NCBI RefSeq assembly: GCF_028826155.1
Contig: NZ_JAQGPN010000001.1
Coordinates: 4,035,501-4,099,500, forward strand
Length of the DNA: 64,000 nucleotides
From: Mesorhizobium shangrilense
GTDB lineage: Bacteria > Pseudomonadota > Alphaproteobacteria > Rhizobiales > Rhizobiaceae
Reading direction: 5' to 3'
Shown here: one piece after another, positions 1-64,000 of the stretch
How positions within the stretch are numbered: position 1 is the stretch's first letter
Layout: each line of letters starts with the position of its first letter
Translations under genes and position numbers: made by a program
Notes under the pieces: model-generated
Databases searched by the model: none
The model's input: the letters and a program-made list of their open reading frames with translations, nothing else
What the model was told of the DNA's origin: nothing

Positions 1-527
1 GGATCCTCCGAGTTCGCGATCCATTGGGCCGCGTAGAGCGAGGCGCCGCTCAGCAGGCGGGCCGCCGCCTCCGGATCGATGTCCGCCCGGACCACGCCGT
101 CCTCCCTCAGCCGCACCAGATTGCGGGAGATCGAGGACACGCAGGCGCTGGCGTTCGGCCATCGCGACGGATCGCCAAGGACGGCCGGACCGTCGCAGTG
201 GACGATGCGCTGGATCTCCGGCTCGAGCGCCATCTCCACATAGGCGACGTTCTCGTCGACGAACCCCTGCCAGCGCGTCGGCGCACTCGCAGAGATGCCG
301 TTCAGCTTCTGCGCCATCTCGGCATCGATCTGCATGATCACGGCCTCGAGCAGACCCTTCTTGTCGCCGAAGTGGTGATAGAGCGCGCCACGCGTCAGCC
401 CGCAGGCGGCGGTGAAATCGTCCATGGAGGCATCCGCATAGCCAACCTTGCCGAACGCCTCCCGGCCAGCGGCGATCAGCTTGGCTCGGGTTTCCGCGAT
501 CATTTCCTTGCGTGGCCGATGCGCCAT
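1..527 (-). CDS. TetR family transcriptional regulator (partial, runs off left edge)
   Basis: Reading the minus strand from the ATG at 527 gives an open frame of about 175 codons that leaves the window at base 1. The N-terminus is a typical TetR helix-turn-helix region (start MAHRPRKEMIAETRAKLI, then GRALYHHFGDKKGLLEA-like text with 'GALYHHFGDK'), followed by a helical ligand domain. It is transcribed away from the MFS transporter that starts at 660, and three near-identical palindromes lie between the two starts, so it most likely represses the transporter and itself. The C-terminus is not in the window. The ligand is unknown. Confidence 0.9.
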   Translation of the reverse strand, partial: MAHRPRKEMIAETRAKLIAAGREAFGKVGYADASMDDFTAACGLTRGALYHHFGDKKGLLEAVIMQIDAEMAQKLNGISASAPTRWQGFVDENVAYVEMALEPEIQRIVHCDGPAVLGDPSRWPNASACVSSISRNLVRLREDGVVRADIDPEAAARLLSGASLYAAQWIANSED

Positions 528-546
528 CAGTGCACTGCTCCAATCA

Positions 547-615
547 CATACGTCACGTACGCCAATTGACATACGCCCCGTATGAATTTATCTCGACAGA
601 CATACGTCGCGTATG
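547..615. promoter_or_regulatory. Three TetR-type operator palindromes
   Basis: Three copies of a CATACG-N3-CGTATG palindrome lie between the divergent TetR and MFS genes: 547-561 (one mismatch, CGTACG on the right), 570-584 (perfect) and 601-615 (perfect, extending to 17 bp with A600/T616). Centres are at 554, 577 and 608, spaced 23 and 31 bp. Position, symmetry and repetition fit operators for the adjacent TetR protein. Binding is inferred. Confidence 0.75.
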
Positions 616-659
616 TGAATGATGTAGTCGACCGCCGACGATTTGTCGAGGAGCGTGCC

Positions 660-1886
660 ATGACCAACCCATACAGAGAAATCTTCAGGGCCAAGGGAGC
701 CAAGGGCTTTGCGGCCGCTGGCTTCGTCGCGAGACTTCCCATCGCCATGTCCACGATCGGCATCGTCGCGATGCTGTCGCAGACACATGGCGAATACTGG
801 CTCGCCGGCGCAGTGTCGGCGACATTCGCGCTGACGAACGCGGTCGTGGCGCCAAACGTATCCCGGCTGGTCGACCGCTACGGCCAGACCCGGGTGCTCA
901 TTCCCGCCACCACGCTTTCAGTCGCCGCTTTCGTGCTGCTGCTCCTCGCCGCAAACCAGCGCTGGCCCACGGCTGCGCTGTTCGCCTTCGCGTTCCTCGC
1001 CGCCAGCATGCCAAGCATGCCGGCGATGGTTCGGGCGCGCTGGACCGAGCTCTTCCGCAACACGCCGCAGCTCAACACCGCCTTCGCTTTCGAATCGGTG
1101 GCCGACGAGCTGGTCTATATCGCGGGGGCGTCGCTGTCGGTGGCGCTCAGCGTCACCCTGTTCCCCGAAGCCGGCCTGCTCGCCTCGACGCTGGCGCTCA
1201 CGCTGGGATCGGCCGCGTTCATCGCGCAGACCTCGACCGAGCCGTCGGTCAAGCCGGCAGAAAGCGGCGGCGGCGGATCGGCCATACGGCTACGCGCAGT
1301 CCAGATCATCACATTCGCATTGATCGCCATCGGCGCCATCTTCGGGGCGGCGGAAGTGACGGTGATCGCATTCACCAAGGAACTCGGCCAGCCGAAGGCG
1401 GCGAGCCTCGTGCTCGGCGGCTATGCAGCCGGCTCCTTCGTCGTCGGACTGGTTCTCGGAGCAATGCAGCTGAAGGCGCCGCTCGCGCGGCAGTTGGCCG
1501 TCGCCGTCGCGATCACGGCGCTGGGCACGATCCCCCTCATCATGGTCGACACAGTGCCAGCCCTGGCGGTGGCGCTGTTCGTCAGCGGCCTGGCGATCTC
1601 GCCGACATTCATCACCGCCTTCGGCCTGATCGAACAGCGGGTGCCGGTCGCCAAGCTCACGGAAGGCATCACCTGGGTGATGACGGGCATCGGGATCGGC
1701 ATGGCGGTCGGCTCGGCAGCTTCGGGCTGGATGATCGACCAGCACGGCGCGAGCGCCGGCTTCTGGGTGTCGATCACGGCGGGCGCCGTCGCCCTGTCGA
1801 CGGTGCTGCTCGGCCAGGGCGTGCTGGGCAGTCGTGCGGTTTTGTTTCGGCAAGGATCGGAGATGGCGCCGGCCGCAGCGGAATGA
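660..1886 (+). CDS. MFS transporter
   Basis: A 408-residue hydrophobic protein with about twelve membrane segments and the layout of a major facilitator efflux permease. The cytoplasmic loop after the second segment (SRLVDRYGQTRVL) resembles the MFS motif between helices 2 and 3. I place the start at the ATG at 660 because GAGGAG lies 7 bases upstream; an in-frame ATG at 582 would put translation through the operators and is less likely. The divergent TetR gene and the three palindromes suggest ligand-induced expression, as is common for drug or metabolite exporters. The substrate cannot be told from the sequence. Confidence 0.85.
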   Translation: MTNPYREIFRAKGAKGFAAAGFVARLPIAMSTIGIVAMLSQTHGEYWLAGAVSATFALTNAVVAPNVSRLVDRYGQTRVLIPATTLSVAAFVLLLLAANQRWPTAALFAFAFLAASMPSMPAMVRARWTELFRNTPQLNTAFAFESVADELVYIAGASLSVALSVTLFPEAGLLASTLALTLGSAAFIAQTSTEPSVKPAESGGGGSAIRLRAVQIITFALIAIGAIFGAAEVTVIAFTKELGQPKAASLVLGGYAAGSFVVGLVLGAMQLKAPLARQLAVAVAITALGTIPLIMVDTVPALAVALFVSGLAISPTFITAFGLIEQRVPVAKLTEGITWVMTGIGIGMAVGSAASGWMIDQHGASAGFWVSITAGAVALSTVLLGQGVLGSRAVLFRQGSEMAPAAAE

Positions 1887-1929
1887 CGAACGCTTGAAAG
1901 GACCGCACCGTATCAAACCTCCGCGCCAA

Positions 1930-2217
1930 CTAGTGGCTGCGCGGAGGCCACCGCTGCGCCCCATGCAGGACGCGCATGATCTGAACGGTCGAGTTCTGGA
2001 CGCGATAAATGACCACGAAAGGTGTTCCGACCACCGGAAACTCTCGCGTGCCTTTCTGCCGACCCAGGCGACCGCTGTGCGCAAATTCCTGCAGCCGAAC
2101 GACGGCCGAGCGGATCGTCAACAAGACATCTATCGCCGCTGCTGGATTGCGGTCGGCGATGTAATCAATCTGCCGGTTGAGATCGCTGTCTGCCTTGGGA
2201 AGCCATTTGAGCTTCAT
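1930..2217 (-). CDS. ParE/RelE-type toxin of a toxin-antitoxin pair
   Basis: A 95-residue basic protein with the ParE/RelE fold signature: an N-terminal helix pair (MKLKWLPKADSDLNRQIDYI) and a C-terminal strand pair ending in VQIMRVLHGAQRW, close to the usual 'I.RVLH..R' ending. Its start overlaps the stop of the upstream antitoxin gene by 4 bases (ATGA at 2214-2217), so the two are translationally coupled. ParE members usually target gyrase and RelE members cut ribosome-bound mRNA; the sequence alone does not decide which applies here. Confidence 0.85.
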   Translation of the reverse strand: MKLKWLPKADSDLNRQIDYIADRNPAAAIDVLLTIRSAVVRLQEFAHSGRLGRQKGTREFPVVGTPFVVIYRVQNSTVQIMRVLHGAQRWPPRSH

Positions 2218-2510
2218 GCGGCATCGTCAGAGGTGCGCTGCCTTAGTTCAGCAATCCGCGCTTCCCACTTCGCCATCACTTCTTCATGCGGAATCCAGGC
2301 GGTGTTCGGATCATCAGCCTCCCGAATCGCCTGTTCCACTTCGCTGCGAAACCACGCATCGTGATCGCGCACGGCCTGATCGCGCTCCACGGCCTCGCGC
2401 ATGAGCACGCGCAGGAACTGAGCGGCAGTGCGATCTTGCGCTTTCGCCACCTCGGCGAACGCGGCCTTGAGATCCTCATCAACCCGGAAGGTGAAAGTGC
2501 TTTCAGCCAT
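2214..2510 (-). CDS. Ribbon-helix-helix antitoxin of the ParE pair
   Basis: A 98-residue protein beginning MAESTFTFRVDEDLKAAF, a ribbon-helix-helix DNA-binding N-terminus of the CopG/ParD kind. A charged, acidic C-terminal half would wrap the toxin. An in-frame ATG at 2549 would add 13 residues of poor quality and lies in the presumed operator, so 2510 is preferred. It precedes and overlaps the toxin gene, the standard antitoxin-first order. An inverted repeat just upstream probably serves autoregulation. Confidence 0.85.
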   Translation of the reverse strand: MAESTFTFRVDEDLKAAFAEVAKAQDRTAAQFLRVLMREAVERDQAVRDHDAWFRSEVEQAIREADDPNTAWIPHEEVMAKWEARIAELRQRTSDDAA

Positions 2511-2522
2511 GCCAGAACCGTA

Positions 2523-2548
2523 TGTTACACGCGAATGGCAGAGTAACA
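2523..2548. promoter_or_regulatory. Inverted repeat upstream of the toxin-antitoxin operon
   Basis: TGTTAC at 2523-2528 and GTAACA at 2543-2548 form a perfect 6-bp inverted repeat separated by 14 bases, 13-38 bases upstream of the antitoxin start. This is where ribbon-helix-helix antitoxins normally bind to repress their own operon. The role is inferred from position and symmetry. Confidence 0.5.
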
Positions 2549-2576
2549 CATCGGCAAGACAGCGCCAGCCCGCCGG

Positions 2577-3671
2577 TCAGAGGATCTCGGTCTTGGCGAT
2601 GCGGATGCCAAAACCCTGCAGCCCGACATAGTGCCGCTCGCGCGATGCGATCAGGTTGATCGAGCTGATGCCGAGATCCTTCAGGATCTGCGCGCCGAGG
2701 CCGATTTCTCGCCACTCGTTCTCGCGCTGGAGGGCCTCCTCATGCGCTTCGCCCTGCGTCGGCCTGTTTCGCGCCGAATGCGCCACGCCGACGGAGCCCT
2801 CGCGGAGATAGACGATCACGCCGCGCTTGGCCTCGCCCATCTGCCGCATGACCTCTCGGAGGCGCTCGCCGTTGCCGAACACATCGGTGACCACGTCCTC
2901 GGAGTGCAGTCGCACCGGCACATTCTCTCCGTCGCGGATGTCGCCGAAGACGATCGCCAGATGATGCATGACGTCCCAGGGCAGCGTGTAGATAAACGCC
3001 TTCGCCTTGCCACCCGGCGTCTCAATGTCGAAGCATTCGACGCGCTCGACCAATGTCTCCTGGCGCTGGCGGTAGGCGATCAGGTCCGCGACCGAAACCT
3101 GCTTCAGACCGTGCTTCTCGGCGAATGCGACCACCTGCGGCCCTCGCGTCACGGTGCCATCGTCATTGACCAGTTCGCAGATGACGCCAACCGGCGGCAG
3201 TCCAGCCAGCTTGCACAGATCGACGGCGGCCTCGGTATGGCCCGAGCGCATGAGCACGCCCCCTTCGCGGGCGATCAGCGGGAAGATGTGGCCCGGCCGC
3301 ACGAAATCTCCGGCGCCCACATTGCCGTTGGCGAGATTGCGCACCGTCAGCGTACGGTCTTCGGCGGAAATGCCGGTGGTGGTGCCGTGCCTGAAGTCGA
3401 CGCTGACAGTGAAGGCGGTGGTGTGGGCGGAGTCGTTGTCGGCCACCATCGGCGCGAGATTGAGCCGGCGGGCATCCTCACGCGGCATCGGCGTGCAAAC
3501 GATGCCCGACGTGTGGCGCACGATGAACGCCATCTTCTCCGGCGTGCAGTGCACGGCCGCAACGATCAGATCGCCCTCGTTCTCGCGTCCGTCATCGTCG
3601 GTGACGACGACGATTTCGCCGCGCTCAAAGGCGCGGATGGCTTCAACGATGCGTGTCTGATCGTAGGGCAT
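2577..3671 (-). CDS. ribB: 3,4-dihydroxy-2-butanone-4-phosphate synthase with degenerate GTP cyclohydrolase II-like domain
   Basis: A 364-residue two-domain protein. Residues 1 to about 205 are RibB, which makes the four-carbon precursor of riboflavin from ribulose 5-phosphate; the acidic loop DDGRENEGD (26-34), RHGTTTGIS (94-102) and GHTEAAVDL (144-152) are intact. Residues 207-364 follow the RibA fold, but the zinc site is gone: after HSE at 256-258 the expected Cys is Asp259, and the CDC pair about 11 residues on is replaced by E-R-L. GTP cyclohydrolase II activity is therefore unlikely. This matches the proteobacterial RibBX arrangement. No FMN riboswitch consensus is visible upstream. 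Confidence 0.93.
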   Translation of the reverse strand: MPYDQTRIVEAIRAFERGEIVVVTDDDGRENEGDLIVAAVHCTPEKMAFIVRHTSGIVCTPMPREDARRLNLAPMVADNDSAHTTAFTVSVDFRHGTTTGISAEDRTLTVRNLANGNVGAGDFVRPGHIFPLIAREGGVLMRSGHTEAAVDLCKLAGLPPVGVICELVNDDGTVTRGPQVVAFAEKHGLKQVSVADLIAYRQRQETLVERVECFDIETPGGKAKAFIYTLPWDVMHHLAIVFGDIRDGENVPVRLHSEDVVTDVFGNGERLREVMRQMGEAKRGVIVYLREGSVGVAHSARNRPTQGEAHEEALQRENEWREIGLGAQILKDLGISSINLIASRERHYVGLQGFGIRIAKTEIL

Positions 3672-3828
3672 TAGGGCTCGCTTCGCTCGCAGGGCAATAG
3701 GGGACTAGGGCAGTGGGGCAATAGGGGAACCAGGGAATAGGCGAGCGCGTGATCGCGGAGCACAAGTGTGGCAACGGAGCAGCCATGAACGTGTCGAAGC
3801 ATCTCTACTGCCCTACTGACTTTCTGCC
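3672..3828. repeat. Low-complexity GGGCAATAGGGGA repeat region between aroC and ribB
   Basis: The 157-bp spacer is built from a GGGCAATAGGGGA-like unit. Perfect 13-bp copies lie at 3692-3704 and 3716-3728, a shortened copy (CAGGGAATAGG) at 3731-3741, and inverted copies (ACTGCCCTA, CTGCCCTATTCCCCT) lie around 3807-3838. The last inverted copy runs into the end of aroC and encodes its final residues and stop codon. No gene or riboswitch is seen. The function is unknown. Confidence 0.6.
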
Positions 3829-4938
3829 CTATTCCCCTCCTGCCCTGCCGGTTTGTCCGCGATGACGCAGATAGTGATCGGCGATCGCGCAGGCAACCAT
3901 CGCCTCGCCGATCGGCACGGCGCGGATGCCCACGCATGGATCGTGGCGGCCCTTGGTCATGACATCGACATTGTTGCCGTCGCGGTCGATCGACTGGCGC
4001 GGCGTTAGGATCGAGGAGGTCGGCTTGACCGCAAAGCGCGCGACAACCGGCTGGCCGGTGGAGATGCCGCCAAGGATGCCGCCGGCGCGGTTGGACAGGA
4101 AGATCGGCTTGCCGTCGTTGCCCATGCGCATCTCGTCGGCGTTTTCTTCGCCGGTGATGCGCGCAGCCTGAAAACCTTCGCCGATCTCGACGCCTTTCAC
4201 CGCGTTGATCGACATCAGGCCCGACGCGATGTCCTGGTCGAGTTTTGCGTAGATCGGCGCGCCGAGCCCCGCGGGCACACCCTCGGCAACGACCTCGATG
4301 ACGGCGCCGACGGAGGAGCCCGCCTTGCGGATGCCGTCCAGATATGCCGCGAACACAGGCACCGACGCGCGGTCCGGCGTAAAGAAGGGATTCTCAGCGT
4401 CGCCGATGAAATCCCAGTCCCAGTTGGCACGATCGATCGCCTTCTCGCCCATCGAGATCAGTGCGCCGCGCACCACGAGACCGGGCACAACCTTGCGCGC
4501 CAGCGCGCCGGCAGCGACACGGGCAGCCGTCTCGCGGGCCGAGGAACGGCCGCCGCCACGGTGGTCGCGCAATCCGTATTTAACGTCATAGGCATAGTCG
4601 GCGTGGCCCGGACGATACTGCCTGGCAATATCGCCATAATCCTTGGAGCGCTGGTCGACGTTCCTGATCATCATCGACACCGGCGTTCCGGTGGTCACCA
4701 GGGTCTCGCCATCGTCGTCCAGCACGAAGCCGGAAAGGATCTCCACCTCGTCCGGCTCTCGGCGCTGCGTTACGAAGCGCGATTGCCCGGGCTTGCGTTT
4801 GTCGAGTTCTGCCTGGATCTCGGCCTGGCGGAAGCGAATGCCGGGCGGGCAGCCGTCGACGACGCAGCCGAGCGCCGCGCCATGGCTCTCGCCCCAGGTG
4901 GTCACGCGAAAGAGATGGCCGAACGTGTTGTGTGACAT
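3829..4938 (-). CDS. aroC: Chorismate synthase
   Basis: A 369-residue enzyme that removes phosphate from 5-enolpyruvylshikimate 3-phosphate to give chorismate, the last common step of aromatic synthesis; it needs reduced FMN. Three family signatures are seen: GESHGAALG near residue 16, [16 protein letters not shown] around 130, and the C-terminal block with [16 protein letters not shown] near 335. Length is as expected. The final residues (AGGE) are encoded by the low-complexity repeat downstream, so the C-terminus has probably been remodelled. It is transcribed toward ribB but separated by 157 bp of repeat. Confidence 0.97.
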
Positions 4939-5107
4939 CTTTTACAACTTCCTGCGGCCGAGCCTGCCGTTGCGGGCCTTCTATTGGCGTTTTCGGCGAT
5001 GGTCAAACTTTGACCAACGGCGTAAGTTTTGACACATTCGGCATGTTACTCATCCACACCAACGCCCCCCAAGAGCCAGCCTGCACGGGCCACACAAGAG
5101 GACGATC

Positions 5108-5356
5108 ATGCGCAGCTTCCTTGGCGTTCTCGCCGCAGCCTTCCTGTTCTCGTTCGCGGCCTACGCAGCCGAAGCCGAGGGATTGATCAAGTCGATCGAC
5201 AAGGAAAATTCCATCATCACGCTCGACGATGGGAAATCCTACAAGCTGCCGGGCGAATTCGACGTCGACACGCTGAAGGAAGGGATGGACATCCTTCTGG
5301 CCTACGACAAGGTGGGCGGCGAAAACCTGATCACCGACATGAACGTGTCGGAGTAG
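5108..5356 (+). CDS. DUF1344 family exported protein
   Basis: An 82-residue protein with a clean signal peptide (about residues 1-20, cleavage near AYA-AEA) and a mature part of about 60 residues, EGLIKSIDKENSIITLDDGKSY and onward. This mature part reads as a small beta-rich domain, the layout of the rhizobial DUF1344 family. It is probably periplasmic. It stands alone between aroC (divergent) and the GFA-like gene. A downstream CGCCGC/GCGGCG hairpin with no T-run lies near 5388-5406. No biochemical function is known to me for the family. Confidence 0.8.
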   Translation: MRSFLGVLAAAFLFSFAAYAAEAEGLIKSIDKENSIITLDDGKSYKLPGEFDVDTLKEGMDILLAYDKVGGENLITDMNVSE

Positions 5357-5494
5357 ATCCGCTCAGGCCTGCAGCGCCATTGGCGGGCGCCGCTTGAGAG
5401 GCGGCGACGGCCGGAAACACCCGGCGCAGCTTCATCGACCCTCGATGGAAATTCGGCGTAACTTTTCCGCCGGCGTGACCAGAGGAGATCCAGC

Positions 5495-5887
5495 ATGGAC
5501 CGATTCACCGGCGGTTGCCTGTGCGGCAACGTCCGCTTCGTTGCGTCGGGACGTCCGTATCGGGTCGGCCTTTGCCATTGCCTCGACTGTCGGAAGCACC
5601 ACGGCGCGCTTTTTCACGCCTCCGCCATATTCCCCAAGGACGCGGTGACGATCGAGGGCGAAGTACGCGACTACGCCGGGCGATTCTTCTGTCCCCGCTG
5701 CGGCTCGTCCGTTTTTGCAATCACCGCCGACGAAATCGAAGTGAACCTGGGCTCCCTGGACGCCCCTGATCAACTGACGCCAACCTACGAACTCTGGACC
5801 GTCCGCCGCGAATCCTGGTTGCCCCCGTTTCCGCTCACGAGACGGTACGAGCATGATCGTGATGCTTCGGGCCGCTTCGAGGAATAG
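5495..5887 (+). CDS. GFA (glutathione-dependent formaldehyde-activating) family protein
   Basis: A 130-residue zinc-binding protein with the GFA/Mss4-like fold. Cysteines sit where the family has them: C8 and C10 in GGCLCGNVRF, C27/C29/C32 in LCHCLDCRKHHG, and C66/C69 in FFCPRCGSS. The founding member was described as binding glutathione and formaldehyde, but most relatives are uncharacterised, so only the family is called. The start has a GAGGAG-like ribosome site 8-10 bases upstream. It is convergent with the phosphatase gene that follows. Confidence 0.85.
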   Translation: MDRFTGGCLCGNVRFVASGRPYRVGLCHCLDCRKHHGALFHASAIFPKDAVTIEGEVRDYAGRFFCPRCGSSVFAITADEIEVNLGSLDAPDQLTPTYELWTVRRESWLPPFPLTRRYEHDRDASGRFEE

Positions 5888-5968
5888 GCGGCACGACGCA
5901 GCTAGGCGTCCGACGAACTTTGCAGCCGGATGGCCGAGTTGGCGACCCGATGGAGACCCGGCCAGACC

Positions 5969-6556
5969 CTAGAGCCAGGTCAGGGCACCGTTCTCGAACT
6001 TCAGGACACGGTCCTGCGGGACGTGCAGCCGGGCACCCTCGCGATCCGAGACATTCTCTACGATCTTGAACATCACGCGGATGATGCCGCCATGGGTGAC
6101 GCATACCGTGGGCAGGCTCAGCTCCGCCAGGAACGGCCGAACGCGCTCAAGCAGCATCTGGTAGCTTTCCGCCCGTTCGCCGGGCGGACGGAAATTCCAC
6201 TTGTCCTTCGACCGGCGGGAACTGGAACCGGGATCGCGCAGCTCGAGCTCCGTATAGGTCGATCCCTGCCAGTCGCCGAAATGCAGTTCCATCAGGCGCG
6301 GGTCAGTCCGGAAGCCCTTCGGGTCCAGTCCCATCGCGGTGCGAACTCGCTCCATCGTCTCGCAGGTGCGGCGGAGCGGGCTGGCGACGAAATCGAACGT
6401 CTCGGGATCCGGAATGAGCCGGGCGAGCAGTTCGCCGTTGCGGGTCGCCTGCCGCCTGCCCTTCTCGTTGATGTCGGTATCAGCCTGTCCCTGCAGGCGG
6501 CCTTCGGCATTCCAGTCGGTTTCGCCGTGGCGCACGAAATAGACGAGCGGGGACAT
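5969..6556 (-). CDS. Histidine phosphatase family protein (phosphoglycerate mutase-like)
   Basis: A 195-residue member of the phosphoglycerate-mutase-like superfamily. The catalytic RHG is at residues 9-11 (VYFVRHGETDWN), the acidic residue is in LMELHFGDWQG, and the second catalytic His is in VCVTHGGIIRVM. It is too short for a true 2,3-bisphosphoglycerate-dependent mutase (about 250 residues) and fits the broad phosphatase group. It lies 40 bp downstream of fabI on the same strand and is probably co-transcribed with it. The substrate is unknown. Confidence 0.88.
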   Translation of the reverse strand: MSPLVYFVRHGETDWNAEGRLQGQADTDINEKGRRQATRNGELLARLIPDPETFDFVASPLRRTCETMERVRTAMGLDPKGFRTDPRLMELHFGDWQGSTYTELELRDPGSSSRRSKDKWNFRPPGERAESYQMLLERVRPFLAELSLPTVCVTHGGIIRVMFKIVENVSDREGARLHVPQDRVLKFENGALTWL

Positions 6557-6596
6557 TTTTCTTGGGATCCTCGCAGCCTACAGGCCGAGTTTGGGG

Positions 6597-7415
6597 CTAA
6601 TCCTTGACGACCGAGATATCGGGCGCGTCGACGGCCTTCATGCCGACGACGTGATAGCCGGAATCGACATGGTGGACCTCGCCGGTCACCCCGCGCGACA
6701 GGTGCGACAGGAAGTAAAGCGCTGAATCGCCGACTTCCTCTGGTGTCACTGTGCGCTTGAGAGGCGAATTGTACTCGTTCCACTTCAGGATGTAGCGGAA
6801 GTCGCCGATGCCCGACGCGGCAAGTGTCTTGATGGGACCGGCCGAGATGGCGTTGACGCGGATGTTGCTGCCGCCCAGGTCGACGGCGAGATAACGCACG
6901 CTGGCTTCCAACGCCGCCTTGGCGACACCCATGACGTTGTAGTGCGGCATCACCTTCTCCGCGCCGTAATAGGTCAGCGTCAGCAGCGAGCCGCCGTCCG
7001 GCATCAGGGCCTCGGCCCGCTTGGCAATGGTGGTCAAGGAATAGACCGAGATGTCCATCGTGCGCAGGAAGTTATCGCGCGTCGTCTCGACATAGCGGCC
7101 GTCAAGCTCCTCCTTGTCGGAAAAAGCGATGGCATGGACGAGGAAGTCGATCTTCCCCCATTTCTGCGCGATGTTGTCGAATACCGCGTCGAGCGTTGCC
7201 GGATCTGTCACATCGCAGTGGCCCGCAAGATGGGCGCCGAGTTCCGCCGCAAGCGGCTCGACGCGCTTCCTGAAGGCTTCGCCCTGATAGGTCAGCGCAA
7301 GCTCCGCTCCCTGGTCAGCGGCTGCCTTGGCAATGCCCCAGCCGATCGAGCGGTTGTTCGCCACCCCCATGATAAGCCCGCGCTTGCCGGCCATCAGGCC
7401 GTTTCCACCCGCCAT
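6597..7415 (-). CDS. fabI: Enoyl-[acyl-carrier-protein] reductase (NADH), FabI type
   Basis: A 272-residue short-chain dehydrogenase that carries out the last reduction in each round of fatty-acid elongation. It has the FabI-type nucleotide start (GLIMGVANNRSIGWGIA) rather than the classic TGxxxGxG, and the catalytic Tyr159-x6-Lys166 in HYNVMGVAK, with the extra family Tyr ten residues earlier. The annotated start MAGGNGLMAGKRG could be seven residues too long, since the second Met at residue 8 is also plausible. It is the target type inhibited by triclosan. It is transcribed toward the phosphatase gene. Confidence 0.95.
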   Translation of the reverse strand: MAGGNGLMAGKRGLIMGVANNRSIGWGIAKAAADQGAELALTYQGEAFRKRVEPLAAELGAHLAGHCDVTDPATLDAVFDNIAQKWGKIDFLVHAIAFSDKEELDGRYVETTRDNFLRTMDISVYSLTTIAKRAEALMPDGGSLLTLTYYGAEKVMPHYNVMGVAKAALEASVRYLAVDLGGSNIRVNAISAGPIKTLAASGIGDFRYILKWNEYNSPLKRTVTPEEVGDSALYFLSHLSRGVTGEVHHVDSGYHVVGMKAVDAPDISVVKD

Positions 7416-7534
7416 CTCGCTTAACTCCGCCTGCTGATCCGGAAAACTTGGTCCGCCCTATCGCACAAGCACAGGGCGCGTTTCAAGCCGCATGGAGATA
7501 CTCCAACAACCGTTTCAGGCGTCCGCTAGGGCAT

Positions 7535-8461
7535 TTAGCCCTGCTTCCTCATGAATTCTTCGAGTTCGGCATGGCCGTTCTCGGGCAACATGACGCGCAC
7601 ATGGGCGTAAAGATCCGCCGTGCCGCCGCCCTTTTCGGGAAGCCCCCGACCCTTGAGACGCAACACCTTGTCGGAGCTCGACCAGGCCGGAACGTTGACC
7701 GCCAGACGCCCGGTCGGCGTCTCGACGGCGACCTTGGCGCCAAGCACCGCATCCTTGAGGGGGACCGGGACGTCGACGTGGAGGTCGCGCCCCTCGAGGC
7801 GATAGCGGGGATGACGACGGAAACGGATCTTCACCAGCGCGTCGCCCGGCTCGCCGAGCGGAGTCTGCCCACCCTGCCCCTTCAGACGGATGGTCTGTCC
7901 GTCCTCGACGACGGTTGGGAGCTTGACCGCGATCTTGCGGCCGTCGGGCATGACCGCAGCGACCTTGGCCGCCGTGGCCGCCTCCTCGATGGTGACGTCC
8001 AGGACGGCGTTCAGGTCCTCGCCGCGCTGGACGCGCGCCCGACCGCCGCCGCGCCCGCCACCTGCCCCGCCGAGCGAATCACCGAAGATCTGGCTGAAGA
8101 TGTCGGTGGCGCCGTCGAACGGGTCGCCGGTCGGCCGCCCGCCGCGAAATTCGAAATGCATGCCGCCCGGTCCCTGCTGGCGGCGGAACCCGGCGAACGG
8201 ATCGCCGCCCGGAGCGCCCTCGAAACCCTGGAAGCGCGGCTTTCCGTCAGGGCCGATCTCGCCGCGGTCGAAGGCCGCGCGCTGCTTCTCGTCGCCCACA
8301 ACTTCATAAGCCTGGTTCACCGCGGAAAAGCGGTCCTTGGCAGACGGGTCGTTCGGGTTCTGGTCCGGGTGGTACTTCTTGGCAAGCTTGCGATACGCCG
8401 ACTTGATGTCCTTGGCGCTCGCCGACTTCGCAACACCCAGCACCTCGTAGGGATCGCGCAT
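7535..8461 (-). CDS. DnaJ-like co-chaperone without zinc finger (CbpA-type)
   Basis: A 308-residue type II J-protein. It has an N-terminal J domain with HPD at residues 31-33, a Gly/Phe-rich linker (about 75-150, with FAGFRRQQGPGGM and GGAGGGRGGGRA), then the two beta-barrel substrate-binding domains of the DnaJ C-terminus. The four CxxCxGxG zinc repeats of true DnaJ are absent. It should stimulate a DnaK ATPase. No DnaK gene is nearby. It sits upstream of fabI on the same strand, separated by about 120 bp. Confidence 0.9.
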   Translation of the reverse strand: MRDPYEVLGVAKSASAKDIKSAYRKLAKKYHPDQNPNDPSAKDRFSAVNQAYEVVGDEKQRAAFDRGEIGPDGKPRFQGFEGAPGGDPFAGFRRQQGPGGMHFEFRGGRPTGDPFDGATDIFSQIFGDSLGGAGGGRGGGRARVQRGEDLNAVLDVTIEEAATAAKVAAVMPDGRKIAVKLPTVVEDGQTIRLKGQGGQTPLGEPGDALVKIRFRRHPRYRLEGRDLHVDVPVPLKDAVLGAKVAVETPTGRLAVNVPAWSSSDKVLRLKGRGLPEKGGGTADLYAHVRVMLPENGHAELEEFMRKQG

Positions 8462-8555
8462 GAAAAATCCTGTCGAAAAGGCGAATTTCTCGCCCCTATA
8501 TGCGTCTTCGTAGGAACAAATTCCAGAGCAGTGCGCGGTGCAGCAGCGACGTGCG

Positions 8556-8993
8556 CTACATCGGGTCGAAAGCCTTCATGCGCCAGGCGCCGCGGTAGCC
8601 CTGGCACGCTTCGCCCTTGTACATGCCCACGCCGTCGTAGCTCTCGCGCGAAGCGGTGAAGGTGCGGCAGAGGGCGCCTGCGGCCCTGGTCTCGGCGACC
8701 CCGGTGATGGTGCCGCGCGAACCCGTGTCGGCGTTAGCCCAGGCGAGCGGACCGCCCCCCAATGCCTCGACATCAGCGGCGGAGACAGCATTCCGAATCG
8801 TCAGCGAATCCGACACGCTGGTGGAATCGGGCGTCGGGGTGGCGTATCCGACGCTGCCCGTCTGCAGTGTCCGGTCGACATCCGCCTTCGACAGATCGAA
8901 GCCGCCTGCCCCGCAGCCGGCAAGCGGCAGCACCAGCGCCAGAATTGCAAGCGGATTCCAGAAATTGGGAGAGCGGCCGCGCGAATGTCGCAC
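8556..8993 (-). CDS. Putative lipoprotein, RT0821/Lpp0805-like surface protein
   Basis: About 145 residues. I prefer the GTG at 8993 because it gives a proper lipoprotein signal ([20 protein letters not shown], lipobox LAGC with Cys27); an ATG at 9056 would add 21 residues ahead of it and nearly touch pdxH. The C-terminal part has the spaced Cys/aromatic pattern (GALCRTF..., [12 protein letters not shown]) seen in the RT0821/Lpp0805 family of outer-membrane antigen-like proteins. It is divergent from pdxH. The function is unknown; the family call is moderate. Confidence 0.65.
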
Positions 8994-9061
8994 GCCCAAC
9001 GCTTGCGCGTTACGCAACAATGGGCAATCTCCCCGTGGACAGAAGCTTGCGAGCAAAAACT

Positions 9062-9676
9062 ATGAGTGACACTTCGTTAACAAGTGGTGACTTCACCGAG
9101 AGCCCGGAGCCCTTCGAACTGTTCGCGGCGTGGCTGGAGGACGCCAGCGCAAGCGAGCCCAATGACCCGAACGCCGTCGCTCTCGCCACCGTCGACGAAG
9201 ACGGGTTGCCCAACGTCCGCATGGTTCTCCTCAAAGGATTCGATTCGGCGGGTTTCGTCTTCTACACGAATTACGAAAGCGCCAAAGGCCAAGAGCTGTT
9301 GACCAACAGGAAGGCGGCAATGTGTTTCCATTGGAAATCTCTTCGTCGCCAGGTGCGGGTGCGCGGCCCGGTGGAGCAGGTGACCGCGGCAGAGGCCGAT
9401 GCGTACTACGCCTCGCGCCCGCGCGGCAGCCGGATCGGGGCCTGGGCGTCGAAGCAGTCGCGCCCGCTGGAGAGCCGTTTCGCGCTCGAAAAGGCGGTCG
9501 CCGAGTACACGGCGCGATATGCGATCGGCGAGATCCCGCGGCCGGCCCATTGGTCCGGCTTCCGGATCGTGCCGCAGACGATCGAGTTCTGGCACGACCG
9601 GCCGTTCAGGCTGCACGACAGGATGGTGTTCTCCCGTGTCGCCGGCGGCTGGGCAAAGGCACGGCTCTATCCGTAA
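9062..9676 (+). CDS. pdxH: Pyridoxamine 5'-phosphate oxidase
   Basis: A 204-residue FMN enzyme that oxidises pyridoxine/pyridoxamine 5'-phosphate to pyridoxal phosphate, the last step of vitamin B6 synthesis and salvage. It has the family's N-terminal block ([20 protein letters not shown]), the FMN/phosphate segment with [26 protein letters not shown], and the C-terminal dimer block ([14 protein letters not shown]). The ATG at 9062 matches the usual length. It is divergent from the lipoprotein gene and convergent with the cyclase gene. Confidence 0.95.
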
Positions 9677-9693
9677 GCGCGCCGCCGCATCGG

Positions 9694-10686
9694 CTACTTC
9701 CTGGGCCGGCGGAGCACCCGGCGAGCGGCGGCTGCGGCTGCGATGCCAAGCAGCGGCCAGATCGCCCAGAACCGCCCCTCCCAGGTCAGCAGGTTGACGG
9801 CCACGACCGTGGCTCCGATCACGGTCAGTCCGGCCATCACCCGATCGATCGCGCTGGTTCGGCGAGCCCAGTCCAGCCCGGCGATCACAGCAAGGGCGAA
9901 GAGCGCCCACACCGACCAGAACTCGCCGGACCACGTGATGAGGTTGATGGCGACGATAACCGCTCCGACAATGCCGAGCAGTTGCACCTTGCGGTCATGC
10001 AGCAGGTTTCCTGAGCCGGAACCGGCGTCGCGAGGGATGGGCGCTGCAGCGGCGGCAGAAGCTTCGCCGGCCCCATCGCGCGACGCGTGGACGCTGGCCG
10101 TGCGGCCGAACACCGGCGCGCGCTCGGCCTTTCGCAATTCCACCTCGGCCGCCAACGGCCTGCCGTCGTCGCCGATGCGCACGGAGAACACCGGCACGGC
10201 CTCCTCCATGTTCTTCACGTCGAGATTGCCAAGGAACTCGAAGCCGACGGTCAGCTTGTTGCGGACCTGGTCGTAGACCGTGCTGGAGATGAGGATGCCG
10301 CCGGGCGGCGCTTCCGCCTGCAGCCGCGCGGCAAGGTTCACCCCGTCGCCATAGATGTCGTCGCCGTCTGCAATGACATCGCCCAGATTGATCCCGACCC
10401 GATAGAGCATCTGCCGCTCGACCGGCTTTCCGGCATTTCGCTCCGCCAGTTCTCCCTGCGCGTCGATCGCGGCGCGCACCGCCGATACGACGCTCGGGAA
10501 TTCCGCGATCAACGCGTCCCCCCAGGTGTTGACCACGCGGCCGTCATAGACGGAGACATGCCGCGCGACCGCGTCCCGGGACGCCTTCAGCGCGGCGAAG
10601 GTGCCCTCCTCATCGACGCCCATCAAGCGGGAGTAGCCCTCGACGTCCGCCGAGAGGATGGTCGTCAGCTTCCGGTTGGTTTCCAT
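9694..10686 (-). CDS. Class III adenylate/guanylate cyclase with duplicated C-terminal 2TM unit
   Basis: A 330-residue protein. The N-terminal class III cyclase domain (about 1-180) has both metal Asp motifs (ILSADVEGYSRLM and NTWGDALIAEF) and the Asn/Arg transition-state pair in GVNLAARL, so it should be active. The C-terminal quarter holds four membrane helices as two copies of one unit: INLITWSGEFWSVWALF and VNLLTWEGRFWAIWPLL. A linker rich in Ala/Gly joins the parts. The start MRRPAF at 10704 is six residues upstream; METNRKLTTIL at 10686 is preferred. The catalytic domain is cytoplasmic at the N-terminus, an inverted order compared with many receptor cyclases. Confidence 0.85.
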   Translation of the reverse strand: METNRKLTTILSADVEGYSRLMGVDEEGTFAALKASRDAVARHVSVYDGRVVNTWGDALIAEFPSVVSAVRAAIDAQGELAERNAGKPVERQMLYRVGINLGDVIADGDDIYGDGVNLAARLQAEAPPGGILISSTVYDQVRNKLTVGFEFLGNLDVKNMEEAVPVFSVRIGDDGRPLAAEVELRKAERAPVFGRTASVHASRDGAGEASAAAAAPIPRDAGSGSGNLLHDRKVQLLGIVGAVIVAINLITWSGEFWSVWALFALAVIAGLDWARRTSAIDRVMAGLTVIGATVVAVNLLTWEGRFWAIWPLLGIAAAAAARRVLRRPRK

Positions 10687-10736
10687 GAACGCCGGCCTCC
10701 GCACCGCTCCCGAAGAGCGGCGAAGGCAGCGTCATA

Positions 10737-11489
10737 TCACGCCTTCTTGCGAGACATGAAGGCGGTAAGGGCAGCACGCGCCTCCTCGGAGGTGAGGCGC
10801 TCGCGGAAATGCTCGCTCTCCTGCCGGATGCGTGCAACCAGTTCGGCCCGCGGTCCGCGCATCAGGTCGCGCGCGATCTTGAGCGCCTGGGGCGGCTTGG
10901 CGGCGATCTGCTCGGCCGCTGCCAGAACGGCATCTTCCAGCACAGCTTCGTCTACGACATCATAGATAAGCCCCGCCGCCTTCGCCCGCTCGGCGGAAAA
11001 TCCATCGCCGAGGGCGAGCAACGCAAAGGCCTGCTGGCGGCCGAGAATGGCCGGCGCAAGCAGGCTGGAGCCCGCCTCGGGAACGAGCCCGAGATCCGTG
11101 AAAGGCGTGCGGAACACAGTGCGCGGCGTAGCGAAGGTCAGGTCGCAATGCAGGTTGAGCGTCGTGCCGATGCCGACTGCAATGCCGTCGACGCCGGAGA
11201 CGATAGGCTTTTCCGCCTCGGCCAGGCCGATCAGAAAATCCCACACCTCGGCGCCGCCCTCGCCCCCCATGGCCATGACCATGAAGTCCGCCAGATCGTT
11301 GCCCGCGGAGAATGAGCCGGGTACGCCCAGGAAAACGTGGCAGCGGATGGCCGGATCGGCGTCGCCGTCCCGCAGCGCCTTGCCCATGGCCGCATACATG
11401 GCGCGGGTGATGGCGTTCTTCTTGTCCGGACGGTTCATCCGGATGATGTTGATCGCGCCCTTGCGTTCGATCAGCACGTGTTCAGTCAC
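10737..11489 (-). CDS. Enoyl-CoA hydratase/isomerase family protein
   Basis: A 250-residue crotonase-fold enzyme. The oxyanion-hole segments SAGNDLADF and GVDGIAVGIGTTLNL are present, with one catalytic-type Glu in LVPEAGSSLL. The start is a GTG at 11489: AGGAGG lies 6-7 bases upstream, and longer frames would overlap the acyl-CoA dehydrogenase. It begins 14 bp after that gene, so the two form an operon. Together they would desaturate and hydrate an acyl-CoA. The pair resembles DmdC-DmdD of DMSP breakdown in layout, but residue-level support for that substrate is lacking. Confidence 0.85.
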   Translation of the reverse strand: MTEHVLIERKGAINIIRMNRPDKKNAITRAMYAAMGKALRDGDADPAIRCHVFLGVPGSFSAGNDLADFMVMAMGGEGGAEVWDFLIGLAEAEKPIVSGVDGIAVGIGTTLNLHCDLTFATPRTVFRTPFTDLGLVPEAGSSLLAPAILGRQQAFALLALGDGFSAERAKAAGLIYDVVDEAVLEDAVLAAAEQIAAKPPQALKIARDLMRGPRAELVARIRQESEHFRERLTSEEARAALTAFMSRKKA

Positions 11490-11503
11490 AGGTTCCTCCT
11501 CGT

Positions 11504-13279
11504 TCAGGCGAGCAGCGTCTTCGACGCGGCGGCCAGGCTCGCGGCGCCCGAAACGACGCGATCCTTCAGCGCACCCGCTTCGCCGACCAGGTTCTCCGCA
11601 AAGAAGCGGCAGAGCGCCACGTGGGGCTCGGCCCCTTCCGCCAGCGCACCCTTCGCCAGGTAGCATCCGCCCACAGCCAGGGCGAGCAGACGCAAGTATG
11701 GCGTGGCGCCCGCGAGCGCTTCGTCGCCGCGCCCTTCCTTCTGCGCCGCCAGCAGGAATCCAGTGGCCTCGTCCAGCGCGCCAAGCGCAGCATCGAGGCG
11801 GTCGGCAGCAGCGCCGAAGCCCGTCATGTTCGACTGGCGCACCGCCTCGACGATGGCGCGCAGCTCGGAGATGTAGCCAGCGATGTGCTCGCCGCCTGAC
11901 TGGGGCAGCTTCCGCGCCACGAGATCAATTGCCTGGATGCCGTTGGTGCCTTCGTAGATCGGCGCGATGCGCGCGTCGCGTAGCAGCGCGGCCGCGCCGG
12001 TCTCCTCGATGAAGCCCATGCCGCCGTGCACCTGGATGCCGAGCGAGGCGACGTCGACGCCGACATCGGTGGAGAACGCCTTGGCGACCGGCGTGAGCAG
12101 GTTGGCGCGATCCTGCCAATGGCGCGCTTCGTCGCCTTCGGAGGCATGCGCCATGTCGAGCGCATGCGCACAGCAATAGGCGATCGACCGCGCCATCTGG
12201 GTCAGCGCTTTCATGGTCAGGAGGTTGCGCTGAACGTCTGGGTGATGGACGATCGGCGCCATGCCTTGCCCGTCGTAGCCGGCGGCCTTGCCCTGCCGGC
12301 GTTCATTCGCATGGGCCAACGCCTTCTGGTAGGCCGTTTCGGCTACTGCGACCCCCTGCATGCCGACTGCGAGGCGGGCATTGTTCATCATGGTGAACAT
12401 GCAGGCCAGCCCCTTGTTCTCCTCTCCGATCAGCCAGCCGACAGCCCCGGGCTCGCGATCCTTCGCGAAGCCGTCACCATAGATCATGGTGCAGGTCGGC
12501 GACGCGTGGATGCCGAGCTTGTGCTCGAGACCGGAGCAGAACACGTCGTTGCGCGCGCCAAGCGAGCCGTCATCATTGACGAGGAACTTCGGCACCAGGA
12601 ACAGCGAGATGCCGCGCGTGCCGGCGGGCGCGTCGGGGAGCCGCGCCAGCACCAGATGCACGATGTTGTCGGTAAAATCGTGCTCACCATAGGTGATGAA
12701 GATTTTTTGGCCGAAGATGCGGTAGGTCCCGTCGCCAGCGCGCTCGGCCCGCGCCTTGAGCGCCGCGAGATCGGAACCCGCCTGCGGCTCGGTCAGGTTC
12801 ATGGTGCCCATCCATTCGCCGGACACGAGCTTTTCCAGATAGGTCTGCTTCAGTTCGTCGGAAGCGTGCTTGTCGAGCGCCTCGACAGCCCCCACGGTCA
12901 GCGTCGGTCCGATGGCGAAGGCCATCGAGCCGGAGTTCCACATCTCGAGCGCCGCCACGGACAGCATGTTCGGCAGGTCCTGCCCGCCGAACTCCTCCGG
13001 TGCAGAGAGCCCATTCCAGCCACCCTCGGTCCAGCGGCGATAGAGCTCCTTCCAGCCCTCGGGCATGGTCACGGCGGCGTCGCGGAGTTTTGCGCCCTGC
13101 TCGTCGCCGATCTTGTAGAGCGGCGCGACCTCCTCGCTTGCAAAGCGGCCGGCTTCGGCAAGGATCGCGTCCGCGAGATCCTCGGAGAGATCGCCCAGCT
13201 TGCCGCCGTCCAGGGCCGCCTTCAGCCCCGCGACGTGCTTTAGGGTGAAGGCGATATCCGCCACGGGCGCTCGGTACAT
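11504..13279 (-). CDS. Acyl-CoA dehydrogenase (long form with C-terminal extension)
   Basis: A 591-residue flavoenzyme of the approximately 600-residue class. The N-terminal extension (MYRAPVADIAFTLKHVAG) and a C-terminal extension of about 120 residues flank the ordinary FAD-binding core; RIAPIYEGTNGIQAIDL carries the catalytic-type Glu. The ATG at 13279 has GAGGAG about 7-12 bases upstream; a start at 13318 is possible but has less support. It introduces the alpha-beta double bond in an acyl-CoA. The next gene is a crotonase. A LiuR-like palindrome lies about 80-95 bp upstream. Confidence 0.9.
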   Translation of the reverse strand: MYRAPVADIAFTLKHVAGLKAALDGGKLGDLSEDLADAILAEAGRFASEEVAPLYKIGDEQGAKLRDAAVTMPEGWKELYRRWTEGGWNGLSAPEEFGGQDLPNMLSVAALEMWNSGSMAFAIGPTLTVGAVEALDKHASDELKQTYLEKLVSGEWMGTMNLTEPQAGSDLAALKARAERAGDGTYRIFGQKIFITYGEHDFTDNIVHLVLARLPDAPAGTRGISLFLVPKFLVNDDGSLGARNDVFCSGLEHKLGIHASPTCTMIYGDGFAKDREPGAVGWLIGEENKGLACMFTMMNNARLAVGMQGVAVAETAYQKALAHANERRQGKAAGYDGQGMAPIVHHPDVQRNLLTMKALTQMARSIAYCCAHALDMAHASEGDEARHWQDRANLLTPVAKAFSTDVGVDVASLGIQVHGGMGFIEETGAAALLRDARIAPIYEGTNGIQAIDLVARKLPQSGGEHIAGYISELRAIVEAVRQSNMTGFGAAADRLDAALGALDEATGFLLAAQKEGRGDEALAGATPYLRLLALAVGGCYLAKGALAEGAEPHVALCRFFAENLVGEAGALKDRVVSGAASLAAASKTLLA

Positions 13280-13359
13280 GGATGCGACTCCTCGGCATTT
13301 GCGTTTCCCGGACCACAAGGGAAGGGCGCGATCCGACGATCAGGAACCGCTAGATATTT

Positions 13360-13375
13360 TTTACGTAAACGTCAA
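13360..13375. promoter_or_regulatory. Candidate LiuR-type operator (TTTACGTAAACGTCAA)
   Basis: The 16-bp near-palindrome TTTACGTAAACGTCAA lies 81-96 bp upstream of the acyl-CoA dehydrogenase start. It fits the TTTACGTWWACGTAAA pattern known for LiuR, a MerR-family repressor of branched-chain amino-acid and fatty-acid degradation genes in proteobacteria, with one substitution in the right arm. No LiuR gene is in the window, so the assignment rests on sequence and position only. Confidence 0.5.
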
Positions 13376-13465
13376 ACGCCAATTCGTCGGCAGCGGAGCG
13401 CGACGCATCGTGGGCATTGACCTCGCCCCTCGGCGCCGTCATTTCCTATGCACGGAGACACGACC

Positions 13466-13696
13466 ATGCTGGCAAGGCCCGAGACGAAACGCTGCATCGA
13501 ATGCGGCACGCCATACGATGATGCGGCTTTTCACTACTGGGAAGGCCGCGTCGCGAACGGCCCGGCATACTGGTCGGACCGAGGCATCCTGTGTTCGCCC
13601 CGCTGCTCGCTGGCCCACCACCAACGCCGCGCGGCGGAGGGCACGCTGGCGGATGCGCCGGCGCCGGATCCCTTCCAGCTTACCCGTTTCCGTTAA
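13466..13696 (+). CDS. Small zinc-ribbon-like hypothetical protein
   Basis: A 76-residue protein with two Cys pairs, CIECG near residue 10 and CSPRCS near 43, spaced as in a small four-Cys zinc ribbon. The ATG at 13466 has GGAG about 8 bases upstream; an ATG at 13448 is in frame but less well placed. Its 3' end overlaps the arsC stop by 4 bases on the opposite strand. I do not recognise a named family. The function is unknown. Confidence 0.6.
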   Translation: MLARPETKRCIECGTPYDDAAFHYWEGRVANGPAYWSDRGILCSPRCSLAHHQRRAAEGTLADAPAPDPFQLTRFR

Positions 13697-14100
13697 CGGC
13701 GAGCCGGCACGATCTCGCCGTCTTCCTTGACGAACTCACCGATATCCGGATTGGCCAAGATGTCGAGAACACGTTCCGAAGGCCGGGCAAGCAGCGCACC
13801 CTTCTCCGTGACGACGATCGGGCGGTTGATCAGAATTGTGTGCGCCATCATGAAATCGACGAGCTGGTCGTCGCTCCATTTCGCATCATCGAGGCCAAGT
13901 TCGTCGTAGGGCGTGCCCTTGCGCCGGAGCAAGTCGCGGGGGGAAATACCCATCTGCCTGATCAGACCGAGCAGCCGCTCGCGGCTTGGCGGGGTTTGCA
14001 GATACTCGACGATTTCCGGCTCCTCGCCCGAAGCGCGGATCATCGCCAGCGCATTGCGCGAGGTGCCGCAGGCGGGATTGTGGTAGATGGTAACCGTCAC
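13693..14100 (-). CDS. arsC: Arsenate reductase, ArsC (glutaredoxin-dependent) family
   Basis: A 135-residue thioredoxin-fold protein with the ArsC active-site segment [13 protein letters not shown] (Cys11) and the conserved [16 protein letters not shown] block near residue 95. The start is the GTG at 14100, which overlaps the purD stop codon (GTGA), so translation is probably coupled. Family members reduce arsenate with glutathione/glutaredoxin. There is no arsR, arsB or acr3 nearby, so it may be a stand-alone ArsC or a Spx/YffB-like relative with another role. Confidence 0.85.
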
Positions 14101-15374
14101 GCCTCCGCCTCCCGTTCCACGGCGCGCCAACCGATGTCGCGGCGGCAGAAGCCGCCCGGCCAGTCGATCGCATCGACAGCTGCATAGGCGCGCTGCTGCG
14201 CGTCCGAGACAGTCTTGCCCGTCGCCGTGACGTTGAGGACGCGCCCGCCATTGGCGACCAGTTCACCATCCTTGCGCGCGGTGCCGGCGTGGAACACTTC
14301 CACACCGCCACTGCCGATCCGGTCCAGCCCCTTGATGACGGTGCCCTTCTTGACCGCGCCGGGATAGCCGTTGGCGGCCATCACCACGGTTAGAGCAGCA
14401 TCGTCCCGCCAGCGCGCCGAGACATGGCCGAGTTGGCCGTCGGCCGATGCCTCCAGCAGCACCAGCAGGTCGTCCTTCAGCCGCATCATCAGCACCTGGC
14501 ATTCCGGGTCACCGAAACGGACGTTGTATTCGATCAGCTTCGGCCCATCCCTGGTGATCATCAGGCCGGCAAAAAGTACGCCCGAGAACGGCATGCCCAT
14601 CTCGGCCATGCCGCGCATGGTCGGCTCGACGATCTCGCGCATGACGCGCTCCGTCATCTCGGCCGACATCACGGGCGCTGGCGAATAAGCCCCCATGCCT
14701 CCGGTATTCGGTCCAGTGTCGCCGTCACCGACGCGCTTGTGATCCTGCGCCGAGCCGAACGGCAGCGCGGTCTTGCCGTCGCACAGGCAAAAAAAGCTCG
14801 CCTCCTCGCCGTCGAGGAATTCTTCCACGACGACCTCGGCGCCAGCCCCGCCGAACGCGCCGTCGAAGCAGGCGTCGATTGCGGCCAGCGCCTCGTCAAG
14901 CTCCATCGCCACGGTGACGCCCTTGCCGGCTGCGAGCCCGTCGGCCTTGACGACGATCGGCGCGCCCTGCTGCCGGGCATAGGTCTTCGCCTCGTCCGCG
15001 GAACGGAAACGGCCATACGCGCCGGTCGGAATGCCGAAGCGGGCGCACAGATCCTTGGTAAAACCCTTTGAGCCTTCCAGCTGCGCCGCGGCCTGCGACG
15101 GACCGAACACCTTGACGCCAGCGGCGCGCAGCGCGTCGCTCAGGCCGGCGACCAGCGGCGCCTCCGGGCCGACCACGACCAGACCGATTGCTTTTTCGCG
15201 GCAGAAGGCAACGACGGCTGCGTGGTCCTCGACGTCGAGCCCGACGCATTCCGCCTCCTGAGCGATGCCGGGATTGCCCGGCGCGGCATAGAGCTTCGTC
15301 AGCAGGGGCGATGCGGCGAGCTTCCACGCCAGCGCATGCTCGCGCCCGCCGGAGCCGATGAGGAGAACATTCAT
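14097..15374 (-). CDS. purD: Phosphoribosylamine-glycine ligase (GAR synthetase)
   Basis: A 425-residue ATP-grasp ligase joining glycine to phosphoribosylamine, the second step of purine synthesis. It begins [19 protein letters not shown], the standard PurD start, and holds ATP-grasp segments ([18 protein letters not shown]) and the signature [11 protein letters not shown] near residue 290. Full length. It is divergent from the small ORF and ubiA at 15.5 kb, and overlaps the downstream arsC by 4 bases. Confidence 0.97.
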
Positions 15375-15458
15375 GCGCGGTTCCTGCGTTCAATCGACGA
15401 ACCCGCTACCGCCTCATGGCCGACGCCGCAAGGCGTCAATTTGCGCCGTGGGGCTACC

Positions 15459-15638
15459 ATGGACTATGAAGCCAGGACGAAGGCTCATGTTATGGCGCAT
15501 ATGCGCAAAGGACGCCTTGTGTCATCGCCTGAATGGTGGAAGCACCTGCGCTGGGTGAAACGGCGATTCTGGAAGATGTATCGAAGCGCCGAGAGAAAAT
15601 TGTCGAAAACTCTGGCCAATCCCAAAGCCGAGACCTGA
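15459..15638 (+). CDS. Small basic hypothetical protein upstream of ubiA
   Basis: A 59-residue strongly basic protein, rich in Lys/Arg and Trp (SPEWWKHLRWVKRRFWKMY). GGGG lies 6-8 bases upstream of the ATG. It ends 8 bp before the ubiA start, so the two are probably one transcript. Codon choice and the close link to ubiA argue that it is real. I do not recognise the family; the charge suggests nucleic-acid or membrane-surface binding, which is a guess. Confidence 0.6.
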   Translation: MDYEARTKAHVMAHMRKGRLVSSPEWWKHLRWVKRRFWKMYRSAERKLSKTLANPKAET

Positions 15639-15646
15639 AGAGACGC

Positions 15647-16630
15647 ATGGAAACCATCCAGTCCCGCACTTCCCAGGGCCGCGTCGCCGATGCGCCGAGC
15701 GGACATTGGGTCTACCGGATGCTGCCGCGCGCGGCCTGGCCCTATGCCCAGCTTGCGCGATGGGATCGGCCGATCGGCTGGTGGCTGCTGTTGTGGCCGT
15801 GCTGGTGGTCGACCGCGCTTGCCGCTTCCGCCTATGCGCGCCCGGGCGATTCGCTCGCCTCGCTGCTGCCGTCGCCGTGGTTTCTGCTGCTTTTCCTCAT
15901 CGGCGCAATCGCCATGAGGGGCGCCGGCTGCACCTATAACGACCTGGTCGACGAGGGCATCGACTCGCAGGTGGAACGCACCCGCTCTCGCCCGCTGCCG
16001 TCAGGCCAGGTGACCCGCAAGCAGGCATGGGCGTTTCTCGTTGCACAGGCGCTCACCGGGCTGGCGGTGCTCCTCCAGTTCAACGACTTTGCGATCCTTC
16101 TCGGCATTTCATCCCTGGCGGTGGTGGCCGCCTATCCCTTCATGAAGCGAATCACCAACTGGCCGCAATTCGTTCTCGGCCTTGCCTTTTCATGGGGAGC
16201 GCTGATGGGCTGGGCGGCCGAGTTCGCGGACATCGACGCCCCCGCGATCCTGCTCTACGCCGGGGCCATTCTCTGGACCATCGGCTACGACACGATCTAT
16301 GCCCACCAGGACAAGGAAGACGACGCGCTGGTCGGCGTGAAGTCGACCGCCCGCCTGTTCGGCGACCAGACGAAGTCGTGGCTGATCGGCCTCTACGGTG
16401 GTGCGCTGCTCCTGTTTGCGCTGGCCTTCGCAGCCGCGGGCGCGCCGATGCCAGCGCTTGCCGGCCTGGTCGCGGCCGGCATCCACATGACCCGCCAGAT
16501 CATTGCGCTCGACATCAACGATCCGGCGCAATGCCTGCGACTGTTCAAGTCGAACACGGTCGTCGGCTGGCTGATCTTCGTCGGGCTGCTCGCCGGCGGC
16601 GCCTGGGTGGCGTTGAAGCCGTTGATGTAG
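15647..16630 (+). CDS. ubiA: 4-hydroxybenzoate polyprenyltransferase
   Basis: A 327-residue integral membrane prenyltransferase that attaches the polyprenyl tail to 4-hydroxybenzoate in ubiquinone synthesis. Both diphosphate-Mg motifs are present: NDLVD at 98-102 and DTIYAHQD at 215-222. About eight to nine membrane helices. The ATG at 15647 (GAAGAGA upstream) is chosen over in-frame codons inside the preceding small gene. The N-terminal 35 residues are hydrophilic, common in rhizobial UbiA. Its donor would come from the polyprenyl synthase at 27.2 kb. Confidence 0.95.
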   Translation: METIQSRTSQGRVADAPSGHWVYRMLPRAAWPYAQLARWDRPIGWWLLLWPCWWSTALAASAYARPGDSLASLLPSPWFLLLFLIGAIAMRGAGCTYNDLVDEGIDSQVERTRSRPLPSGQVTRKQAWAFLVAQALTGLAVLLQFNDFAILLGISSLAVVAAYPFMKRITNWPQFVLGLAFSWGALMGWAAEFADIDAPAILLYAGAILWTIGYDTIYAHQDKEDDALVGVKSTARLFGDQTKSWLIGLYGGALLLFALAFAAAGAPMPALAGLVAAGIHMTRQIIALDINDPAQCLRLFKSNTVVGWLIFVGLLAGGAWVALKPLM

Positions 16631-16633
16631 CCG

Positions 16634-17200
16634 TTATCCCCTGGCGATGATCTCTTCGCCGTTGACGACCAGCCGCAATCCCAGTTCGCCCTGACGCCGA
16701 CGCGCCAGGAAGCGTGGGCGGCGGCGGGTGGAACTGCGCCCCTTGCGCCTTTCCGCGGGCGAACTCGCACGATCAGCCACGCCGAGCGACTCGTCCAGTG
16801 TACGGGCCACTCCGTCCGCCTCGATCAAGAGCATCGGCAGGCGATACGCCTCGGACCATGTGCGCCAGTCGGCCGCCACGTCGTCCAGATCCTCGGCGAC
16901 CAGGAGAGGCACCGACAGCATCGGATCGTTGTGCAAGAGCTCCAGCGTGACCGTCACGTTGCCTTGGGCGTCTTCCATGGCCCGCGCCGCGACGCCCCGG
17001 AAGGCGTTTGCCGGCAGCACGATCGTGGCGGGCAAGCCGCTCCTCGAAAGCGTGCGCCGAATGACGGCGCCGCGCCGGTCGATGGAAACGATCACCTCGC
17101 CGGCATCGTCGCGGGTCGCGTAGCTCACCATCTGGGGCAGACGGAACGGGTCGAGACGCATGTTGCGCCCCGCCCAGACTGGCTTCAGTCCGGAGCTCAT
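16634..17200 (-). CDS. DUF6101 family protein
   Basis: A 188-residue soluble protein. The first two thirds read as beta-rich (SIDRRGAVIRRTL..., VTLELLHNDPMLSVPL). The last third is Arg/Ser-rich and basic (AERRKGRSSTRRRPRFLARR), with a short conserved-looking end LGLRLVVNGEEIIARG. It matches the rhizobial DUF6101 pattern as I know it. It is convergent with ubiA with 3 bp between stops. Two tandem CCGG hairpins lie just upstream of the start. The function is unknown. Confidence 0.7.
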   Translation of the reverse strand: MSSGLKPVWAGRNMRLDPFRLPQMVSYATRDDAGEVIVSIDRRGAVIRRTLSRSGLPATIVLPANAFRGVAARAMEDAQGNVTVTLELLHNDPMLSVPLLVAEDLDDVAADWRTWSEAYRLPMLLIEADGVARTLDESLGVADRASSPAERRKGRSSTRRRPRFLARRRQGELGLRLVVNGEEIIARG

Positions 17201-17227
17201 AGTGTTGGCCTTCCTGTCTCTCCTGAG

Positions 17228-17264
17228 AGCCGGTATCCGGCTTCTCCGGGCCGGTGATCCGGCC
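17228..17264 (-). promoter_or_regulatory. Two tandem GC-rich hairpins in the DUF6101 leader
   Basis: AGCCGG-TAT-CCGGCT (17228-17242) and GGCCGG-TGAT-CCGGCC (17249-17264) are perfect 6-bp palindromes side by side, 28-64 bp upstream of the DUF6101 start. They would form two stem-loops in its mRNA leader, or one cruciform-prone stretch in DNA. The rest of the 200-bp spacer up to 17400 shows AT-rich promoter-like sequence around 17320-17350 and no gene. Confidence 0.4.
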
Positions 17265-17400
17265 TCGTTTATGTGTGCGAGACTAGGCGCCGCTCCTTAC
17301 TTCGAGCCTTAGAAGTTCGGTTAAATTTTTCGTTGTCTGCCAGATGGTTATTGGAATCCGACCAGTGGTCAGAAAGCGGTAACTTCGGTTGAGTTTCCGT

Positions 17401-18825
17401 TCAGATGACCTTGCCCGGATTCATGATGCCGGCCGGGTCGAACGCCGACTTGATGCGCCGCATGAGATCGATGGCGACGGTGGGCGCGGTCGCCAGCAGC
17501 TCGTCGCGCTTCAGCTGGCCGATGCCATGCTCGGCCGAGATCGAGCCGTCCAGCGCGCGGACCACATCGTGGACGGCCTTGTTCATCGGTTTGTAGAGGT
17601 CGAGGAAAGCCGCATCGGCGGCGTCGAGCGGCCGCGAGATGTTGTAGTGCAGGTTGCCGTCGCCCATGTGGCCGAAGCAGACGACGCGCGCCCCCGGGCA
17701 CACCTCCTCGACCGCCTCCCCCGCCAACCGGATGAACTCCGGTATCGAGGCGATCGGCACGGAAATGTCGTGCTTGATCGAAGCCCCCTCCGGACGCTGG
17801 GCCTCGGGTAGGGTTTCGCGGATCGTCCAGAAGCTTTTCGCCTGCGCGAGGTTCTGGGTGACCACCGCGTCGCCGACCGTGCCGTCCTCGATCGCCTCCG
17901 CCAGAATGTCCTCGGCGAGCTGCCGCGCGTCGTCCGCCGATCGTCCCGACGAGATTTCCATCATCACGTGCCACGGCCAGTCGACCGAAACAGGAATCAT
18001 CGTCCCCGCGACGTGGCGGGCGGTGAACTCGACGGGTCTCTGGCCAAGCAGTTCGAATGCGGTCAACGCGCTTCCCGCATGCCCGACCGCCCGATTGAAC
18101 AGCGACAGCGCCGCCTCGGGGCTCGACAGGCCGACCCAGGCCATCTCCTGGCCCTTCGGCTTCGGAAACAGTTTCAGCACGGCCGCCGTGATGACGCCGA
18201 GCGTCCCCTCGCCTCCGACGAAGAGGTTCTTGAGGTCGTAGCCCGTGTTGTCCTTCTTGAGCTTCCTGAGATCGTCCAGCACCTCGCCGGTCGGCAAGAC
18301 GACCTCGACGCCGAGACACAGTTCGCGCGCGTTGCCATAGGCCAGCACGCCCGTGCCGCCCGCATTCGACGACAGGTTGCCGCCGATCTGGCAGGTGCCC
18401 TGCGCCGCCAGCGAAAGCGGAAACAGACGGTCGGCGGCGTCGGCGGCATTGCGGAGATTCTCCAGGATGACGCCGGCCTCGACGGTCACCGTGTTGGAAT
18501 CGAGGTCCACTTCCCGGATGCGGTCGAGCCGCGAGAGCGAAAGCACCAGCTCCTGCCCCGAACGGTGGGGCGTCTGCGCGCCGACCAGGCCGGTGTTGCC
18601 ACCCTGCGGCACGATCGCGGTTTTGGTCTCCGTGGCGAGCTTCATGATGCGGCTCACCTCATCGACGCTGCCGGGCCTCAGCACCATCGGCGTGCGTCCA
18701 GCCCAAAGTCCGCGCGGTTCGGTCACGTAGGGCTGGATGTCGTCGGCTGCGGTCAGCGCGTATTGCGCGCCCACAATTGCCGCGAAACGCTCGAGGAGGG
18801 CCGGGTTCGGAATATTGTCAGCCAT
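17401..18825 (-). CDS. FAD-linked oxidoreductase (GlcD / D-2-hydroxyacid dehydrogenase type)
   Basis: A 474-residue flavoprotein of the VAO/PCMH type. The N-terminal FAD domain has the loop VPQGGNTGLVGAQ near residue 73, and the C-terminal FAD-oxidase domain has the metal/substrate segments CFGHMGDGNLHYN and ISAEHGIGQLKRDEL. Layout and length fit D-2-hydroxyglutarate or D-lactate/glycolate dehydrogenases; the substrate cannot be settled. It starts 9 bp after the threonylcarbamoyl-AMP synthase gene and is co-transcribed with it. Confidence 0.9.
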   Translation of the reverse strand: MADNIPNPALLERFAAIVGAQYALTAADDIQPYVTEPRGLWAGRTPMVLRPGSVDEVSRIMKLATETKTAIVPQGGNTGLVGAQTPHRSGQELVLSLSRLDRIREVDLDSNTVTVEAGVILENLRNAADAADRLFPLSLAAQGTCQIGGNLSSNAGGTGVLAYGNARELCLGVEVVLPTGEVLDDLRKLKKDNTGYDLKNLFVGGEGTLGVITAAVLKLFPKPKGQEMAWVGLSSPEAALSLFNRAVGHAGSALTAFELLGQRPVEFTARHVAGTMIPVSVDWPWHVMMEISSGRSADDARQLAEDILAEAIEDGTVGDAVVTQNLAQAKSFWTIRETLPEAQRPEGASIKHDISVPIASIPEFIRLAGEAVEEVCPGARVVCFGHMGDGNLHYNISRPLDAADAAFLDLYKPMNKAVHDVVRALDGSISAEHGIGQLKRDELLATAPTVAIDLMRRIKSAFDPAGIMNPGKVI

Positions 18826-18834
18826 TGGTCTGGA

Positions 18835-19809
18835 CTAGGTCCTGTTCTGGGGAAAGTCGCGCGGGGCGGCAGCACGCGTGAGCCGATCGTTGATCGCTTC
18901 GCCGAGCCCGTCGGTGGGCACCCTCTCGACAGCTATGGCGGCCGCGCCCGAGCGATCGAGCCGCTGCAGATGCTCGAAGAGGTTCCGCGCCGCCTCGCGC
19001 ATGTCGCCTGTTTCGGAGAGGTTGAGCACCGCGACGGCCAATTCCGAACCCTTGGCGCGCTCCGCCCCGAAGGCAAGCAGCGCCTCTCCCGGCCTCACCT
19101 CGTCTGCGTTGATCCGCACGCCCGCATGTGGCGCATAGTGCGACGCCAGCATCCCGGGGGCCTGTACGGCGCCGCCTTGGCGGCGAAGAACCTTGCGGCC
19201 GGTTGCCTGTTCGATCTCAGCCGCGGAAATGCCGCCCGGCCTCAGCAGATGCACCTCGCCGCCCTCGACCTTGACGATGGTCGACTCCACTCCGACCTGC
19301 GTCGCGCCTCCATCGACGATCAACGGGATCCTCGCCCCGAGGTCGGCCGCCACCGCGTCGGCGGAGGTGGCGCTGATGCGACCGGACGAATTCGCGCTAG
19401 GCGCCGCCAGCGGCCGGCCAAATGCGTCGATGAGCTTGCGCCCGAAACCCTGCGGCATCCGGATCGCGATCGTGTCCAGGCCGGCGGTGACCAGCGGATG
19501 GATCGTCGAGGGCTGCCTTGCCGGCAGCACGAGGGTCAACGGACCCGGCCAGAATTTCTCTGTAAGCTTTAGCGACAGCGGGTCGAACAAGGCGATGCCG
19601 GTCGCCATCTCGATCGAGCCGACATGCGCGATCAGCGGGTTGAAGCGCGGCCGTCCCTTGGCTTCGAAGATGCGCAGGACGGCGTCGCCATTGGTCGCGT
19701 CGCCGGCAAGGCCATAGACCGTCTCCGTCGGAATCGCGACCACTTCGCCCGACTTGAGCACCGCGAGCGCGCGGTCGAGCCCCGTTTCGGTCGTTACGAT
19801 CTCTGCCAA
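18835..19809 (-). CDS. tsaC: L-threonylcarbamoyladenylate synthase (Sua5/YrdC/YciO type)
   Basis: About 324 residues: a YrdC domain (TETVYGLAGDATN, RFNPLIAHV, AAPSANSSGRIS) followed by the Sua5 C-terminal domain. It makes threonylcarbamoyl-AMP from Thr, bicarbonate and ATP for the t6A modification of ANN-decoding tRNAs. The likely start is the TTG at 19809, because GAGG lies about 7 bases upstream and residues before it look non-coding; the next in-frame ATG is at 19911. It is the first gene of a two-gene operon with the FAD oxidase. Confidence 0.9.
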   Translation of the reverse strand: MAEIVTTETGLDRALAVLKSGEVVAIPTETVYGLAGDATNGDAVLRIFEAKGRPRFNPLIAHVGSIEMATGIALFDPLSLKLTEKFWPGPLTLVLPARQPSTIHPLVTAGLDTIAIRMPQGFGRKLIDAFGRPLAAPSANSSGRISATSADAVAADLGARIPLIVDGGATQVGVESTIVKVEGGEVHLLRPGGISAAEIEQATGRKVLRRQGGAVQAPGMLASHYAPHAGVRINADEVRPGEALLAFGAERAKGSELAVAVLNLSETGDMREAARNLFEHLQRLDRSGAAAIAVERVPTDGLGEAINDRLTRAAAPRDFPQNRT

Positions 19810-19964
19810 CTCGATACCTCGTCTGGTTGGGGCTGCGTATCGCCGCAGCGGCTCGGCCGCAAGTCCCGGCGTTTTGTTAAAATGCAAAGGATCGTCGCAA
19901 GCGGATTGCAACGCGGCATTGCTACAGGAAATGCTGACAAGGGCTGACTTGGGGCAAAACTGCC

Positions 19965-20357
19965 ATGCGCATGGTTCTCACGGCATTCCTGCTTGCTGCT
20001 GCAACAGGCAGCGCCGCGGCGTCGTCGTTCCTGGCGATCGGCACCGACGCTCCCAGCGAGACACCGTCGATCCTGGTCCTGAAGAGCGCGGATGCGCCGC
20101 TGGCGGCCGTGTCCATCCTTCAGGTGGGAACGACGCCGGACGCCATCGAAACGGCGGCAATCGGCACCGACCATACGCCGAGCGAGACGTTGCTGAGGGG
20201 TATCCCTGCCATGCCGATGGTCATCCGGGCGGGCATCGAGGGCGAGGCTTTCATGCGCCCCGACCCGCAGGCGAACAAGGCCGGTTCGCCGACGAAGGCT
20301 GGCATCTCCGCCGGCCGGCAAGAGGAGCCGCCGGCCGACGAGTTGGTTCTCGAGTAG
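19965..20357 (+). CDS. Exported hypothetical protein with an internal repeat
   Basis: A 130-residue protein with a signal peptide (about 1-19, AAATGSAAA-SS). The mature part contains two related segments, FLAIGTDAPSETPSIL near 22 and AAIGTDHTPSETLLRG near 64, sharing IGTD-x-(A/T)PSET, each followed by a hydrophobic stretch. The C-terminus is Pro/Glu/Ala-rich and looks disordered. I do not recognise the family. A long hairpin follows its stop codon. The region between glyS and tsaC codes strongly in this frame, so I take it as real. Confidence 0.6.
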   Translation: MRMVLTAFLLAAATGSAAASSFLAIGTDAPSETPSILVLKSADAPLAAVSILQVGTTPDAIETAAIGTDHTPSETLLRGIPAMPMVIRAGIEGEAFMRPDPQANKAGSPTKAGISAGRQEEPPADELVLE

Positions 20358-20368
20358 GCGCCTATTTC

Positions 20369-20412
20369 CACCCTCGTAGGCGAGCGGCCCGCATGGGCCG
20401 CCGTCGAGGGTG
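20369..20412. terminator. Nested inverted repeat, likely bidirectional terminator
   Basis: CACCCTCG (20369-20376) pairs with CGAGGGTG (20405-20412), and inside it GCGGCCC (20384-20390) pairs with GGGCCGC (20395-20401) around a GCAT loop. It fills the 56-bp gap between the convergent exported-protein gene and glyS. T-runs are weak, so termination is inferred from position and stem strength. Confidence 0.55.
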
Positions 20413-20413
20413 C

Positions 20414-22630
20414 CTATCCCGCGATCTTCGAGAAATCCGCGACCTGACCGGTCGCCGCCCGGATGCGGGCGAGCAGCGCCAGACGGTTGGCACGCACGTC
20501 CAGATCGTCGGCGTTCACCAGCACCTTGTCGAAGAAGGTGTCGACCGGCTCGCGCAGTGCCGCCAGCGCCACCATGGCGGCCGAAAAGTCTTCGTTCTGA
20601 ATCGCTTGCGCGGCCTTCTTCTCAGCCTGATTCACCGCCTCGAACAGGGCGACTTCGGCCGGATCGGTGAGCAGGTTCGGCGAAACCGCATCGGCGATGC
20701 GGGTGCCCTTCTTCTCCTCGGCGGCAAGGATATTCGCGGCGCGCTTGGTTCCCGCGAGCAGGTTCTTGCCGTCCTCGGCGTCGAGCAGTTTTCCAAGCGC
20801 CTCGACGCGGCGGACGACCAACAGAAGGTCGTCGGCGTCGGGCGTGATGACAGCGTCGATCAGGTCGTGGCGTGCGCCCTGGTCGCGGAGATAGACTTTC
20901 AGGCGGTCGTGGAAGAAGGAAAGGAGGTCGGCGGTCCACCCAGCAGGCGCGGATATGTTCATCGTCTGGATCATTCGAGACAACGTGGCATGTCCGACGA
21001 AGCTCTGCGCAAGCGGCAGCCGAACCCCATTCTCCACCAGCATCCTGATCACGCCCAGCGCAGCCCGTCTCAGCGCGAACGGATCCTTGGAGCCCGTCGG
21101 CTTCTCGTCGATGGCCCAGAAGCCGACCAGCGTGTCAAGCTTGTCGGCGAGCGCCACGGCGATCGACACGGGGTCGGTCGGCACACGGTCGGACGGGCCC
21201 TGCGGCTTGTAGTGCTCCTCGATCGCAGCGGCGACGGAGGGGTTCTCGCCCTGGAGCAGCGCATATTTGCGGCCCATCGCGCCCTGAAGTTCGGGGAACT
21301 CGCCGACGACCTCGGTCGTCAGATCGGCCTTGGCGAGCAGTGCCGCGCGGCGGGCAAGGGCCGGATCAGCGCCGACAACGGGTGCGATCTCTTCCGCCAG
21401 CCGCGCGATGCGCTCGACGCGCTGCCCTTGCGTGCCGAGCTTGGCGTGGAAGGTGACGTTCAGATGATCGAGGCGGGCCATACGCTGGTCGAGCGGCTTC
21501 TTCAGGTCGAGCCCGAACTTCTCGGCGGATTCTTTCAGCAGCGCGAGGTCCGGCAGGTCGCCCTGGTCGGTCTTCCAGAAGTAGAGCGCATCCGAGAGGC
21601 GCGCGCGCACGACCTTGCCGTTGCCGTGCACGATCTCCTTGCCGCCATCCTTGGCGACGATGTTCGAGGTGAGCATGAAGTGGTTGGCAAGCGCGCCCTC
21701 CCCGCCCTCCGCGCTTCTCACCACAAAGCATTTCTGGTTGGCGCGGATGGTCAGCCGGATCACCTCGGCGGGAATCTCCAGATAGTCCTTCTCGAACTCG
21801 CCCATCAGAACGACGGGCCACTCGACCAGGCCCGAGACTTCCTCCAACAGGCCCTCGTCCTCGACCAGTTCAAGTCCATTGGCGAAGGCGAGGTTCTTTG
21901 CGTCATGCGCAATGATCTGCTTGCGGCGCTCGGCGTCGAGAACGACCTTGGCCGCCTCCAGCTTCGCAACGTAGTCGTCAAAGCGCTTGACGATGATCGC
22001 ATCCGGCGCATGGAAGCGGTGGCCGTAGGTCACGTTGCCGGAGCGAATGCCGTCGACCTCGAAGTCGACGACGGCCGGCTCCTCGGTCTCCGGACCGAAG
22101 GTGCAGAGGATCGACTGCAGCGGGCGCACCCAGCGCAGGGTTTCACCGCCCCGCCCCTCCAGCTTGCCATAACGCAAGCCCTTCGGCCCCGACGAGCCGC
22201 CCCAGCGCATGGATTTCGGCCAAGGGAAGTTGCGGATGACCGCAGGCACCAGTTCCGCAATGATCTCTTCAGCGCCGCGGCCCTGCTTGACGATATGGGC
22301 GACGTAGAAGTCGCCCTTCTTCGGGTCGGTGTGGACATGCGCCTGGCTGATGTCGCTCAAACCGGCGGAGCGCAAAAAGCCCTGGATCGCCTGTTCCGGC
22401 GCCTTGGTGCTGGGTCCCCTTTTCTCCTCTCGCACGTCCTTCGAGCGCGCGGTCAGCCCACGAACGTCCAGCGTCAGGCGGCGCGGGGTCCAGTATTCCT
22501 GGCAGCCTTCATAGGTGAGACCGGCCTCGACGAGACCGTCCGTGACCATCTTGCGCAGATCGCCCGCCGCCTTGCGCTGCATGCGTGCGGGGATTTCCTC
22601 GGAACGGAGTTCAAGCAGAAGATCGGGCAT
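20414..22630 (-). CDS. glyS: Glycyl-tRNA synthetase beta subunit
   Basis: A 738-residue beta chain of the alpha2-beta2 bacterial glycyl-tRNA synthetase. It starts [17 protein letters not shown], the canonical beness of GlyS starts, and ends with an ArgRS-type anticodon-binding region ([20 protein letters not shown]). The ATG at 22630 lies 2 bp after the glyQ stop; the frame stays open upstream only because of the high GC of glyQ. Length is a little above the E. coli protein (689), as usual for rhizobia. Confidence 0.96.
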
Positions 22631-22632
22631 GA

Positions 22633-23586
22633 TCACGCGGCCTGTCGAGAAAGGTTGGCGCCGCCGGCGTCGGTCAGCAGGAAGGCTTCGCCGCAGGCTT
22701 TCGCGAGATTGCGCACGCGCAGGATGTAGCTCTGGCGCTCGGTGACGGAGATGACGCCACGGGCGTCGAGCAGGTTGAAGACGTGGCTCGCCTTGATCGC
22801 CTGGTCGTAGGCCGGCAGCACCATGCGATGCAGCGCCTGGTTCTCGCCTTCGCGCGGCGCGCCGGCTGCCAGCAGCGCCTTGCACTCGGCTTCTGCGTCC
22901 TCGAAGTGCTTCAGCAGCATCGCGGTGTTGGCGAACTCGAAGTTGTGGCGGGAATACTCCTGCTCGGCCTGCAGGAAGACCTCGCCATAGGTGACCTTCT
23001 CGTCGCCCTCGCGGCCGTTGAAGTTGAGGTCGTACACGTTGTCGACGCCCTGCACATACATGGCCAGCCGCTCCAGCCCGTAGGTGAGTTCGCCCGCAAC
23101 CGGCGCGCATTCGATGCCGCAGACCTGCTGGAAATAGGTGAACTGCGACACCTCCATGCCGTCGCACCAGCACTCCCAGCCGAGGCCCCAGGCGCCCAGC
23201 GTCGGGCTCTCCCAGTCGTCCTCGACAAAGCGGATGTCATGCACCAGCGGGTCGATGCCGATCGCCTCCAGCGAGCCCAGATAGAGCTCCTGCAGGTTCG
23301 GCGGGTTGGGCTTCAGGATCACCTGGTACTGGTAGTAATGCTGGAGACGGTTCGGATTTTCGCCGTAGCGGCCGTCCTTGGGGCGACGCGACGGCTGCAC
23401 ATAGGCGGCGTTCCACGGCTTGGGTCCAAGCGCGCGAAGCGTCGTGGCCGGATGGAACGTGCCGGCGCCGACCTCCATGTCGTAGGGCTGCAGCACGACG
23501 CAACCTCGCTCGGCCCAGTAGTTGTGCAGGGTCAGGATCAGGCCCTGAAACGAGCGGCTGGGATCGGAATAGTTCGGCTGCGACAC
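22633..23586 (-). CDS. glyQ: Glycyl-tRNA synthetase alpha subunit
   Basis: A 317-residue catalytic chain, with class II signature blocks: [20 protein letters not shown] at the N-terminus, [20 protein letters not shown], and [19 protein letters not shown]. The start is a GTG at 23586 (Val-Ser-Gln-Pro-Asn-Tyr); no ATG gives a sensible N-terminus. GlyQ binds ATP and glycine; GlyS binds the tRNA. The gene is divergent from metA, and the 338-bp spacer carries the metA leader. Confidence 0.96.
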
Positions 23587-23776
23587 GGGTGGACTGAGCC
23601 TCAAGGGTAACAGGGGGCAGGAATTGAGGCCCCTCGTAGTGCGATGGCTTTTTGGGGTCAAGCATCGCCGGCTTCGCCATTCGCCCGGACGGCGCACCGC
23701 GCGACCAATTTTCAACCAGAGGCTGGGCGTTCGTACCCCATTGTAACTTTGCATGCTGCCGTCTAGATATGCCCCA

Positions 23777-23917
23777 ACATCCAGAGTTGGGCCGACGCCC
23801 GACGCCAACCTGCCTTCCGGGCAAGGTGGCGCTCCCGCAGGGGAGGATGTGGCCGGACCGGCAACCAAGCGGATCAAGCCACAGCGTCTGTCCTCCCGGT
23901 GAATGTAAAGGACAGAC
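23777..23917 (+). promoter_or_regulatory. Structured metA leader with mutually exclusive helices (candidate riboswitch)
   Basis: In the 338-bp glyQ-metA spacer the last 150 bases fold densely. ACATCC (23777-23782) pairs with GGATGT (23845-23850), enclosing a 10-bp hairpin with two bulges (23804-23830; arms GCCAACCTGCC/GGCAAGGTGGC) and CTCCC-GCAG-GGGAG (23832-23845). TGTGGC (23848-23853) can instead pair with GCCACA (23878-23883), excluding the first helix. GTCTGTCC (23886-23893) pairs with GGACAGAC (23910-23917), hiding the GGA ribosome site of metA. ACCGG (23857-23861) can pair with CCGGT (23896-23900). It does not match the SAM-II consensus I know. Bases 23587-23776 show only likely promoters. 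Confidence 0.55.
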
Positions 23918-23924
23918 ACGCAAG

Positions 23925-24845
23925 ATGCCGATCAAGATACCGAACGATCTTCCCGCCCGCACCACGCTGGAGGCCGAGGGCGTGATGGTGATGCGCGAGG
24001 CAGAGGCCGTGCGCCAGGACATCAGGCCGCTGAAGATCGCGCTGCTCAACCTGATGCCGAACAAGATCAAGACCGAGACGCAATTCGCGCGCCTGCTCGG
24101 CGCCACTCCGCTGCAAGTGGAGCTGACGCTGGTGAAGATCACCAACCATGTCGCCCGCAACACGCCGAGCGACCACATGATTTCCTTCTACCGCGACTGG
24201 GAGGACGTCCAGTCCGAGAAATTCGACGGTTTCATCGCCACTGGCGCGCCGGTGGAGACGCTGCCGTTCGAGCAGGTGACATACTGGGACGAGCTACGCC
24301 GCATCTTCGACTGGACGCAGACGCACGTGCACGCATCCTTCAACATCTGCTGGGGCGCCCAGGCTGCCGTGCATCACTTCCACGGCATGCCCAAGTACGA
24401 TCTTCCGCAGAAGGCCTTCGGCGTCTACCGGCACCGCAACCTAGAGCCCGCATCTCCCTACCTGCGCGGGTTCTCGGACGACTTTTCGATTCCGGTGTCG
24501 CGCTGGACCGAAGTGCATCGGGACGACATACCGCCGGCCAGCGGCATCAAGGTGCTGATGGAATCCGACGAGGCGGGGCTGTGCCTTCTCGACGACCCGG
24601 CGCACCGGTCGCTGCACATGTTCAATCACATCGAGTATGATTCCGGCTCTCTGGCCGAGGAGTACTTTCGCGATCGCAACGCCGACGCCCCCATCGCGCT
24701 GCCGCGCAATTACTTTCCGCATGACGACCCGACGCGCCAGCCCGAGAACCGCTGGCGCAGCCACGCGCATCTCCTGTTCGGCAACTGGATCAACCAGCTC
24801 TACCAGACGACGCCGTTCGATCTCGCGGACGTCGGGAGGAAGTAA
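23925..24845 (+). CDS. metA: Homoserine O-acetyltransferase, MetA type
   Basis: A 306-residue MetA-fold enzyme that activates homoserine for methionine synthesis. The nucleophile is Cys142 in [13 protein letters not shown], and the His/Glu pair is in HMFNHIEYD. Position 111 is Glu (TGAPVE), where E. coli succinyltransferase has Gly; in this family Glu111 goes with acetyl-CoA use, so I call it an acetyltransferase despite the common 'succinyltransferase' label. Translation starts at the ATG at 23925, 7 bases after a hairpin that covers the ribosome site. Confidence 0.93.
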
Positions 24846-24920
24846 GTCGTCGCTGGCCGGCAACGCGCCCGGCATGGCCACAAGGGTGGCGCGAGATCGC
24901 CCCTCCAGACGCTCCCCGCC

Positions 24921-26948
24921 TCAGTTCGGCGCCGGCAACACCAGCTCCTGGCCTGGCACCAGCCGGCCGGGATCGCCTTGCAGCTGCGGGTTCAGGTTCA
25001 ATATCTCGATATAGCGGTTGCCGTTGCCGAGCACCTCGTTGGCAATCGACCACAGCGACTGCCCGCGCAGGACCGTATAGGCGGCAGGCGTCGCTTTCAC
25101 GCTATCGGTCCGCAATTCGGTCCGCTTCTCCTGCTTGGGCGGTTCGGCGGGCTCGACCGCCGGCGGCTCGGCTCCGACCGGCTGACCTGCCGTCGCCTTG
25201 TCTGGAACCGGCGGCAGCCCCTCGGCGAGCTTCTTCTGGACATTGGCCAGAACGTCCGGCTCCGGCTTCAGGTCGCGTGCGTGGCTCCACTGGAAGGTCG
25301 CCTCCAGCCGGCGGCCAACGCGCCAGTAGGCATCGCCCAGATGATCGTTGAGGACCGGGTCGTCGGGCTTCAGAGAGACGGCGCGCTCGAGCTCGCGGAC
25401 AGCGTCCTCGTAGCGGCCGAGCCTATAGAACGCCCAACCGAGGGAATCGACGATGTAGCCGTCGCTCGGCCTCAGATCGACCGCCTTCTGGATCATGCCA
25501 AGGGCCTCGTCCAGGTTCATGCCCATGTCGACCCATGAATAGCCGAGGTAATTCAGGACCTGAGGCTGGTCGGGCTGAAGTTCGAGCGCCTTGCGGAAAT
25601 TGGGCTCGGCCTTCGGCCACTGCTTCAGCCGCTCGTAGGCAATGCCGCGCTGGTAATAGATGTTCCAGACCGATGTCGATGCACCGTCCTTGCGCTCGCC
25701 GATGTGGCCCGATTCGATGCGCCGGGCGGCGGCGTCATAGAGCTTCGCCGAGTCCGCGTACTTTTCCTGCGAGCCGTAGACCCCGCCAAGCGCCAGATAG
25801 GCGCGCAGGTCGTTTGGATCGCTGTCGAGCAACTTCTTGAGATCCGCCTCGGCCTCGGCATGGCGATCGAGATCGGCAAGGTTCAGCCCGAGTTGCAGGT
25901 CGGCGGCCCGGCGCATCGGCGAATCCTTGGGGATCCGACGATAGAGCGCGATGGCGCCCTCGGCGTCCTGCTGCTGTTCGGCGAAGCCGGCCAGTTGCAG
26001 CAGCGCGGCATCGCTGTCCGGCCGCAGAGCCAGGGCAAGGCGCAGATAGAGGCGCACGAAAGGCTCGCCACCGCCGCGGTTCAGCGCGCTGCCAAGATCG
26101 AGCAGCACCTCGGACGCGCCGTCTGGAGTGGATTCGACGACGGGGGGGATCTTTTCACCGGCTTCCACCTTGGCGCGCAGCTGGTTGATGGCCACGCGGC
26201 CCGCTGCGAACTGCTCGGCCATGTCGAGCGCCTTGAGCGCGCCCGCCTTGTCCCCCTTGCGGGCGAGGAAACCGGCATAGGCTTCAGCGGCCCGCAGGTA
26301 GGTGTCCGGGGCTGAGCCACCCGAGACGAGGTCGGACACCGTCTCTTCAAACGCTTCGCCGGCCTCCTTCTCCAGACCGGAAGCCTCGGCGATCAGGGCG
26401 CGGTGATAGGTCTTGAAGAGCGAATACCATTCGGGTCCTTCAAGCTGGTCGATCGCCTCGAGCGCGCCCTTGCCGTCTCCTGCGCCCTGTTTCGCCCAGG
26501 CGGAAAGCAGCCTCGAGATGAGGCGGTCGAGATCGGATTCCAGCGCCAGCTTGAGCATCGTCTGCGCAGCGTCGTAGCGGCCCTTGCGGATATCCTCGAC
26601 AGCGAGCGCCACCCGCGAGAAGCGTTCGACCTCCGCCACCGTCTTCAGTTTTTCGGCATAAGGCAGCGACGCCTCGAACTGCCCATCGGAGATGAGCGCC
26701 AGCATCAGGCTCTGCTGCATGGCCTGGTTGTCGGGATCGAAGCTGAGGGCGCGCTTGTAGTAAGCGATGGCGCCATTGAGATCGTTGTCGACTTCAGCCA
26801 CGCGCGCAGCCAGGAATGCTCCCGAGAACGAATTGATGGCGACCGGCTCGGTGGCCGCGGCCTGCTTCGCTTGCCCTCCGGCACTCGAGAGGAGCAGGGT
26901 TGCGAGCGCCGCCAGCGCCGTGCGCGACAACGAAGATTTCTGGCGCAT
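24921..26948 (-). CDS. TPR repeat protein with C-terminal LysM domain
   Basis: A 675-residue exported protein: signal peptide (about 1-28), then tetratricopeptide repeats through about residue 560 (AYYKRALSFDPDNQAM, AEPNFRKALELQPDQPQ, AVRELERAVSLKPDDPV), a Pro/Glu-rich spacer, and a LysM domain in the last 50 residues (YTVLRGQSLWSIANEVLGN). The LysM should hold the protein on peptidoglycan and the TPRs provide a periplasmic scaffold. It is convergent with metA and lies downstream of the polyprenyl synthase. Confidence 0.85.
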   Translation of the reverse strand: MRQKSSLSRTALAALATLLLSSAGGQAKQAAATEPVAINSFSGAFLAARVAEVDNDLNGAIAYYKRALSFDPDNQAMQQSLMLALISDGQFEASLPYAEKLKTVAEVERFSRVALAVEDIRKGRYDAAQTMLKLALESDLDRLISRLLSAWAKQGAGDGKGALEAIDQLEGPEWYSLFKTYHRALIAEASGLEKEAGEAFEETVSDLVSGGSAPDTYLRAAEAYAGFLARKGDKAGALKALDMAEQFAAGRVAINQLRAKVEAGEKIPPVVESTPDGASEVLLDLGSALNRGGGEPFVRLYLRLALALRPDSDAALLQLAGFAEQQQDAEGAIALYRRIPKDSPMRRAADLQLGLNLADLDRHAEAEADLKKLLDSDPNDLRAYLALGGVYGSQEKYADSAKLYDAAARRIESGHIGERKDGASTSVWNIYYQRGIAYERLKQWPKAEPNFRKALELQPDQPQVLNYLGYSWVDMGMNLDEALGMIQKAVDLRPSDGYIVDSLGWAFYRLGRYEDAVRELERAVSLKPDDPVLNDHLGDAYWRVGRRLEATFQWSHARDLKPEPDVLANVQKKLAEGLPPVPDKATAGQPVGAEPPAVEPAEPPKQEKRTELRTDSVKATPAAYTVLRGQSLWSIANEVLGNGNRYIEILNLNPQLQGDPGRLVPGQELVLPAPN

Positions 26949-27145
26949 TCTGTCCCTTTCCAGTTCCAGCGCCCGGCGCTGGACTTAGCAGCCGCTATTC
27001 CGCGAAAAGCATGGCCTTTTTGCGATACAGGTCAATCGGCGGCCGATCATAACATCGTCAGCCACGCCGCGGCATGCCTTATTCTACACGAGGCTGACGC
27101 CGTTGCGCGATCGCTGTTTGCACGGATGCTCTTTGCCGAAAGCCA

Positions 27146-27170
27146 CATGACGGCAGGCTATGCCGTCATG
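27146..27170 (-). terminator. Perfect 10-bp hairpin downstream of the polyprenyl synthase gene
   Basis: CATGACGGCA (27146-27155) and TGCCGTCATG (27161-27170) form a perfect stem with a 5-base loop, 14-38 bp past the polyprenyl synthase stop codon. There is no clear T-run on the minus strand, so it may be an mRNA 3'-end stabiliser as well as a terminator. The rest of the 235-bp spacer (26949-27183) shows no gene. Confidence 0.5.
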
Positions 27171-27183
27171 CTTAGCGCTTGGT

Positions 27184-28200
27184 TTAAACCGCGCGGCTGA
27201 TACAGAATTCGATCACTTCGATGAGCGCCGCCTTCTGAGGCGTGGCTGGCAGAGGCGCCAGCGCGTCCCTGGCAATCTCGCCGAAGTGGCGGGCGCGGCC
27301 GACCGTATCGGCGATCGCGCCGTAGCGGGCCATCAGGCCGATGGCCTTTTCAAGCGAAGCGTCGTCAGCTTCGTTGTTCTCGATCGCCGCCTTCCAGAAC
27401 TCGCGCTCGGAGGCGGTGCCGCGCCGGTAGGCCAGGATCACCGGGAGCGTGACCTTGCCCTCGCGAAAATCGTCGCCGACGTTCTTGCCGAGATCCGTGC
27501 TGTTGCCGCCATAGTCGAGCGCATCGTCGATCAGCTGGAACGCCAGACCGAGGTTCATGCCGTAGGATCGCAGCGCGGCGCGGTCGTTCTTGGACGCCGA
27601 CGCGATGACGGGGCCGACCTCGGCTGCCGCCGAGAACAGCGCCGCGGTCTTGGCCTTGATCACCGAAAAATGCTCGTCCTCGGTCGTTTCGAGGTTCTTG
27701 GCGGCGGCAAGCTGCATGACCTCGCCTTCGGCGATGATCGAGGCGGCCGAAGAAAGGATGTCCAGCGCGTCGAGAGAGCCGACATCCACCATCATGCGGA
27801 AGGCCTGGCCGAGCAGGAAATCGCCGACCAGCACGCTCGCCTGGTTACCCCAGATCATGCGGGCGGTCTTCTTGCCGCGCCTGAGGTCGCTCTCGTCGAC
27901 GACGTCGTCGTGCAGGAGCGTCGCGGTGTGCATGAACTCGACGCTGGTGGCGAGCTTCACATGGCCATCGCCCGAATAGCCGAACATCTGCGCCGCAGCC
28001 AGCGTCACCATCGGACGCAGCCGCTTGCCACCCGACGAGATCAGATGGTTCGCAACCTCGGGAATCATCTCGACGTCGGAACCGGCCTTGGACAGGATCA
28101 GTTCGTTGACGCGCTTCATGTCGCCGGCCGTCAGGTCGATCAGCGGCTTGATCGACGCGGCCTCGCGCTTACCGTCCTCAAGATTGACGACTACACCCAC
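27184..28200 (-). CDS. ispB: Octaprenyl/polyprenyl diphosphate synthase
   Basis: A 338-residue trans-isoprenyl diphosphate synthase that builds the ubiquinone side chain. Both Asp-rich motifs are intact: DDVVD at 98-102 and DDALD at 225-229, with the GGKRLRP segment at 57-63. Length and the DDxxD surroundings fit long-chain (octa/decaprenyl) synthases; the exact chain length is not readable here. It feeds UbiA (15.6 kb). Transcribed divergently from the alpha/beta hydrolase gene at 28396. Confidence 0.93.
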   Translation of the reverse strand: MGVVVNLEDGKREAASIKPLIDLTAGDMKRVNELILSKAGSDVEMIPEVANHLISSGGKRLRPMVTLAAAQMFGYSGDGHVKLATSVEFMHTATLLHDDVVDESDLRRGKKTARMIWGNQASVLVGDFLLGQAFRMMVDVGSLDALDILSSAASIIAEGEVMQLAAAKNLETTEDEHFSVIKAKTAALFSAAAEVGPVIASASKNDRAALRSYGMNLGLAFQLIDDALDYGGNSTDLGKNVGDDFREGKVTLPVILAYRRGTASEREFWKAAIENNEADDASLEKAIGLMARYGAIADTVGRARHFGEIARDALAPLPATPQKAALIEVIEFCISRAV

Positions 28201-28395
28201 AAGAATGCTCCGATTTCAGTCGCGCCTTGTTTGCACCGCTGGCGCAAAGAGTCTAGGGCGCGCGTCGTCGGCACCGCAAGCGGCGAATTGGCGCGGCGTG
28301 GCGATTGCATTGGGCGCTAGGCCATGCGAAGCCCCTGCAGGGAGAAGGCGCGTCGGCGTGTCCGATCGCATGATTAGGCAATCGAGGGTTCGCCG

Positions 28396-30045
28396 GTGCG
28401 AGATTGGCCTATCCGATTTTGGCAGTCCCTTTCAGCCGTCGGGCTGCTGCTGGCAACGCTTTTCTTCGCGGCATCGCTCACTCCGAGCCTGGTCCCGCGG
28501 CCATTTGTTCTCCAAGGCGTGCTCTCAGGCCTGTCGCTTGCCGCCGGCTATGGCCTGGGCGCTCTCGCTGAATGGATCTGGGACTCACTGCAACTGCGCC
28601 GGCCTTCGGGCCGCCTCCGGCGCTTCCTGCAGATTGGTGCTGCCGTCATTCTCGCAGTTGTCGCCGCGACGTTCCTCTGGAAGGCGTCGGAATGGCAGAA
28701 CTCGATCCGCGTGCTGATGGATTTGCCGCCCGTCGACAGCGCACATCCTACGAAGGTGGGCCTGATCGCACTCGCGGTGTTCGCTCTGATGATCGCTCTG
28801 GCCCGCATTTTCCAGATCGTTTTCCGCCTTTCGTCCAGGGCGCTGGCGCGCTTCGCACCGGGGCCTGTGGCCATGCTGGCGGGAGCAGCGATAGCCACCT
28901 TCCTGTTCTGGTCGATCGCAGACGGCATTTTCTTCCACTGGGCGCTGCGCGCGGCCGACGCCTCCTTCAAGCAGCTCGACGCGCTGATCGAGGAAGATAT
29001 TCCGCGGCCCACGGACCCGAACAAGACGGGCAGCTCGGCCTCGCTGATCAAGTGGCGCGGCCTGGGGCGGCAGGGCCGTGCCTTTGTCGCGACCGGCCCG
29101 ACGCAGCAGGACATCGGCAATTTCCTGCAGCGGGACGCGATGGAGCCGATCCGCGTCTATGCAGGGCTCAACTCGGCCGAAACGCCGGAAGAGCGCGCGC
29201 AACTGGCGCTGGCCGAACTGAAGCGCGTCGGCGGCTTCGAGCGCTCGTCGCTGCTGGTCATCGTACCCACGGGTACAGGCTGGGTCGACCCCGCCGCCAG
29301 CAATTCGGTCGAGTATCTCCACGGCGGCGACATCGCCAGCATCGCGGTACAGTACTCCTACCTGACGAGCTGGCTATCGCTGCTGGTCGAACCGGACTAT
29401 GGCAGCGAGACGTCGCGGGCGCTGTTCCACGCGGTCTACGACTACTGGACGAAGCTTCCCAAGGACACGCGTCCAAAACTCTACCTGCACGGCCTGAGCC
29501 TCGGCGCGCTGAACTCCGAACTGTCGGTGGAACTTCTCGAGGTGGTTGGCGACCCGTTTCAGGGCGCGCTCTGGAGCGGCCCGCCCTTTCCCAGCCCGCT
29601 CTGGGGTTCCGTCACACGCAGACGCGTGCCCGACTCGCCCTCCTGGCTGCCGCGATTCGGCAACGGGTCCGTCGTACGCTTCACCTCGCAGCAGAACGCG
29701 CTCAATATCCCCGGCGCGAACTGGGGCGCAATGCGGATCGTCTACCTCCAGTACGCCAGCGATGCAGTGACCTTCTTCGACCCGCGCTCCATCTACCAGG
29801 CTCCTTCGTGGATGGTCGGCCCCCGCGGACCCGATGTCTCTCCCGAACTGCGCTGGTATCCGGTGGTGACCTTCCTGCAGCTGCTGCTCGATCTAGCCAC
29901 CGCCACGACCACGCCGATCGGACACGGCCACGTCTACGCTCCCCAGCACTACATCGACGCCTGGATCGCGGTGACAGATGTGCAGGGCTGGAGCACGGAA
30001 AACATCGAGCGACTGAAGGTCAAGCTGGCGAAAGAAATGCCGTAA
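28396..30045 (+). CDS. Membrane-anchored alpha/beta-hydrolase (Abhydrolase_9 type)
   Basis: A 549-residue protein with an N-terminal half of about five membrane helices (residues 10-190) and a C-terminal alpha/beta-hydrolase domain. The nucleophile elbow is HGLSLGAL with Ser368, and the terminal His may be in GHGHVYAPQHY. This two-part layout matches the Abhydrolase_9 family with its own N-terminal membrane domain. The start GTG/ATG choice is simple: ATG at 28396 opens the membrane segment. Substrate unknown; a lipid ester is plausible from the membrane anchor. Confidence 0.8.
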   Translation: MRDWPIRFWQSLSAVGLLLATLFFAASLTPSLVPRPFVLQGVLSGLSLAAGYGLGALAEWIWDSLQLRRPSGRLRRFLQIGAAVILAVVAATFLWKASEWQNSIRVLMDLPPVDSAHPTKVGLIALAVFALMIALARIFQIVFRLSSRALARFAPGPVAMLAGAAIATFLFWSIADGIFFHWALRAADASFKQLDALIEEDIPRPTDPNKTGSSASLIKWRGLGRQGRAFVATGPTQQDIGNFLQRDAMEPIRVYAGLNSAETPEERAQLALAELKRVGGFERSSLLVIVPTGTGWVDPAASNSVEYLHGGDIASIAVQYSYLTSWLSLLVEPDYGSETSRALFHAVYDYWTKLPKDTRPKLYLHGLSLGALNSELSVELLEVVGDPFQGALWSGPPFPSPLWGSVTRRRVPDSPSWLPRFGNGSVVRFTSQQNALNIPGANWGAMRIVYLQYASDAVTFFDPRSIYQAPSWMVGPRGPDVSPELRWYPVVTFLQLLLDLATATTTPIGHGHVYAPQHYIDAWIAVTDVQGWSTENIERLKVKLAKEMP

Positions 30046-30052
30046 CCTAGGC

Positions 30053-30073
30053 GGCGCAGTTTACAGCTGCGCC
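30053..30073 (+). terminator. Hairpin between hydrolase and DUF2007 genes
   Basis: GGCGCAG (30053-30059) and CTGCGCC (30067-30073) form a perfect 7-bp stem with a 7-base loop directly after the hydrolase stop codon. No T-run follows, so it is a weak terminator or an RNA-processing hairpin. Confidence 0.4.
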
Positions 30074-30094
30074 ACAAACTGCGACCTTTCCGAC

Positions 30095-30319
30095 ATGATC
30101 GAGCTCATCCGCACCAACGATGCCGTCGTCATTTCCTTTGTCGAGGCTCTGCTGCGCGACGCCGGAATCCGCTTCGTGGTCGCCGACCAGAACATGAGCG
30201 TGCTAGACGGCTCGATCGGCATCCTGCCGCGCCGCATGCTGATCGACGAAGAAGACGCCCCTACCGCGCGCAAACTCCTGGAGGACGCCGGGATCGCCAA
30301 GGAGATCAGCGGCCGCTGA
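30095..30319 (+). CDS. DUF2007 family protein
   Basis: A 74-residue protein of the small DUF2007 'putative signal transducing' family: MIELIRTNDAVVISFVEALL opens a beta-alpha-beta unit and IGILPRRMLIDEEDAPTA is the conserved second half. In rhizobial genomes as I know them, this gene usually lies beside the polyprenyl synthase and the methyltransferase found further on at 31.8 kb. Here a TetR/DUF6151 pair sits between them. Function unknown. Confidence 0.82.
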   Translation: MIELIRTNDAVVISFVEALLRDAGIRFVVADQNMSVLDGSIGILPRRMLIDEEDAPTARKLLEDAGIAKEISGR

Positions 30320-30343
30320 GCCGCTGCAACCCGAAACTCTGGC

Positions 30344-30970
30344 TCACTTTCCGTAAGCGGCCAGAAAAATCCGCACGCATTCACGCGCGTGACCCCGCAG
30401 CGCATCCGGGGACGGAATGGCGTCGTCTCCCAAAAGCATCGCGTCATTGACCGGCGCGCCCATGACGAGCCAGTTGAAGAACGACGCAGCGACGCGCGCA
30501 TCCTCGACCGCGACCGCGCTGCGTTGCCGATAGAGTTCGAAGGCCCGGGTGAGCCGGTCGATGGCGTGCTGGGGGCCGCGCGTATGCAGCGCCTTGCCCA
30601 GCTCCGGGAAACGCCCCGCCTCCGCAATGACGAGGCGGCGCAGCTGCATCAGCCTCGGCGTCATCACGATCGCAAGCTGCTGCTCGGCGTATTCCAGCAG
30701 AAACTCCTCGACTGGCCTCTCCCCGTCGGGGTCCTCGACTCGCTCCTGCATCGTATCGGCCGCGCCGCCCGTCATGCCGGCAACGACCTCCAGGAACAGC
30801 GATTCCTTGCTCGCGTAGTGCGCATAGACCGTCTGCTTGGACACGCCGGCGGTCGCCGCCACCTCGTCCATGCTGGTTCCCGCGAAACCGTGCTTCAAAA
30901 ACAAGTCGGAGGCGGCCTGCACGATCGAACGGCGAGAGCGCTCCACACGGGTCCGCGCTGTTTTCGTCAT
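30344..30970 (-). CDS. TetR/AcrR family transcriptional regulator
   Basis: A 208-residue TetR protein (start MTKTARTRVERSRRS; an ATG three codons earlier at 30979 is possible). The helix-turn-helix is clear (AATAGVSKQTVYAHYASKESLF), and the C-terminal ligand domain has the AefR-like look (LVIAEAGRFPELGKAL). It is divergent from the DUF6151 gene, and a 31-bp imperfect palindrome lies between the two. The likely role is repression of both. Ligand unknown. Confidence 0.88.
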   Translation of the reverse strand: MTKTARTRVERSRRSIVQAASDLFLKHGFAGTSMDEVAATAGVSKQTVYAHYASKESLFLEVVAGMTGGAADTMQERVEDPDGERPVEEFLLEYAEQQLAIVMTPRLMQLRRLVIAEAGRFPELGKALHTRGPQHAIDRLTRAFELYRQRSAVAVEDARVAASFFNWLVMGAPVNDAMLLGDDAIPSPDALRGHARECVRIFLAAYGK

Positions 30971-31024
30971 TTCCACCACGATATGTTCCAGCTCATTCCT
31001 GAAAGCGTACCCGGGTCACATTGA

Positions 31025-31055
31025 CAAATCAAACTGGACCGTCCAGTCTAATTTG
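31025..31055. promoter_or_regulatory. 31-bp imperfect palindrome, operator for the adjacent TetR
   Basis: ACTGGAC (31033-31039) and GTCCAGT (31041-31047) are perfect arms around C31040. Outer arms CAAAT (31025-31029) and ATTTG (31051-31055) share the same centre, giving 13 of 15 paired positions. It overlaps a TTGACA box (31021-31026) and a TCTAAT box (31047-31052) of a promoter reading toward DUF6151. Binding by the adjacent TetR is inferred. Confidence 0.65.
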
Positions 31056-31070
31056 TATGGAGGAACGGTC

Positions 31071-31622
31071 ATGGCGCGAGACATTCTGGTCGCCACATGC
31101 GGCTGCGGGCATACGAGGATCGAAGCACGTGGCGCGCCCATCATCGCCGCCAACTGCTACTGCGACAGCTGCCGGCGCGCGGGCCACATCTTCGAGACGC
31201 TCCCCGGCGCACCGAAAGTAGTCGACAATGATGGCGGCACGCCGTTCATCCTCTACCGGAAGGATCGCGTCGTGGTGACGAACGGGCGGGAGACGCTTCG
31301 CGAGCACCGCATCAAGCCGGACTCCAAGACCCGAAGGATCGTTGCGAGCTGCTGCAACGCGCCGATGTTCCTCGAATTCACCAGCGGACACTGGCTGTCG
31401 CTGTACAAGGGGCGTTTCGCGCCGCAGGACCAGCCGCCGGTCGAGATCCGGACGATGACGGGCGACCGCCAGGCGGGGCCTGACTTCAGCGACGGCGTGC
31501 CGAGCTACAAGACGCACTCGGTGCGCTTCATGTGGCAGTTGATGAAGGCATGGGCAGCGATGGGTTTCCGCGCGCCCAAGGTCGACGGGATCAAGGGAGA
31601 ACTCGCCCAGCCCTCCCGCTGA
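31071..31622 (+). CDS. DUF6151 family protein (GFA-like zinc protein)
   Basis: A 183-residue protein with GFA-like Cys placement: C10 and C12 in ATCGCGHTR, C29/C31/C34 in NCYCDSCRRAGH, and a CC pair at 94-95. GGAGGAA lies 6-7 bases upstream of the ATG at 31071. Its promoter region holds the TetR palindrome, so expression is probably ligand-induced. It may bind zinc and a thiol compound like GFA relatives; no substrate is known. A second GFA-type gene is at 5.5 kb. Confidence 0.75.
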   Translation: MARDILVATCGCGHTRIEARGAPIIAANCYCDSCRRAGHIFETLPGAPKVVDNDGGTPFILYRKDRVVVTNGRETLREHRIKPDSKTRRIVASCCNAPMFLEFTSGHWLSLYKGRFAPQDQPPVEIRTMTGDRQAGPDFSDGVPSYKTHSVRFMWQLMKAWAAMGFRAPKVDGIKGELAQPSR

Positions 31623-31771
31623 AGGATGGGCGTCATCACCTGCATTGAAACTCGCGCCGTGACCTGCCACGGTCACGCCATGATAGAGCTACCGCACACC
31701 GGCCACGTTGCCATCACTATCTTCGCGCCGCAGCCGCTGCGCGGGACTGGCATCGTCAACGGGAGCGTCCG

Positions 31772-32566
31772 TTGAACGAGGTCGCCGCCTTGCCGGAAGC
31801 AGCCAGGCACGACACTCTCGACGCCTTCCACCGCGGCGCGTTCCATCTGGTGCAGCCGACAGGCCGGGGCCATCGCGCCGGCATGGACGCCATGATGCTA
31901 GGAGCGGCGGTCCCGACAAGCTTCGGCGGGCGGCTCGCCGATTTCGGCGCGGGCGCGGGGGCAGCCGGAATGGCCGTCGCATCCCGCTGCCCCCGAAGCT
32001 CAGTGGTCCTTGTCGAGCGCGCACCCGAGATGGCCGAGTACGCGCGGCTGAGCCGCGACCATCCGCTCAACCGACATCTGGCGGATCGGGTCTCTGTCCT
32101 CGAAGCGGACGTTTCTCTCACGGGAAAAAAACGAGTCGCGGCAGGGCTTTCAGACGCCGCCTTCGACTTCGTCATCATGAACCCGCCCTTCAACGCGGCC
32201 GCCGACCGCGCAACGCCCGACGCGCTGAAGCGCGCCGCCCATGTGATGGAGGACGGGCTGTTCGAAAGCTGGCTGCGCAGCGCCGCCGCCGTGCTCAAGC
32301 CCCGCGGCGGATTGGCGATCATCGCTCGTCCGGTCTCGCTCGCCGCCATACTCGCGTCCACCGCGGGGCGGTTCGGCGGCGTCGAGATCTTGCCGGTGCA
32401 TCCGCGCGCGGAACAACCTGCGATCCGTATCGTCCTGCGCGCCGTCCGGGGTTCACGCGCGGGACTGTCCCTGAAACCTCCGCTCGTTCTCCACGGGACG
32501 GGCGAACGCTTTTCGGAACAGGCCGACGCGATCAGCAATGGCCGCGCATCGCTTTTCGGCGATTGA
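31772..32566 (+). CDS. tRNA1(Val) (adenine37-N6)-methyltransferase-like protein
   Basis: A 264-residue SAM-dependent methyltransferase. The SAM loop is DFGAGAGAAG (57-66) and the catalytic NPPF motif is at 137-140 (FVIMNPPFNA), the mark of N6-adenine methylation. N-terminal HLVQPTGRGHRAGMDAMMLGA matches the TrmN6/YfiC group. The 149-bp spacer before it (31623-31771) holds no gene I can support. The tRNA target is inferred from the family. Confidence 0.82.
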   Translation: MNEVAALPEAARHDTLDAFHRGAFHLVQPTGRGHRAGMDAMMLGAAVPTSFGGRLADFGAGAGAAGMAVASRCPRSSVVLVERAPEMAEYARLSRDHPLNRHLADRVSVLEADVSLTGKKRVAAGLSDAAFDFVIMNPPFNAAADRATPDALKRAAHVMEDGLFESWLRSAAAVLKPRGGLAIIARPVSLAAILASTAGRFGGVEILPVHPRAEQPAIRIVLRAVRGSRAGLSLKPPLVLHGTGERFSEQADAISNGRASLFGD

Positions 32567-32647
32567 AGGCCCCGCTTCGCGACCAACGCCATTGCGCAGG
32601 TTTGCCAAGTCACTACATCCAGCGGAGACCAACCGGAGAGCTTTCGA

Positions 32648-33514
32648 GTGAATCGCATTTTCAGCCGCCTGCTGCCGAAATCCATGCGGAGCGAGGCCGT
32701 CACCATTCCGGTGGTGAGGCTCAACGGCGCCATCATGTCGGGCGGCGGCCAGTTCCGGCAGACGCTGTCGCTCGCCTCGACCGCCGGCGTGCTGGAGAAA
32801 GCCTTCGCAGTCGACGCCCCGGCGATCGCCATCTCGATCAATTCTCCCGGCGGCTCGCCCGTACAGTCGCGCTTGATTTTCAAGCGCATACGCGATCTCG
32901 CTCAGGAAAAGAATCGGACAGTTCTCGTGTTCGTCGAGGACGTGGCGGCGTCCGGCGGCTACATGATCGCGATTGCCGGCGACGAGATCTTCGCCGACCC
33001 GTCATCGATCGTCGGCTCGATCGGGGTGGTGTCGGCTTCGTTCGGTTTTACCGAACTGCTCAACAAGATCGGGGTGGAACGCCGCGTCTACACGGCCGGC
33101 AAGAACAAGGCGCTGCTCGACCCATTCCGTCCGGAAAAGCCCGAGGACGTGGAGCGGCTGAAGGCGCTGCAGCTCGAGGTCCATGACACTTTCATCGACC
33201 TGGTGAAGTCGCGCCGCGGCGTCAGGCTGAAGGACGACCCCGACCTCTTCACCGGTCTTTTCTGGAGCGGCAAGAAGGGTCTTGAACTCGGCCTGGTGGA
33301 CCAGCTCGGCGACATGCGGACGATCCTGAAGGAACGCTACGGACCGAAGACGCGGCTCAAGCTGATCACCGCGCCGCGCGGTATCTTCGGCCGCAAATTC
33401 AATCTGTTCGGAACGCGCAGCGAGGCCGAGATGGCGGACTTCGCCGGCTCAGCGGCTTCAGGCCTCATCCGCGCCATCGAAGATCGCGCGCTCTGGAACC
33501 GCTTCGGCCTTTGA
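32648..33514 (+). CDS. S49 family peptidase (SppA-like)
   Basis: A 288-residue serine protease with the SppA Ser/Lys dyad: Ser102 in VAASGGYMIA and Lys154 in NKALLDPF. The 52-residue spacing equals that of B. subtilis SppA. INSPGGSP near 66 and PSSIVGSIGV near 118 are family blocks. Family members cut leftover signal peptides at the membrane; this one lacks an obvious transmembrane helix, though its hydrophobic patches may bind the membrane. It follows the methyltransferase by 81 bp and probably shares its transcript. Confidence 0.9.
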   Translation: MNRIFSRLLPKSMRSEAVTIPVVRLNGAIMSGGGQFRQTLSLASTAGVLEKAFAVDAPAIAISINSPGGSPVQSRLIFKRIRDLAQEKNRTVLVFVEDVAASGGYMIAIAGDEIFADPSSIVGSIGVVSASFGFTELLNKIGVERRVYTAGKNKALLDPFRPEKPEDVERLKALQLEVHDTFIDLVKSRRGVRLKDDPDLFTGLFWSGKKGLELGLVDQLGDMRTILKERYGPKTRLKLITAPRGIFGRKFNLFGTRSEAEMADFAGSAASGLIRAIEDRALWNRFGL

Positions 33515-33595
33515 AAAACCCTCAAACCCGGATAATCTCGGCCATCTAACCCAATATGCGCGGCCGACGAAACGGCCGGTGAGTGGGAGAAGGAC

Positions 33596-33781
33596 ATGCC
33601 GCAGCTCATCTTCTTCGCAGTGGTCGGCGTCGCGGCCTATTTTGTGTACCGCGCCTTCGTGCGCGAGGCGGAGCGCGTGACAGCCAAGATCCGCAGGGAG
33701 GAGCGCCAGGCGCGCAGCGGTACCTCAGGGACCCTCGTTAAGGACCCGAAGACCGGCGAATATCGCCTGGCCAAGGATTGA
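33596..33781 (+). CDS. Small membrane-anchored protein upstream of ispE
   Basis: A 61-residue protein with one N-terminal membrane helix (PQLIFFAVVGVAAYFVYRAF), a charged helix (EAERVTAKIRREERQ) and a short tail with KDPKTGEYRLAKD. GGAGAAGG lies 6-7 bases upstream of the ATG. The tail pattern (DPxTGxYxL) is a recurring ending in small rhizobial membrane proteins. Its stop overlaps the ispE start, so the two are coupled. Function unknown. Confidence 0.75.
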   Translation: MPQLIFFAVVGVAAYFVYRAFVREAERVTAKIRREERQARSGTSGTLVKDPKTGEYRLAKD

Positions 33782-34689
33782 GCGTCGCCTTTCCAGTGGA
33801 TCAGCAGGTACACCCGATATCCCGGCTCGCGCCGGCAAAGATCAACCTCGCGCTGCACGTCACCGGTCGACGGTCGGATGGTTTTCATCTGCTCGAGAGC
33901 CTGGTGGTGTTCGCGCGGTTCGGCGACCGGGTCGAGGCGACGCTCGCCGACGCGGACGAGCTTGTCGTAACCGGCCGGTATGCGCCAGACGTCCCGCTCG
34001 ATGACGGCAATCTCGTCGTGAAGGCTCGCGACGCCTTGCGCAGCAAGGCCGGCGACAAGAAAGCTCCACCGGTGCGCATCACGCTCGAGAAGAACCTGCC
34101 CGTCGCGTCGGGCGTCGGCGGCGGTTCGAGCGACGCCGCGGCGACCCTGCATGCCCTGGCCGGCGCGTGGGGCATGGAAATGGACGGGCCGGAGTTAGCG
34201 GAGATCGCCCTGACGCTCGGCGCGGATGTGCCGATGTGCCTGGCAGCGAAACCGCTGGTCGCGCGCGGCATCGGCGAAGAGTTGTCGCTTGTTCCCAACC
34301 TCCTCCCGCTCGGTCTCGTGCTCGTCAATCCGGGCGTGCCGGTGCTCACGGCAGACGTGTTCGCGGCGCTGGCCAGCAGCGACAACAGCCCGCTGCCGCC
34401 GCTGCCGGTCCATCTCGACTTTCACGGGGTCAGGAACTGGCTCGCCATCACGCGCAACGACCTCGAGCCGGCGGCACGGGCGATCCAGCCGTCGATCGGC
34501 GCAGCCATTGCCGCACTGGACAAGGCGGGGTCGGGCTTCACGCGCATGTCGGGGTCCGGGGCGACATGCTTCGGGCTGTTCGAATCGGGGAACATGGCCA
34601 AGCGCGCCGCGGCCGCCATTCGCAGCCGGCATCCGGACTGGTTCGTGGCGGCGACGCGCACGATCTCCTCGGAGGCCGAAGACCGATGA
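33778..34689 (+). CDS. ispE: 4-diphosphocytidyl-2-C-methyl-D-erythritol kinase
   Basis: A 303-residue GHMP kinase of the non-mevalonate isoprenoid pathway. APAKINLALHVTGRR (18-32) and the ATP loop PVASGVGGGSSDAAAT (108-123) are intact. The start is a TTG at 33778 overlapping the previous stop (TTGA); no nearby ATG gives a full N-terminus. It supplies precursors for the polyprenyl synthase at 27.2 kb. Its own stop overlaps moaB (ATGA). Confidence 0.94.
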   Translation: MSVAFPVDQQVHPISRLAPAKINLALHVTGRRSDGFHLLESLVVFARFGDRVEATLADADELVVTGRYAPDVPLDDGNLVVKARDALRSKAGDKKAPPVRITLEKNLPVASGVGGGSSDAAATLHALAGAWGMEMDGPELAEIALTLGADVPMCLAAKPLVARGIGEELSLVPNLLPLGLVLVNPGVPVLTADVFAALASSDNSPLPPLPVHLDFHGVRNWLAITRNDLEPAARAIQPSIGAAIAALDKAGSGFTRMSGSGATCFGLFESGNMAKRAAAAIRSRHPDWFVAATRTISSEAEDR

Positions 34690-35234
34690 TCCGCATCGAC
34701 GATACGCGCCCGTTCATCCCCGTGCAGATTGCGGTGCTCACCGTGTCGGACACCCGTAGCCTTGCCGAAGACAGATCGGGCCAGACGCTGGCAGATCGCA
34801 TCGCCGAGGCAGGCCACCTACTCGCCGCCCGCGACATCATCACCGACGACGCCGGGAAGATCCGCGACAAGGTGCTCGGTTGGTCCAAGGACCCCGGCAT
34901 CGACGTGGTGATCACGACCGGCGGCACCGGTTTTACCGGGCGCGACGTGACGCCGGAGGCTCTGGAACCGATCTTCGAAAAGCGCATGGACGGGTTTTCC
35001 GAGGTCTTCCACCGCATTTCCTACGACAAGATCGGCACGTCGACCGTACAGTCGCGGGCGACCGGCGGCGTCGTCAACGCCACATTCGTATTCGTTCTCC
35101 CCGGCTCGCCTGGCGCCTGCAAGGACGCGTGGGACGGCATCCTGAAGCCGCAGCTCGACTACCGCCACATGCCCTGCAATTTTGTGGAGATCATGCCGCG
35201 GTTGGACGAGCACCTGCGGCGCAGCAAGAGTTAG
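34686..35234 (+). CDS. moaB: Molybdenum cofactor biosynthesis protein B
   Basis: A 182-residue MogA/MoaB-fold protein that adenylates molybdopterin. It has VLTVSDTRSLAEDRSG near the N-terminus, the TTGGTGFTGRDVTPEAL block near 77, and VFVLPGSPGACKDAW near 142. The start overlaps the ispE stop by 4 bases. Both coupling and order (ispE-moaB) look like the rhizobial norm. MoaB and MogA are close, and the name follows length and the SYDKIGTS-type segment. Confidence 0.92.
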   Translation: MIRIDDTRPFIPVQIAVLTVSDTRSLAEDRSGQTLADRIAEAGHLLAARDIITDDAGKIRDKVLGWSKDPGIDVVITTGGTGFTGRDVTPEALEPIFEKRMDGFSEVFHRISYDKIGTSTVQSRATGGVVNATFVFVLPGSPGACKDAWDGILKPQLDYRHMPCNFVEIMPRLDEHLRRSKS

Positions 35235-35278
35235 CGCCTGACGCCAGCACGCGTGTCGTGGCGAGCCCGCGAACGTCC

Positions 35279-35779
35279 CTAGGCCTGCGCGGGGACGATT
35301 TCCGCGCTCAGCCGCTTGGTCGCCAAACCGCTCGCAAGGCTTTCTGCGTCACGCGCGGACTTCGCGAGGGCTGCAGCCTGGCGCCTCTGGATCAGCAATC
35401 CGTTCGCCAGCGCCCTGTTGCGTGAAAAGACACGCGAGAGGAACGGCGCCCGCGCAGCCTTTGCGCGGCTGAACTGCGCCGCGATGGTCGACTTCGACAC
35501 GTGATGGACGACCGGCTCGATCCATCCTTCTGAGAGCCGGGCACCCGGCTCGAGAATGAGCAGCCAGTCGCCCTTGGCCTGCTTCACGGCGTCGGCGATG
35601 CCTTCGGTCACGAAATGACAGCCCGCGTGCTCCGCCACGTGGTGCGTCTCGTCGGTCGAGCCGCAGTCGCAAACGATGACGTCGCGGATCACGCCGTCCA
35701 CGGCGCCTGGGACCAGCGACGCAAGCGTACGCGCCAGCCCCTCCTCGCTGTTCTTCGTCTCGATCAGAACGGTCAGCAT
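35279..35779 (-). CDS. Short glycosyltransferase family 2-like protein
   Basis: A 166-residue protein with a GT2-type N-terminus: LTVLIETKNSEEGLARTL, then DVIVCDCGSTDETHHVAE with the nucleotide-sugar Asp region. It is far shorter than full GT2 enzymes (over 230 residues) and lacks the usual acceptor domain. It shows no frameshift and is well bounded, so it is probably a short family of its own rather than a fragment. It is convergent with moaB and divergent from the radical SAM gene. Confidence 0.75.
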   Translation of the reverse strand: MLTVLIETKNSEEGLARTLASLVPGAVDGVIRDVIVCDCGSTDETHHVAEHAGCHFVTEGIADAVKQAKGDWLLILEPGARLSEGWIEPVVHHVSKSTIAAQFSRAKAARAPFLSRVFSRNRALANGLLIQRRQAAALAKSARDAESLASGLATKRLSAEIVPAQA

Positions 35780-35980
35780 ACCTTACCGATTACCGCAAAG
35801 GCCGGCCCAACGCCAGTTGCGGAAAAGAGTAAAAAGTTCTTGATTTGTTCCGCACCGCAACCTAGGAATAATTTCATGAGAACGGCGAGTCGAACAAAAA
35901 GCGACAGTCCCTGGGAGCGCGCAAAAGTGGAACAGGTCGTGCGAGCCGACATTACAGCCTTCGGTGCAGGAAGAGCCGAG

Positions 35981-37081
35981 ATGGCGAACGCGATGATCGA
36001 ACAGAGCGGCCTCCGGGTCAGGCCGGACCGCAACCGCGGGCGATCCGCGGGCATCAATCCGTCCGGCCGCTACGAGCCGATGTCGCGGACCGTCTTCGAT
36101 GACGGCTGGAACTCGCTGGAGGAACTGCCGCCCTTCAAGACCGAGGTGCAGGTCGAGAAGCCGCGCACGATCATCACGCGCAACTCGTCGCCGGATATCT
36201 CCTTCGATCGCTCCATCAATCCCTATCGCGGCTGCGAGCACGGCTGTGTCTATTGTTTCGCGCGGCCGACCCACGCCTATATGGGCCTTTCACCGGGGCT
36301 CGACTTCGAATCGAAGCTGTTCGCCAAGCCGGACGCCGCGCACCTGCTGTCGCGCGAACTCTCGAAAGAGGGCTATCAGCCGCGCACCATCGCGATCGGC
36401 ACCAATACGGATCCCTACCAGCCGATCGAGAAGCAGTATCGCATCATGCGCGAAGTCCTCGAGGTGCTGGAAGCGCGGCAGCATCCCGTCGGAATCGTGA
36501 CCAAGTCCGCGCTCGTGACGCGCGACATCGACATACTGAGCCGCATGGCCGAGAAAGGGCTGGCCAAGGTGGCGCTGTCGGTGACGACGCTCGACCGCAA
36601 GCTGGCGCGGACGATGGAGCCGCGCGCCTCGACCCCGAGCAAGCGGCTTGAGGCCATGCGGCAGCTGCACGAGGCGGGCATCCCCGTCTCCGTCATGGTG
36701 GCGCCGATCATTCCCGGCCTCAACGATTCAGAGGTCGAGCGCATCCTCGAGTCGGCCCGGGCGCAGGGCGCCGCCGAGGCGGGCTATGTGATCCTGCGCC
36801 TTCCGCTCGAAGTCAGTCCGATCTTCAAGGATTGGCTGCTGCGGCACTACCCGGACAGGTATCGCCATGTGATGTCCCTGATCCGCTCGATGCGGGACGG
36901 CAAGGACTACGATTCCGAATGGGGCAAGCGCATGAAGGGCAGCGGCCCCTATGCCTGGCAGATCGGCCGCCGCTTCGAGATCGCGGCCAAGCGCCTGGAA
37001 TTGAACGTCGAGAAGCGGCAGCTGAGAACCGACCTGTTCGAGCCGGGCGACCGGGAGAACGAACAACTCATTCTGATCTGA
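35981..37081 (+). CDS. PA0069 family radical SAM protein
   Basis: About 366 residues with the radical SAM iron-sulfur motif CxxxCxxC at Cys85, Cys89 and Cys92 (RGCEHGCVYCFARP), preceded by SINPYRGC. It belongs to the SplB-like/PA0069 group. The ATG at 35981 has GGAAGAG about 7-8 bases upstream; an in-frame ATG at 35876 with AGGA upstream would add 35 residues, and I cannot exclude it. The substrate is unknown; the C-terminal half (KRMKGSGPYAWQIGRRFEI) is typical of the family. Confidence 0.88.
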   Translation: MANAMIEQSGLRVRPDRNRGRSAGINPSGRYEPMSRTVFDDGWNSLEELPPFKTEVQVEKPRTIITRNSSPDISFDRSINPYRGCEHGCVYCFARPTHAYMGLSPGLDFESKLFAKPDAAHLLSRELSKEGYQPRTIAIGTNTDPYQPIEKQYRIMREVLEVLEARQHPVGIVTKSALVTRDIDILSRMAEKGLAKVALSVTTLDRKLARTMEPRASTPSKRLEAMRQLHEAGIPVSVMVAPIIPGLNDSEVERILESARAQGAAEAGYVILRLPLEVSPIFKDWLLRHYPDRYRHVMSLIRSMRDGKDYDSEWGKRMKGSGPYAWQIGRRFEIAAKRLELNVEKRQLRTDLFEPGDRENEQLILI

Positions 37082-37113
37082 TCTGATCCGATTTGATCTA
37101 ATCCGACCTGATC
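37074..37113 (+). repeat. TGATC pentamer tandem repeat at the end of the radical SAM gene
   Basis: Eight consecutive 5-base units related to TGATC run from 37074 to 37113. The first three are perfect and the rest carry one or two changes (CGATT, TAATC, CGACC). The gene's last codons and stop lie in the first two units. It looks like slippage-derived repeat DNA; no gene is affected beyond the C-terminal residues. Confidence 0.7.
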
Positions 37114-37207
37114 TCGAACGCACGCACCTCTCGATCAAAAAGAACCCGCCCGGCCCGCCCCAGGCCCGACGGCGCCCTCCCGCCGCTCCCCACGGCCGGG
37201 AAGGCTT

Positions 37208-37271
37208 GCGGAGAATCGGAACCGATGCGACCATCGCCGCATCATGGCTCGCCGGACTTCCGATTCTCCGC
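37208..37271 (+). repeat. 14-bp perfect inverted repeat flanking the rnhB start codon
   Basis: GCGGAGAATCGGAA (37208-37221) is the exact reverse complement of TTCCGATTCTCCGC (37258-37271). The ATG of rnhB at 37244 lies in the 36-base loop. In mRNA this would form a strong stem with the start codon in its loop; in DNA it is a 64-bp inverted repeat. There is no clear ribosome site upstream of the ATG. Confidence 0.75.
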
Positions 37272-37930
37272 CCCTCTTCGAAATCATCGCGAAACCCGAC
37301 TTCTCGTTCGAGCGGTCGGCGATGCGCGACGGACACGCCCCGGTTGCCGGGATGGACGAGGCCGGGCGCGGTCCCCTCGCCGGCCCCGTGGTGGCGGCTG
37401 CGGTCATTCTGAACCCACGCAGGATTCCGAAGGGGCTGGACGATTCCAAGCGGCTGACCTTTGCCCAGCGCGAAACCCTGTTCGACGAAATCCTCGCCAA
37501 GGCCGAGGCGGTCTCGATGGCCTCGGTCTCGGCCGAAGGGATCGACAGCGTGAATATTCTGCGGGCGAGCCTCGAAGCGATGCGCCGCGCCATCTGCGGT
37601 TTGCACATCAAGCCGAAGATGGCGCTGGCCGACGGCCGCGATGTGCCGCCCGGGCTGCCATGCCTGGGCCGGGCCCTCGTCAAGGGCGACCAGCGCTCGC
37701 AGTCGATCGCAGCAGCCTCGATCGTCGCAAAAGTCATGCGAGACCGCATGATGTGCGGCTGCGGCCGCGCCGATCAGCGCTACGGCTTCGAGATCCATAT
37801 GGGTTATGCGACCGAGCGCCATCGTTCGGCCATCGAAATCCATGGCGCCGTGCCCCGCCTCCACCGCGCTTCCTTTGCGCCGTTCCGCATCGCCGCGGAG
37901 GCGGAGATCGAGGTCGAGGCGCTAGTCTAA
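37244..37930 (+). CDS. rnhB: Ribonuclease HII
   Basis: A 228-residue RNase HII that nicks RNA in RNA-DNA hybrids and at single ribonucleotides. The acidic active site is present: Asp38-Glu39 in [14 protein letters not shown], Asp130 in LADGRD and Asp149 in [15 protein letters not shown]. Start ATG at 37244 keeps the rhizobial N-terminal extension (about 22 residues longer than E. coli) but has no good ribosome site; ATG 37322 is an alternative. The next core genes in related genomes are the atp operon, here 23 kb away. Confidence 0.93.
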
Positions 37931-37992
37931 AGCTGTTCGCGAGTCGCGCCTCTCAACGGGGCTTGCCACCGCGACCGATCGGCAACGCGCCC

Positions 37993-38454
37993 TCACATCC
38001 TCTCCGGGGTCCAGTCGAGGAAGAACCCCACGTCTCCCGGAATGCCGCCCGGGAAGTTGATGATCGTGGCCTTGAGCTTGAAGCCCTGCGGCTTGCCGAA
38101 TTCGAGATATCGAAGGTAGAACTCCTTCGCCTTCCCCTGCAGCGTGTCGGTCCATTTCGGATCGCCGCTATTGATCGCCCGCCCACTGTCGCTGCAGAGG
38201 TCCGAAGGGAAACTGTAGACCATGGCCTCGTACTTGCCGTCCCTCACCGCGTTCATGACGAGGCGTCGCACCATGGCAATCTCGTTCTCCGAGACCTGAT
38301 TCTTCAGGAAATCCTCGGTGAAGGCTGTCAGTCTCTGCTGCTCCTTGTTTTTCTGGGTCTCGAATTTCCTTGCCTCTTTCATCTGCTCTTCCAGCAGCAT
38401 CATGCGAAGCTGGTCGGCGCTCGGCGGGGTATCGTTCTTCTTGATGTCGGGCAT
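37993..38454 (-). CDS. Hypothetical protein downstream of ppk2
   Basis: A 153-residue cytoplasmic protein. Residues 10-60 form a charged helical, probably coiled-coil stretch (LLEEQMKEARKFETQKNKEQ). The C-terminal half is a compact domain with YSFPSDLCSDSGRAIN and KLKATIINFPGGIPGDVGFF. It starts 60 bp after the ppk2 stop and is the last gene of the SulP-ppk2 transcript. I do not recognise the family. The pairing with ppk2 suggests a polyphosphate- or stress-linked role, which is only an inference. Confidence 0.7.
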   Translation of the reverse strand: MPDIKKNDTPPSADQLRMMLLEEQMKEARKFETQKNKEQQRLTAFTEDFLKNQVSENEIAMVRRLVMNAVRDGKYEAMVYSFPSDLCSDSGRAINSGDPKWTDTLQGKAKEFYLRYLEFGKPQGFKLKATIINFPGGIPGDVGFFLDWTPERM

Positions 38455-38514
38455 TTTGCTTCTGCTCCTTGCGTGAGGAAGGGGGCACCTGCAGGCTGAG
38501 GTGCGGCTATGCGA

Positions 38515-39420
38515 TCAGAGCACCTCCGGCACCAGGCGCCGCGGATAATCGTCATCGACGAAGTCGTCGGGCCGCTTCTGCCGCTTGCCCAGCTTCGGTT
38601 CCTGGAACGGGACGCGCCGATACGGGATCGAGTGCAGAATATGCGAGATGCAATTGACCCGCGCGCGCTTCTTGTCGTCCGACGGAACGATCCACCAAGG
38701 AGCGTGCTCGGTGTCCGTGGCGCGTATCATCTCGCCGTAGGCGCGCGTGTAGTCCCACCAACGCCGGTAGGACTCGATGTCCATGGGGCTGAGTTTCCAC
38801 TGCCGGAGAGGATCATCGATGCGCTGCCGAAAACGCTTCTCCTGTTCCTCTTCGCTCACGTCGAGGAAGTATTTGAGCAGGGTGATGCCGCTTTCGACGA
38901 TGGCGGCCTCGAAACGGGGCGCCAGTTCCAGGAAGCGACGCGCCTTCTTCTCGCTGCAGAATCCCATCACGCGCTCGACGCCCGGCCGGTTGTACCAGGA
39001 GCGATCGAAGATCACGACCTCGCCTGCCGCCGGCAGCTGCTGGATGTAGCGCTGCATGTAGATCTGGGTCTTCTCGCGATCCGTCGGCGCCGGCAGCGCC
39101 ACAACGCGGAACACGCGGGGACTGACCCGCTCGACGATACGCTTGATCAGCCCGCCTTTGCCGGCGGCGTCGCGACCCTCGAAAATAATGACGATGCGTG
39201 CGCCGGACTCCTTCACCCAGGCCTGCAGGTAAGCAATCTCGACCTGCAGCTTGGCGAGCTTCTTTTCATAGCGCTCAGCCGACTTCTTCTTTTCCCGCTT
39301 CTCGACCGGCTCCGGCTGGCTGTCAGCCTCGGCGACGGCGGGAGCCTCCCCCTCCAGGGTGCCGCCGTCTCGGCGGTCGTTGCGCTTGTTGTTCTCTTTC
39401 GTGTCCTTGTCCTTGATCAT
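38515..39420 (-). CDS. ppk2: Polyphosphate kinase 2
   Basis: A 301-residue single-domain PPK2 that uses polyphosphate to phosphorylate nucleotides. Walker A is GRDAAGKGG (82-90), Walker B is in VIFDRSWYNRPGVERV, and the lid region is FRQRIDDPLRQWKLS. The first 45 residues are a charged, disordered-looking tail. It starts 40 bp after the SulP stop, so the two are co-transcribed. In a stress island it would buffer ATP/GTP levels when the proton gradient drops. Confidence 0.93.
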   Translation of the reverse strand: MIKDKDTKENNKRNDRRDGGTLEGEAPAVAEADSQPEPVEKREKKKSAERYEKKLAKLQVEIAYLQAWVKESGARIVIIFEGRDAAGKGGLIKRIVERVSPRVFRVVALPAPTDREKTQIYMQRYIQQLPAAGEVVIFDRSWYNRPGVERVMGFCSEKKARRFLELAPRFEAAIVESGITLLKYFLDVSEEEQEKRFRQRIDDPLRQWKLSPMDIESYRRWWDYTRAYGEMIRATDTEHAPWWIVPSDDKKRARVNCISHILHSIPYRRVPFQEPKLGKRQKRPDDFVDDDYPRRLVPEVL

Positions 39421-39460
39421 TGCCTACCTCCCACTACGCTGTGCGAAGATGGCCGCCTGG

Positions 39461-41200
39461 TCAGGCGGTCGTTTTTTTGAGCCTGAGTGCATCCTCGAGA
39501 CTGTCGAACACCATTGCGGGGCCGAGGCGCTCGATCACGCCTGCCCGATCGAGAATGCCGCGCACTTCGGCATGGAGCTCCGCCAGCCCCAGCGAAACGC
39601 CCCGGCCATGGAGTTCGGCGCAAACCTCCTCGAGCATCGCTGCGGCCGAGCTGTCGACCTGCGGTATCGAACTCGCGTCGATGACCAGCCAGCGGGTGTC
39701 GGGCGGCATTCCTTCGGCAATCGTCCGCAACCGCGACTTCACATAGTCGGTATTGAAGAAAAGGAGGCTGCCCTGGAGCACGCAGATGACCATTCCCGGG
39801 ACCGGACGCGCCTCGGCCATTCGATGCAATTTGTAGAAGCCGTCACGGCCGGCAATCCGGCCGAGCATCGCATCGCGGGGATACATCAGCTTGCGCAGAA
39901 GATAGACGAGGGTAGCGCCAATCGCGATGACGACGCCGTTCAGGACGCCAAGGCTGATCGGTCCCCACATTGCTATCAGCGCGAAGGCAAACTCCATCCG
40001 GCTGACACGCCACAGCTGGCGCAGGCCGGCGAAGTCGATGAGATTGAGCGCCGTCGCCGCAAGGATCGCCCCCAGCGCAGCGATCGGCAGAACTCGCAAG
40101 GCCGGCCCGAGAAAAAGCACCGTCGCAATCAGGGCGAGCGCTGCCACCACGCCCGCCACCTGCGTACGCCCCCCGACCGTCACGTTGACCGCAGTGCGCG
40201 AGTCAGAGGCACTCACCGGAAACGCGGCAAAGAGCCCGGCGGCAATGTTCGCGGCGCCGAAACCAACCAGTTCGCGGTTGGGATCGACGGAGTAGCCGCC
40301 CCGCGCGCCAAAGCTCTGCGCCGTGACGACACCAGACCCAAAGCTCACGAGGAATATGGCCGCCGCTCCCAGCGCAAGCGTTTCAAAGGGCAGATTTGCG
40401 ATGGACGGCAGGCTCGGCGCAGGGAGACCGAGGGGAATGTCTCCTACGACGGCGATACCCCGACCTTCGAAGTCGAAGGCGACCGAGAGCGCTCCCGAGA
40501 CCAGGACCACCAGAACCGGACCGGGAACCGGCAGCCGCACGAGCCGCACAGCTTGCAGCAATGCGAACATCGAGACAGCGACGAGCAAGGTCGGCCAATG
40601 AATTGATCCGAGCTTGCCGGCGAGTTCCACGATCGGGCCAATCAGTCCGCTGGCCTGGATATCGAGGCCAGTGAACCGGTCGATTTGCCCAATCAGGATG
40701 GAAAGCGAAATTCCGGCAAAGAACCCGATGAGGATGGGACGGGACAGGAAATTTGCCACGACGCCAAGCCGAAGCGCGCGCGCCAGCAGGCATAGGACGC
40801 CGACTCCCAAAGCCAAGGCGGCGGCGATCATTGTTCGATCCGCCGCCGGCGGCGAACTTCCCATAACAGCGACAAGAACAGCCGCCAGCACCGTCATCGT
40901 GGCCGCATCGGGGCCAACGATGAGCTGCCGGGAAGGTCCGATGAGCGCGTAGGCGAGCAAAGGCCAGATGCTGGCATAGATTCCCGTTTCCGGAGGAAGG
41001 CCAGCGATCGCCGGATAGGCAATGGCGCTCGGCAGGCCAACGGCAGCAATCGCCAGACCCGCGGAGATGTCGCTACGGAGCCAGCTCGCCTTGTATCCTG
41101 CAAGGTTCGTCAGCAACGGCGGGCGCCAGCCAAAAGCGCTCCCGGCCTTCCTGCCCGTCGATGCTACTCTAGCCGCTCCCATTCGCAGAATGGACGTCAT
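39461..41200 (-). CDS. SulP family anion transporter with STAS domain
   Basis: A 579-residue permease: a membrane part of about 12-14 helices (residues 30-430; the SulP block LPSAIAYPAIAGLPPETGIY near 56) and a C-terminal STAS domain (LVIDASSIPQVDSSAAAML near 520). SulP members carry sulfate, bicarbonate or organic anions; the sequence does not decide. Given the nearby decarboxylases, bicarbonate handling is attractive but unproven. First gene of the SulP-ppk2-hypothetical transcript, with a CGCTAC element 156-171 bp upstream. Confidence 0.9.
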   Translation of the reverse strand: MTSILRMGAARVASTGRKAGSAFGWRPPLLTNLAGYKASWLRSDISAGLAIAAVGLPSAIAYPAIAGLPPETGIYASIWPLLAYALIGPSRQLIVGPDAATMTVLAAVLVAVMGSSPPAADRTMIAAALALGVGVLCLLARALRLGVVANFLSRPILIGFFAGISLSILIGQIDRFTGLDIQASGLIGPIVELAGKLGSIHWPTLLVAVSMFALLQAVRLVRLPVPGPVLVVLVSGALSVAFDFEGRGIAVVGDIPLGLPAPSLPSIANLPFETLALGAAAIFLVSFGSGVVTAQSFGARGGYSVDPNRELVGFGAANIAAGLFAAFPVSASDSRTAVNVTVGGRTQVAGVVAALALIATVLFLGPALRVLPIAALGAILAATALNLIDFAGLRQLWRVSRMEFAFALIAMWGPISLGVLNGVVIAIGATLVYLLRKLMYPRDAMLGRIAGRDGFYKLHRMAEARPVPGMVICVLQGSLLFFNTDYVKSRLRTIAEGMPPDTRWLVIDASSIPQVDSSAAAMLEEVCAELHGRGVSLGLAELHAEVRGILDRAGVIERLGPAMVFDSLEDALRLKKTTA

Positions 41201-41504
41201 GACATCTTTACCTGAGAGACCAATGATTTGCCGTCAAACTGTCCTTGCACCACAGGACAGCAGGCTTTGTCGTGACGCGATCCCTTGCTCGCCGCCATAC
41301 CTTGTTCTCTCGGGCTGATTGTGGCCCGACAGGCATAGGGTTCAAGGATCGAGGGGTAAGTTACCGTAGCGCGCACGGCCGCTTGCCGTCGGCAAATCAA
41401 CCGCGAGGCCGATGCCTGCGGGGAGCAATGCATGACCGAAACGTCGGCGATCCGCGGCGACCGCCGGGTCGGAGCGCGGAGCGCCCGGCTTCAGCGGAAG
41501 GCCG
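41201..41504 (-). promoter_or_regulatory. SulP-ppk2 promoter region with CGCTAC element and CTGTCC/GGACAG pair
   Basis: No gene is seen in these 304 bp. On the minus strand the element CGCTACGGTAACTTAC occupies 41371-41356, followed at the same spacing as upstream of the large decarboxylase by GATCCTTGA and then CACAAT, which could be -35/-10 boxes (TTGAAC, 16-base spacer). Nearer the gene, CTGTCC (41239-41244) and GGACAG (41255-41260) form an inverted pair with a 10-base spacer. Confidence 0.6.
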
Positions 41505-42641
41505 TCAGAACTTGAACAGGGCGCCGCCGAAGAACGCCTGGCTGGTCTCGTATTCGCCGTTGTTGTCGTCGTAGCTGTAGTTACGCCAGAGCAGCCATAG
41601 CGAGAGGTTTGCCGAATCGATGTTCTGGACAGCCGCCAACCCGACGGACTGGCTATCGGAAGCCTCGGCGGCAATGTCCTTGCCGAGATAGTAGTCGACC
41701 GAAAAAGCGGTGGAGCCGATGTCGAAGAAATCGCGCTCGTAGCCGAGTTTCGTATAACCGTAGTAGCCCGAAGGCCCGTCCGTGTCCTCCTGGCCGGCGG
41801 CCAGCGTCAGGCTGATCCCGGAAGCCTTGTGCAGTCCCGAAACCGATCCGGCGAGGAAGTTGGTGTCGTTGGTCTCATTGCGCGAGAGGCTGATCGCGCC
41901 GCCCAGCACGAAATCGTCGAAATCGCCATCGTAGGTTGCTGCGATGTCATACTGGGCGTCCGCGTCGTCGGCGACCCAGTCGACGCCGTAGGACGCGCGC
42001 AGTCCGAAGCCGTTGTACTTCGGCGTATCATACCGCACCCGGAACTTGCGCCCCAATCCGTCGAAGTCCGAGAAGGCATCGCCAACCTGGATGTCCGACA
42101 GATCGTCGTCTTCGAAACGGAAGAAATAGCCCCCGGCGGTGTCCGGAATGCTGGCATAGGCGACGACGGTGGTTCCCGACTTGTCGACTTCGGCGGTGCC
42201 GTCGCTGGCCATGCTGCCCTGCCCGAGCCACAGCTTGCCGAAGCGTTCATTCGCCATGGTGATCTCGGCCTTGCGGATGTTTTTCTGCCCGAAGTCCCAG
42301 TCCGGCGTGTGGTTGACCTGGCTCACGTCGTTCGACGCCAGCGGCTGATACTCAACCTCGAAGGTGGATCCGAAGTTCCAGTCACCTCTGGTTGAGGACA
42401 TCTGCAGACCCGCGCGGGTACTGGAATTGTCATTGTCGACGAAATTGGTGTCGGTTACCTGTCCGTCGTCATAGCTGAGCACGCCCATGTTTATCTGGCC
42501 GTACAATCTTATGACCGTCCCATCGCCGAACGTGTATTCGATCGGCTTCAATCCTTCGGCCGAGGCTGGGCCATGCACAGCCGCAATGCCAAGGAACACA
42601 ACACCTGCGAGGGTGAACGATGGCACCTTGTGGTTCCTCAT
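41505..42641 (-). CDS. Outer-membrane porin
   Basis: A 378-residue Gram-negative porin: signal peptide (about 1-28, HGPASA-EG), then alternating beta-strand sequence (FGDGTVIRLYGQINMGVL) and a C-terminal Phe (GGALFKF), the outer-membrane insertion mark. It is very acidic (many Asp), suggesting preference for cations or low salt. It follows AspT copy 1 by 34 bp and is the last gene of the decarboxylase operon, so it probably lets the amino-acid substrates across the outer membrane. Confidence 0.87.
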   Translation of the reverse strand: MRNHKVPSFTLAGVVFLGIAAVHGPASAEGLKPIEYTFGDGTVIRLYGQINMGVLSYDDGQVTDTNFVDNDNSSTRAGLQMSSTRGDWNFGSTFEVEYQPLASNDVSQVNHTPDWDFGQKNIRKAEITMANERFGKLWLGQGSMASDGTAEVDKSGTTVVAYASIPDTAGGYFFRFEDDDLSDIQVGDAFSDFDGLGRKFRVRYDTPKYNGFGLRASYGVDWVADDADAQYDIAATYDGDFDDFVLGGAISLSRNETNDTNFLAGSVSGLHKASGISLTLAAGQEDTDGPSGYYGYTKLGYERDFFDIGSTAFSVDYYLGKDIAAEASDSQSVGLAAVQNIDSANLSLWLLWRNYSYDDNNGEYETSQAFFGGALFKF

Positions 42642-42675
42642 ACCGTTTCAATCTCCGCTGCAGGACTTGATCGAC

Positions 42676-44370
42676 TCAAGAAGGAACGCCCACCGCAATC
42701 ACTATAATGGTTCCCCAAAGAGTTAAAAGAATGTTTGCGACGGGATATGCAGGGGTGTAGCCAAGCACGGCGACCGGGCTTTTCGACTGGCTCTGCACGG
42801 CGGCCATTGCCGCCGTCATCGTGAGCGCGCCTGCAACGCCGCCAAGCAGCAGCACGGGATTCATTTTCAGTACGTAGCGGCCGAAGAACAGCCCGACCAG
42901 CAGCGGCGTCAGCGTCACCACCGCGCCCCCCAGCAAGAGGCCGAGCCCGACTTCCCTGATCGCCGACACGAAGACCGGCCCGGCATGCAGCCCGGTCAGC
43001 GCGACGAACGCCGCCAAGCCGAGCGAGGTCATGAGCGCGATGGCGCCGTCGGGGATCCGCCCGAAAAGCGGGTGGCGGGTCCTGAGGTGGCCGACAACCA
43101 GACCGGCGATCAGGGCGCCGACGCTCGTTCCCAGCGAAACGACGACGCCGCCCAGCGGAAACCGTATGAGCGTGCCCACCAGACCGCCGATGAAGATTGC
43201 CAGGCCGAGCACGATGAAATCCGTCGCCGTCGACGGAGCGATCACCGGCCCGAGACGCGCTGCGGCGTTGTTGACGACGAATTCCGGCCCGACCAGGGTC
43301 AAGACATCGCCTCGTTCGAGCCGCAGTTCGGGGGCTAGCGGCACCTCGACGCCGCCGCGGCTGACGGAACGCAGATAGAGCCCTCGCACCCAGTCTTCTC
43401 CGGCGATCTCCTGGATCGTCCGGCCCGACGGCTGGGTGAAGAGGACGCTGACCACGAGGAAAGGGACGTCCAGCAATTCGCGATCATCCACCTCTTCGGC
43501 GTGAGCTCCTACCAGTTCGACGATGGCCTCGCGACGGCCGGTCACGGCAACGATGTCATTTGCCTCCAGCACAAGGTCGGGACGGGCGTCGATGAGTTCG
43601 CCGCCGCGCCTGATGCGCACGATGAAGAGGCGGCTCTGCGGCACGAGCCTCTCGACGTCCAGTACCGACTTGCCCACCACAACGCCGTCGTCGTCCACCT
43701 CATAGGCCCGGACTTCGAACTGACGATAGCCCGACACCGCGCCCGGCGTCTCGCGCTCGATACCGAGTTGCTGTTCGAGCTTCTTCGCCTCCGCCACGAG
43801 GTCGACCCGCAACAGCTTGGGACCGGCGACGCTGCAAAACCAGATCGCTCCGACCGCACCGAACAGGTAGCAGACCGCATCCGCTACGGCCACGTGCGCA
43901 ACGAGGCGGGCGCGATCGACGTCCGCCAAAGGGAGAGCCCCTATGGCCTCCGTCGCCGTACCCATGGCGGCGCTTTGCGTCAGGGAGCCGGACAGCAGAC
44001 CCGCAGCGAACCCGGCGTCGAGGCCGAGAACCATCGCCACGGCATAAGCGGCGCCCAGTCCTGCGCCCGTACAGACGAGCGAAAGCAGCACCGCATTCAG
44101 TCCGTCCTTTCGCATCGTCTGCAGGAACTGAGGACCGACGGAGTATCCGATCCCGAACAGGAAGAGCAGGAACAGGAACGACTTCGTCATCGGCGAATCG
44201 GGCACATATGCGAACTGCCCGATGAGAATCCCGGCGAAGAGCGACCCCGTCACCGGGCCGAACGAAAAGGTCCCGAACTTGAAACTTCCGAAGTAGTAGC
44301 CGAGAGCAATCGCGAGGTAGAGCGCGAGCTCGGGATACCGGACCAGGAACTGCTCGAGCCAGGATAGCAT
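42676..44370 (-). CDS. AspT/YidE-type antiporter, copy 1
   Basis: A 564-residue aspartate:alanine exchanger family protein. Two five-helix membrane halves flank two RCK_C (TrkA-C) domains at about 205-370. The N-terminal helix block has [11 protein letters not shown] and [15 protein letters not shown]. It lies 9 bp downstream of the aspartate decarboxylase gene. AspT exchanges aspartate for alanine and, coupled with decarboxylation, generates a proton gradient. It is a clear paralogue of the protein encoded at 46.1-47.7 kb. Confidence 0.9.
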   Translation of the reverse strand: MLSWLEQFLVRYPELALYLAIALGYYFGSFKFGTFSFGPVTGSLFAGILIGQFAYVPDSPMTKSFLFLLFLFGIGYSVGPQFLQTMRKDGLNAVLLSLVCTGAGLGAAYAVAMVLGLDAGFAAGLLSGSLTQSAAMGTATEAIGALPLADVDRARLVAHVAVADAVCYLFGAVGAIWFCSVAGPKLLRVDLVAEAKKLEQQLGIERETPGAVSGYRQFEVRAYEVDDDGVVVGKSVLDVERLVPQSRLFIVRIRRGGELIDARPDLVLEANDIVAVTGRREAIVELVGAHAEEVDDRELLDVPFLVVSVLFTQPSGRTIQEIAGEDWVRGLYLRSVSRGGVEVPLAPELRLERGDVLTLVGPEFVVNNAAARLGPVIAPSTATDFIVLGLAIFIGGLVGTLIRFPLGGVVVSLGTSVGALIAGLVVGHLRTRHPLFGRIPDGAIALMTSLGLAAFVALTGLHAGPVFVSAIREVGLGLLLGGAVVTLTPLLVGLFFGRYVLKMNPVLLLGGVAGALTMTAAMAAVQSQSKSPVAVLGYTPAYPVANILLTLWGTIIVIAVGVPS

Positions 44371-44379
44371 GGGGCCGCG

Positions 44380-45993
44380 CTACTTCCCCCCTCGCTTGGA
44401 AGCCTCGTACACGTCCCGATAGCCGCGGGCGATGGCGCGCACGCCCCTGCCGATGTTCTCGTATGCCTCGTCGGGCAGATTGGCCAGCGAGACGCGCATC
44501 GACCACTCGGGTGCGTCAAATCCACCCCCGTTCAGGAGAACTATGCCGTGCCCCTCGGCGAGCCGGAAGGCAAGGTCGAGCGGATGCACGTTCTTCTTCA
44601 GATACGCGACGGCATCGTCCCCGATATTCTTGCGCGCCCAGAACTCGAAATCGATCAGGCCATAGTAGGCGTCGTAGTTTGGATTGGGCGACAGTTCCAG
44701 TCCCAGCGCTTCGATCAAGGACCTGAAGCGCTTGTGCACGATCTCTATGCAGGCCTTCTGGTAGGCCTTTTCCTCGTCCAGGAGTTCGCAAAGCGAAAAC
44801 ATCGTCATCATGACCTGCTGCGGCAGTGACAAGCCGGCAGTGTGGTTGAGGCCGACGTCACGGCTGTCGGCGACAAGGCGATCGATGAATTTGAGCTTTT
44901 GCGGTTCGAGCGAAATCGGCGCGTAGCGCTTGTTCAACGGCTTTGCGCGATCGGCCGGCAGTTTGGCAATCATCTCGTCGAAGATGTTGTCCTCGTGGAT
45001 GCCGATCACACCGAGGCGCCAGCCGGTGCAGCCAAAATACTTGGAGAAGGAGTAGACGCCTATCGTGTTCCTGGGGAGTTCGCCGAGCAGGGAGCGGAAA
45101 CCGTTGACGAAAGTCCCGTAGACGTCGTCGGTCAGGAGCATCAGGTCGGGGCGCTTCGTCTTCACGAGGTTGACGATCTTCGCGAGCGTTTCCCGATCCA
45201 TTCCCATGCCCGTGGGGTTGCCGGGGTTGACGATGAAGAACGCCTTCACCTTGGGGTCTTCGAGCTTCTTGATCTCCTCGTCCGAGTATTGGAACCTGTT
45301 CTCCTGGGGCGCGCTCACCTCGACATATTTGAGGTTGTAATCCTCGAGATGCGTGATCTCGAGATAAGGCGTGAAGATCGGCGTGCCGAGCGCAATGGTG
45401 TCTCCGGGGAGAAGCAGCCGATTGGCCTTGAGCGACTTGAAGATGTAGCACATCGCCGCCGTGCCGCCCTCGACCGCGAAGAGGTCGAACTTGCCGGCCG
45501 GGCGCGGTTCGCCGCACATGGCCCACATCAGGTATTCGTGCACGACCTGCTCGTTATGGACGAGCATGCGGTCCGGCACCGGATAGTTGTCGCCGATGAT
45601 CGAATCGACCAGTTCATGAACGAAGGCGTCGGGCTTGAACGAGAACTTCTTGACCGCAAACTTAACCATCTCCGACAGCATGGCGGCGCCGGGCATGTCG
45701 TCGTGCTTGTCCAGCCATTTCTCCAGTCGCCGGGCGATGCCGTCCGCCTGCGGCATCCCTCCGATGCCGGGCGCCTTGTCCATCACGCGCTTGCTCTCGG
45801 TGATGGCGAACTGGCCAAGCAGAAAGAACGCCTCTCGCGGCTTTGTGGCGATCCAATTTGGGTTGCCTCGCCCCGCGTTCAGGAAGGCCATTTGAGCGGT
45901 CTTTGAGGCCTCCTTGGCCAAAGTGATCAGCTCGTCCTTGATCTCGAATGGGCTGAGCGCCTCGAATTTGCGAAGGGTCAAAAGGTCAGCCAT
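44380..45993 (-). CDS. aspD: Aspartate 4-decarboxylase (bifunctional aspartate aminotransferase/beta-decarboxylase)
   Basis: A 537-residue PLP enzyme that converts L-aspartate to L-alanine and CO2, consuming a proton. The PLP lysine is Lys318 in VYSFSKYFGCTGWRLG, matching Lys315 of characterised Pseudomonas enzymes. FIVNPGNPTGMGM is the cofactor-phosphate region, and the N-terminal arm (LLTLRKFEALSPFEIKDEL) fits the dodecameric family. Genes for AspT-type exchangers lie on both sides (gaps of 9 and 61 bp), the classic asd-aspT proton-motive cycle. Confidence 0.95.
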   Translation of the reverse strand: MADLLTLRKFEALSPFEIKDELITLAKEASKTAQMAFLNAGRGNPNWIATKPREAFFLLGQFAITESKRVMDKAPGIGGMPQADGIARRLEKWLDKHDDMPGAAMLSEMVKFAVKKFSFKPDAFVHELVDSIIGDNYPVPDRMLVHNEQVVHEYLMWAMCGEPRPAGKFDLFAVEGGTAAMCYIFKSLKANRLLLPGDTIALGTPIFTPYLEITHLEDYNLKYVEVSAPQENRFQYSDEEIKKLEDPKVKAFFIVNPGNPTGMGMDRETLAKIVNLVKTKRPDLMLLTDDVYGTFVNGFRSLLGELPRNTIGVYSFSKYFGCTGWRLGVIGIHEDNIFDEMIAKLPADRAKPLNKRYAPISLEPQKLKFIDRLVADSRDVGLNHTAGLSLPQQVMMTMFSLCELLDEEKAYQKACIEIVHKRFRSLIEALGLELSPNPNYDAYYGLIDFEFWARKNIGDDAVAYLKKNVHPLDLAFRLAEGHGIVLLNGGGFDAPEWSMRVSLANLPDEAYENIGRGVRAIARGYRDVYEASKRGGK

Positions 45994-46054
45994 GGCATGT
46001 TCCTTCCGTTTGAAAGCAGGCGAAGATCTGCTGCTAGGTGCGCAAGGGGACGCG

Positions 46055-47746
46055 CTAGGTGAGCAGGATGACCAGAACCATGCCCCAGATCGTCAGCAGC
46101 GTATTTCCGACGGCATAGGTCACCGTGTAGCCCAGCCCCGGGATCTGGCTCTTCGCACGATCAGTGACCATGCCAAGCGAAGCCGTTGTCGTGCGGGCTC
46201 CGGAGACCGCCCCGAGTACGATGGCGTCGTCGAACCGGAACAGGTATTTGCCGATGTACATCGCCGCGATCAGAGGGAGCGTGGTGGCGAAAATGCCCCA
46301 GAGAAACAGGCCGAAGCCGAGTTGCTGAAGTCCTGCGATGAACTTCGGACCCGACGAAAGCCCGACAATGGCGATGAACACGTTGAGACCGACGGAGTTC
46401 ATGAACCATACGGTGGGCGACGGGATTCGCCCAAACCTTGGATGGACCGACCGGAGCCATCCGAAGAAGAGGCCGGAGATGAGGGCGCCGCCCGACGTGG
46501 ACAGGGTGAGCGGGACACCGCCCACATTGTAGACGAGCGCACCCACCAGGGCGCCGATCGCAATGGCCGCTCCGATGAACATCACGTCGGCGACATCGGT
46601 CACCTTGTCCGCATAGCCGAGCACCTTGGTAGCCTGGCTCACATCCTGGGTGCGCCCCACGAGCGTGAGGATGTCGCCGCGATGAATCTCTGTGGCGGGC
46701 AGGATCGGAATATCGGTCGCTGTCGCGCCCCGCGTGATCTTCCGCAAGAACACGCCGCGCGCCCAGGGCGACTGCGCCAGCTCGGTCAGGCTTCGTCCGT
46801 CGACCTCCTTGTTGGTCACGTAGACGTCGAGGCCCTCGATGGGCACCGCAAGCAGCTCGCGGTCGTCGACCTCCTCCCCCTCCACGCCGATCAGGTCGAC
46901 CAGGACGTCGCGCCGGCCGACAACGGCCACGATGTCGCCTTCCTGGATGACAGTGTCCGAGGTTGCATCAGCAATCTTGTCGCCACGACGGAAACGCTCG
47001 ATGTAGATCCGGTGCTCCGGCACCATGCGCTCGATCTCAGCCGCCGTCTTGCCGACGACCCGCCCGTTCTTTCTCACACGGTATGCACGCAGTTCGAACT
47101 GGTGCCATGCCGTCCCCGGACCGCCCGTCGCCTTTTTTCCGCCATGCGCCTCTTCATACCGCTTGCATGCAGCCTCCAGGTCGATGCCGAGCAGAGCGGG
47201 GCCGATCAAGGCAATGATCACGGCTGACCCGACCGTGCCGAAGATGTAGGTGACGGCGTAGGCGACGGGCATTCCGTCAAGCAGGGTCTTCGTCTCCTCA
47301 GGGGGCAGGCCAAGACGGTTGATGGCGTCGGTCGCCAAACCCATCGATGCGGAGATCGTTTGGGAGCCGGCGTAGAGCCCTGCCGCAGAGCCAACGTCGT
47401 AGCCCGCCAGTATTACCGCAAGAAACGCGCCAAGCAGGCAGAGCACGCACACTACAGCGGCGAACACCGCCTGCGGAACGCCATCCTTGGCGATGCCGCG
47501 GACGAACTGGGGCCCGACGGAATAGCCGATGGCGAACAGGAACATCAGGAAGAAGAACGGCTTGAGGGGCCCGGTGACCTCGATGCCGAGCTGGCCGATG
47601 ATGACCGCGGCGATCAGTGTCGCCGTTACCGCCCCAAGGCCGAGGCCCTTGTAGGTAAAGGAGCCGAAATAGTATCCAAGCGCCAGCGAGAGAAAGATGG
47701 CGATTTCCGGATACTGACGAAGGGTATTTGCAAACCATTCAAACAT
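46055..47746 (-). CDS. AspT/YidE-type antiporter, copy 2
   Basis: A 563-residue paralogue of the AspT copy at 42.7-44.4 kb, with the same layout: five helices, two RCK_C domains (about 205-370), five helices. Its N-terminal block [16 protein letters not shown] and [13 protein letters not shown] parallels copy 1, but the helices and the HDIGH-like charged loops differ enough to suggest another substrate. It lies 93 bp downstream of the large basic-amino-acid-type decarboxylase and 61 bp upstream of aspD, so it could serve either enzyme. Confidence 0.9.
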
Positions 47747-47839
47747 GATCCACCCTCTTCCACGACTACGGCGCGTTCATCTCCGGGACCTGGTCGAGTT
47801 CCAACGACCCCGCTGGTCGCAGATGGCCGTTCCCCACGC

Positions 47840-50572
47840 CTATTTGCGCGCCTTGCCCGCAACCACTTTTGGATTTATGAGCTTCAGCCCTTTCGTCCGC
47901 TCGTAGCCGTGGATCTCCTTGACATCGAGCTTGCGCATGAAGTCGATCGTCTCGCTGGTGATCACCTGGCCGGGAACCATGATGGGAAAGCCCGGCGGAT
48001 ACGGGATGACGAAGTTGGCGGAAACCATCTCAGGCCCGTCCCGCAGTCGCTTGTCGCATTCCTCGGAATTCAGGGGCACATACTCGCAGGCGGCCGGGTC
48101 GTAGCCGCCATAGAAGGCCGAGCGCATGTCGCCTTCGGGGGTGAGCTTCCCCGCGTCGCCCCTGAAAATCTGGTGGAAGTGACTAAAATTCGGCAGGTCG
48201 GGCACGTCCTTCATGAGCGATTTGACGCGCGCGTCGAACGCGTCGCGCCCGACCTGGCCGCCCTGGGCAAACCGCGCCTCAATGCCGTGCGAGATCTCAA
48301 GAAGCACCCGGATCAGATGTGCGATGTCGCTGCGTGTGTTGTTGATGTTGGACTGCAGCAGGACCGAGTTGCGCGACGTCTTGTTGAGCTGGATGTCGTA
48401 GGTGTTGGCGAGCAGCGCCTTGAACTCGGTGCCATCAAAACCGGCAGTTCCACAGACCAGCGTGATGCGGGTGGGATCGAGACAGAACTCGTCCTCGCGC
48501 ATGCTGCGCACCTGGTCCACCCAGGTCACCCCGGGCTCGAGGAAGTCGACGAAACCACTGTTGCGGAACTCGGCCGGGATCATTCCTTCGGCGCCGAGCA
48601 CCTTGAAGTACTTTGAGATCAGCGGATGCGAGTTCACCTCATGGCGAATGGCGAGCGCGATCGCGATCGCATTGGCCACAAGGCCATATCCTTCCAGTTC
48701 CATCTGCCGCCGCGCAATGTCCAGGCTCGCGATGAGCTGCTGGTTCGGGCTGGTGGAGGCGTGCGTGAATACGGCTTCCCGGAACTGCGACTCGACGGTG
48801 AAATAGTCGACGTCCTTGACCAGGACCATGGACCCTTGGCGCAGCGCCGACATGGACTTGTGGGTGGAGTTGGTCTGGTAGACGCGCAGGCGGATCTGCC
48901 TCGGGTCGGGGATCAGGCGCGTTGCGAGCAGGGTTTCCCTTGATGGAGACTTTCCAAGCTCGGCCTGCTGGCGCTCGTAGGCTTCGAGCGATTTCGGATC
49001 ACGCATCCAGCTCTCGATATCGGCCGCAGCTCCCATCGCCGTCCGCGCGCGGAGGAACGGAGAGAAGCGGGCAAAGCCGAACCAAGCCTCGTCCCATAGG
49101 AAGATCAGGTCGGGCTTGATGGCCAGGCATTCGTCCATGACACGGCGGGTGTTGTAGATGTGCCCGTCGAAGGTGCAGTTGGTCAGGTCGACCATCTTGA
49201 CGCGGTCGAGACGGCCCTCGTCCTTCAAATCGAACAGCGCCTTCTTGATGCTTGCCAGCGGGACCGCGCCGTACATCGAGTACTCGGTCATCGGGAACGC
49301 CTCGACATAGAGAGGCTGTCCGCCGGCCAGTACGAGCCCATAGTGGTGCGACTTGTGGCAGTTGCGATCGAGGATGACGATGTCGCCGGGTGCCACCAGC
49401 GCCTGGTGAACCATCTTGTTCGAGGTGCTGGTCCCGTTGGTCACAAAGAAGACACGGTCGGCGCCGAAGGCACGGGCGGCCATCTCCTGCGCCTGCTTGA
49501 TGTTTCCGGTCGGCTCCAAAAGGCTGTCGAGACCTCCCGTCGTGGCGCTGCTCTCTGCCAGCAGCAGATTCAGGCCGTAGAACTCGCCCATGTCGCGTAT
49601 CCAGTCGGATTTCAGCACCGACTTTCCGCGTGCGATCGGCAGGGCGTGAAAGGTGCTGATGGGGCGCATCGCGTATTTCTTCAGGTTGTCGAAGAAAGGC
49701 GTGCGGAACCGCGCGGCGATCCCTTCCATAACGGTCAGGTGAAGCTCCAGGAGCTCTTCAACCGAATAAAGAACGCGGCGCACGGCGGCAGCGCGTTCGT
49801 CGCCCGCAACCGCCTCGACCCGCCGATCCGACAGAAGGTAGATGTCGAGCTCGGGCCGGATCCGCTTCAGCGCGTTTGCAAGCGCCAGCGGCCGATCCCG
49901 TTCCGGCACTTCGGAGGCGCCGAAGCCGGTGGCGTCGAGGAATCTTCTCAGCATCGGCGCATCGTGCCGGGACCTCTGGGCGAAGCCTTCGTAGATGGTC
50001 ACTGCCGCGATCGCCGGGTTGATGATGGCGGCGCTGATTGCATCTTCGAAGGAGGCGACCTGCACGGCTTCGTAGATGAATGCGTCTTCGGGCCGTCGCA
50101 GCCGTCGCATTTCGTCGATCAGCGTCGCGTTGCGCATCGCCGCTTCCGGCGTCACCAGAAGCATTTCGAAGTAAGGTCGCCGGCCATCATTGGTTTCGAA
50201 GGTGGCGACGAGCCCTTGATCGAGCTCGGCAGCAGCCTCGTCGCTCCGCCAGTCGGCCGCATCATGTTTGTATTGCCGGGTGACAACCGATCGCGACAGC
50301 CGCCGAGCGAGTTCCGCGAAGGATTCCGCCGCGTCGGCATGGAGCCGCTCGCGCAGCTTCGATGTCAGCCTCCTGCCTGGGAAAGCATGAAACTCCTCGA
50401 TCGCGCCGAGGGAATCCAGGGTCGCCTCGACCGAGGAACGGTCGGCCGTGCCGGCGGCCCAGTCGTTGGCGATGGCGGTGAGCTCGCGCCATTTGTCGGC
50501 GCGCGCCGCGGGCATGGAAAAGAAGTGGTCGATTCGCTCCCGTTCATCCGATGCATCGCGGGTCTTGGCCAT
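47840..50572 (-). CDS. Orn/Lys/Arg-type decarboxylase
   Basis: A 910-residue fold-type I PLP decarboxylase. Lys572 in TNSTHKSMSALRQGS is the PLP lysine, FLWDEAWFGFARF holds the cofactor Asp, and DRNCHKSHHYGL is the substrate/cofactor His region. The N-terminal ~210 residues replace the usual wing domain. The ATG at 50572 has GGGAGAGA about 7-8 bases upstream. The enzyme should turn a basic amino acid into a polyamine or diamine while consuming a proton. The exact substrate is not readable. First gene of the long operon to the porin. Confidence 0.88.
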   Translation of the reverse strand: MAKTRDASDERERIDHFFSMPAARADKWRELTAIANDWAAGTADRSSVEATLDSLGAIEEFHAFPGRRLTSKLRERLHADAAESFAELARRLSRSVVTRQYKHDAADWRSDEAAAELDQGLVATFETNDGRRPYFEMLLVTPEAAMRNATLIDEMRRLRRPEDAFIYEAVQVASFEDAISAAIINPAIAAVTIYEGFAQRSRHDAPMLRRFLDATGFGASEVPERDRPLALANALKRIRPELDIYLLSDRRVEAVAGDERAAAVRRVLYSVEELLELHLTVMEGIAARFRTPFFDNLKKYAMRPISTFHALPIARGKSVLKSDWIRDMGEFYGLNLLLAESSATTGGLDSLLEPTGNIKQAQEMAARAFGADRVFFVTNGTSTSNKMVHQALVAPGDIVILDRNCHKSHHYGLVLAGGQPLYVEAFPMTEYSMYGAVPLASIKKALFDLKDEGRLDRVKMVDLTNCTFDGHIYNTRRVMDECLAIKPDLIFLWDEAWFGFARFSPFLRARTAMGAAADIESWMRDPKSLEAYERQQAELGKSPSRETLLATRLIPDPRQIRLRVYQTNSTHKSMSALRQGSMVLVKDVDYFTVESQFREAVFTHASTSPNQQLIASLDIARRQMELEGYGLVANAIAIALAIRHEVNSHPLISKYFKVLGAEGMIPAEFRNSGFVDFLEPGVTWVDQVRSMREDEFCLDPTRITLVCGTAGFDGTEFKALLANTYDIQLNKTSRNSVLLQSNINNTRSDIAHLIRVLLEISHGIEARFAQGGQVGRDAFDARVKSLMKDVPDLPNFSHFHQIFRGDAGKLTPEGDMRSAFYGGYDPAACEYVPLNSEECDKRLRDGPEMVSANFVIPYPPGFPIMVPGQVITSETIDFMRKLDVKEIHGYERTKGLKLINPKVVAGKARK

Positions 50573-50735
50573 GACGCTCTCTCCCGGCTGATTTCGATCA
50601 GCGCGCTGCGCGTTGCTTGCTTCCTTCGATCGCTTCGGAGCCAAAATCGTACCCCGTCCTGGATTTGCTTGCGTGTGCCGCCAACTTTTCCGCGGAATGG
50701 TGGGAGGCGGAGCAAACCGGATCAAGGATCAGAGG

Positions 50736-50751
50736 GTAACTTACGGTAGCG
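50736..50751 (-). promoter_or_regulatory. CGCTAC element upstream of the large decarboxylase
   Basis: On the minus strand CGCTACCGTAAGTTAC, 164-179 bp upstream of the decarboxylase start, followed by CCC, three variable bases and GATCCTTGA(T)CC, the same as at 41.3 kb. It contains the palindrome GTAA-S-TTAC. The other bases of the 221-bp spacer (50573-50793) show no gene. Confidence 0.65.
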
Positions 50752-50793
50752 TCGTTTGCCCCGCTGCCCGCGTGCATAGTCATTGTCGCAGCC

Positions 50794-52470
50794 TCAGCCC
50801 CGCGAGGCGGCCGCCGAAAGACCGGCATCGGCCAACGCTTCTTCTATGTGGGCGCCAAGGTCGGGATGGACGTTGCCTCCACCCACGTCGGCCAACACGT
50901 CGTGACCGTAATGTGGGTCGATGGCGAGAACCGATCTGACCGCAGCCGCGGCTTCTTCTCGCCGCCCCAGCCGCAACAGCGAGATGGCTTGCAGGGCATG
51001 GCCGTGCGTGACGTCCAGCGCATGAATGTCCCGCGCGGCGGCGAGGGCCTGCTCGAAGCGACCGCCGATGAAGTGATAGAGGCAAAGCCCGACGTGATGA
51101 CCCGTCACATGTCCGGCTTCCATCGCCGATGCGCTCTCGAGGAGCGGCAGGGCGCGCTCCCACTCGGCCAGCAGCGACCAATAGAGCCCAAGCTCGGCTA
51201 TCACCTCGACAGCGTTGGTGTTCAGCGCGAGAGCCGTCTCGGACGCCTTCAGGCTCGCCCCCACGTCCTGCTGGAACCAGCAGGCCATGCCGAGGGCGTG
51301 GTACCCGCTGCTCGAATCCGGCGCGATCTCGATCGCCTTTTGCGCAAGCGCCACCGCCTGTCCCAGCAGCATGGCCGGAGAATCTCCGACAGCGAACCCG
51401 AAGCGATGGCCATCCGTATGGAGCTGCGAGAGGCGGGCAAAGGCTTCCGCGCAATCCGGATCGATCAGGACGGCACGTTCGAGACCCTCGCGAGCCGGCC
51501 GATAGAGATCGCGACGGTAGGCGCGGCGGTATTGATGGAAGAGGAGCATACATTCGGACACGCCCGGCGCACGGTCATCCTGTCCGGCGGACCTGCGTGC
51601 CTTGTGATTGAAGATGACGCCGAAGGGCTCCGCCACGGTGCGCGCGATCGCGTTCGCCACCTCGTCGCGGACGCCCAGAGTGCCTTGGGGGGGAAGGTCC
51701 CGTTGAAAGCGCTGCCCCCAAAGGACGCGTCCCGTCGTTGCCTCATGCAGCACCGCCTTGACATGGAGCTTGTCGGCCAGCACGGCCTTGCTGCCGGAGA
51801 GCACGAAGTCGGCAGTGCGCTCGATATGCATCAATTCCTCGTCGTGCGCCGAGGCGCGCCCATGGGACCTCGATCCGTAGACGCGGAGATGCGGATAGCG
51901 ACTAAGCCCGATCATGAGCTCGCGCGTGAGACCCTGCTCGTAGCTCAGGAATATGGACTGGTCGCCTTCGAGCTCGAACGGTTTGACCAGAATGGACGAC
52001 ACGTAGCCGCTGTGGCTCTCTGCGTCGAAACCGCTCTGCGGCGCTGCATGCTCCGGTTCGTCACAGAATTCGGGTACATACCCGCCCTTGGGCATGGTGA
52101 TCCGAACCGCGCCGTGCTTGCCTTCAGTCAGATAGAAGCGCTCCAGCGAGCGGCGCAGTCGTCTCGCCTCCATGCGGACGACGGGATCCTGCTGGGGGTC
52201 GAAGTGGACGTCGCGACCGAACACTGTCGTCGCGATGGTGTAGGCTTTGATGCGATGCGCGTTTCCCGCCAGCGTTTCCTCGACCACATATTCGAGGAAA
52301 CGCCGATTGCGTTCCGATGCATCGAACTGGACCGAGCCGACGATCCGCCGGACCTCCGCACGAACGTCTTCCGCGGAATTGGCTTCGAAAACTGTCGCTT
52401 CGGTCTGGGCAAACGCCTGTGAGGCATCTTGAGGCGCAGTCACGAGCCGCAGCTCGGCACTGGACGTCAT
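50794..52470 (-). CDS. TPR regulator with N-terminal winged-helix-like domain
   Basis: A 558-residue protein. Residues 36-130 form the domain seen at the front of many soil-bacterial regulators: NRRFLEYVVEETLAGNAHRI, IATTVFGRDVHFDP, DPVVRMEARRLRRSLERFY and a closing MPKGGYVPEF. A central TolB/signal-like region (about 160-290) and tetratricopeptide repeats (about 320-530) follow. It is encoded toward the decarboxylase operon and divergent from the kinase, across the nested TTGTCC operator. I infer a transcription regulator of the island; DNA binding is not proven for this domain. Confidence 0.72.
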   Translation of the reverse strand: MTSSAELRLVTAPQDASQAFAQTEATVFEANSAEDVRAEVRRIVGSVQFDASERNRRFLEYVVEETLAGNAHRIKAYTIATTVFGRDVHFDPQQDPVVRMEARRLRRSLERFYLTEGKHGAVRITMPKGGYVPEFCDEPEHAAPQSGFDAESHSGYVSSILVKPFELEGDQSIFLSYEQGLTRELMIGLSRYPHLRVYGSRSHGRASAHDEELMHIERTADFVLSGSKAVLADKLHVKAVLHEATTGRVLWGQRFQRDLPPQGTLGVRDEVANAIARTVAEPFGVIFNHKARRSAGQDDRAPGVSECMLLFHQYRRAYRRDLYRPAREGLERAVLIDPDCAEAFARLSQLHTDGHRFGFAVGDSPAMLLGQAVALAQKAIEIAPDSSSGYHALGMACWFQQDVGASLKASETALALNTNAVEVIAELGLYWSLLAEWERALPLLESASAMEAGHVTGHHVGLCLYHFIGGRFEQALAAARDIHALDVTHGHALQAISLLRLGRREEAAAAVRSVLAIDPHYGHDVLADVGGGNVHPDLGAHIEEALADAGLSAAASRG

Positions 52471-52566
52471 CCTGACCCTCCACAGCGTAGCCGGCCACCG
52501 GCAGCGCCCGCCGTTGACTTTTACAAGAACAGGCGCGAGCTTAACCTTGAGCGATGGGTTCTCCTA

Positions 52567-52612
52567 TTGTCCGTGCGTGCGTTGTCCGCGGGGACAATGT
52601 ACGGAAGGACAG
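52567..52612. promoter_or_regulatory. Four-half-site nested palindrome between TPR regulator and sensor kinase
   Basis: Half-sites TTGTCC at 52567-52572 and 52582-52587, and GGACAA at 52592-52597 and GGACAG at 52607-52612, are symmetric about 52589.5: TTGTCC-N9-TTGTCC-N4-GGACAA-N9-GGACAG. Direct half-sites are 15 bp apart. It lies in the 302-bp divergent spacer (52471-52772), which holds no gene. It looks like a site for two dimers of a response regulator or other regulator. Confidence 0.7.
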
Positions 52613-52772
52613 GTAACAGCGTCCGGAGGCTCGCATAAAAGGAACAGCGCACCAGCAAATGGCCGGTGTACGTTCTCACACGCGCATTCAGAGACCGAAT
52701 GCGCGGTATGGTTGCTTTGCAGCAGCCACCCGCAAACTGTCAGGCAGAAGTCGGAGGCGCGTTCCCCGCTCC

Positions 52773-54629
52773 ATGTTCCTCGGCTGGGTCGTCCTCCTTT
52801 GCCTGATGTCCTTGGTCCCGGAGGCGTCGGCGGCTGATCCACGGACGAGATCGATCCTGGTTCTCGAGCAGTCGGATGTGAGGGGCCCCTTCTATGCCGC
52901 GATCTTCAACGGCTTGCGCTCGAAGGTGAACGATCCCGCCTCTGCGCCGGTCACACTCTATGCCGAGAACCTGGACCTCAGCCGTTTCGGCGGAGAGGAT
53001 TACGAGCAAAGCCTGCAGCGGCACCTCGTCACAAAGTATCGCGACAAGCCGATCGGGGCCGTGGTCGCCGTCGGGGCTGCCGCACTCGAGTACGCCCTGC
53101 GCTGGCGTTCGGATCTGTGGCCGGACGTTCCGGTGGTGTTTGCGTTCGTCGATGAAGCGACGATCGCCGGCCTGTCGCTTCCTCACAACGTCACGGGCAG
53201 GATGACGAGATTGCGGCTGCGCGACATGGTGGAGGCCGGGCGCGCTGTCGTGCCTTCCCTCAGGCATGTCGCGCTCCTCGGCGACCACCTTGAGGATCAG
53301 CCCGTCTTTAGGCACTTCGCAGACGAGATTCCGGCGATCGAAGAGGAACTGGACGTCATGGATCTCACCGGCATGCCGATGCCGGAGCAGCGGCGGCGCG
53401 TCAGCGCACTATCGAGCGACACCGCCATCCTCTACACAGCGGGCTATTCCGACGGGGCCGGAACGTATTTTCCACCCACCGATGCGCTCGCCCTGATCGC
53501 CGAGGCGGCCAACAGACCGATCGTGGCGCCCCTCGAAAGCTACATTGGTCGCGGGGCGGTCGGGGGCTATGTCGCGTTTCCAGCGCTCATTGGAACGGAA
53601 GCCGCGGAACTCGCACTTGAGATTCTCGACGGCAGGGATGTCGCCAGCATCCCCATCGCCGTAGGGGATTCTATGAAGCCGGTCTTCGATTGGCGTCAGC
53701 TCAAGCGATGGGGCGTGGACGAGCGCCGCCTTCCCGCGGGCAGCGAGATCCGCAACCGCGTCCTGCCCATCTGGCGGCAATATCCCCAGGAGGTGGCCAG
53801 CATCGCGCTGGTTCTGCTCTTGCAGAGCGGCCTCATCGCGGCCTTGCTCTATGAGCACAAGCAGCGGCGAAAGGCAGAGGTCGAAGCGCGCGCGAGATTG
53901 AGCGAACTGGCGCATGTGAACCGACAGGCCACGGCCAGCGAGCTTTCCGCATCCATTGCGCACGAGCTCAACCAGCCGCTCGGCGCGGTGCTCGCCAATG
54001 CCGAAACCGCCGAACTGCTGCTAGGCTCCCCGCAGCCGGACGTCGAAGAGATCAAGGAAATCCTGGGCGACGTCAGGCGCAACACCCAGCGGGCGAGCGA
54101 CGTCATTTCCAGGCTGCGCCGCCTGCTGAAGAAGGCACAGGTCGAGCCGCACGATGTCGACGTGAATCAGGTGGTCGATGAGGTCTTCAAGTTCGTCTCC
54201 GCTCAAGCGTCGGCGAGCGATGTCGATCTCACCCAGCGTCTAGAACCGCGACCTCTCGGCATCCGGGGGGACACGATCCAGTTGCAGCAGGTGGTTCTGA
54301 ACCTCGTCATCAACGGCATCGAAGCGATCGGCGATGCCCGGGGAGGGTCGCGGCGGATGGTCGTCGGCAGCACAGCCCGGCTCAGCGATGCCTTGGTCGA
54401 GATTGCCGTCTCGGACTCCGGTCCCGGCATAGCCGCCGACAAGCTGGGCAATGTCTTCGATCCGTTCTACACCACCAAGACCCATGGGATGGGGATGGGA
54501 CTGTCGATAGCCCGCACCATCATCGAGGCGCATGGCGGCTCCATCCACGCCGAAAACCAGTGCGGCGGAGGCAGCATCTTCCGGGTCCGACTGCCGCTGA
54601 CTCAGTCGCCGGCCGAGGAAGTTCAATGA
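52773..54629 (+). CDS. Sensor histidine kinase with periplasmic ABC-binding-protein-like sensor
   Basis: About 618 residues. A signal/anchor start, then a periplasmic sensor (about 25-330) with the fold-type of ABC substrate-binding (SILVLEQSDVRGPFY...AVVAVGAAALEYAL), one membrane helix (about 340-360), a short linker and the kinase: His397 in SIAHELNQPLG, N-box NLVINGIEAI, G1 SDSGPGIA, F-box FDPFYTTK, G2 GMGMGLSIART. ATG 52773 opens the signal; an ATG at 52659 would add 38 residues. The stop overlaps the response regulator start (ATGA), so the two are a matched pair. Confidence 0.88.
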   Translation: MFLGWVVLLCLMSLVPEASAADPRTRSILVLEQSDVRGPFYAAIFNGLRSKVNDPASAPVTLYAENLDLSRFGGEDYEQSLQRHLVTKYRDKPIGAVVAVGAAALEYALRWRSDLWPDVPVVFAFVDEATIAGLSLPHNVTGRMTRLRLRDMVEAGRAVVPSLRHVALLGDHLEDQPVFRHFADEIPAIEEELDVMDLTGMPMPEQRRRVSALSSDTAILYTAGYSDGAGTYFPPTDALALIAEAANRPIVAPLESYIGRGAVGGYVAFPALIGTEAAELALEILDGRDVASIPIAVGDSMKPVFDWRQLKRWGVDERRLPAGSEIRNRVLPIWRQYPQEVASIALVLLLQSGLIAALLYEHKQRRKAEVEARARLSELAHVNRQATASELSASIAHELNQPLGAVLANAETAELLLGSPQPDVEEIKEILGDVRRNTQRASDVISRLRRLLKKAQVEPHDVDVNQVVDEVFKFVSAQASASDVDLTQRLEPRPLGIRGDTIQLQQVVLNLVINGIEAIGDARGGSRRMVVGSTARLSDALVEIAVSDSGPGIAADKLGNVFDPFYTTKTHGMGMGLSIARTIIEAHGGSIHAENQCGGGSIFRVRLPLTQSPAEEVQ

Positions 54630-55321
54630 GCTACACGATCCACATTGTCGACGATGACGAAGCGTTTCGTACTGCCATCGGCCGTCTGCTGCGGGCGCAC
54701 GGCTACAATACCGCCGAGTATCAGTCTGCAGACAGTTTCCTTGAGCAGGCTCGCCACGGCATGGAAGCGGGCTGCATCGTACTGGACGTCCGACTGCCGG
54801 GGCTGAGCGGACCCGACCTGCAAACCCGTCTGAGTGCGGCAGGCGACCCCTTTCCGATCGTCTTCCTGACCGGACACGGCGACGTTCCCACCACGGTCCG
54901 CGCAATCAAGGCCGGCGCCGAGGATGTCCTGACAAAACCTGTTCCCGGGCCCGTCCTGCTCGACAGCATCGCCCGCGCCTTTCGAAGATACGATTCGGAA
55001 CAGACCCAGCGGGAATGGCTCAAGAGCGCGCGGTCCCTGCTCGACACCCTTACCGTGCGCGAGCGGGAGGTGTTCGAGCATGTCGTTCGAGGCAGATTGA
55101 ACAAGCAGACCGCGCAATCGCTTGGCATCACTGAGCGGACGATCAAGGCGCACCGCCAGCGCATCTTCGACAAACTCGGCGCCAGGTCGGTCGCCGATCT
55201 CGTCTCGATGGCGGAGCGTCTCGGCCTGCTGGTCGATGCTCCTCCGGCTGGCGCAGCCTCAGTTGCCGGCGACGCATGGCCAGCCGGCAAGCCGCCGCTC
55301 CCAGCCGTCGACCGGGGCTAA
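54626..55321 (+). CDS. FixJ/NarL-type response regulator
   Basis: A 231-residue regulator: receiver domain (phosphoacceptor Asp54 in CIVLDVRLPGLSG, acidic triad in HIVDDDEAF, Thr in FLTGHGD, Lys in LTKPV) and a LuxR-type helix-turn-helix (LTVREREVFEHVVRGRLNKQ, SLGITERTIKAHRQRIFDKL). A Pro/Ala tail of 25 residues follows. Translationally coupled to the kinase. It is the best candidate to bind one of the two repeated elements of the island. FixJ-type relatives act as activators. Confidence 0.92.
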   Translation: MSYTIHIVDDDEAFRTAIGRLLRAHGYNTAEYQSADSFLEQARHGMEAGCIVLDVRLPGLSGPDLQTRLSAAGDPFPIVFLTGHGDVPTTVRAIKAGAEDVLTKPVPGPVLLDSIARAFRRYDSEQTQREWLKSARSLLDTLTVREREVFEHVVRGRLNKQTAQSLGITERTIKAHRQRIFDKLGARSVADLVSMAERLGLLVDAPPAGAASVAGDAWPAGKPPLPAVDRG

Positions 55322-55350
55322 GCTGTCGGCAGGTTGCCGGCCACTCTGGC

Positions 55351-55366
55351 CTGTCCGTCAGGACAA
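55351..55366. promoter_or_regulatory. CTGTCC-N4-GGACAA palindrome upstream of the receiver gene
   Basis: CTGTCC (55351-55356) and GGACAA (55361-55366) with a 4-base spacer, matching 11 of 12 arm positions of the central palindrome at 52582-52597. It lies 30 bp after the FixJ-type gene and 96 bp before the receiver gene, so it may control the latter. No flanking half-sites are seen here. Confidence 0.6.
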
Positions 55367-55461
55367 TAGCCAAAGAGCGCCGCCCGGCTATCTAGTTTCC
55401 AGCCATAGCGCGTTGTCGCCTCAAGCCGACATGCGCTCACGGGTCGGACAACCGGATCGCC

Positions 55462-55847
55462 ATGCTGACTGGCAAGCTCGTACATGTGGTCGACGACGAC
55501 AGCGGCTTCCTGAAGGCGCTCGAGCGGCTGCTCAAGGCGCATGGGCTGCAGGTCAGAACCTTTGCCTCCGCCGAAAAATTCGAGTCGGAGGCAGATCCCT
55601 CCGAGGCGGCGTGCCTCATCGTGGACATCCAGCTGGGCGGCATGACGGGGATCGACCTGCTGCGCCGGCTGTCCGACGCCGGCATACAGGTTCCGGTCGT
55701 CCTGGTGACGGCCAACGACAGTGAAACGATGCGCAGGCCGCTGCCGCCGCAGGCTGCAGCGCGTATCTCGAGAAGCCGTTCGCGGCGAAAGCACTGATGG
55801 ACGCAGTCAGCGCAGCTGTAGCTCGGAGTGGAGGACAGGCGCTCTGA
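55462..55847 (+). pseudogene. Receiver-domain response regulator with a frameshift
   Basis: Starts MLTGKLVHVVDDDSGF and keeps receiver features through VTANDSETMRR, including Asp55 in CLIVDIQLGG. After Arg92 the frame derails (RPLPPQAAARIS... to a stop at 55797). In the next frame the expected rest of the domain continues at once: AAGCSAYLEKPFAAKALM, with the conserved Lys-Pro, ending at TGA 55845-55847. One missing G near 55735-55738 (AGGCC for AGGGCC) explains it. With the base restored it would be a 128-residue single receiver. It may be a real lesion or a sequencing error. Confidence 0.8.
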
Positions 55848-55950
55848 AGGGGACTCCGGTGGCCCCTGCCCCGTCGCCCGGCCAGCGCGCGGCCCGGCGC
55901 CGACCGAAGGTCGTCAGCGCTCAGTCCGGCATCCCCCGCCGACGGGATCC

Positions 55951-55966
55951 CGCTACAGTAACTTAC
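55951..55966 (+). promoter_or_regulatory. CGCTAC element upstream of the HlyD-patatin cluster
   Basis: CGCTACAGTAACTTAC on the plus strand, 15 of 16 bases identical to the SulP copy, 70-85 bp upstream of the gene at 56036 and in the same orientation to it as the other two copies are to theirs. The downstream GATCCTTGA part is not conserved here. Confidence 0.6.
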
Positions 55967-56035
55967 TTGCGTTCGACCAGCGGGGAGGCCCACCATGAAA
56001 CGGATTGACCAGAGTGGTCGAGGGACTATGGTCCT

Positions 56036-56308
56036 ATGGCGGATGCGAAAAATCGGTCGATGCCCCTGAGCGCCGCTTTGGCTCGGTTCGTGGATGTTGC
56101 CGACCTCATCAAGTCCCGACTGCATACAGATGAGGTGCTGCGCGACCTGTGCGAGGACTATAGGCTGGCGCGAGAGACGCTCACCCGGCTGAGGAAGGAA
56201 AAGCCGAAGAATTCAAGCCGGATCGCCGAGTACGCGTCTCTCGTTGCGGAGACCGAGGATGAGATCATCCGGCATCTACTGGACACAGAGGGGCGGAAGA
56301 GTGGATGA
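56036..56308 (+). CDS. Small helical hypothetical protein
   Basis: A 90-residue soluble, charged, all-helical protein (ALARFVDVADLIKSRLHTDE, LRKEKPKNSSRIAEYASLV). The ATG at 56036 is one of several close ATGs (56028, 56036); GAGGGA lies 11-15 bases upstream. It is the first gene after the third CGCTAC element and precedes the membrane/HlyD pair by 116 bp. I do not recognise the family. It could be a small regulator or adaptor, but nothing in the sequence says so directly. Confidence 0.6.
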   Translation: MADAKNRSMPLSAALARFVDVADLIKSRLHTDEVLRDLCEDYRLARETLTRLRKEKPKNSSRIAEYASLVAETEDEIIRHLLDTEGRKSG

Positions 56309-56424
56309 TCGACCGCTGCGAAGTGCCCGACACGGCTAATAGACGGGCGACAGGCGACGCGCAGGTCGCCGACCCCGGGGAGGCCGGCGCGTCGAAAAAC
56401 GCGGTCCGGAAGGGATGAGCGGTG

Positions 56425-56988
56425 ATGACGAACGTCGTGATGCATCCAGCAGCCCCTGAGCACCTGCCCGTGTTCATAACGGCGCCGGGACAATCGGACG
56501 TGTTCATGATCGGATGCGTCATTTTCCTTGTCCTCGCGGTTGTGGGACTGGGAAGCCTCTACTTCAAGCTGCACGCGCTGCCCGAACATCTCGCGCATGG
56601 CAACGCCAGCAAACTGCAGTTCGAAGTCGTGTCCGTGCTGGCGCTCTTGGGTCTGTTCACTCACAACAACACCTTTTGGATCGCGGCTTTGCTCCTCGCG
56701 TTCGTTCCGATCCCCGACCTCCATGCGCCGCTCGTGACAATGGCCGAGTCGCTGGCCAAGATGGCCGGACGGCTTGGATCATCCTCGCGGACCGACGCGC
56801 CGGCCTCCGGGGCGCAGGAGGAGATCGCATGGGGAACGCCGCCCGCCGAAACGCCTCCACCAGGTCCGATTGGGACCGGCGGCAGCCACCTGAACGACGC
56901 AACCCCTCAGGCGACTGTCAACAGCGGACACGCGCCAAGCGGGAGCGCTGCCGGCAAACAGCCTCGTCCGGAGCACAAGGAGAGTTGA
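56425..56988 (+). CDS. Small inner-membrane protein (DUF3302-like), partner of HlyD-like protein
   Basis: About 187 residues. Two membrane helices (about 28-48 and 72-98, FMIGCVIFLVLAVVGLGSLY and VSVLALLGLFTHNNTFWIAA) are linked by LHALPEHLAHGN. This resembles E. coli YiaW (DUF3302), whose gene is paired with the HlyD-like YiaV. The last 80 residues are Pro/Gly/Ser-rich and look disordered, an addition to the family. A GTG at 56422 is an equal start. It ends 2 bp before the HlyD-like gene, so the two are coupled. Confidence 0.65.
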   Translation: MTNVVMHPAAPEHLPVFITAPGQSDVFMIGCVIFLVLAVVGLGSLYFKLHALPEHLAHGNASKLQFEVVSVLALLGLFTHNNTFWIAALLLAFVPIPDLHAPLVTMAESLAKMAGRLGSSSRTDAPASGAQEEIAWGTPPAETPPPGPIGTGGSHLNDATPQATVNSGHAPSGSAAGKQPRPEHKES

Positions 56989-56990
56989 GC

Positions 56991-58226
56991 ATGATTGAGC
57001 TGCTTCTCTGCTCTGTCGTAACCATCCTCCCCGATTTCCTCTATCGACGCTTCGTACAGGGAAAGAGGATCGGCCACGAGATCACGCTGTTTACGGTGTG
57101 GTATGAGCTGCGATACGGGATAACGACGTGTCTCGCCCTCACGATCATGCTCTTCACGCTGATCCTCTACTACCATCCGTCGACGTCGAACGCCGTTTCG
57201 TACTACCGGACTGTGCCAGTCCTTCCCGAGGGGTCCGGCCGCGTGGAAGAGGTCTTCGTGAACCTCAGGGACAAGGTCAAGGCCGGCCAACCCATCTTCA
57301 GGCTCGACAGCTCGGAGCAAGAGGCGGCGCTGGAAACATCACGTCGACGCCTCGCGGAGGTTGACGCATCGGTCGCCCTTGCCAAGTCCCAACTGCTGGT
57401 TTCCGACGCCCAGATCGGCGAGGCCCAGAGCGCATATCAGCAGGCGGTGGACGAACTCGCCACGAAGACCGAACTGATGGAGCGGAACTCTCCCTCCGTC
57501 ACGCGCCGCGAGATCGAAAGGCTGCAGAACCTCGTCAACGGGAGGCAAGCCAGCCTGTCTGCGTCCGTTGCCAGCAAGCAAACGATCGAGACCGAAATCT
57601 CTTCGGTCCTTCCATCGCAGAAAGCCAGCGCCGAAGCCCAGCTCAAGCAGGCACAGGTCGAACTCGACAAGATGATCGTGCGGGCCGGCATCGACGGCAC
57701 GCTGGAGCAGTTCACGCTCCGCAGAGGCGACGTCGTCAACCCGTTGATGCGGCCGGCGGGTGTCCTTGTCCCCGCGGAGGCTGGACGATGGGGCCTGCTG
57801 GCCGGCTTCAACCAGCTGGAAGCCCAGGTGATGGCGGTCGGCATGGTTGCCGAGGTCACCTGCGTTTCCAAGCCGATGACAATCATTCCTATGGTCGTTA
57901 CAAACGTGCAGTCACTGATCGCGGCAGGCCAGGTCCGCGCGTCCGACCAGTTGATTGACGCTCAGCAGACAGTCGGCCAGGGAACGATCACCGTCTATCT
58001 CGAACCGCTCTTCGAGGGCGGGTTCGAAGGCGTCATGCCCGGCAGCAGTTGCATTGCCAACGCCTATACAAACAACCACGAGATACTCGCAACGCAGGAT
58101 CTGGGCACGCTGACGCGGGTGTATCTCCACGTCATCGATACGGTCGGGCTCGTCCACGCCCTCGTTCTCAGAATCCAGGCATTGCTGCTCCCAATCAAAA
58201 CACTGGTTTTCTCGGGAGGCCACTGA
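56991..58226 (+). CDS. HlyD family membrane-fusion protein
   Basis: A 411-residue periplasmic adaptor. An N-terminal membrane segment (about 40-62), a lipoyl/barrel-sandwich half (VLPEGSGRVEEVFVNLRDKV), a coiled-coil hairpin (about 110-235, KSQLLVSDAQIGEAQS), and the second lipoyl half (DKMIVRAGIDGTLEQF). AAGGAGAG lies 7 bases upstream of the ATG. No ABC exporter, RND pump or TolC gene is nearby, as in the YiaV-YiaW and YibH-YibI pairs. The likely role is in the envelope, with the small membrane partner upstream. Confidence 0.82.
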   Translation: MIELLLCSVVTILPDFLYRRFVQGKRIGHEITLFTVWYELRYGITTCLALTIMLFTLILYYHPSTSNAVSYYRTVPVLPEGSGRVEEVFVNLRDKVKAGQPIFRLDSSEQEAALETSRRRLAEVDASVALAKSQLLVSDAQIGEAQSAYQQAVDELATKTELMERNSPSVTRREIERLQNLVNGRQASLSASVASKQTIETEISSVLPSQKASAEAQLKQAQVELDKMIVRAGIDGTLEQFTLRRGDVVNPLMRPAGVLVPAEAGRWGLLAGFNQLEAQVMAVGMVAEVTCVSKPMTIIPMVVTNVQSLIAAGQVRASDQLIDAQQTVGQGTITVYLEPLFEGGFEGVMPGSSCIANAYTNNHEILATQDLGTLTRVYLHVIDTVGLVHALVLRIQALLLPIKTLVFSGGH

Positions 58227-58275
58227 CGGGCTTACTCGGCCGGTAGATCGGCGCGGGTAGTGCCGGCCATCGAGC

Positions 58276-59538
58276 ATGACGGACAAGGAGCAGGCAGTGC
58301 CGCCATCAGCTTCAGCCCCGCGCATGGCGCGCCGCTTGCGGCGGAGCGCGCTGTGCCGAGCCTTCATTGCCGCCTTCATATCCGTGGCGGTCGCCGGTTG
58401 CGTCGGAGGTACCGACATCCGGGATGCAGTTCCGCAACTCCTCGTCGACAACGCGCAGGTCGTCGGCTACGGGCCGATCCGCATATGGGGAGATGATCGC
58501 GGCGGGGTTACCGAACAGGAAGTCATAGCGGTCCGGAAGCAACGCACCGCGGCGGCCCGGACCGATCCCTCGATTAATCTCAAGTCGGTCAACGCTCTGA
58601 CCATCTCCGGCGGCGGCAGCTCCGGCGCGTTCGGCGCCGGCATCCTGTCGGGCTGGACCGCCCATGGCGACAGGCCGAAGTTCGACATCGTGACCGGCAT
58701 CAGCACCGGCGCGCTGATCGCGCCTTTCGCCTTTCTGGGACCGGAATATGACGGACAGCTGACCGAAGCCTTCACGACCGTCGACGGCAAGGACATCTAC
58801 GAGCGCAACAACCTGTTCACCGCACTCCGGACAGGTTCGTTCACGAGCAACATGCCGCTGCGGCGGATGATCGAGAAGTACATGACCCCCGAGGTGATCG
58901 ACCGAATCGCCCGTGAACATACAAAGGGGCGGCGTCTGCTGATCGGCACGACGAACCTCGACGCCGAGCGGCCGGTGATCTGGAACATGGGGGCGATCGC
59001 GGCCAGCAATGTCCCGGGGCGAGACAAGCTGTTCCATGACGTCGTGCTGGCATCGGCCGCAATTCCCGGCGTGTTTCCACCAGTCGACATCAAGGTCGTG
59101 GCGGACGGACGGACATACGACGAGATGCATGTCGATGGCGGCACCAGCAACCAGGTCTTTCTGATGCCAGCCAGCCTGTCCCTCAAGAGCATCGACCGGA
59201 AGCTTGGGGTCTCCGGGATGAAGCGGCGCCTCTACGTTATCCGCAACGGTCGTACCTCGCCGGAATTCAGCGTCGTCAAGCACCGGCTCCTGCCGATCGC
59301 CGGCAAGTCCATCTCGTCGCTCCTGAAAACCCAGGGCGTTGGCGACATCTACCGGCTCTACACCATGTCGAGGCGAGACGGTGTCGACTTCAACTTCATC
59401 GCCATGCCCACCTCCTTCACCGAAGCCGAAGAAACGCCTTTCGATCCGAAGTACATGAACGCCCTCTACCAGACCGGATACGCTATGGCGCGAAACGGCA
59501 TGCCCTGGGAAAAACTGCCTCCAGGCTATGAGGATTGA
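58276..59538 (+). CDS. Patatin-like phospholipase, predicted lipoprotein
   Basis: A 420-residue protein. After a positively charged N-terminus a hydrophobic segment ends in the lipobox VAGC (Cys42). The patatin domain has the oxyanion loop GGGSSGAFG (112-120), nucleophile Ser143 in GISTG, and Asp287 in the DGG motif, a full Ser-Asp dyad. It should cut acyl chains from phospholipids at the membrane surface. It follows the HlyD-like gene by 49 bp. It lacks the outer-membrane barrel of PlpD-type proteins. Confidence 0.87.
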   Translation: MTDKEQAVPPSASAPRMARRLRRSALCRAFIAAFISVAVAGCVGGTDIRDAVPQLLVDNAQVVGYGPIRIWGDDRGGVTEQEVIAVRKQRTAAARTDPSINLKSVNALTISGGGSSGAFGAGILSGWTAHGDRPKFDIVTGISTGALIAPFAFLGPEYDGQLTEAFTTVDGKDIYERNNLFTALRTGSFTSNMPLRRMIEKYMTPEVIDRIAREHTKGRRLLIGTTNLDAERPVIWNMGAIAASNVPGRDKLFHDVVLASAAIPGVFPPVDIKVVADGRTYDEMHVDGGTSNQVFLMPASLSLKSIDRKLGVSGMKRRLYVIRNGRTSPEFSVVKHRLLPIAGKSISSLLKTQGVGDIYRLYTMSRRDGVDFNFIAMPTSFTEAEETPFDPKYMNALYQTGYAMARNGMPWEKLPPGYED

Positions 59539-59607
59539 CCGATTGCGTCGGTCTGCGCGGACGGTGCGCAGCGAGCGATCAGGCAGATATCCGACCGTCG
59601 CCGATCA

Positions 59608-60804
59608 TCATTCCCCGGCGCGCAACTGCGGGTCTGCGCCTGGTGCTTCACCTGCGACTTCAGCCCGAAGGGCCGGTGTTTTCACACCCGTGGGGCCGCC
59701 GACGACGAGTTCCTGATCCCGGCCGTCGACCGCGGCACTATGCGTCGTGTTCTCAGCGCTTCCCTCGGCGATCCAGGCGTTGAGCAGGGTGTAGGTCACG
59801 GCCAGCACGGTCGGACCGATAAAGATGCCCAGGAACCCGAACGCGATCAGCCCGCCGATGACCCCTGCAAAAATGAGCAGCAGTGGCAGATCCGCTCCCC
59901 TCCGTATCAGTATCGGGCGTATGACCTGGTCGATCGTCCCCGCAACCAGCGTGAAGACAAGCAGCACGGTTCCCCATACGATGTCACCTGTGTAGTAGAG
60001 CCAGATGACAGCCGGAACCATGACGAGAGCGGGTCCGAGCTGGATGAGGCAGAGCACGAACATCAGCGCCGTCAGCAGTCCGGCGAAAGGCAGGCCTACC
60101 GCCGCCAGCCCCACTCCGCCGATGATGCTCTGCGCAAATGCGGTGACGACGACGCCGAGCGCCACGCTGCGGATCGCCTGCCCAGCCAGGTATACGGCCC
60201 TTTCACCACGGTCGCGCGCAAGCCGCCGCCCAAAGAGAACCAGATAGGCCCCTGCCCGTTCACCGCCGGCATACATGACTGCGGCGATCACCGTCGTAAG
60301 CAGAAACTGCACCAGCATCCCGCCCAAGCTGCCGGCAGCAGACGCGAGCCATTGCGTCAACGATCCGACGTATGGCGAGAGCTTGGGCGTCAGTTGCTCC
60401 ACATTGGCAGCGGTCAGCTTGCCCCAAGCGTTGACGATGGGAGCGCCGACCAGAGGAAGGTTTGCGACCCAATCCGGCAACGGCGGCACCCGCATGGACA
60501 GCACAGTCCGCAACAGATCGCCGAACAGATCGATATTAGTGACCACTGTGCTGATCGCCAGCCAGACCGGGACGATGAGTACCAGGAGGATGGTGAGCGT
60601 CATCACCACGACGGCTACCCAACGGCGACCGCCGGCACGCCGCTCCACCCACAGCATCAGCGGCCAGGTGGCCAGGACCAGCGTCGTCGCCCACAGGATG
60701 GCTGGCAGAAGCGGCTGCATTATCCAGAAGCTTGCGACCAGGAGGCCACCGATGAACAACACGGTGAGGGTAATCCGGCCGATATCCTGATGATTGTTCG
60801 TCAT
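59608..60804 (-). CDS. AI-2E family transporter
   Basis: A 398-residue membrane protein of the AI-2 exporter-like (TqsA/YdiK/PerM) superfamily: about eight helices with the family's broken middle (SVALGVVVTAFAQSIIGGVG, GLPFAGLLTALMFVLCLIQLG, and VIRPILIRRGADLPLLLIF with the conserved P-ILI). The last 45 residues are soluble. It is convergent with the patatin gene and divides the island from the atp operon. Family members export AI-2 or act as Na+/H+ antiporters; the substrate is not known here. Confidence 0.87.
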   Translation of the reverse strand: MTNNHQDIGRITLTVLFIGGLLVASFWIMQPLLPAILWATTLVLATWPLMLWVERRAGGRRWVAVVVMTLTILLVLIVPVWLAISTVVTNIDLFGDLLRTVLSMRVPPLPDWVANLPLVGAPIVNAWGKLTAANVEQLTPKLSPYVGSLTQWLASAAGSLGGMLVQFLLTTVIAAVMYAGGERAGAYLVLFGRRLARDRGERAVYLAGQAIRSVALGVVVTAFAQSIIGGVGLAAVGLPFAGLLTALMFVLCLIQLGPALVMVPAVIWLYYTGDIVWGTVLLVFTLVAGTIDQVIRPILIRRGADLPLLLIFAGVIGGLIAFGFLGIFIGPTVLAVTYTLLNAWIAEGSAENTTHSAAVDGRDQELVVGGPTGVKTPALRAEVAGEAPGADPQLRAGE

Positions 60805-61198
60805 TGGCTAGAACCTCCCGCCGCGACGAGCGGCGCGCAACACAATCAGCTGAAACGACTGGTGCGCCTCGGCGCGGCCTCGCTTCTGGCGACCATATTC
60901 CCCGCCGACAGACGACGGCAACGGCACGGAAACCATGGCCTCGACCAAGAGCGCACTTGCATTGCGCGACGTCCGGCGCCCCGCGCATCGTCGCATTCGG
61001 AACGCAACCCGCCTCCCCCGCCCCGACACCGGCGCAAGCCCGCATTCCTCAACCGCGCGGCCAGCGCTCCCCGGAATTTCCAAATACGCACCGGCACCGT
61101 AGACATCGCATTGGCGCTGGCAATTGTACTCAGGGCCATCGGGGTCGGCTCGCGTGACGAGGGCGACGCGACTGACACCCACATGCACCGCATCAAAC
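60805..61198. other. Spacer without a supportable gene between AI-2E gene and atp terminator
   Basis: About 390 bp. Open frames exist on both strands because of the high GC content, but none has a ribosome site, coherent composition or a fold I recognise. The start of the AI-2E gene (promoter to its right) is at 60804. This is the right-hand junction of the accessory region, and any insertion scar would be here. I see no clear repeat or integrase remnant. Confidence 0.6.
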
Positions 61199-61225
61199 AA
61201 AAAAGCCGCCCCGGAAGGCGGCTTT
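61199..61225 (-). terminator. Rho-independent terminator of the atp operon
   Basis: On the minus strand AAAGCCGCC pairs with GGCGGCTTT around a 6-base loop (arms 61202-61210 and 61217-61225), followed by six T (61204-61199). It lies 24 bp after the atpF stop. A textbook intrinsic terminator. Confidence 0.9.
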
Positions 61226-61248
61226 CTCGTAGTCTGGATTCGATCCGC

Positions 61249-61728
61249 TCAGTTGAGCTTGGATTTGAGTTCCTGGACTGAGGAAGAAAAGAGCGAAGCG
61301 CTCGCCTTCGCGTCGACGGTGCCTTCCAGCACCTTCCGGGCGGCCTCGACCGCAATGTCGACAGCGGTCGCGCGCACCTCGTTGACCGCGTCGCGCTCAG
61401 CCTGGCCGATCTTCTGTTCGGCCATCGCCGTACGACGGGCGACATATTCTTCCGTCTTCTTGTGCGCCTCCTCGACGAGGCTTGCGGCCTCACGCTTGGC
61501 GGCGTCGACGATATCGACGGCCTCTTTCTCGGCCTCTTTGCGCTTGCGCTGGTACTCGGCCAGAAGCTGCTGGGCTTCCTCGCGGAGGCGGCGTGCCTCC
61601 TCGAGTTCGTTGGCGATCCTGCCGGCGCGGTCGTCGAGCGACTTGCCGACGGTCCCCGGCACCTTCATGTAGATGACGAGGGCCAGGAAGATGACGAGGG
61701 CGACTGTGGCCCAGAATGTGGCGTCCAT
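61249..61728 (-). CDS. atpF: ATP synthase F0 subunit b
   Basis: A 159-residue b subunit: one N-terminal membrane helix (TFWATVALVIFLALVIYM), then a long charged helix (RIANELEEARRLREEAQQL...) that forms half of the peripheral stalk. The last gene of the F0 operon, 5 bp after the b' gene. Alphaproteobacteria have two unlike b-type chains (b and b'); this is the shorter one with no leader. Confidence 0.95.
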   Translation of the reverse strand: MDATFWATVALVIFLALVIYMKVPGTVGKSLDDRAGRIANELEEARRLREEAQQLLAEYQRKRKEAEKEAVDIVDAAKREAASLVEEAHKKTEEYVARRTAMAEQKIGQAERDAVNEVRATAVDIAVEAARKVLEGTVDAKASASLFSSSVQELKSKLN

Positions 61729-61733
61729 GATCG

Positions 61734-62354
61734 CTAACCCCGTGCTGTCTTGACCGCGGCCGCGACAGCAGCCTTGTCGGCCTTGCCGCCGACCAGCTGC
61801 TGGACGATGGCTGCAGCCGTCTCCTCGGCTATCGAACCAACCTCGCTCATCGCCGCAGCCTTGATCGAAGCGATGCGCGCCTCGGATTCAGCAAGCTTGG
61901 CGTCGAGGCCCTTCTCGATTTCCTTGCGCTGCGCCTCGGCTTCCGCCTTGGCGCCGTCGCGGGCCTCCTGACCGATCGCATTGGCCTTGAGCTTCGCCTC
62001 GGCGAGTTCCTGCTCATAAGCAGCGACGGCAGCATCCGCCTCGGATTTCATCCGCGCAGCTTGGTCGAGATCCTGGGCGATGCGATCGCGCCGCAGCTCC
62101 AGGATGCCCCCCAGACGCGGGAGAACGACCTTCTTCAGGAACAGGTAGAACAGGCCGAAGGTGATCGCCAGCCAGAGCAGCTGCGAGGGGAAATACTGAG
62201 GCTCGAAGGGCGGAAACGAGCCGCCTTCCGGCTGTTCGGTGTGCGCACCCGCTTCCGTACCTTGGGCCTGCGATGCAGGATTGCCGGTCGCGGCTCCCTG
62301 CGTCTCTCCGCCCGCCGGCGCGGTTGCCTGCGCATACCCGGGTGTCACAAACAT
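61734..62354 (-). CDS. ATP synthase F0 subunit b'
   Basis: A 206-residue b' subunit with an Ala/Gly/Gln-rich N-terminal extension of about 45 residues that begins MFVTPGYAQATAPAG, typical of rhizobial b'. A membrane helix (SQLLWLAITFGLFYLFL) and a long charged helix follow. It pairs with b to make the outer stalk. The gene lies between atpE and atpF, as usual for this group. Confidence 0.94.
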   Translation of the reverse strand: MFVTPGYAQATAPAGGETQGAATGNPASQAQGTEAGAHTEQPEGGSFPPFEPQYFPSQLLWLAITFGLFYLFLKKVVLPRLGGILELRRDRIAQDLDQAARMKSEADAAVAAYEQELAEAKLKANAIGQEARDGAKAEAEAQRKEIEKGLDAKLAESEARIASIKAAAMSEVGSIAEETAAAIVQQLVGGKADKAAVAAAVKTARG

Positions 62355-62419
62355 GGTCTTCCCCTGTCCATTTCAACCGGCCGCGGATGCGGACGGCGCG
62401 TAACGCAGATCGCCGCTTC

Positions 62420-62644
62420 TTAGGTAAAGAGCAGCAGCAGCGCGACGAGAAGGGAGAAGATGCCCAGAGCTTCGGTAACGGCGAAGCCGAAAATCAGGCG
62501 GCCGAATTGGCCGTCAGCTGCCGACGGGTTGCGCAGAGCGCCCGCCAGGTAGTTACCGAAGATGTGGCCGAGACCGATGCCTGCGCCGCCCATGCCGAGC
62601 GTGGCGATACCCGCGCCGATTGCCTTTGCTGCTTCAACTTCCAT
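62420..62644 (-). CDS. atpE: ATP synthase F0 subunit c
   Basis: A 74-residue two-helix proteolipid. Ion-carrying Glu58 is in [12 protein letters not shown]; the loop RNP at 38-40 contacts F1. Rotor-ring subunit, normally made in excess. It follows atpB by 74 bp, which may carry a strong ribosome site (AAGGAG lies 7-8 bases upstream of the ATG). Confidence 0.96.
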
Positions 62645-62718
62645 GTCGAACTCCTTGTCGATCCTAGAACTCTGTAATGCTTTGGCGAAACCGCCGGTGA
62701 TACGTGCTGCAGCCTGGC

Positions 62719-63468
62719 TCAGTGGCTGGGGTGCAGAGCGTCGTTGAGATACATGCAGGTGAGAACCGCGAAGACGTAGGCCTGGAGGAACGCCACCAGG
62801 AACTCGAGCGCGGTGATCGCCACAGTCATGATCAGCGGAAGAATGGCGCCAAAGATGCCGACCGCGCCAAGCGCGCTCAGCGACGTGACGAAGCCAGCAA
62901 AGACCTTCAGCGTGATGTGACCCGCCAGCATGTTTGCGAAGAGACGGACGGAGAGGCTGATCGGGCGCGAGAGGAACGAAATCACCTCGATCAGGACGAC
63001 CAGCGGCACCAGGATACCCGGCACGCCCTGCGGCACGAAGAGCTTCAGGAAGCCTAGGCCGTGTTTCATGAAGCCGTAGACAACAACCGTGCCGATGACC
63101 AACATCGCCAACGCGAAGGTGACGATGATGTGGCTCGTGACGGTGAAGAAATAGGGGAACAGGCCGAGCAGGTTCGCAGTAAGGACGAACATGAACAGCG
63201 AGAAGACGAACGGAAAGAACCTCATGCCATGCGAGCCTGCAGCGTCGCGCAGCATGTTCGCCACGAACTCGTAGGACATCTCCGAGATCGACTGCATGCG
63301 GCTCGGCACGAGACCGCGGCTCGACGTGGTCAAATAGAGGAAGGCACCGGCGACAGCGACCGACGCAACCATGAAAGCAGCGGAGTTGGTGAAGGAAAAA
63401 TCCATCCCGCCGATTTCGATCGGAATCAATTTCGAGATATGAAACTGATGGATCGGATCTGTCGCCAC
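62719..63468 (-). CDS. atpB: ATP synthase F0 subunit a
   Basis: A 249-residue proton-channel subunit; the key Arg is in [14 protein letters not shown]. The start is a GTG at 63468 (Met-Ala-Thr-Asp-Pro-Ile-His-Gln-Phe), with GAGGGG about 8 bases upstream; an ATG at 63588 would overlap atpI and add 40 unlikely residues. Length 249 is the family norm in alphaproteobacteria. Confidence 0.95.
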
Positions 63469-63505
63469 CTCGAACCCCTCACTTCGGCGCCTTCCGGCGC
63501 AAATT

Positions 63506-63916
63506 TCAAGCCTTGGGCGGCAATCCGCCCTTACCTGCCGCTGCCTTCGCGTCCGCTTCGGCGACCATTCCGGCCGACCGCAGGACATTCAGCACACCGG
63601 CGCCAAATCCCAGAAACAGAAAGACGATCAACCCCCAGGGCGAAGTCCCCGCCCAATAGTCGATCACCCAACCGAGCCCCGCTCCGACAAGAATGCCGGC
63701 GATGAACTCGCTCGACAGTTTCATCGCGTTTCCAAATCCGGCCATTCCGCCCGATTTGGGTTTGTCCGTCTCGCCCTCGGCGGCCGGCCGCTTCTCTGCC
63801 AGAATCGCGTCGAGCTGGCGGCGGCGGCGCTCGAGGTCGCCGTCACGGTCAGAAGATTGCGGCTTCCTTTCGGGTTCGGTGCTGCCGGTCTGATTTGGCC
63901 GTTCACTATTGGCCAC
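63506..63916 (-). CDS. atpI: AtpI/AtpZ-type ATP synthase accessory protein
   Basis: A 136-residue protein: a charged N-terminal half (residues 1-60) and two membrane helices ([18 protein letters not shown] and [19 protein letters not shown]). The family helps assemble the c-ring and may move Mg2+. First gene of the F0 operon, 37 bp before atpB. Upstream bases 63917-64000 show a ribosome site (AGGAGG, 63919-63924) and probable promoter. Confidence 0.88.
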
Positions 63917-64000
63917 CGCAACCTCCTTACCCGGTCAGAAACGTCGCCGTCTGCCCGCTTCTAAGTCGCGCGCAACATAGTTAGGGGTTTTCCGGCAGTC

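Follow-up and report, generated by a model that had tools for sequence, protein, structure and literature searches.

A 23-kb gene block inserted between rnhB and atpF of Mesorhizobium shangrilense and its possible role in energy, pH and nucleotide upkeep

The window analysed here is a 64,000-nt stretch of Mesorhizobium shangrilense DNA. It carries a gene block of ~23 kb (positions 37993-60804) whose neighbours are rnhB and atpF, and this block is an insertion. We hold, with belief and doubt in about equal measure, that it is the inserted copy of a set of genes recurring in alphaproteobacteria and likely used for energy, pH and nucleotide upkeep under limited respiration, with low oxygen better supported as its trigger. 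A more specific reading is advanced more tentatively: the set could be a so far undescribed energy module for low oxygen that spreads horizontally and is built around a novel decarboxylase-antiporter pair, an Rv2531c-type enzyme with an AspT-family carrier.

The insertion and its genes

The first-pass annotation had proposed that the block was inserted between rnhB and atpF. Because rnhB lies beside atpF2 in all three congeners in which the interval was compared (3/3), an empty site, this proposal holds, and the same genes are not found at this place in those relatives. The 30 ORFs scanned at 34-64 kb include no integrase or transposase, and the 64-kb window has no tRNA. The flanks of the block were aligned with the empty sites of the congeners. 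The GC content is 0.60-0.65 within the block, 0.64-0.66 on the rnhB side and 0.61-0.645 on the atp side, a contrast that says little. The genes listed previously are present, as borne out by family and model matches and, for the porin, by homologues (the porin ORF itself has no Pfam match). The small genes additional to that list code for the 153-aa protein, the second receiver and the 90-aa ORF. The features of the region are:

37244..37930, + strand: rnhB, left border, outside the module; ribonuclease HII-like ORF named from its sequence
37993..38454, - strand: hyp153, 153-aa protein beside ppk2 without known domain (1322 relatives)
38515..39420, - strand: ppk2, polyphosphate kinase 2 (PF03976, 333 bits; TIGR03707, 361 bits, cut-off 302)
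39461..41200, - strand: SulP permease with STAS domain (PF00916; TIGR00815, 366 bits, just below the cut-off of 380)
41505..42641, - strand: porin (homologues named porin with PF13609)
42676..44370, - strand: AspT-family antiporter a (TIGR03802, 568 bits, cut-off 547)
44380..45993, - strand: aspD, L-aspartate 4-decarboxylase (NF006755, 788 bits, cut-off 321)
46055..47746, - strand: AspT-family antiporter b (TIGR03802, 699 bits, cut-off 547)
47840..50572, - strand: okrDC, 910-aa OKR-type (Rv2531c-type) PLP decarboxylase (PF01276)
50794..52470, - strand: TPR protein, predicted regulator (PF07719)
52582..52597, no strand: perfect palindrome TTGTCC-N4-GGACAA, predicted operator, between the divergent TPR and histidine kinase genes
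52659..54629, + strand: histidine kinase with ABC_sub_bind-like sensor domain (HisKA, HATPase_c, PF04392)
54626..55321, + strand: FixJ-like response regulator, receiver and LuxR-type HTH (PF00072 and PF00196)
55351..55366, no strand: second copy of the palindrome with a single mismatch, ahead of the second receiver gene
55462..55797, + strand: second regulator, consisting of a receiver only; compared with homologues its 3' end is frame-shifted
56036..56308, + strand: 90-aa ORF with no assigned function (recurs in 5/89 okrDC neighbourhoods)
56422..56988, + strand: small, probably membrane, protein before the HlyD-like gene (no Pfam match)
56991..58226, + strand: HlyD-like periplasmic adaptor (TIGR00998, 68 bits, below the cut-off of 391)
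58276..59538, + strand: patatin-like protein (PF01734)
59608..60804, - strand: AI-2E family permease, YdiK type (NF008216, 370 bits, cut-off 305)
61249-61728 and 61734-62354: copies of atpF, the other border

Both decarboxylases and both AspT antiporters are encoded on one strand in one block, with the antiporter genes flanking aspD at gaps of about 10 and 60 bp. AspT a aligns over almost its full length to solved Asp/Ala antiporters, and aspD does so to 2zy2 (TIGR03801, 784 bits, cut-off 435). The okrDC product matches PDB 9n0o/9n0n over its full length (E 9e-221, residues 43-902); the open frame extends to position 50725. Its THK and DEAW motifs are invariant in 18 aligned sequences, as are K573, H572, D495 and W498, which we take to be residues of the PLP site. 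Assignment of the enzyme to the AdiA/LdcC/SpeF type was rejected (177 bits against 968 for LdcC, 165 against 1167 for arginine decarboxylase and 144 against 1310 for SpeF). No APC-type antiporter (AdiC, CadB, PotE) appeared among the Pfam and NCBIfam matches of the scanned ORFs; the neighbour of okrDC is an AspT.

What had been read as an HlyD-like pair contains one HlyD-like protein, its partner being the small protein without Pfam match, for which tblastn matches were obtained at 61 of 80 related loci, mostly adjoining hlyD in the listed loci. The suggestion that SulP could carry bicarbonate is not supported by its score with the BicA model (131 bits; the cut-off is 880). The FixJ-like regulator reaches 178 bits with the FixJ model NF006900, below the cut-off of 255. 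Protein hyp153 has 22 invariant columns across 31 sequences and gave no match in a fold search.

Recurrence of the gene set

The commonest neighbours of 80 okrDC relatives are mostly the window's own families, in shuffled order. When 89 okrDC neighbourhoods were clustered without prior labels, the families counted were AspT (71), hlyD (65), ppk2 (60), sulP (55), response regulators (55), hyp153 (47), kinase (47), AI-2E (34), aspD (33), TPR (23, none of them in a Bradyrhizobium-type locus) and porin (14). The AI-2E homologues show 30-80% identity, the SulP homologues often just 32-36%. In Bradyrhizobium, many of the SulP, AI-2E, AspT and kinase members are only distantly related (30-53% identity), and their function may be different. 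Among the Bradyrhizobium-type loci, aspD is found in only 6/49, DUF2950 in 29/49 and DUF3300 in 42/49.

On the strand of okrDC, the first scored ORF downstream of the gene belongs to the AspT family in 65 of 85 loci (31/49 of Bradyrhizobium type, 34/36 of the others), which suggests that the two form an undescribed decarboxylase-antiporter pair. In the clade of AspT b, 31 of 35 members adjoin okrDC. Across 121 genomes of the family, okrDC at an identity of at least 70% is present in five, all of which have aspD and hlyD on the same contig within ~15 kb. Co-occurrence with okrDC has p-values of 6e-7 for aspD (9/121 genomes) and 4e-6 for hlyD (12/121), but these values, like those given below for regulatory boxes, are only guides because related genomes are not independent. 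Long-type okrDC (at least 68%) occurs in six of 219 genomes of the order, with hlyD within 7 kb in five of the six. The possibility that the genes occur independently of one another thus fails for okrDC, aspD and hlyD. The first-pass annotation had seen one stress module in the block: most of the genes do form one recurring set, but the patatin gene, matched at none of the 80 okrDC-related loci, is probably a passenger. A functional closeness to the ATP synthase was also proposed; the proximity looks incidental since rnhB, atpF or atpB was matched in 0/80 related loci (flanks of up to 10 kb on each side).

Regulatory sites and competing explanations

The strongest regulatory signature was found in Bradyrhizobium. 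The FNR/FixK box of low-oxygen regulation, TTGAT-N4-ATCAA, occurs 159 times in perfect form in 49 Bradyrhizobium-type loci against 0.7 expected, and 256 times in relaxed form (TTGAY-N4-RTCAA) against 2.3. In ten Bradyrhizobium genomes the module makes up 0.27% of the DNA and holds 30 of 276 perfect boxes (p 4e-38); two single genomes have 4/38 and 4/30 of theirs in the module (p 4e-6 and 9e-7). Between 300 upstream of a gene start and 100 into the gene, relaxed boxes (perfect ones in parentheses) are found at 33 (30) of 34 starts of hyp153 and 25 (22) of 28 of the HlyD partner, two genes that are often divergent so that one box may count twice. They are also present at 39 (30) of 42 starts of DUF3300, 20 (18) of 22 of AI-2E, 19 (14) of 19 of DUF1275, 32 (23) of 69 of AspT, 15 (13) of 39 of sulP and 39 (just 4) of 49 of okrDC. 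One Bradyrhizobium locus (L037) has no FNR box at all. Outside Bradyrhizobium there is no enrichment (1 seen, 2.0 expected, in 40 neighbourhoods including 34-64 kb of the window, a region with neither a perfect nor a relaxed box), and the oxygen link of the window's copy is therefore borrowed from its relatives.

The palindrome TTGTCC-N4-GGACAA is a candidate site for window-type loci. It lies in the gap between the divergent TPR and regulator genes with 0-2 mismatches in L004, L005, L006, G070 and G018, and before the second receiver gene with 1-2 mismatches in the same loci except G018, where it is absent. Its genome-wide excess is modest: across 11 genomes it has 156 sites and the reversed pattern 114, and in the window's genome the two counts are 16 and 9. 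In Bosea-type intergenic DNA its six occurrences do not exceed the count of the top palindrome from a single shuffle.

Coupling a decarboxylase to an antiporter is how amino-acid-dependent acid resistance is known to operate. The block might be an acid-resistance island: along the lines of the first-pass annotation, the decarboxylases would use up protons when the pH is low and the antiporters would swap substrate and product, with low oxygen secondary. The strand-uniform arrangement of two decarboxylases with two AspT antiporters fits this explanation, as does a relative of the AI-2E permease, a member of that family described as a pH-responsive Na+(Li+)/H+ antiporter (PMC7221264). We nevertheless consider it unlikely: the strongest regulatory signature is that of the FNR/FixK boxes in Bradyrhizobium, okrDC scores far below the AdiA/LdcC/SpeF cut-offs, and AspT exchange, described as electrogenic in Tetragenococcus halophilus (PMC9508256), would serve energy too.

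The set is loose, and it is conceivable, if rather improbable, that independent stress genes gathered in accessory hot spots without making up a single module. Composition differs between loci, at least four of the six core families occur together in only 16 of 36 non-Bradyrhizobium loci, and sub-sets are found alone (hlyD and its partner without other set genes in G106, G022 and G074). In G139, hlyD lies on a separate contig. Yet the same dozen families recur across unlike genomes and gene orders, the co-occurrence of okrDC, aspD and hlyD goes far beyond chance, and one type of box precedes many operons in Bradyrhizobium. That the module chiefly serves life with a host or symbiosis and is switched on in nodules is the least probable of the explanations weighed and very doubtful. 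It would agree with FixK-type boxes, which are compatible with nodules, and with the induction in nodule bacteria of DUF2950 and DUF3300, found in Bradyrhizobium-type loci, in two transcriptome studies cited in PMC4653623. Against it, okrDC and parts of the set are also found in Paracoccus, Stappia, Devosia, Kaistia, Bosea and Gemmobacter, and none of the genes at 34-64 kb of the window falls into the DUF2950 or DUF3300 cluster.

Proposed function and relation to known systems

Under the preferred reading, upkeep during limited respiration, AspD would convert aspartate to alanine and CO2 with consumption of an internal proton, and AspT would exchange aspartate(1-) for alanine(0), generating membrane potential. 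The Rv2531c-type decarboxylase and its own AspT-family partner would run an analogous cycle on some amino acid, PPK2 would replenish nucleotides using polyphosphate, and the porin, SulP, AI-2E and HlyD pair would handle solute and ion traffic across the envelope. Regulation appears to have been rewired between groups, being of FNR/FixK type in Bradyrhizobium, while the local kinase and FixJ-like regulator of window-type loci probably act at the TTGTCC-N4-GGACAA sites.

If this is true, many soil and marine alphaproteobacteria, including nodule bacteria, possess a mobile reserve system for energy, and polyphosphate, amino-acid decarboxylation and oxygen sensing would be joined in one regulon testable by deletion. 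On the more specific reading, cells could exchange amino acids to gain membrane potential and spend polyphosphate on nucleotides while respiration is stalled, and orphan Rv2531c-type decarboxylases would gain their first functional lead. The steady pairing of okrDC with AspT makes the Rv2531c-type substrate directly testable, as the carrier narrows the candidates. The module also supplies a gene neighbourhood for DUF2950 and DUF3300, for which PMC4653623 reported no neighbourhood hints.

The gene set was not found described in a literature search whose scope did not extend to the primary FixK2 regulon paper (Mesa et al. 2008), the tables of which may contain some module genes; the words decarboxylase, polyphosphate and antiporter are absent from the main text of the regulon papers PMC6515984 and PMC4999443. 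Common to the module and the FixLJ-FixK2 microoxic regulon of Bradyrhizobium are the type of box close to operons and, at the locus, a FixJ-like regulator together with a FixK-like gene; the window's copy, however, is without a perfect box. The acid-resistance systems AdiA/AdiC, CadA/CadB and SpeF/PotE likewise have an OKR-fold decarboxylase with an adjoining antiporter gene, whereas the window enzyme is of a ~910-aa type and its partner belongs to the AspT family. To Rv2531c, a probable amino acid decarboxylase (PDB 9N0O) of similar size whose substrate and activity are given as unknown in PMC12910592, okrDC is homologous over its full length. Relatives at 47-49% in four genomes of the family (G114, G079, G116 and G049) have no other island gene in the 20-28 kb examined. 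Members of that group lie with CN_hydrolase, AAT acyltransferase and class-III aminotransferase genes. The aspartate decarboxylase-AspT cycle of T. halophilus is matched by the window's adjacent aspD and AspT, which pass curated models and have the same predicted chemistry; unlike that cycle, they are part of a 17-gene block with an Rv2531c-type decarboxylase, two AspT, ppk2 and two-component genes.

Gene content and insertion of the block

About 17 genes lie between rnhB and atpF2 in the window. The first-pass annotation had listed them correctly, save for a few small genes:

37244-37930: rnhB
37993..38454, minus strand: 153-aa protein (hyp153)
minus strand: ppk2
minus strand: SulP
41505-42641, minus strand: porin
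minus strand: AspT a, antiporter
44380..45993, minus strand: decarboxylase gene aspD
minus strand: AspT b, antiporter
47840..50572, minus strand: okrDC, 910-aa OKR-type (Rv2531c-type) PLP decarboxylase
minus strand: TPR protein
plus strand: histidine kinase
plus strand: FixJ-like regulator
55462-55797, plus strand: second receiver
plus strand: 90-aa ORF
56422..56988, plus strand: small protein (small HlyD partner)
plus strand: HlyD-like protein (hlyD)
plus strand: patatin
minus strand: AI-2E permease
61249-61728: atpF2

The label DUF3302 was dropped for the small HlyD partner, for which Pfam gives no match. Some records name hyp153 a histidine kinase, a designation rejected here as Pfam and NCBIfam show no kinase domain. 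Its predicted fold (mean pLDDT 72.6) has no match in the PDB at E 0.001 or better. One hyp153 homologue (P0057, 251 aa) also bears a PPK2 domain, and the window's genome carries two more PPK2 genes outside the block (G000:C1:4421505 and 2159156). Compared with its homologues in loci L004 and L005, the second receiver gene has a frame shift, its C-terminal part continuing in another frame; it is either a pseudogene or affected by a sequence error. For a 630-aa homologue of the porin (P0193), the protein record also includes an OKR decarboxylase domain, the result of a fusion or of read-through.

The collection holds four genomes of the window's genus, the window's own among them. In all three others rnhB and atpF2 adjoin, with ~140, 305 and 666 bases separating the tblastn matches. 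This empty site bears out the earlier proposal that the block is an insertion and excludes that it is ancestral content of the rnhB-atp interval. No tRNA was seen in the window and no integrase among the 30 ORFs scanned at 34-64 kb. The nearest okrDC copies in a scan of genome contigs are those of Pseudaminobacter arsenicus (90% identity), a Rhizobiaceae MAG (84%) and then Ancylobacter (79%), the latter ranking above five Phyllobacterium records (69-75%); two further genomes of the family have okrDC at 85-86%. This pattern of identity across genera would fit horizontal movement.

Recurrence and cohesion of the gene set

The contig scan yielded 330 okrDC relatives, of which the best 80 were kept as loci. 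Absences among these loci are in part limits of reach because full 10-kb flanks were available for only 69 of them. Together with the window and eight family genomes they make up 89 neighbourhoods, whose ORFs were clustered without labels. Counts are split by type since 49 of the 89 are Bradyrhizobium-type, including one (L052) titled Frankia sp. RB7. The module order and similarity of L052 are Bradyrhizobium-type, and its Frankia label may be wrong.

The commonest neighbours of okrDC are mostly the window's own families. tblastn of the window genes on the 80 loci matched the small HlyD partner and hlyD in 61 each, hyp153 and ppk2 in 57 each, sulP in 55, the kinase in 45, and AI-2E and aspD in 32 each. 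Clustering of the 89 neighbourhoods gave AspT in 71, hlyD in 65, ppk2 in 60, sulP and response regulators in 55 each, hyp153 and the kinase in 47 each, AI-2E in 34, aspD in 33, TPR in 23 and the porin in 14. Recurrent clusters without a window member were DUF3300 (48), DUF2950 (40), an ion channel (34), DUF2092 (15), a Na/Ca exchanger (10) and, in Bradyrhizobium, a FixK-like gene (46). Gene order and strand differ from locus to locus; an order near that of the window is kept in G070, G018, L004 and L006, and the stretches covered there include neither rnhB nor atpF. The Bradyrhizobium SulP and AI-2E proteins are distant members, mostly 30-36% identical to the window's, and the Bradyrhizobium kinase shares mostly 36-53% identity with that of the window.

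Association of these genes is not due to chance. Among 121 family genomes (109 genera), 5 contain okrDC at 70% identity or more, 9 contain aspD (a fragment in one of them, a 46% match in another) and 12 contain hlyD. Each of the five okrDC genomes also carries aspD (hypergeometric p 6e-7) and hlyD (p 4e-6), while 7 of the 9 aspD genomes have hlyD (p 4e-7). At the level of the order (219 genomes), six genomes contain the long-type okrDC (68% or more), with hlyD within 7 kb in all except G139; aspD is rare, being found in three, the window's included. The set is a loose one: at least four of six core families occur in 43/49 Bradyrhizobium-type loci vs 16/36 of the others, and the latter count argues against a tight set. 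Much of the module is present in G082, which has no long-type okrDC; in G106, G022 and G074 the HlyD pair occurs with no other module gene within 20 kb. Loci L123 and L126 (genomes G290 and G335) contain DUF3300/DUF2950, a FixK-like gene, ppk2, hlyD and FNR boxes, and no okrDC was found in these genomes at E 1e-100; okrDC is therefore dispensable to the set. The block is a real, unusual module, and the view of it as a unit held in the main. Patatin, which has no tblastn match in any of the 80 related loci, is not supported as a member.

Decarboxylases and their AspT partners

By its models aspD clearly encodes a predicted L-aspartate 4-decarboxylase. The okrDC protein is far from AdiA, LdcI and SpeF and is related over its full length to PDB 9N0O. 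A review (PMC12910592) identifies that structure as Rv2531c and describes its activity as not established.

When unlabelled ORFs of 150 aa or less are skipped, a same-strand AspT-family gene follows okrDC in 31/49 Bradyrhizobium-type loci and 34/36 of the other loci. The AspT b clade has 31 of its 35 members adjoining okrDC and 32 in loci with aspD. In a separate AspT clade all 34 members adjoin okrDC and none occurs with aspD in the DNA covered. The okrDC-AspT pairing is thus independent of aspD, which suggests that AspT transports the substrate or product of okrDC. More distant okrDC relatives (46-49%) have a different gene setting where examined. Four loci of the 47-49% class (L107, L109, L110, L112) place okrDC with a CN_hydrolase, an AAT-family acyltransferase and a class-III aminotransferase, a setting that differs from the module's and may be biosynthetic.

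Predicted regulatory sites and proposed function

We take the box TTGAT-N4-ATCAA as the FNR/FixK motif (relaxed form TTGAY-N4-RTCAA). The 49 Bradyrhizobium-type loci contain 159 perfect boxes vs 0.7 expected from first-order Markov sequences, with at least one in 48 loci. The remaining locus, L037, has okrDC, aspD and two AspT genes, and no ppk2 or hlyD match. Ten Bradyrhizobium genomes chosen from the 49 hold 276 perfect boxes in 85 Mb, 30 of them in the 227 kb that the module loci make up, vs 0.74 expected. Boxes of either form occur close to the mechanically placed starts of hyp153 (33/34), DUF3300 (39/42), okrDC (39/49, only 4 perfect), the HlyD partner (25/28), AI-2E (20/22) and DUF1275 (19/19); none was found near regulator, kinase or FixK-like genes of these loci. 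The FixK-like gene scores 215 bits, under the cut-off of 300, and the FixJ-like regulator 198 bits, under the cut-off of 255. Perfect boxes are not enriched in the other 40 neighbourhoods (1 observed vs 2.0 expected), and neither form occurs in the window region 34-64 kb. The Bradyrhizobium locus is probably not the fixK1 locus, as a table passage for the bll6059-blr6074 region, the fixK1 region, names other genes.

Window-type loci carry instead a palindrome, TTGTCC-N4-GGACAA (window sites 52582 and 55351). All six such loci have it in the divergent gap next to the TPR gene, with 0-2 mismatches, and five of the six have it ahead of the second receiver gene; in 9/10 Bosea-type loci it lies 27-149 bases upstream of the mechanically placed okrDC start, also with 0-2 mismatches. 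Chance is weakened as an explanation by this conserved place and not by the count, since enrichment in the window is mild (32 vs 17.3 at up to 3 mismatches). The palindrome is only modestly commoner than its reversed control in 11 whole genomes (156 vs 114), and its role as a regulatory site in window-type loci is therefore a prediction.

The first-pass annotation had read the block as an acid response linked to the ATP synthase. As stated, an acid-only reading is not supported, nor is a functional meaning of ATP synthase proximity: rnhB, atpF and atpB have no tblastn match in any of the 80 related loci (flanks of 10 kb or less). In a single large genus, FNR/FixK-type boxes make low oxygen the likelier trigger, acid being a possible one. 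No published description of the module was found in the literature searched, which excluded the FixK2 regulon paper of 2008. Aspartate/alanine exchange by T. halophilus AspT is described as electrogenic (PMC9508256), and one AI-2E family member as a Na+(Li+)/H+ antiporter (PMC7221264). Aspartate decarboxylation would take up a proton inside the cell, electrogenic exchange of aspartate for alanine would generate proton motive force, and PPK2 would shuttle phosphate between polyphosphate and nucleotides. Combined, these functions would suit the needs of a cell whose respiration fails to supply energy.
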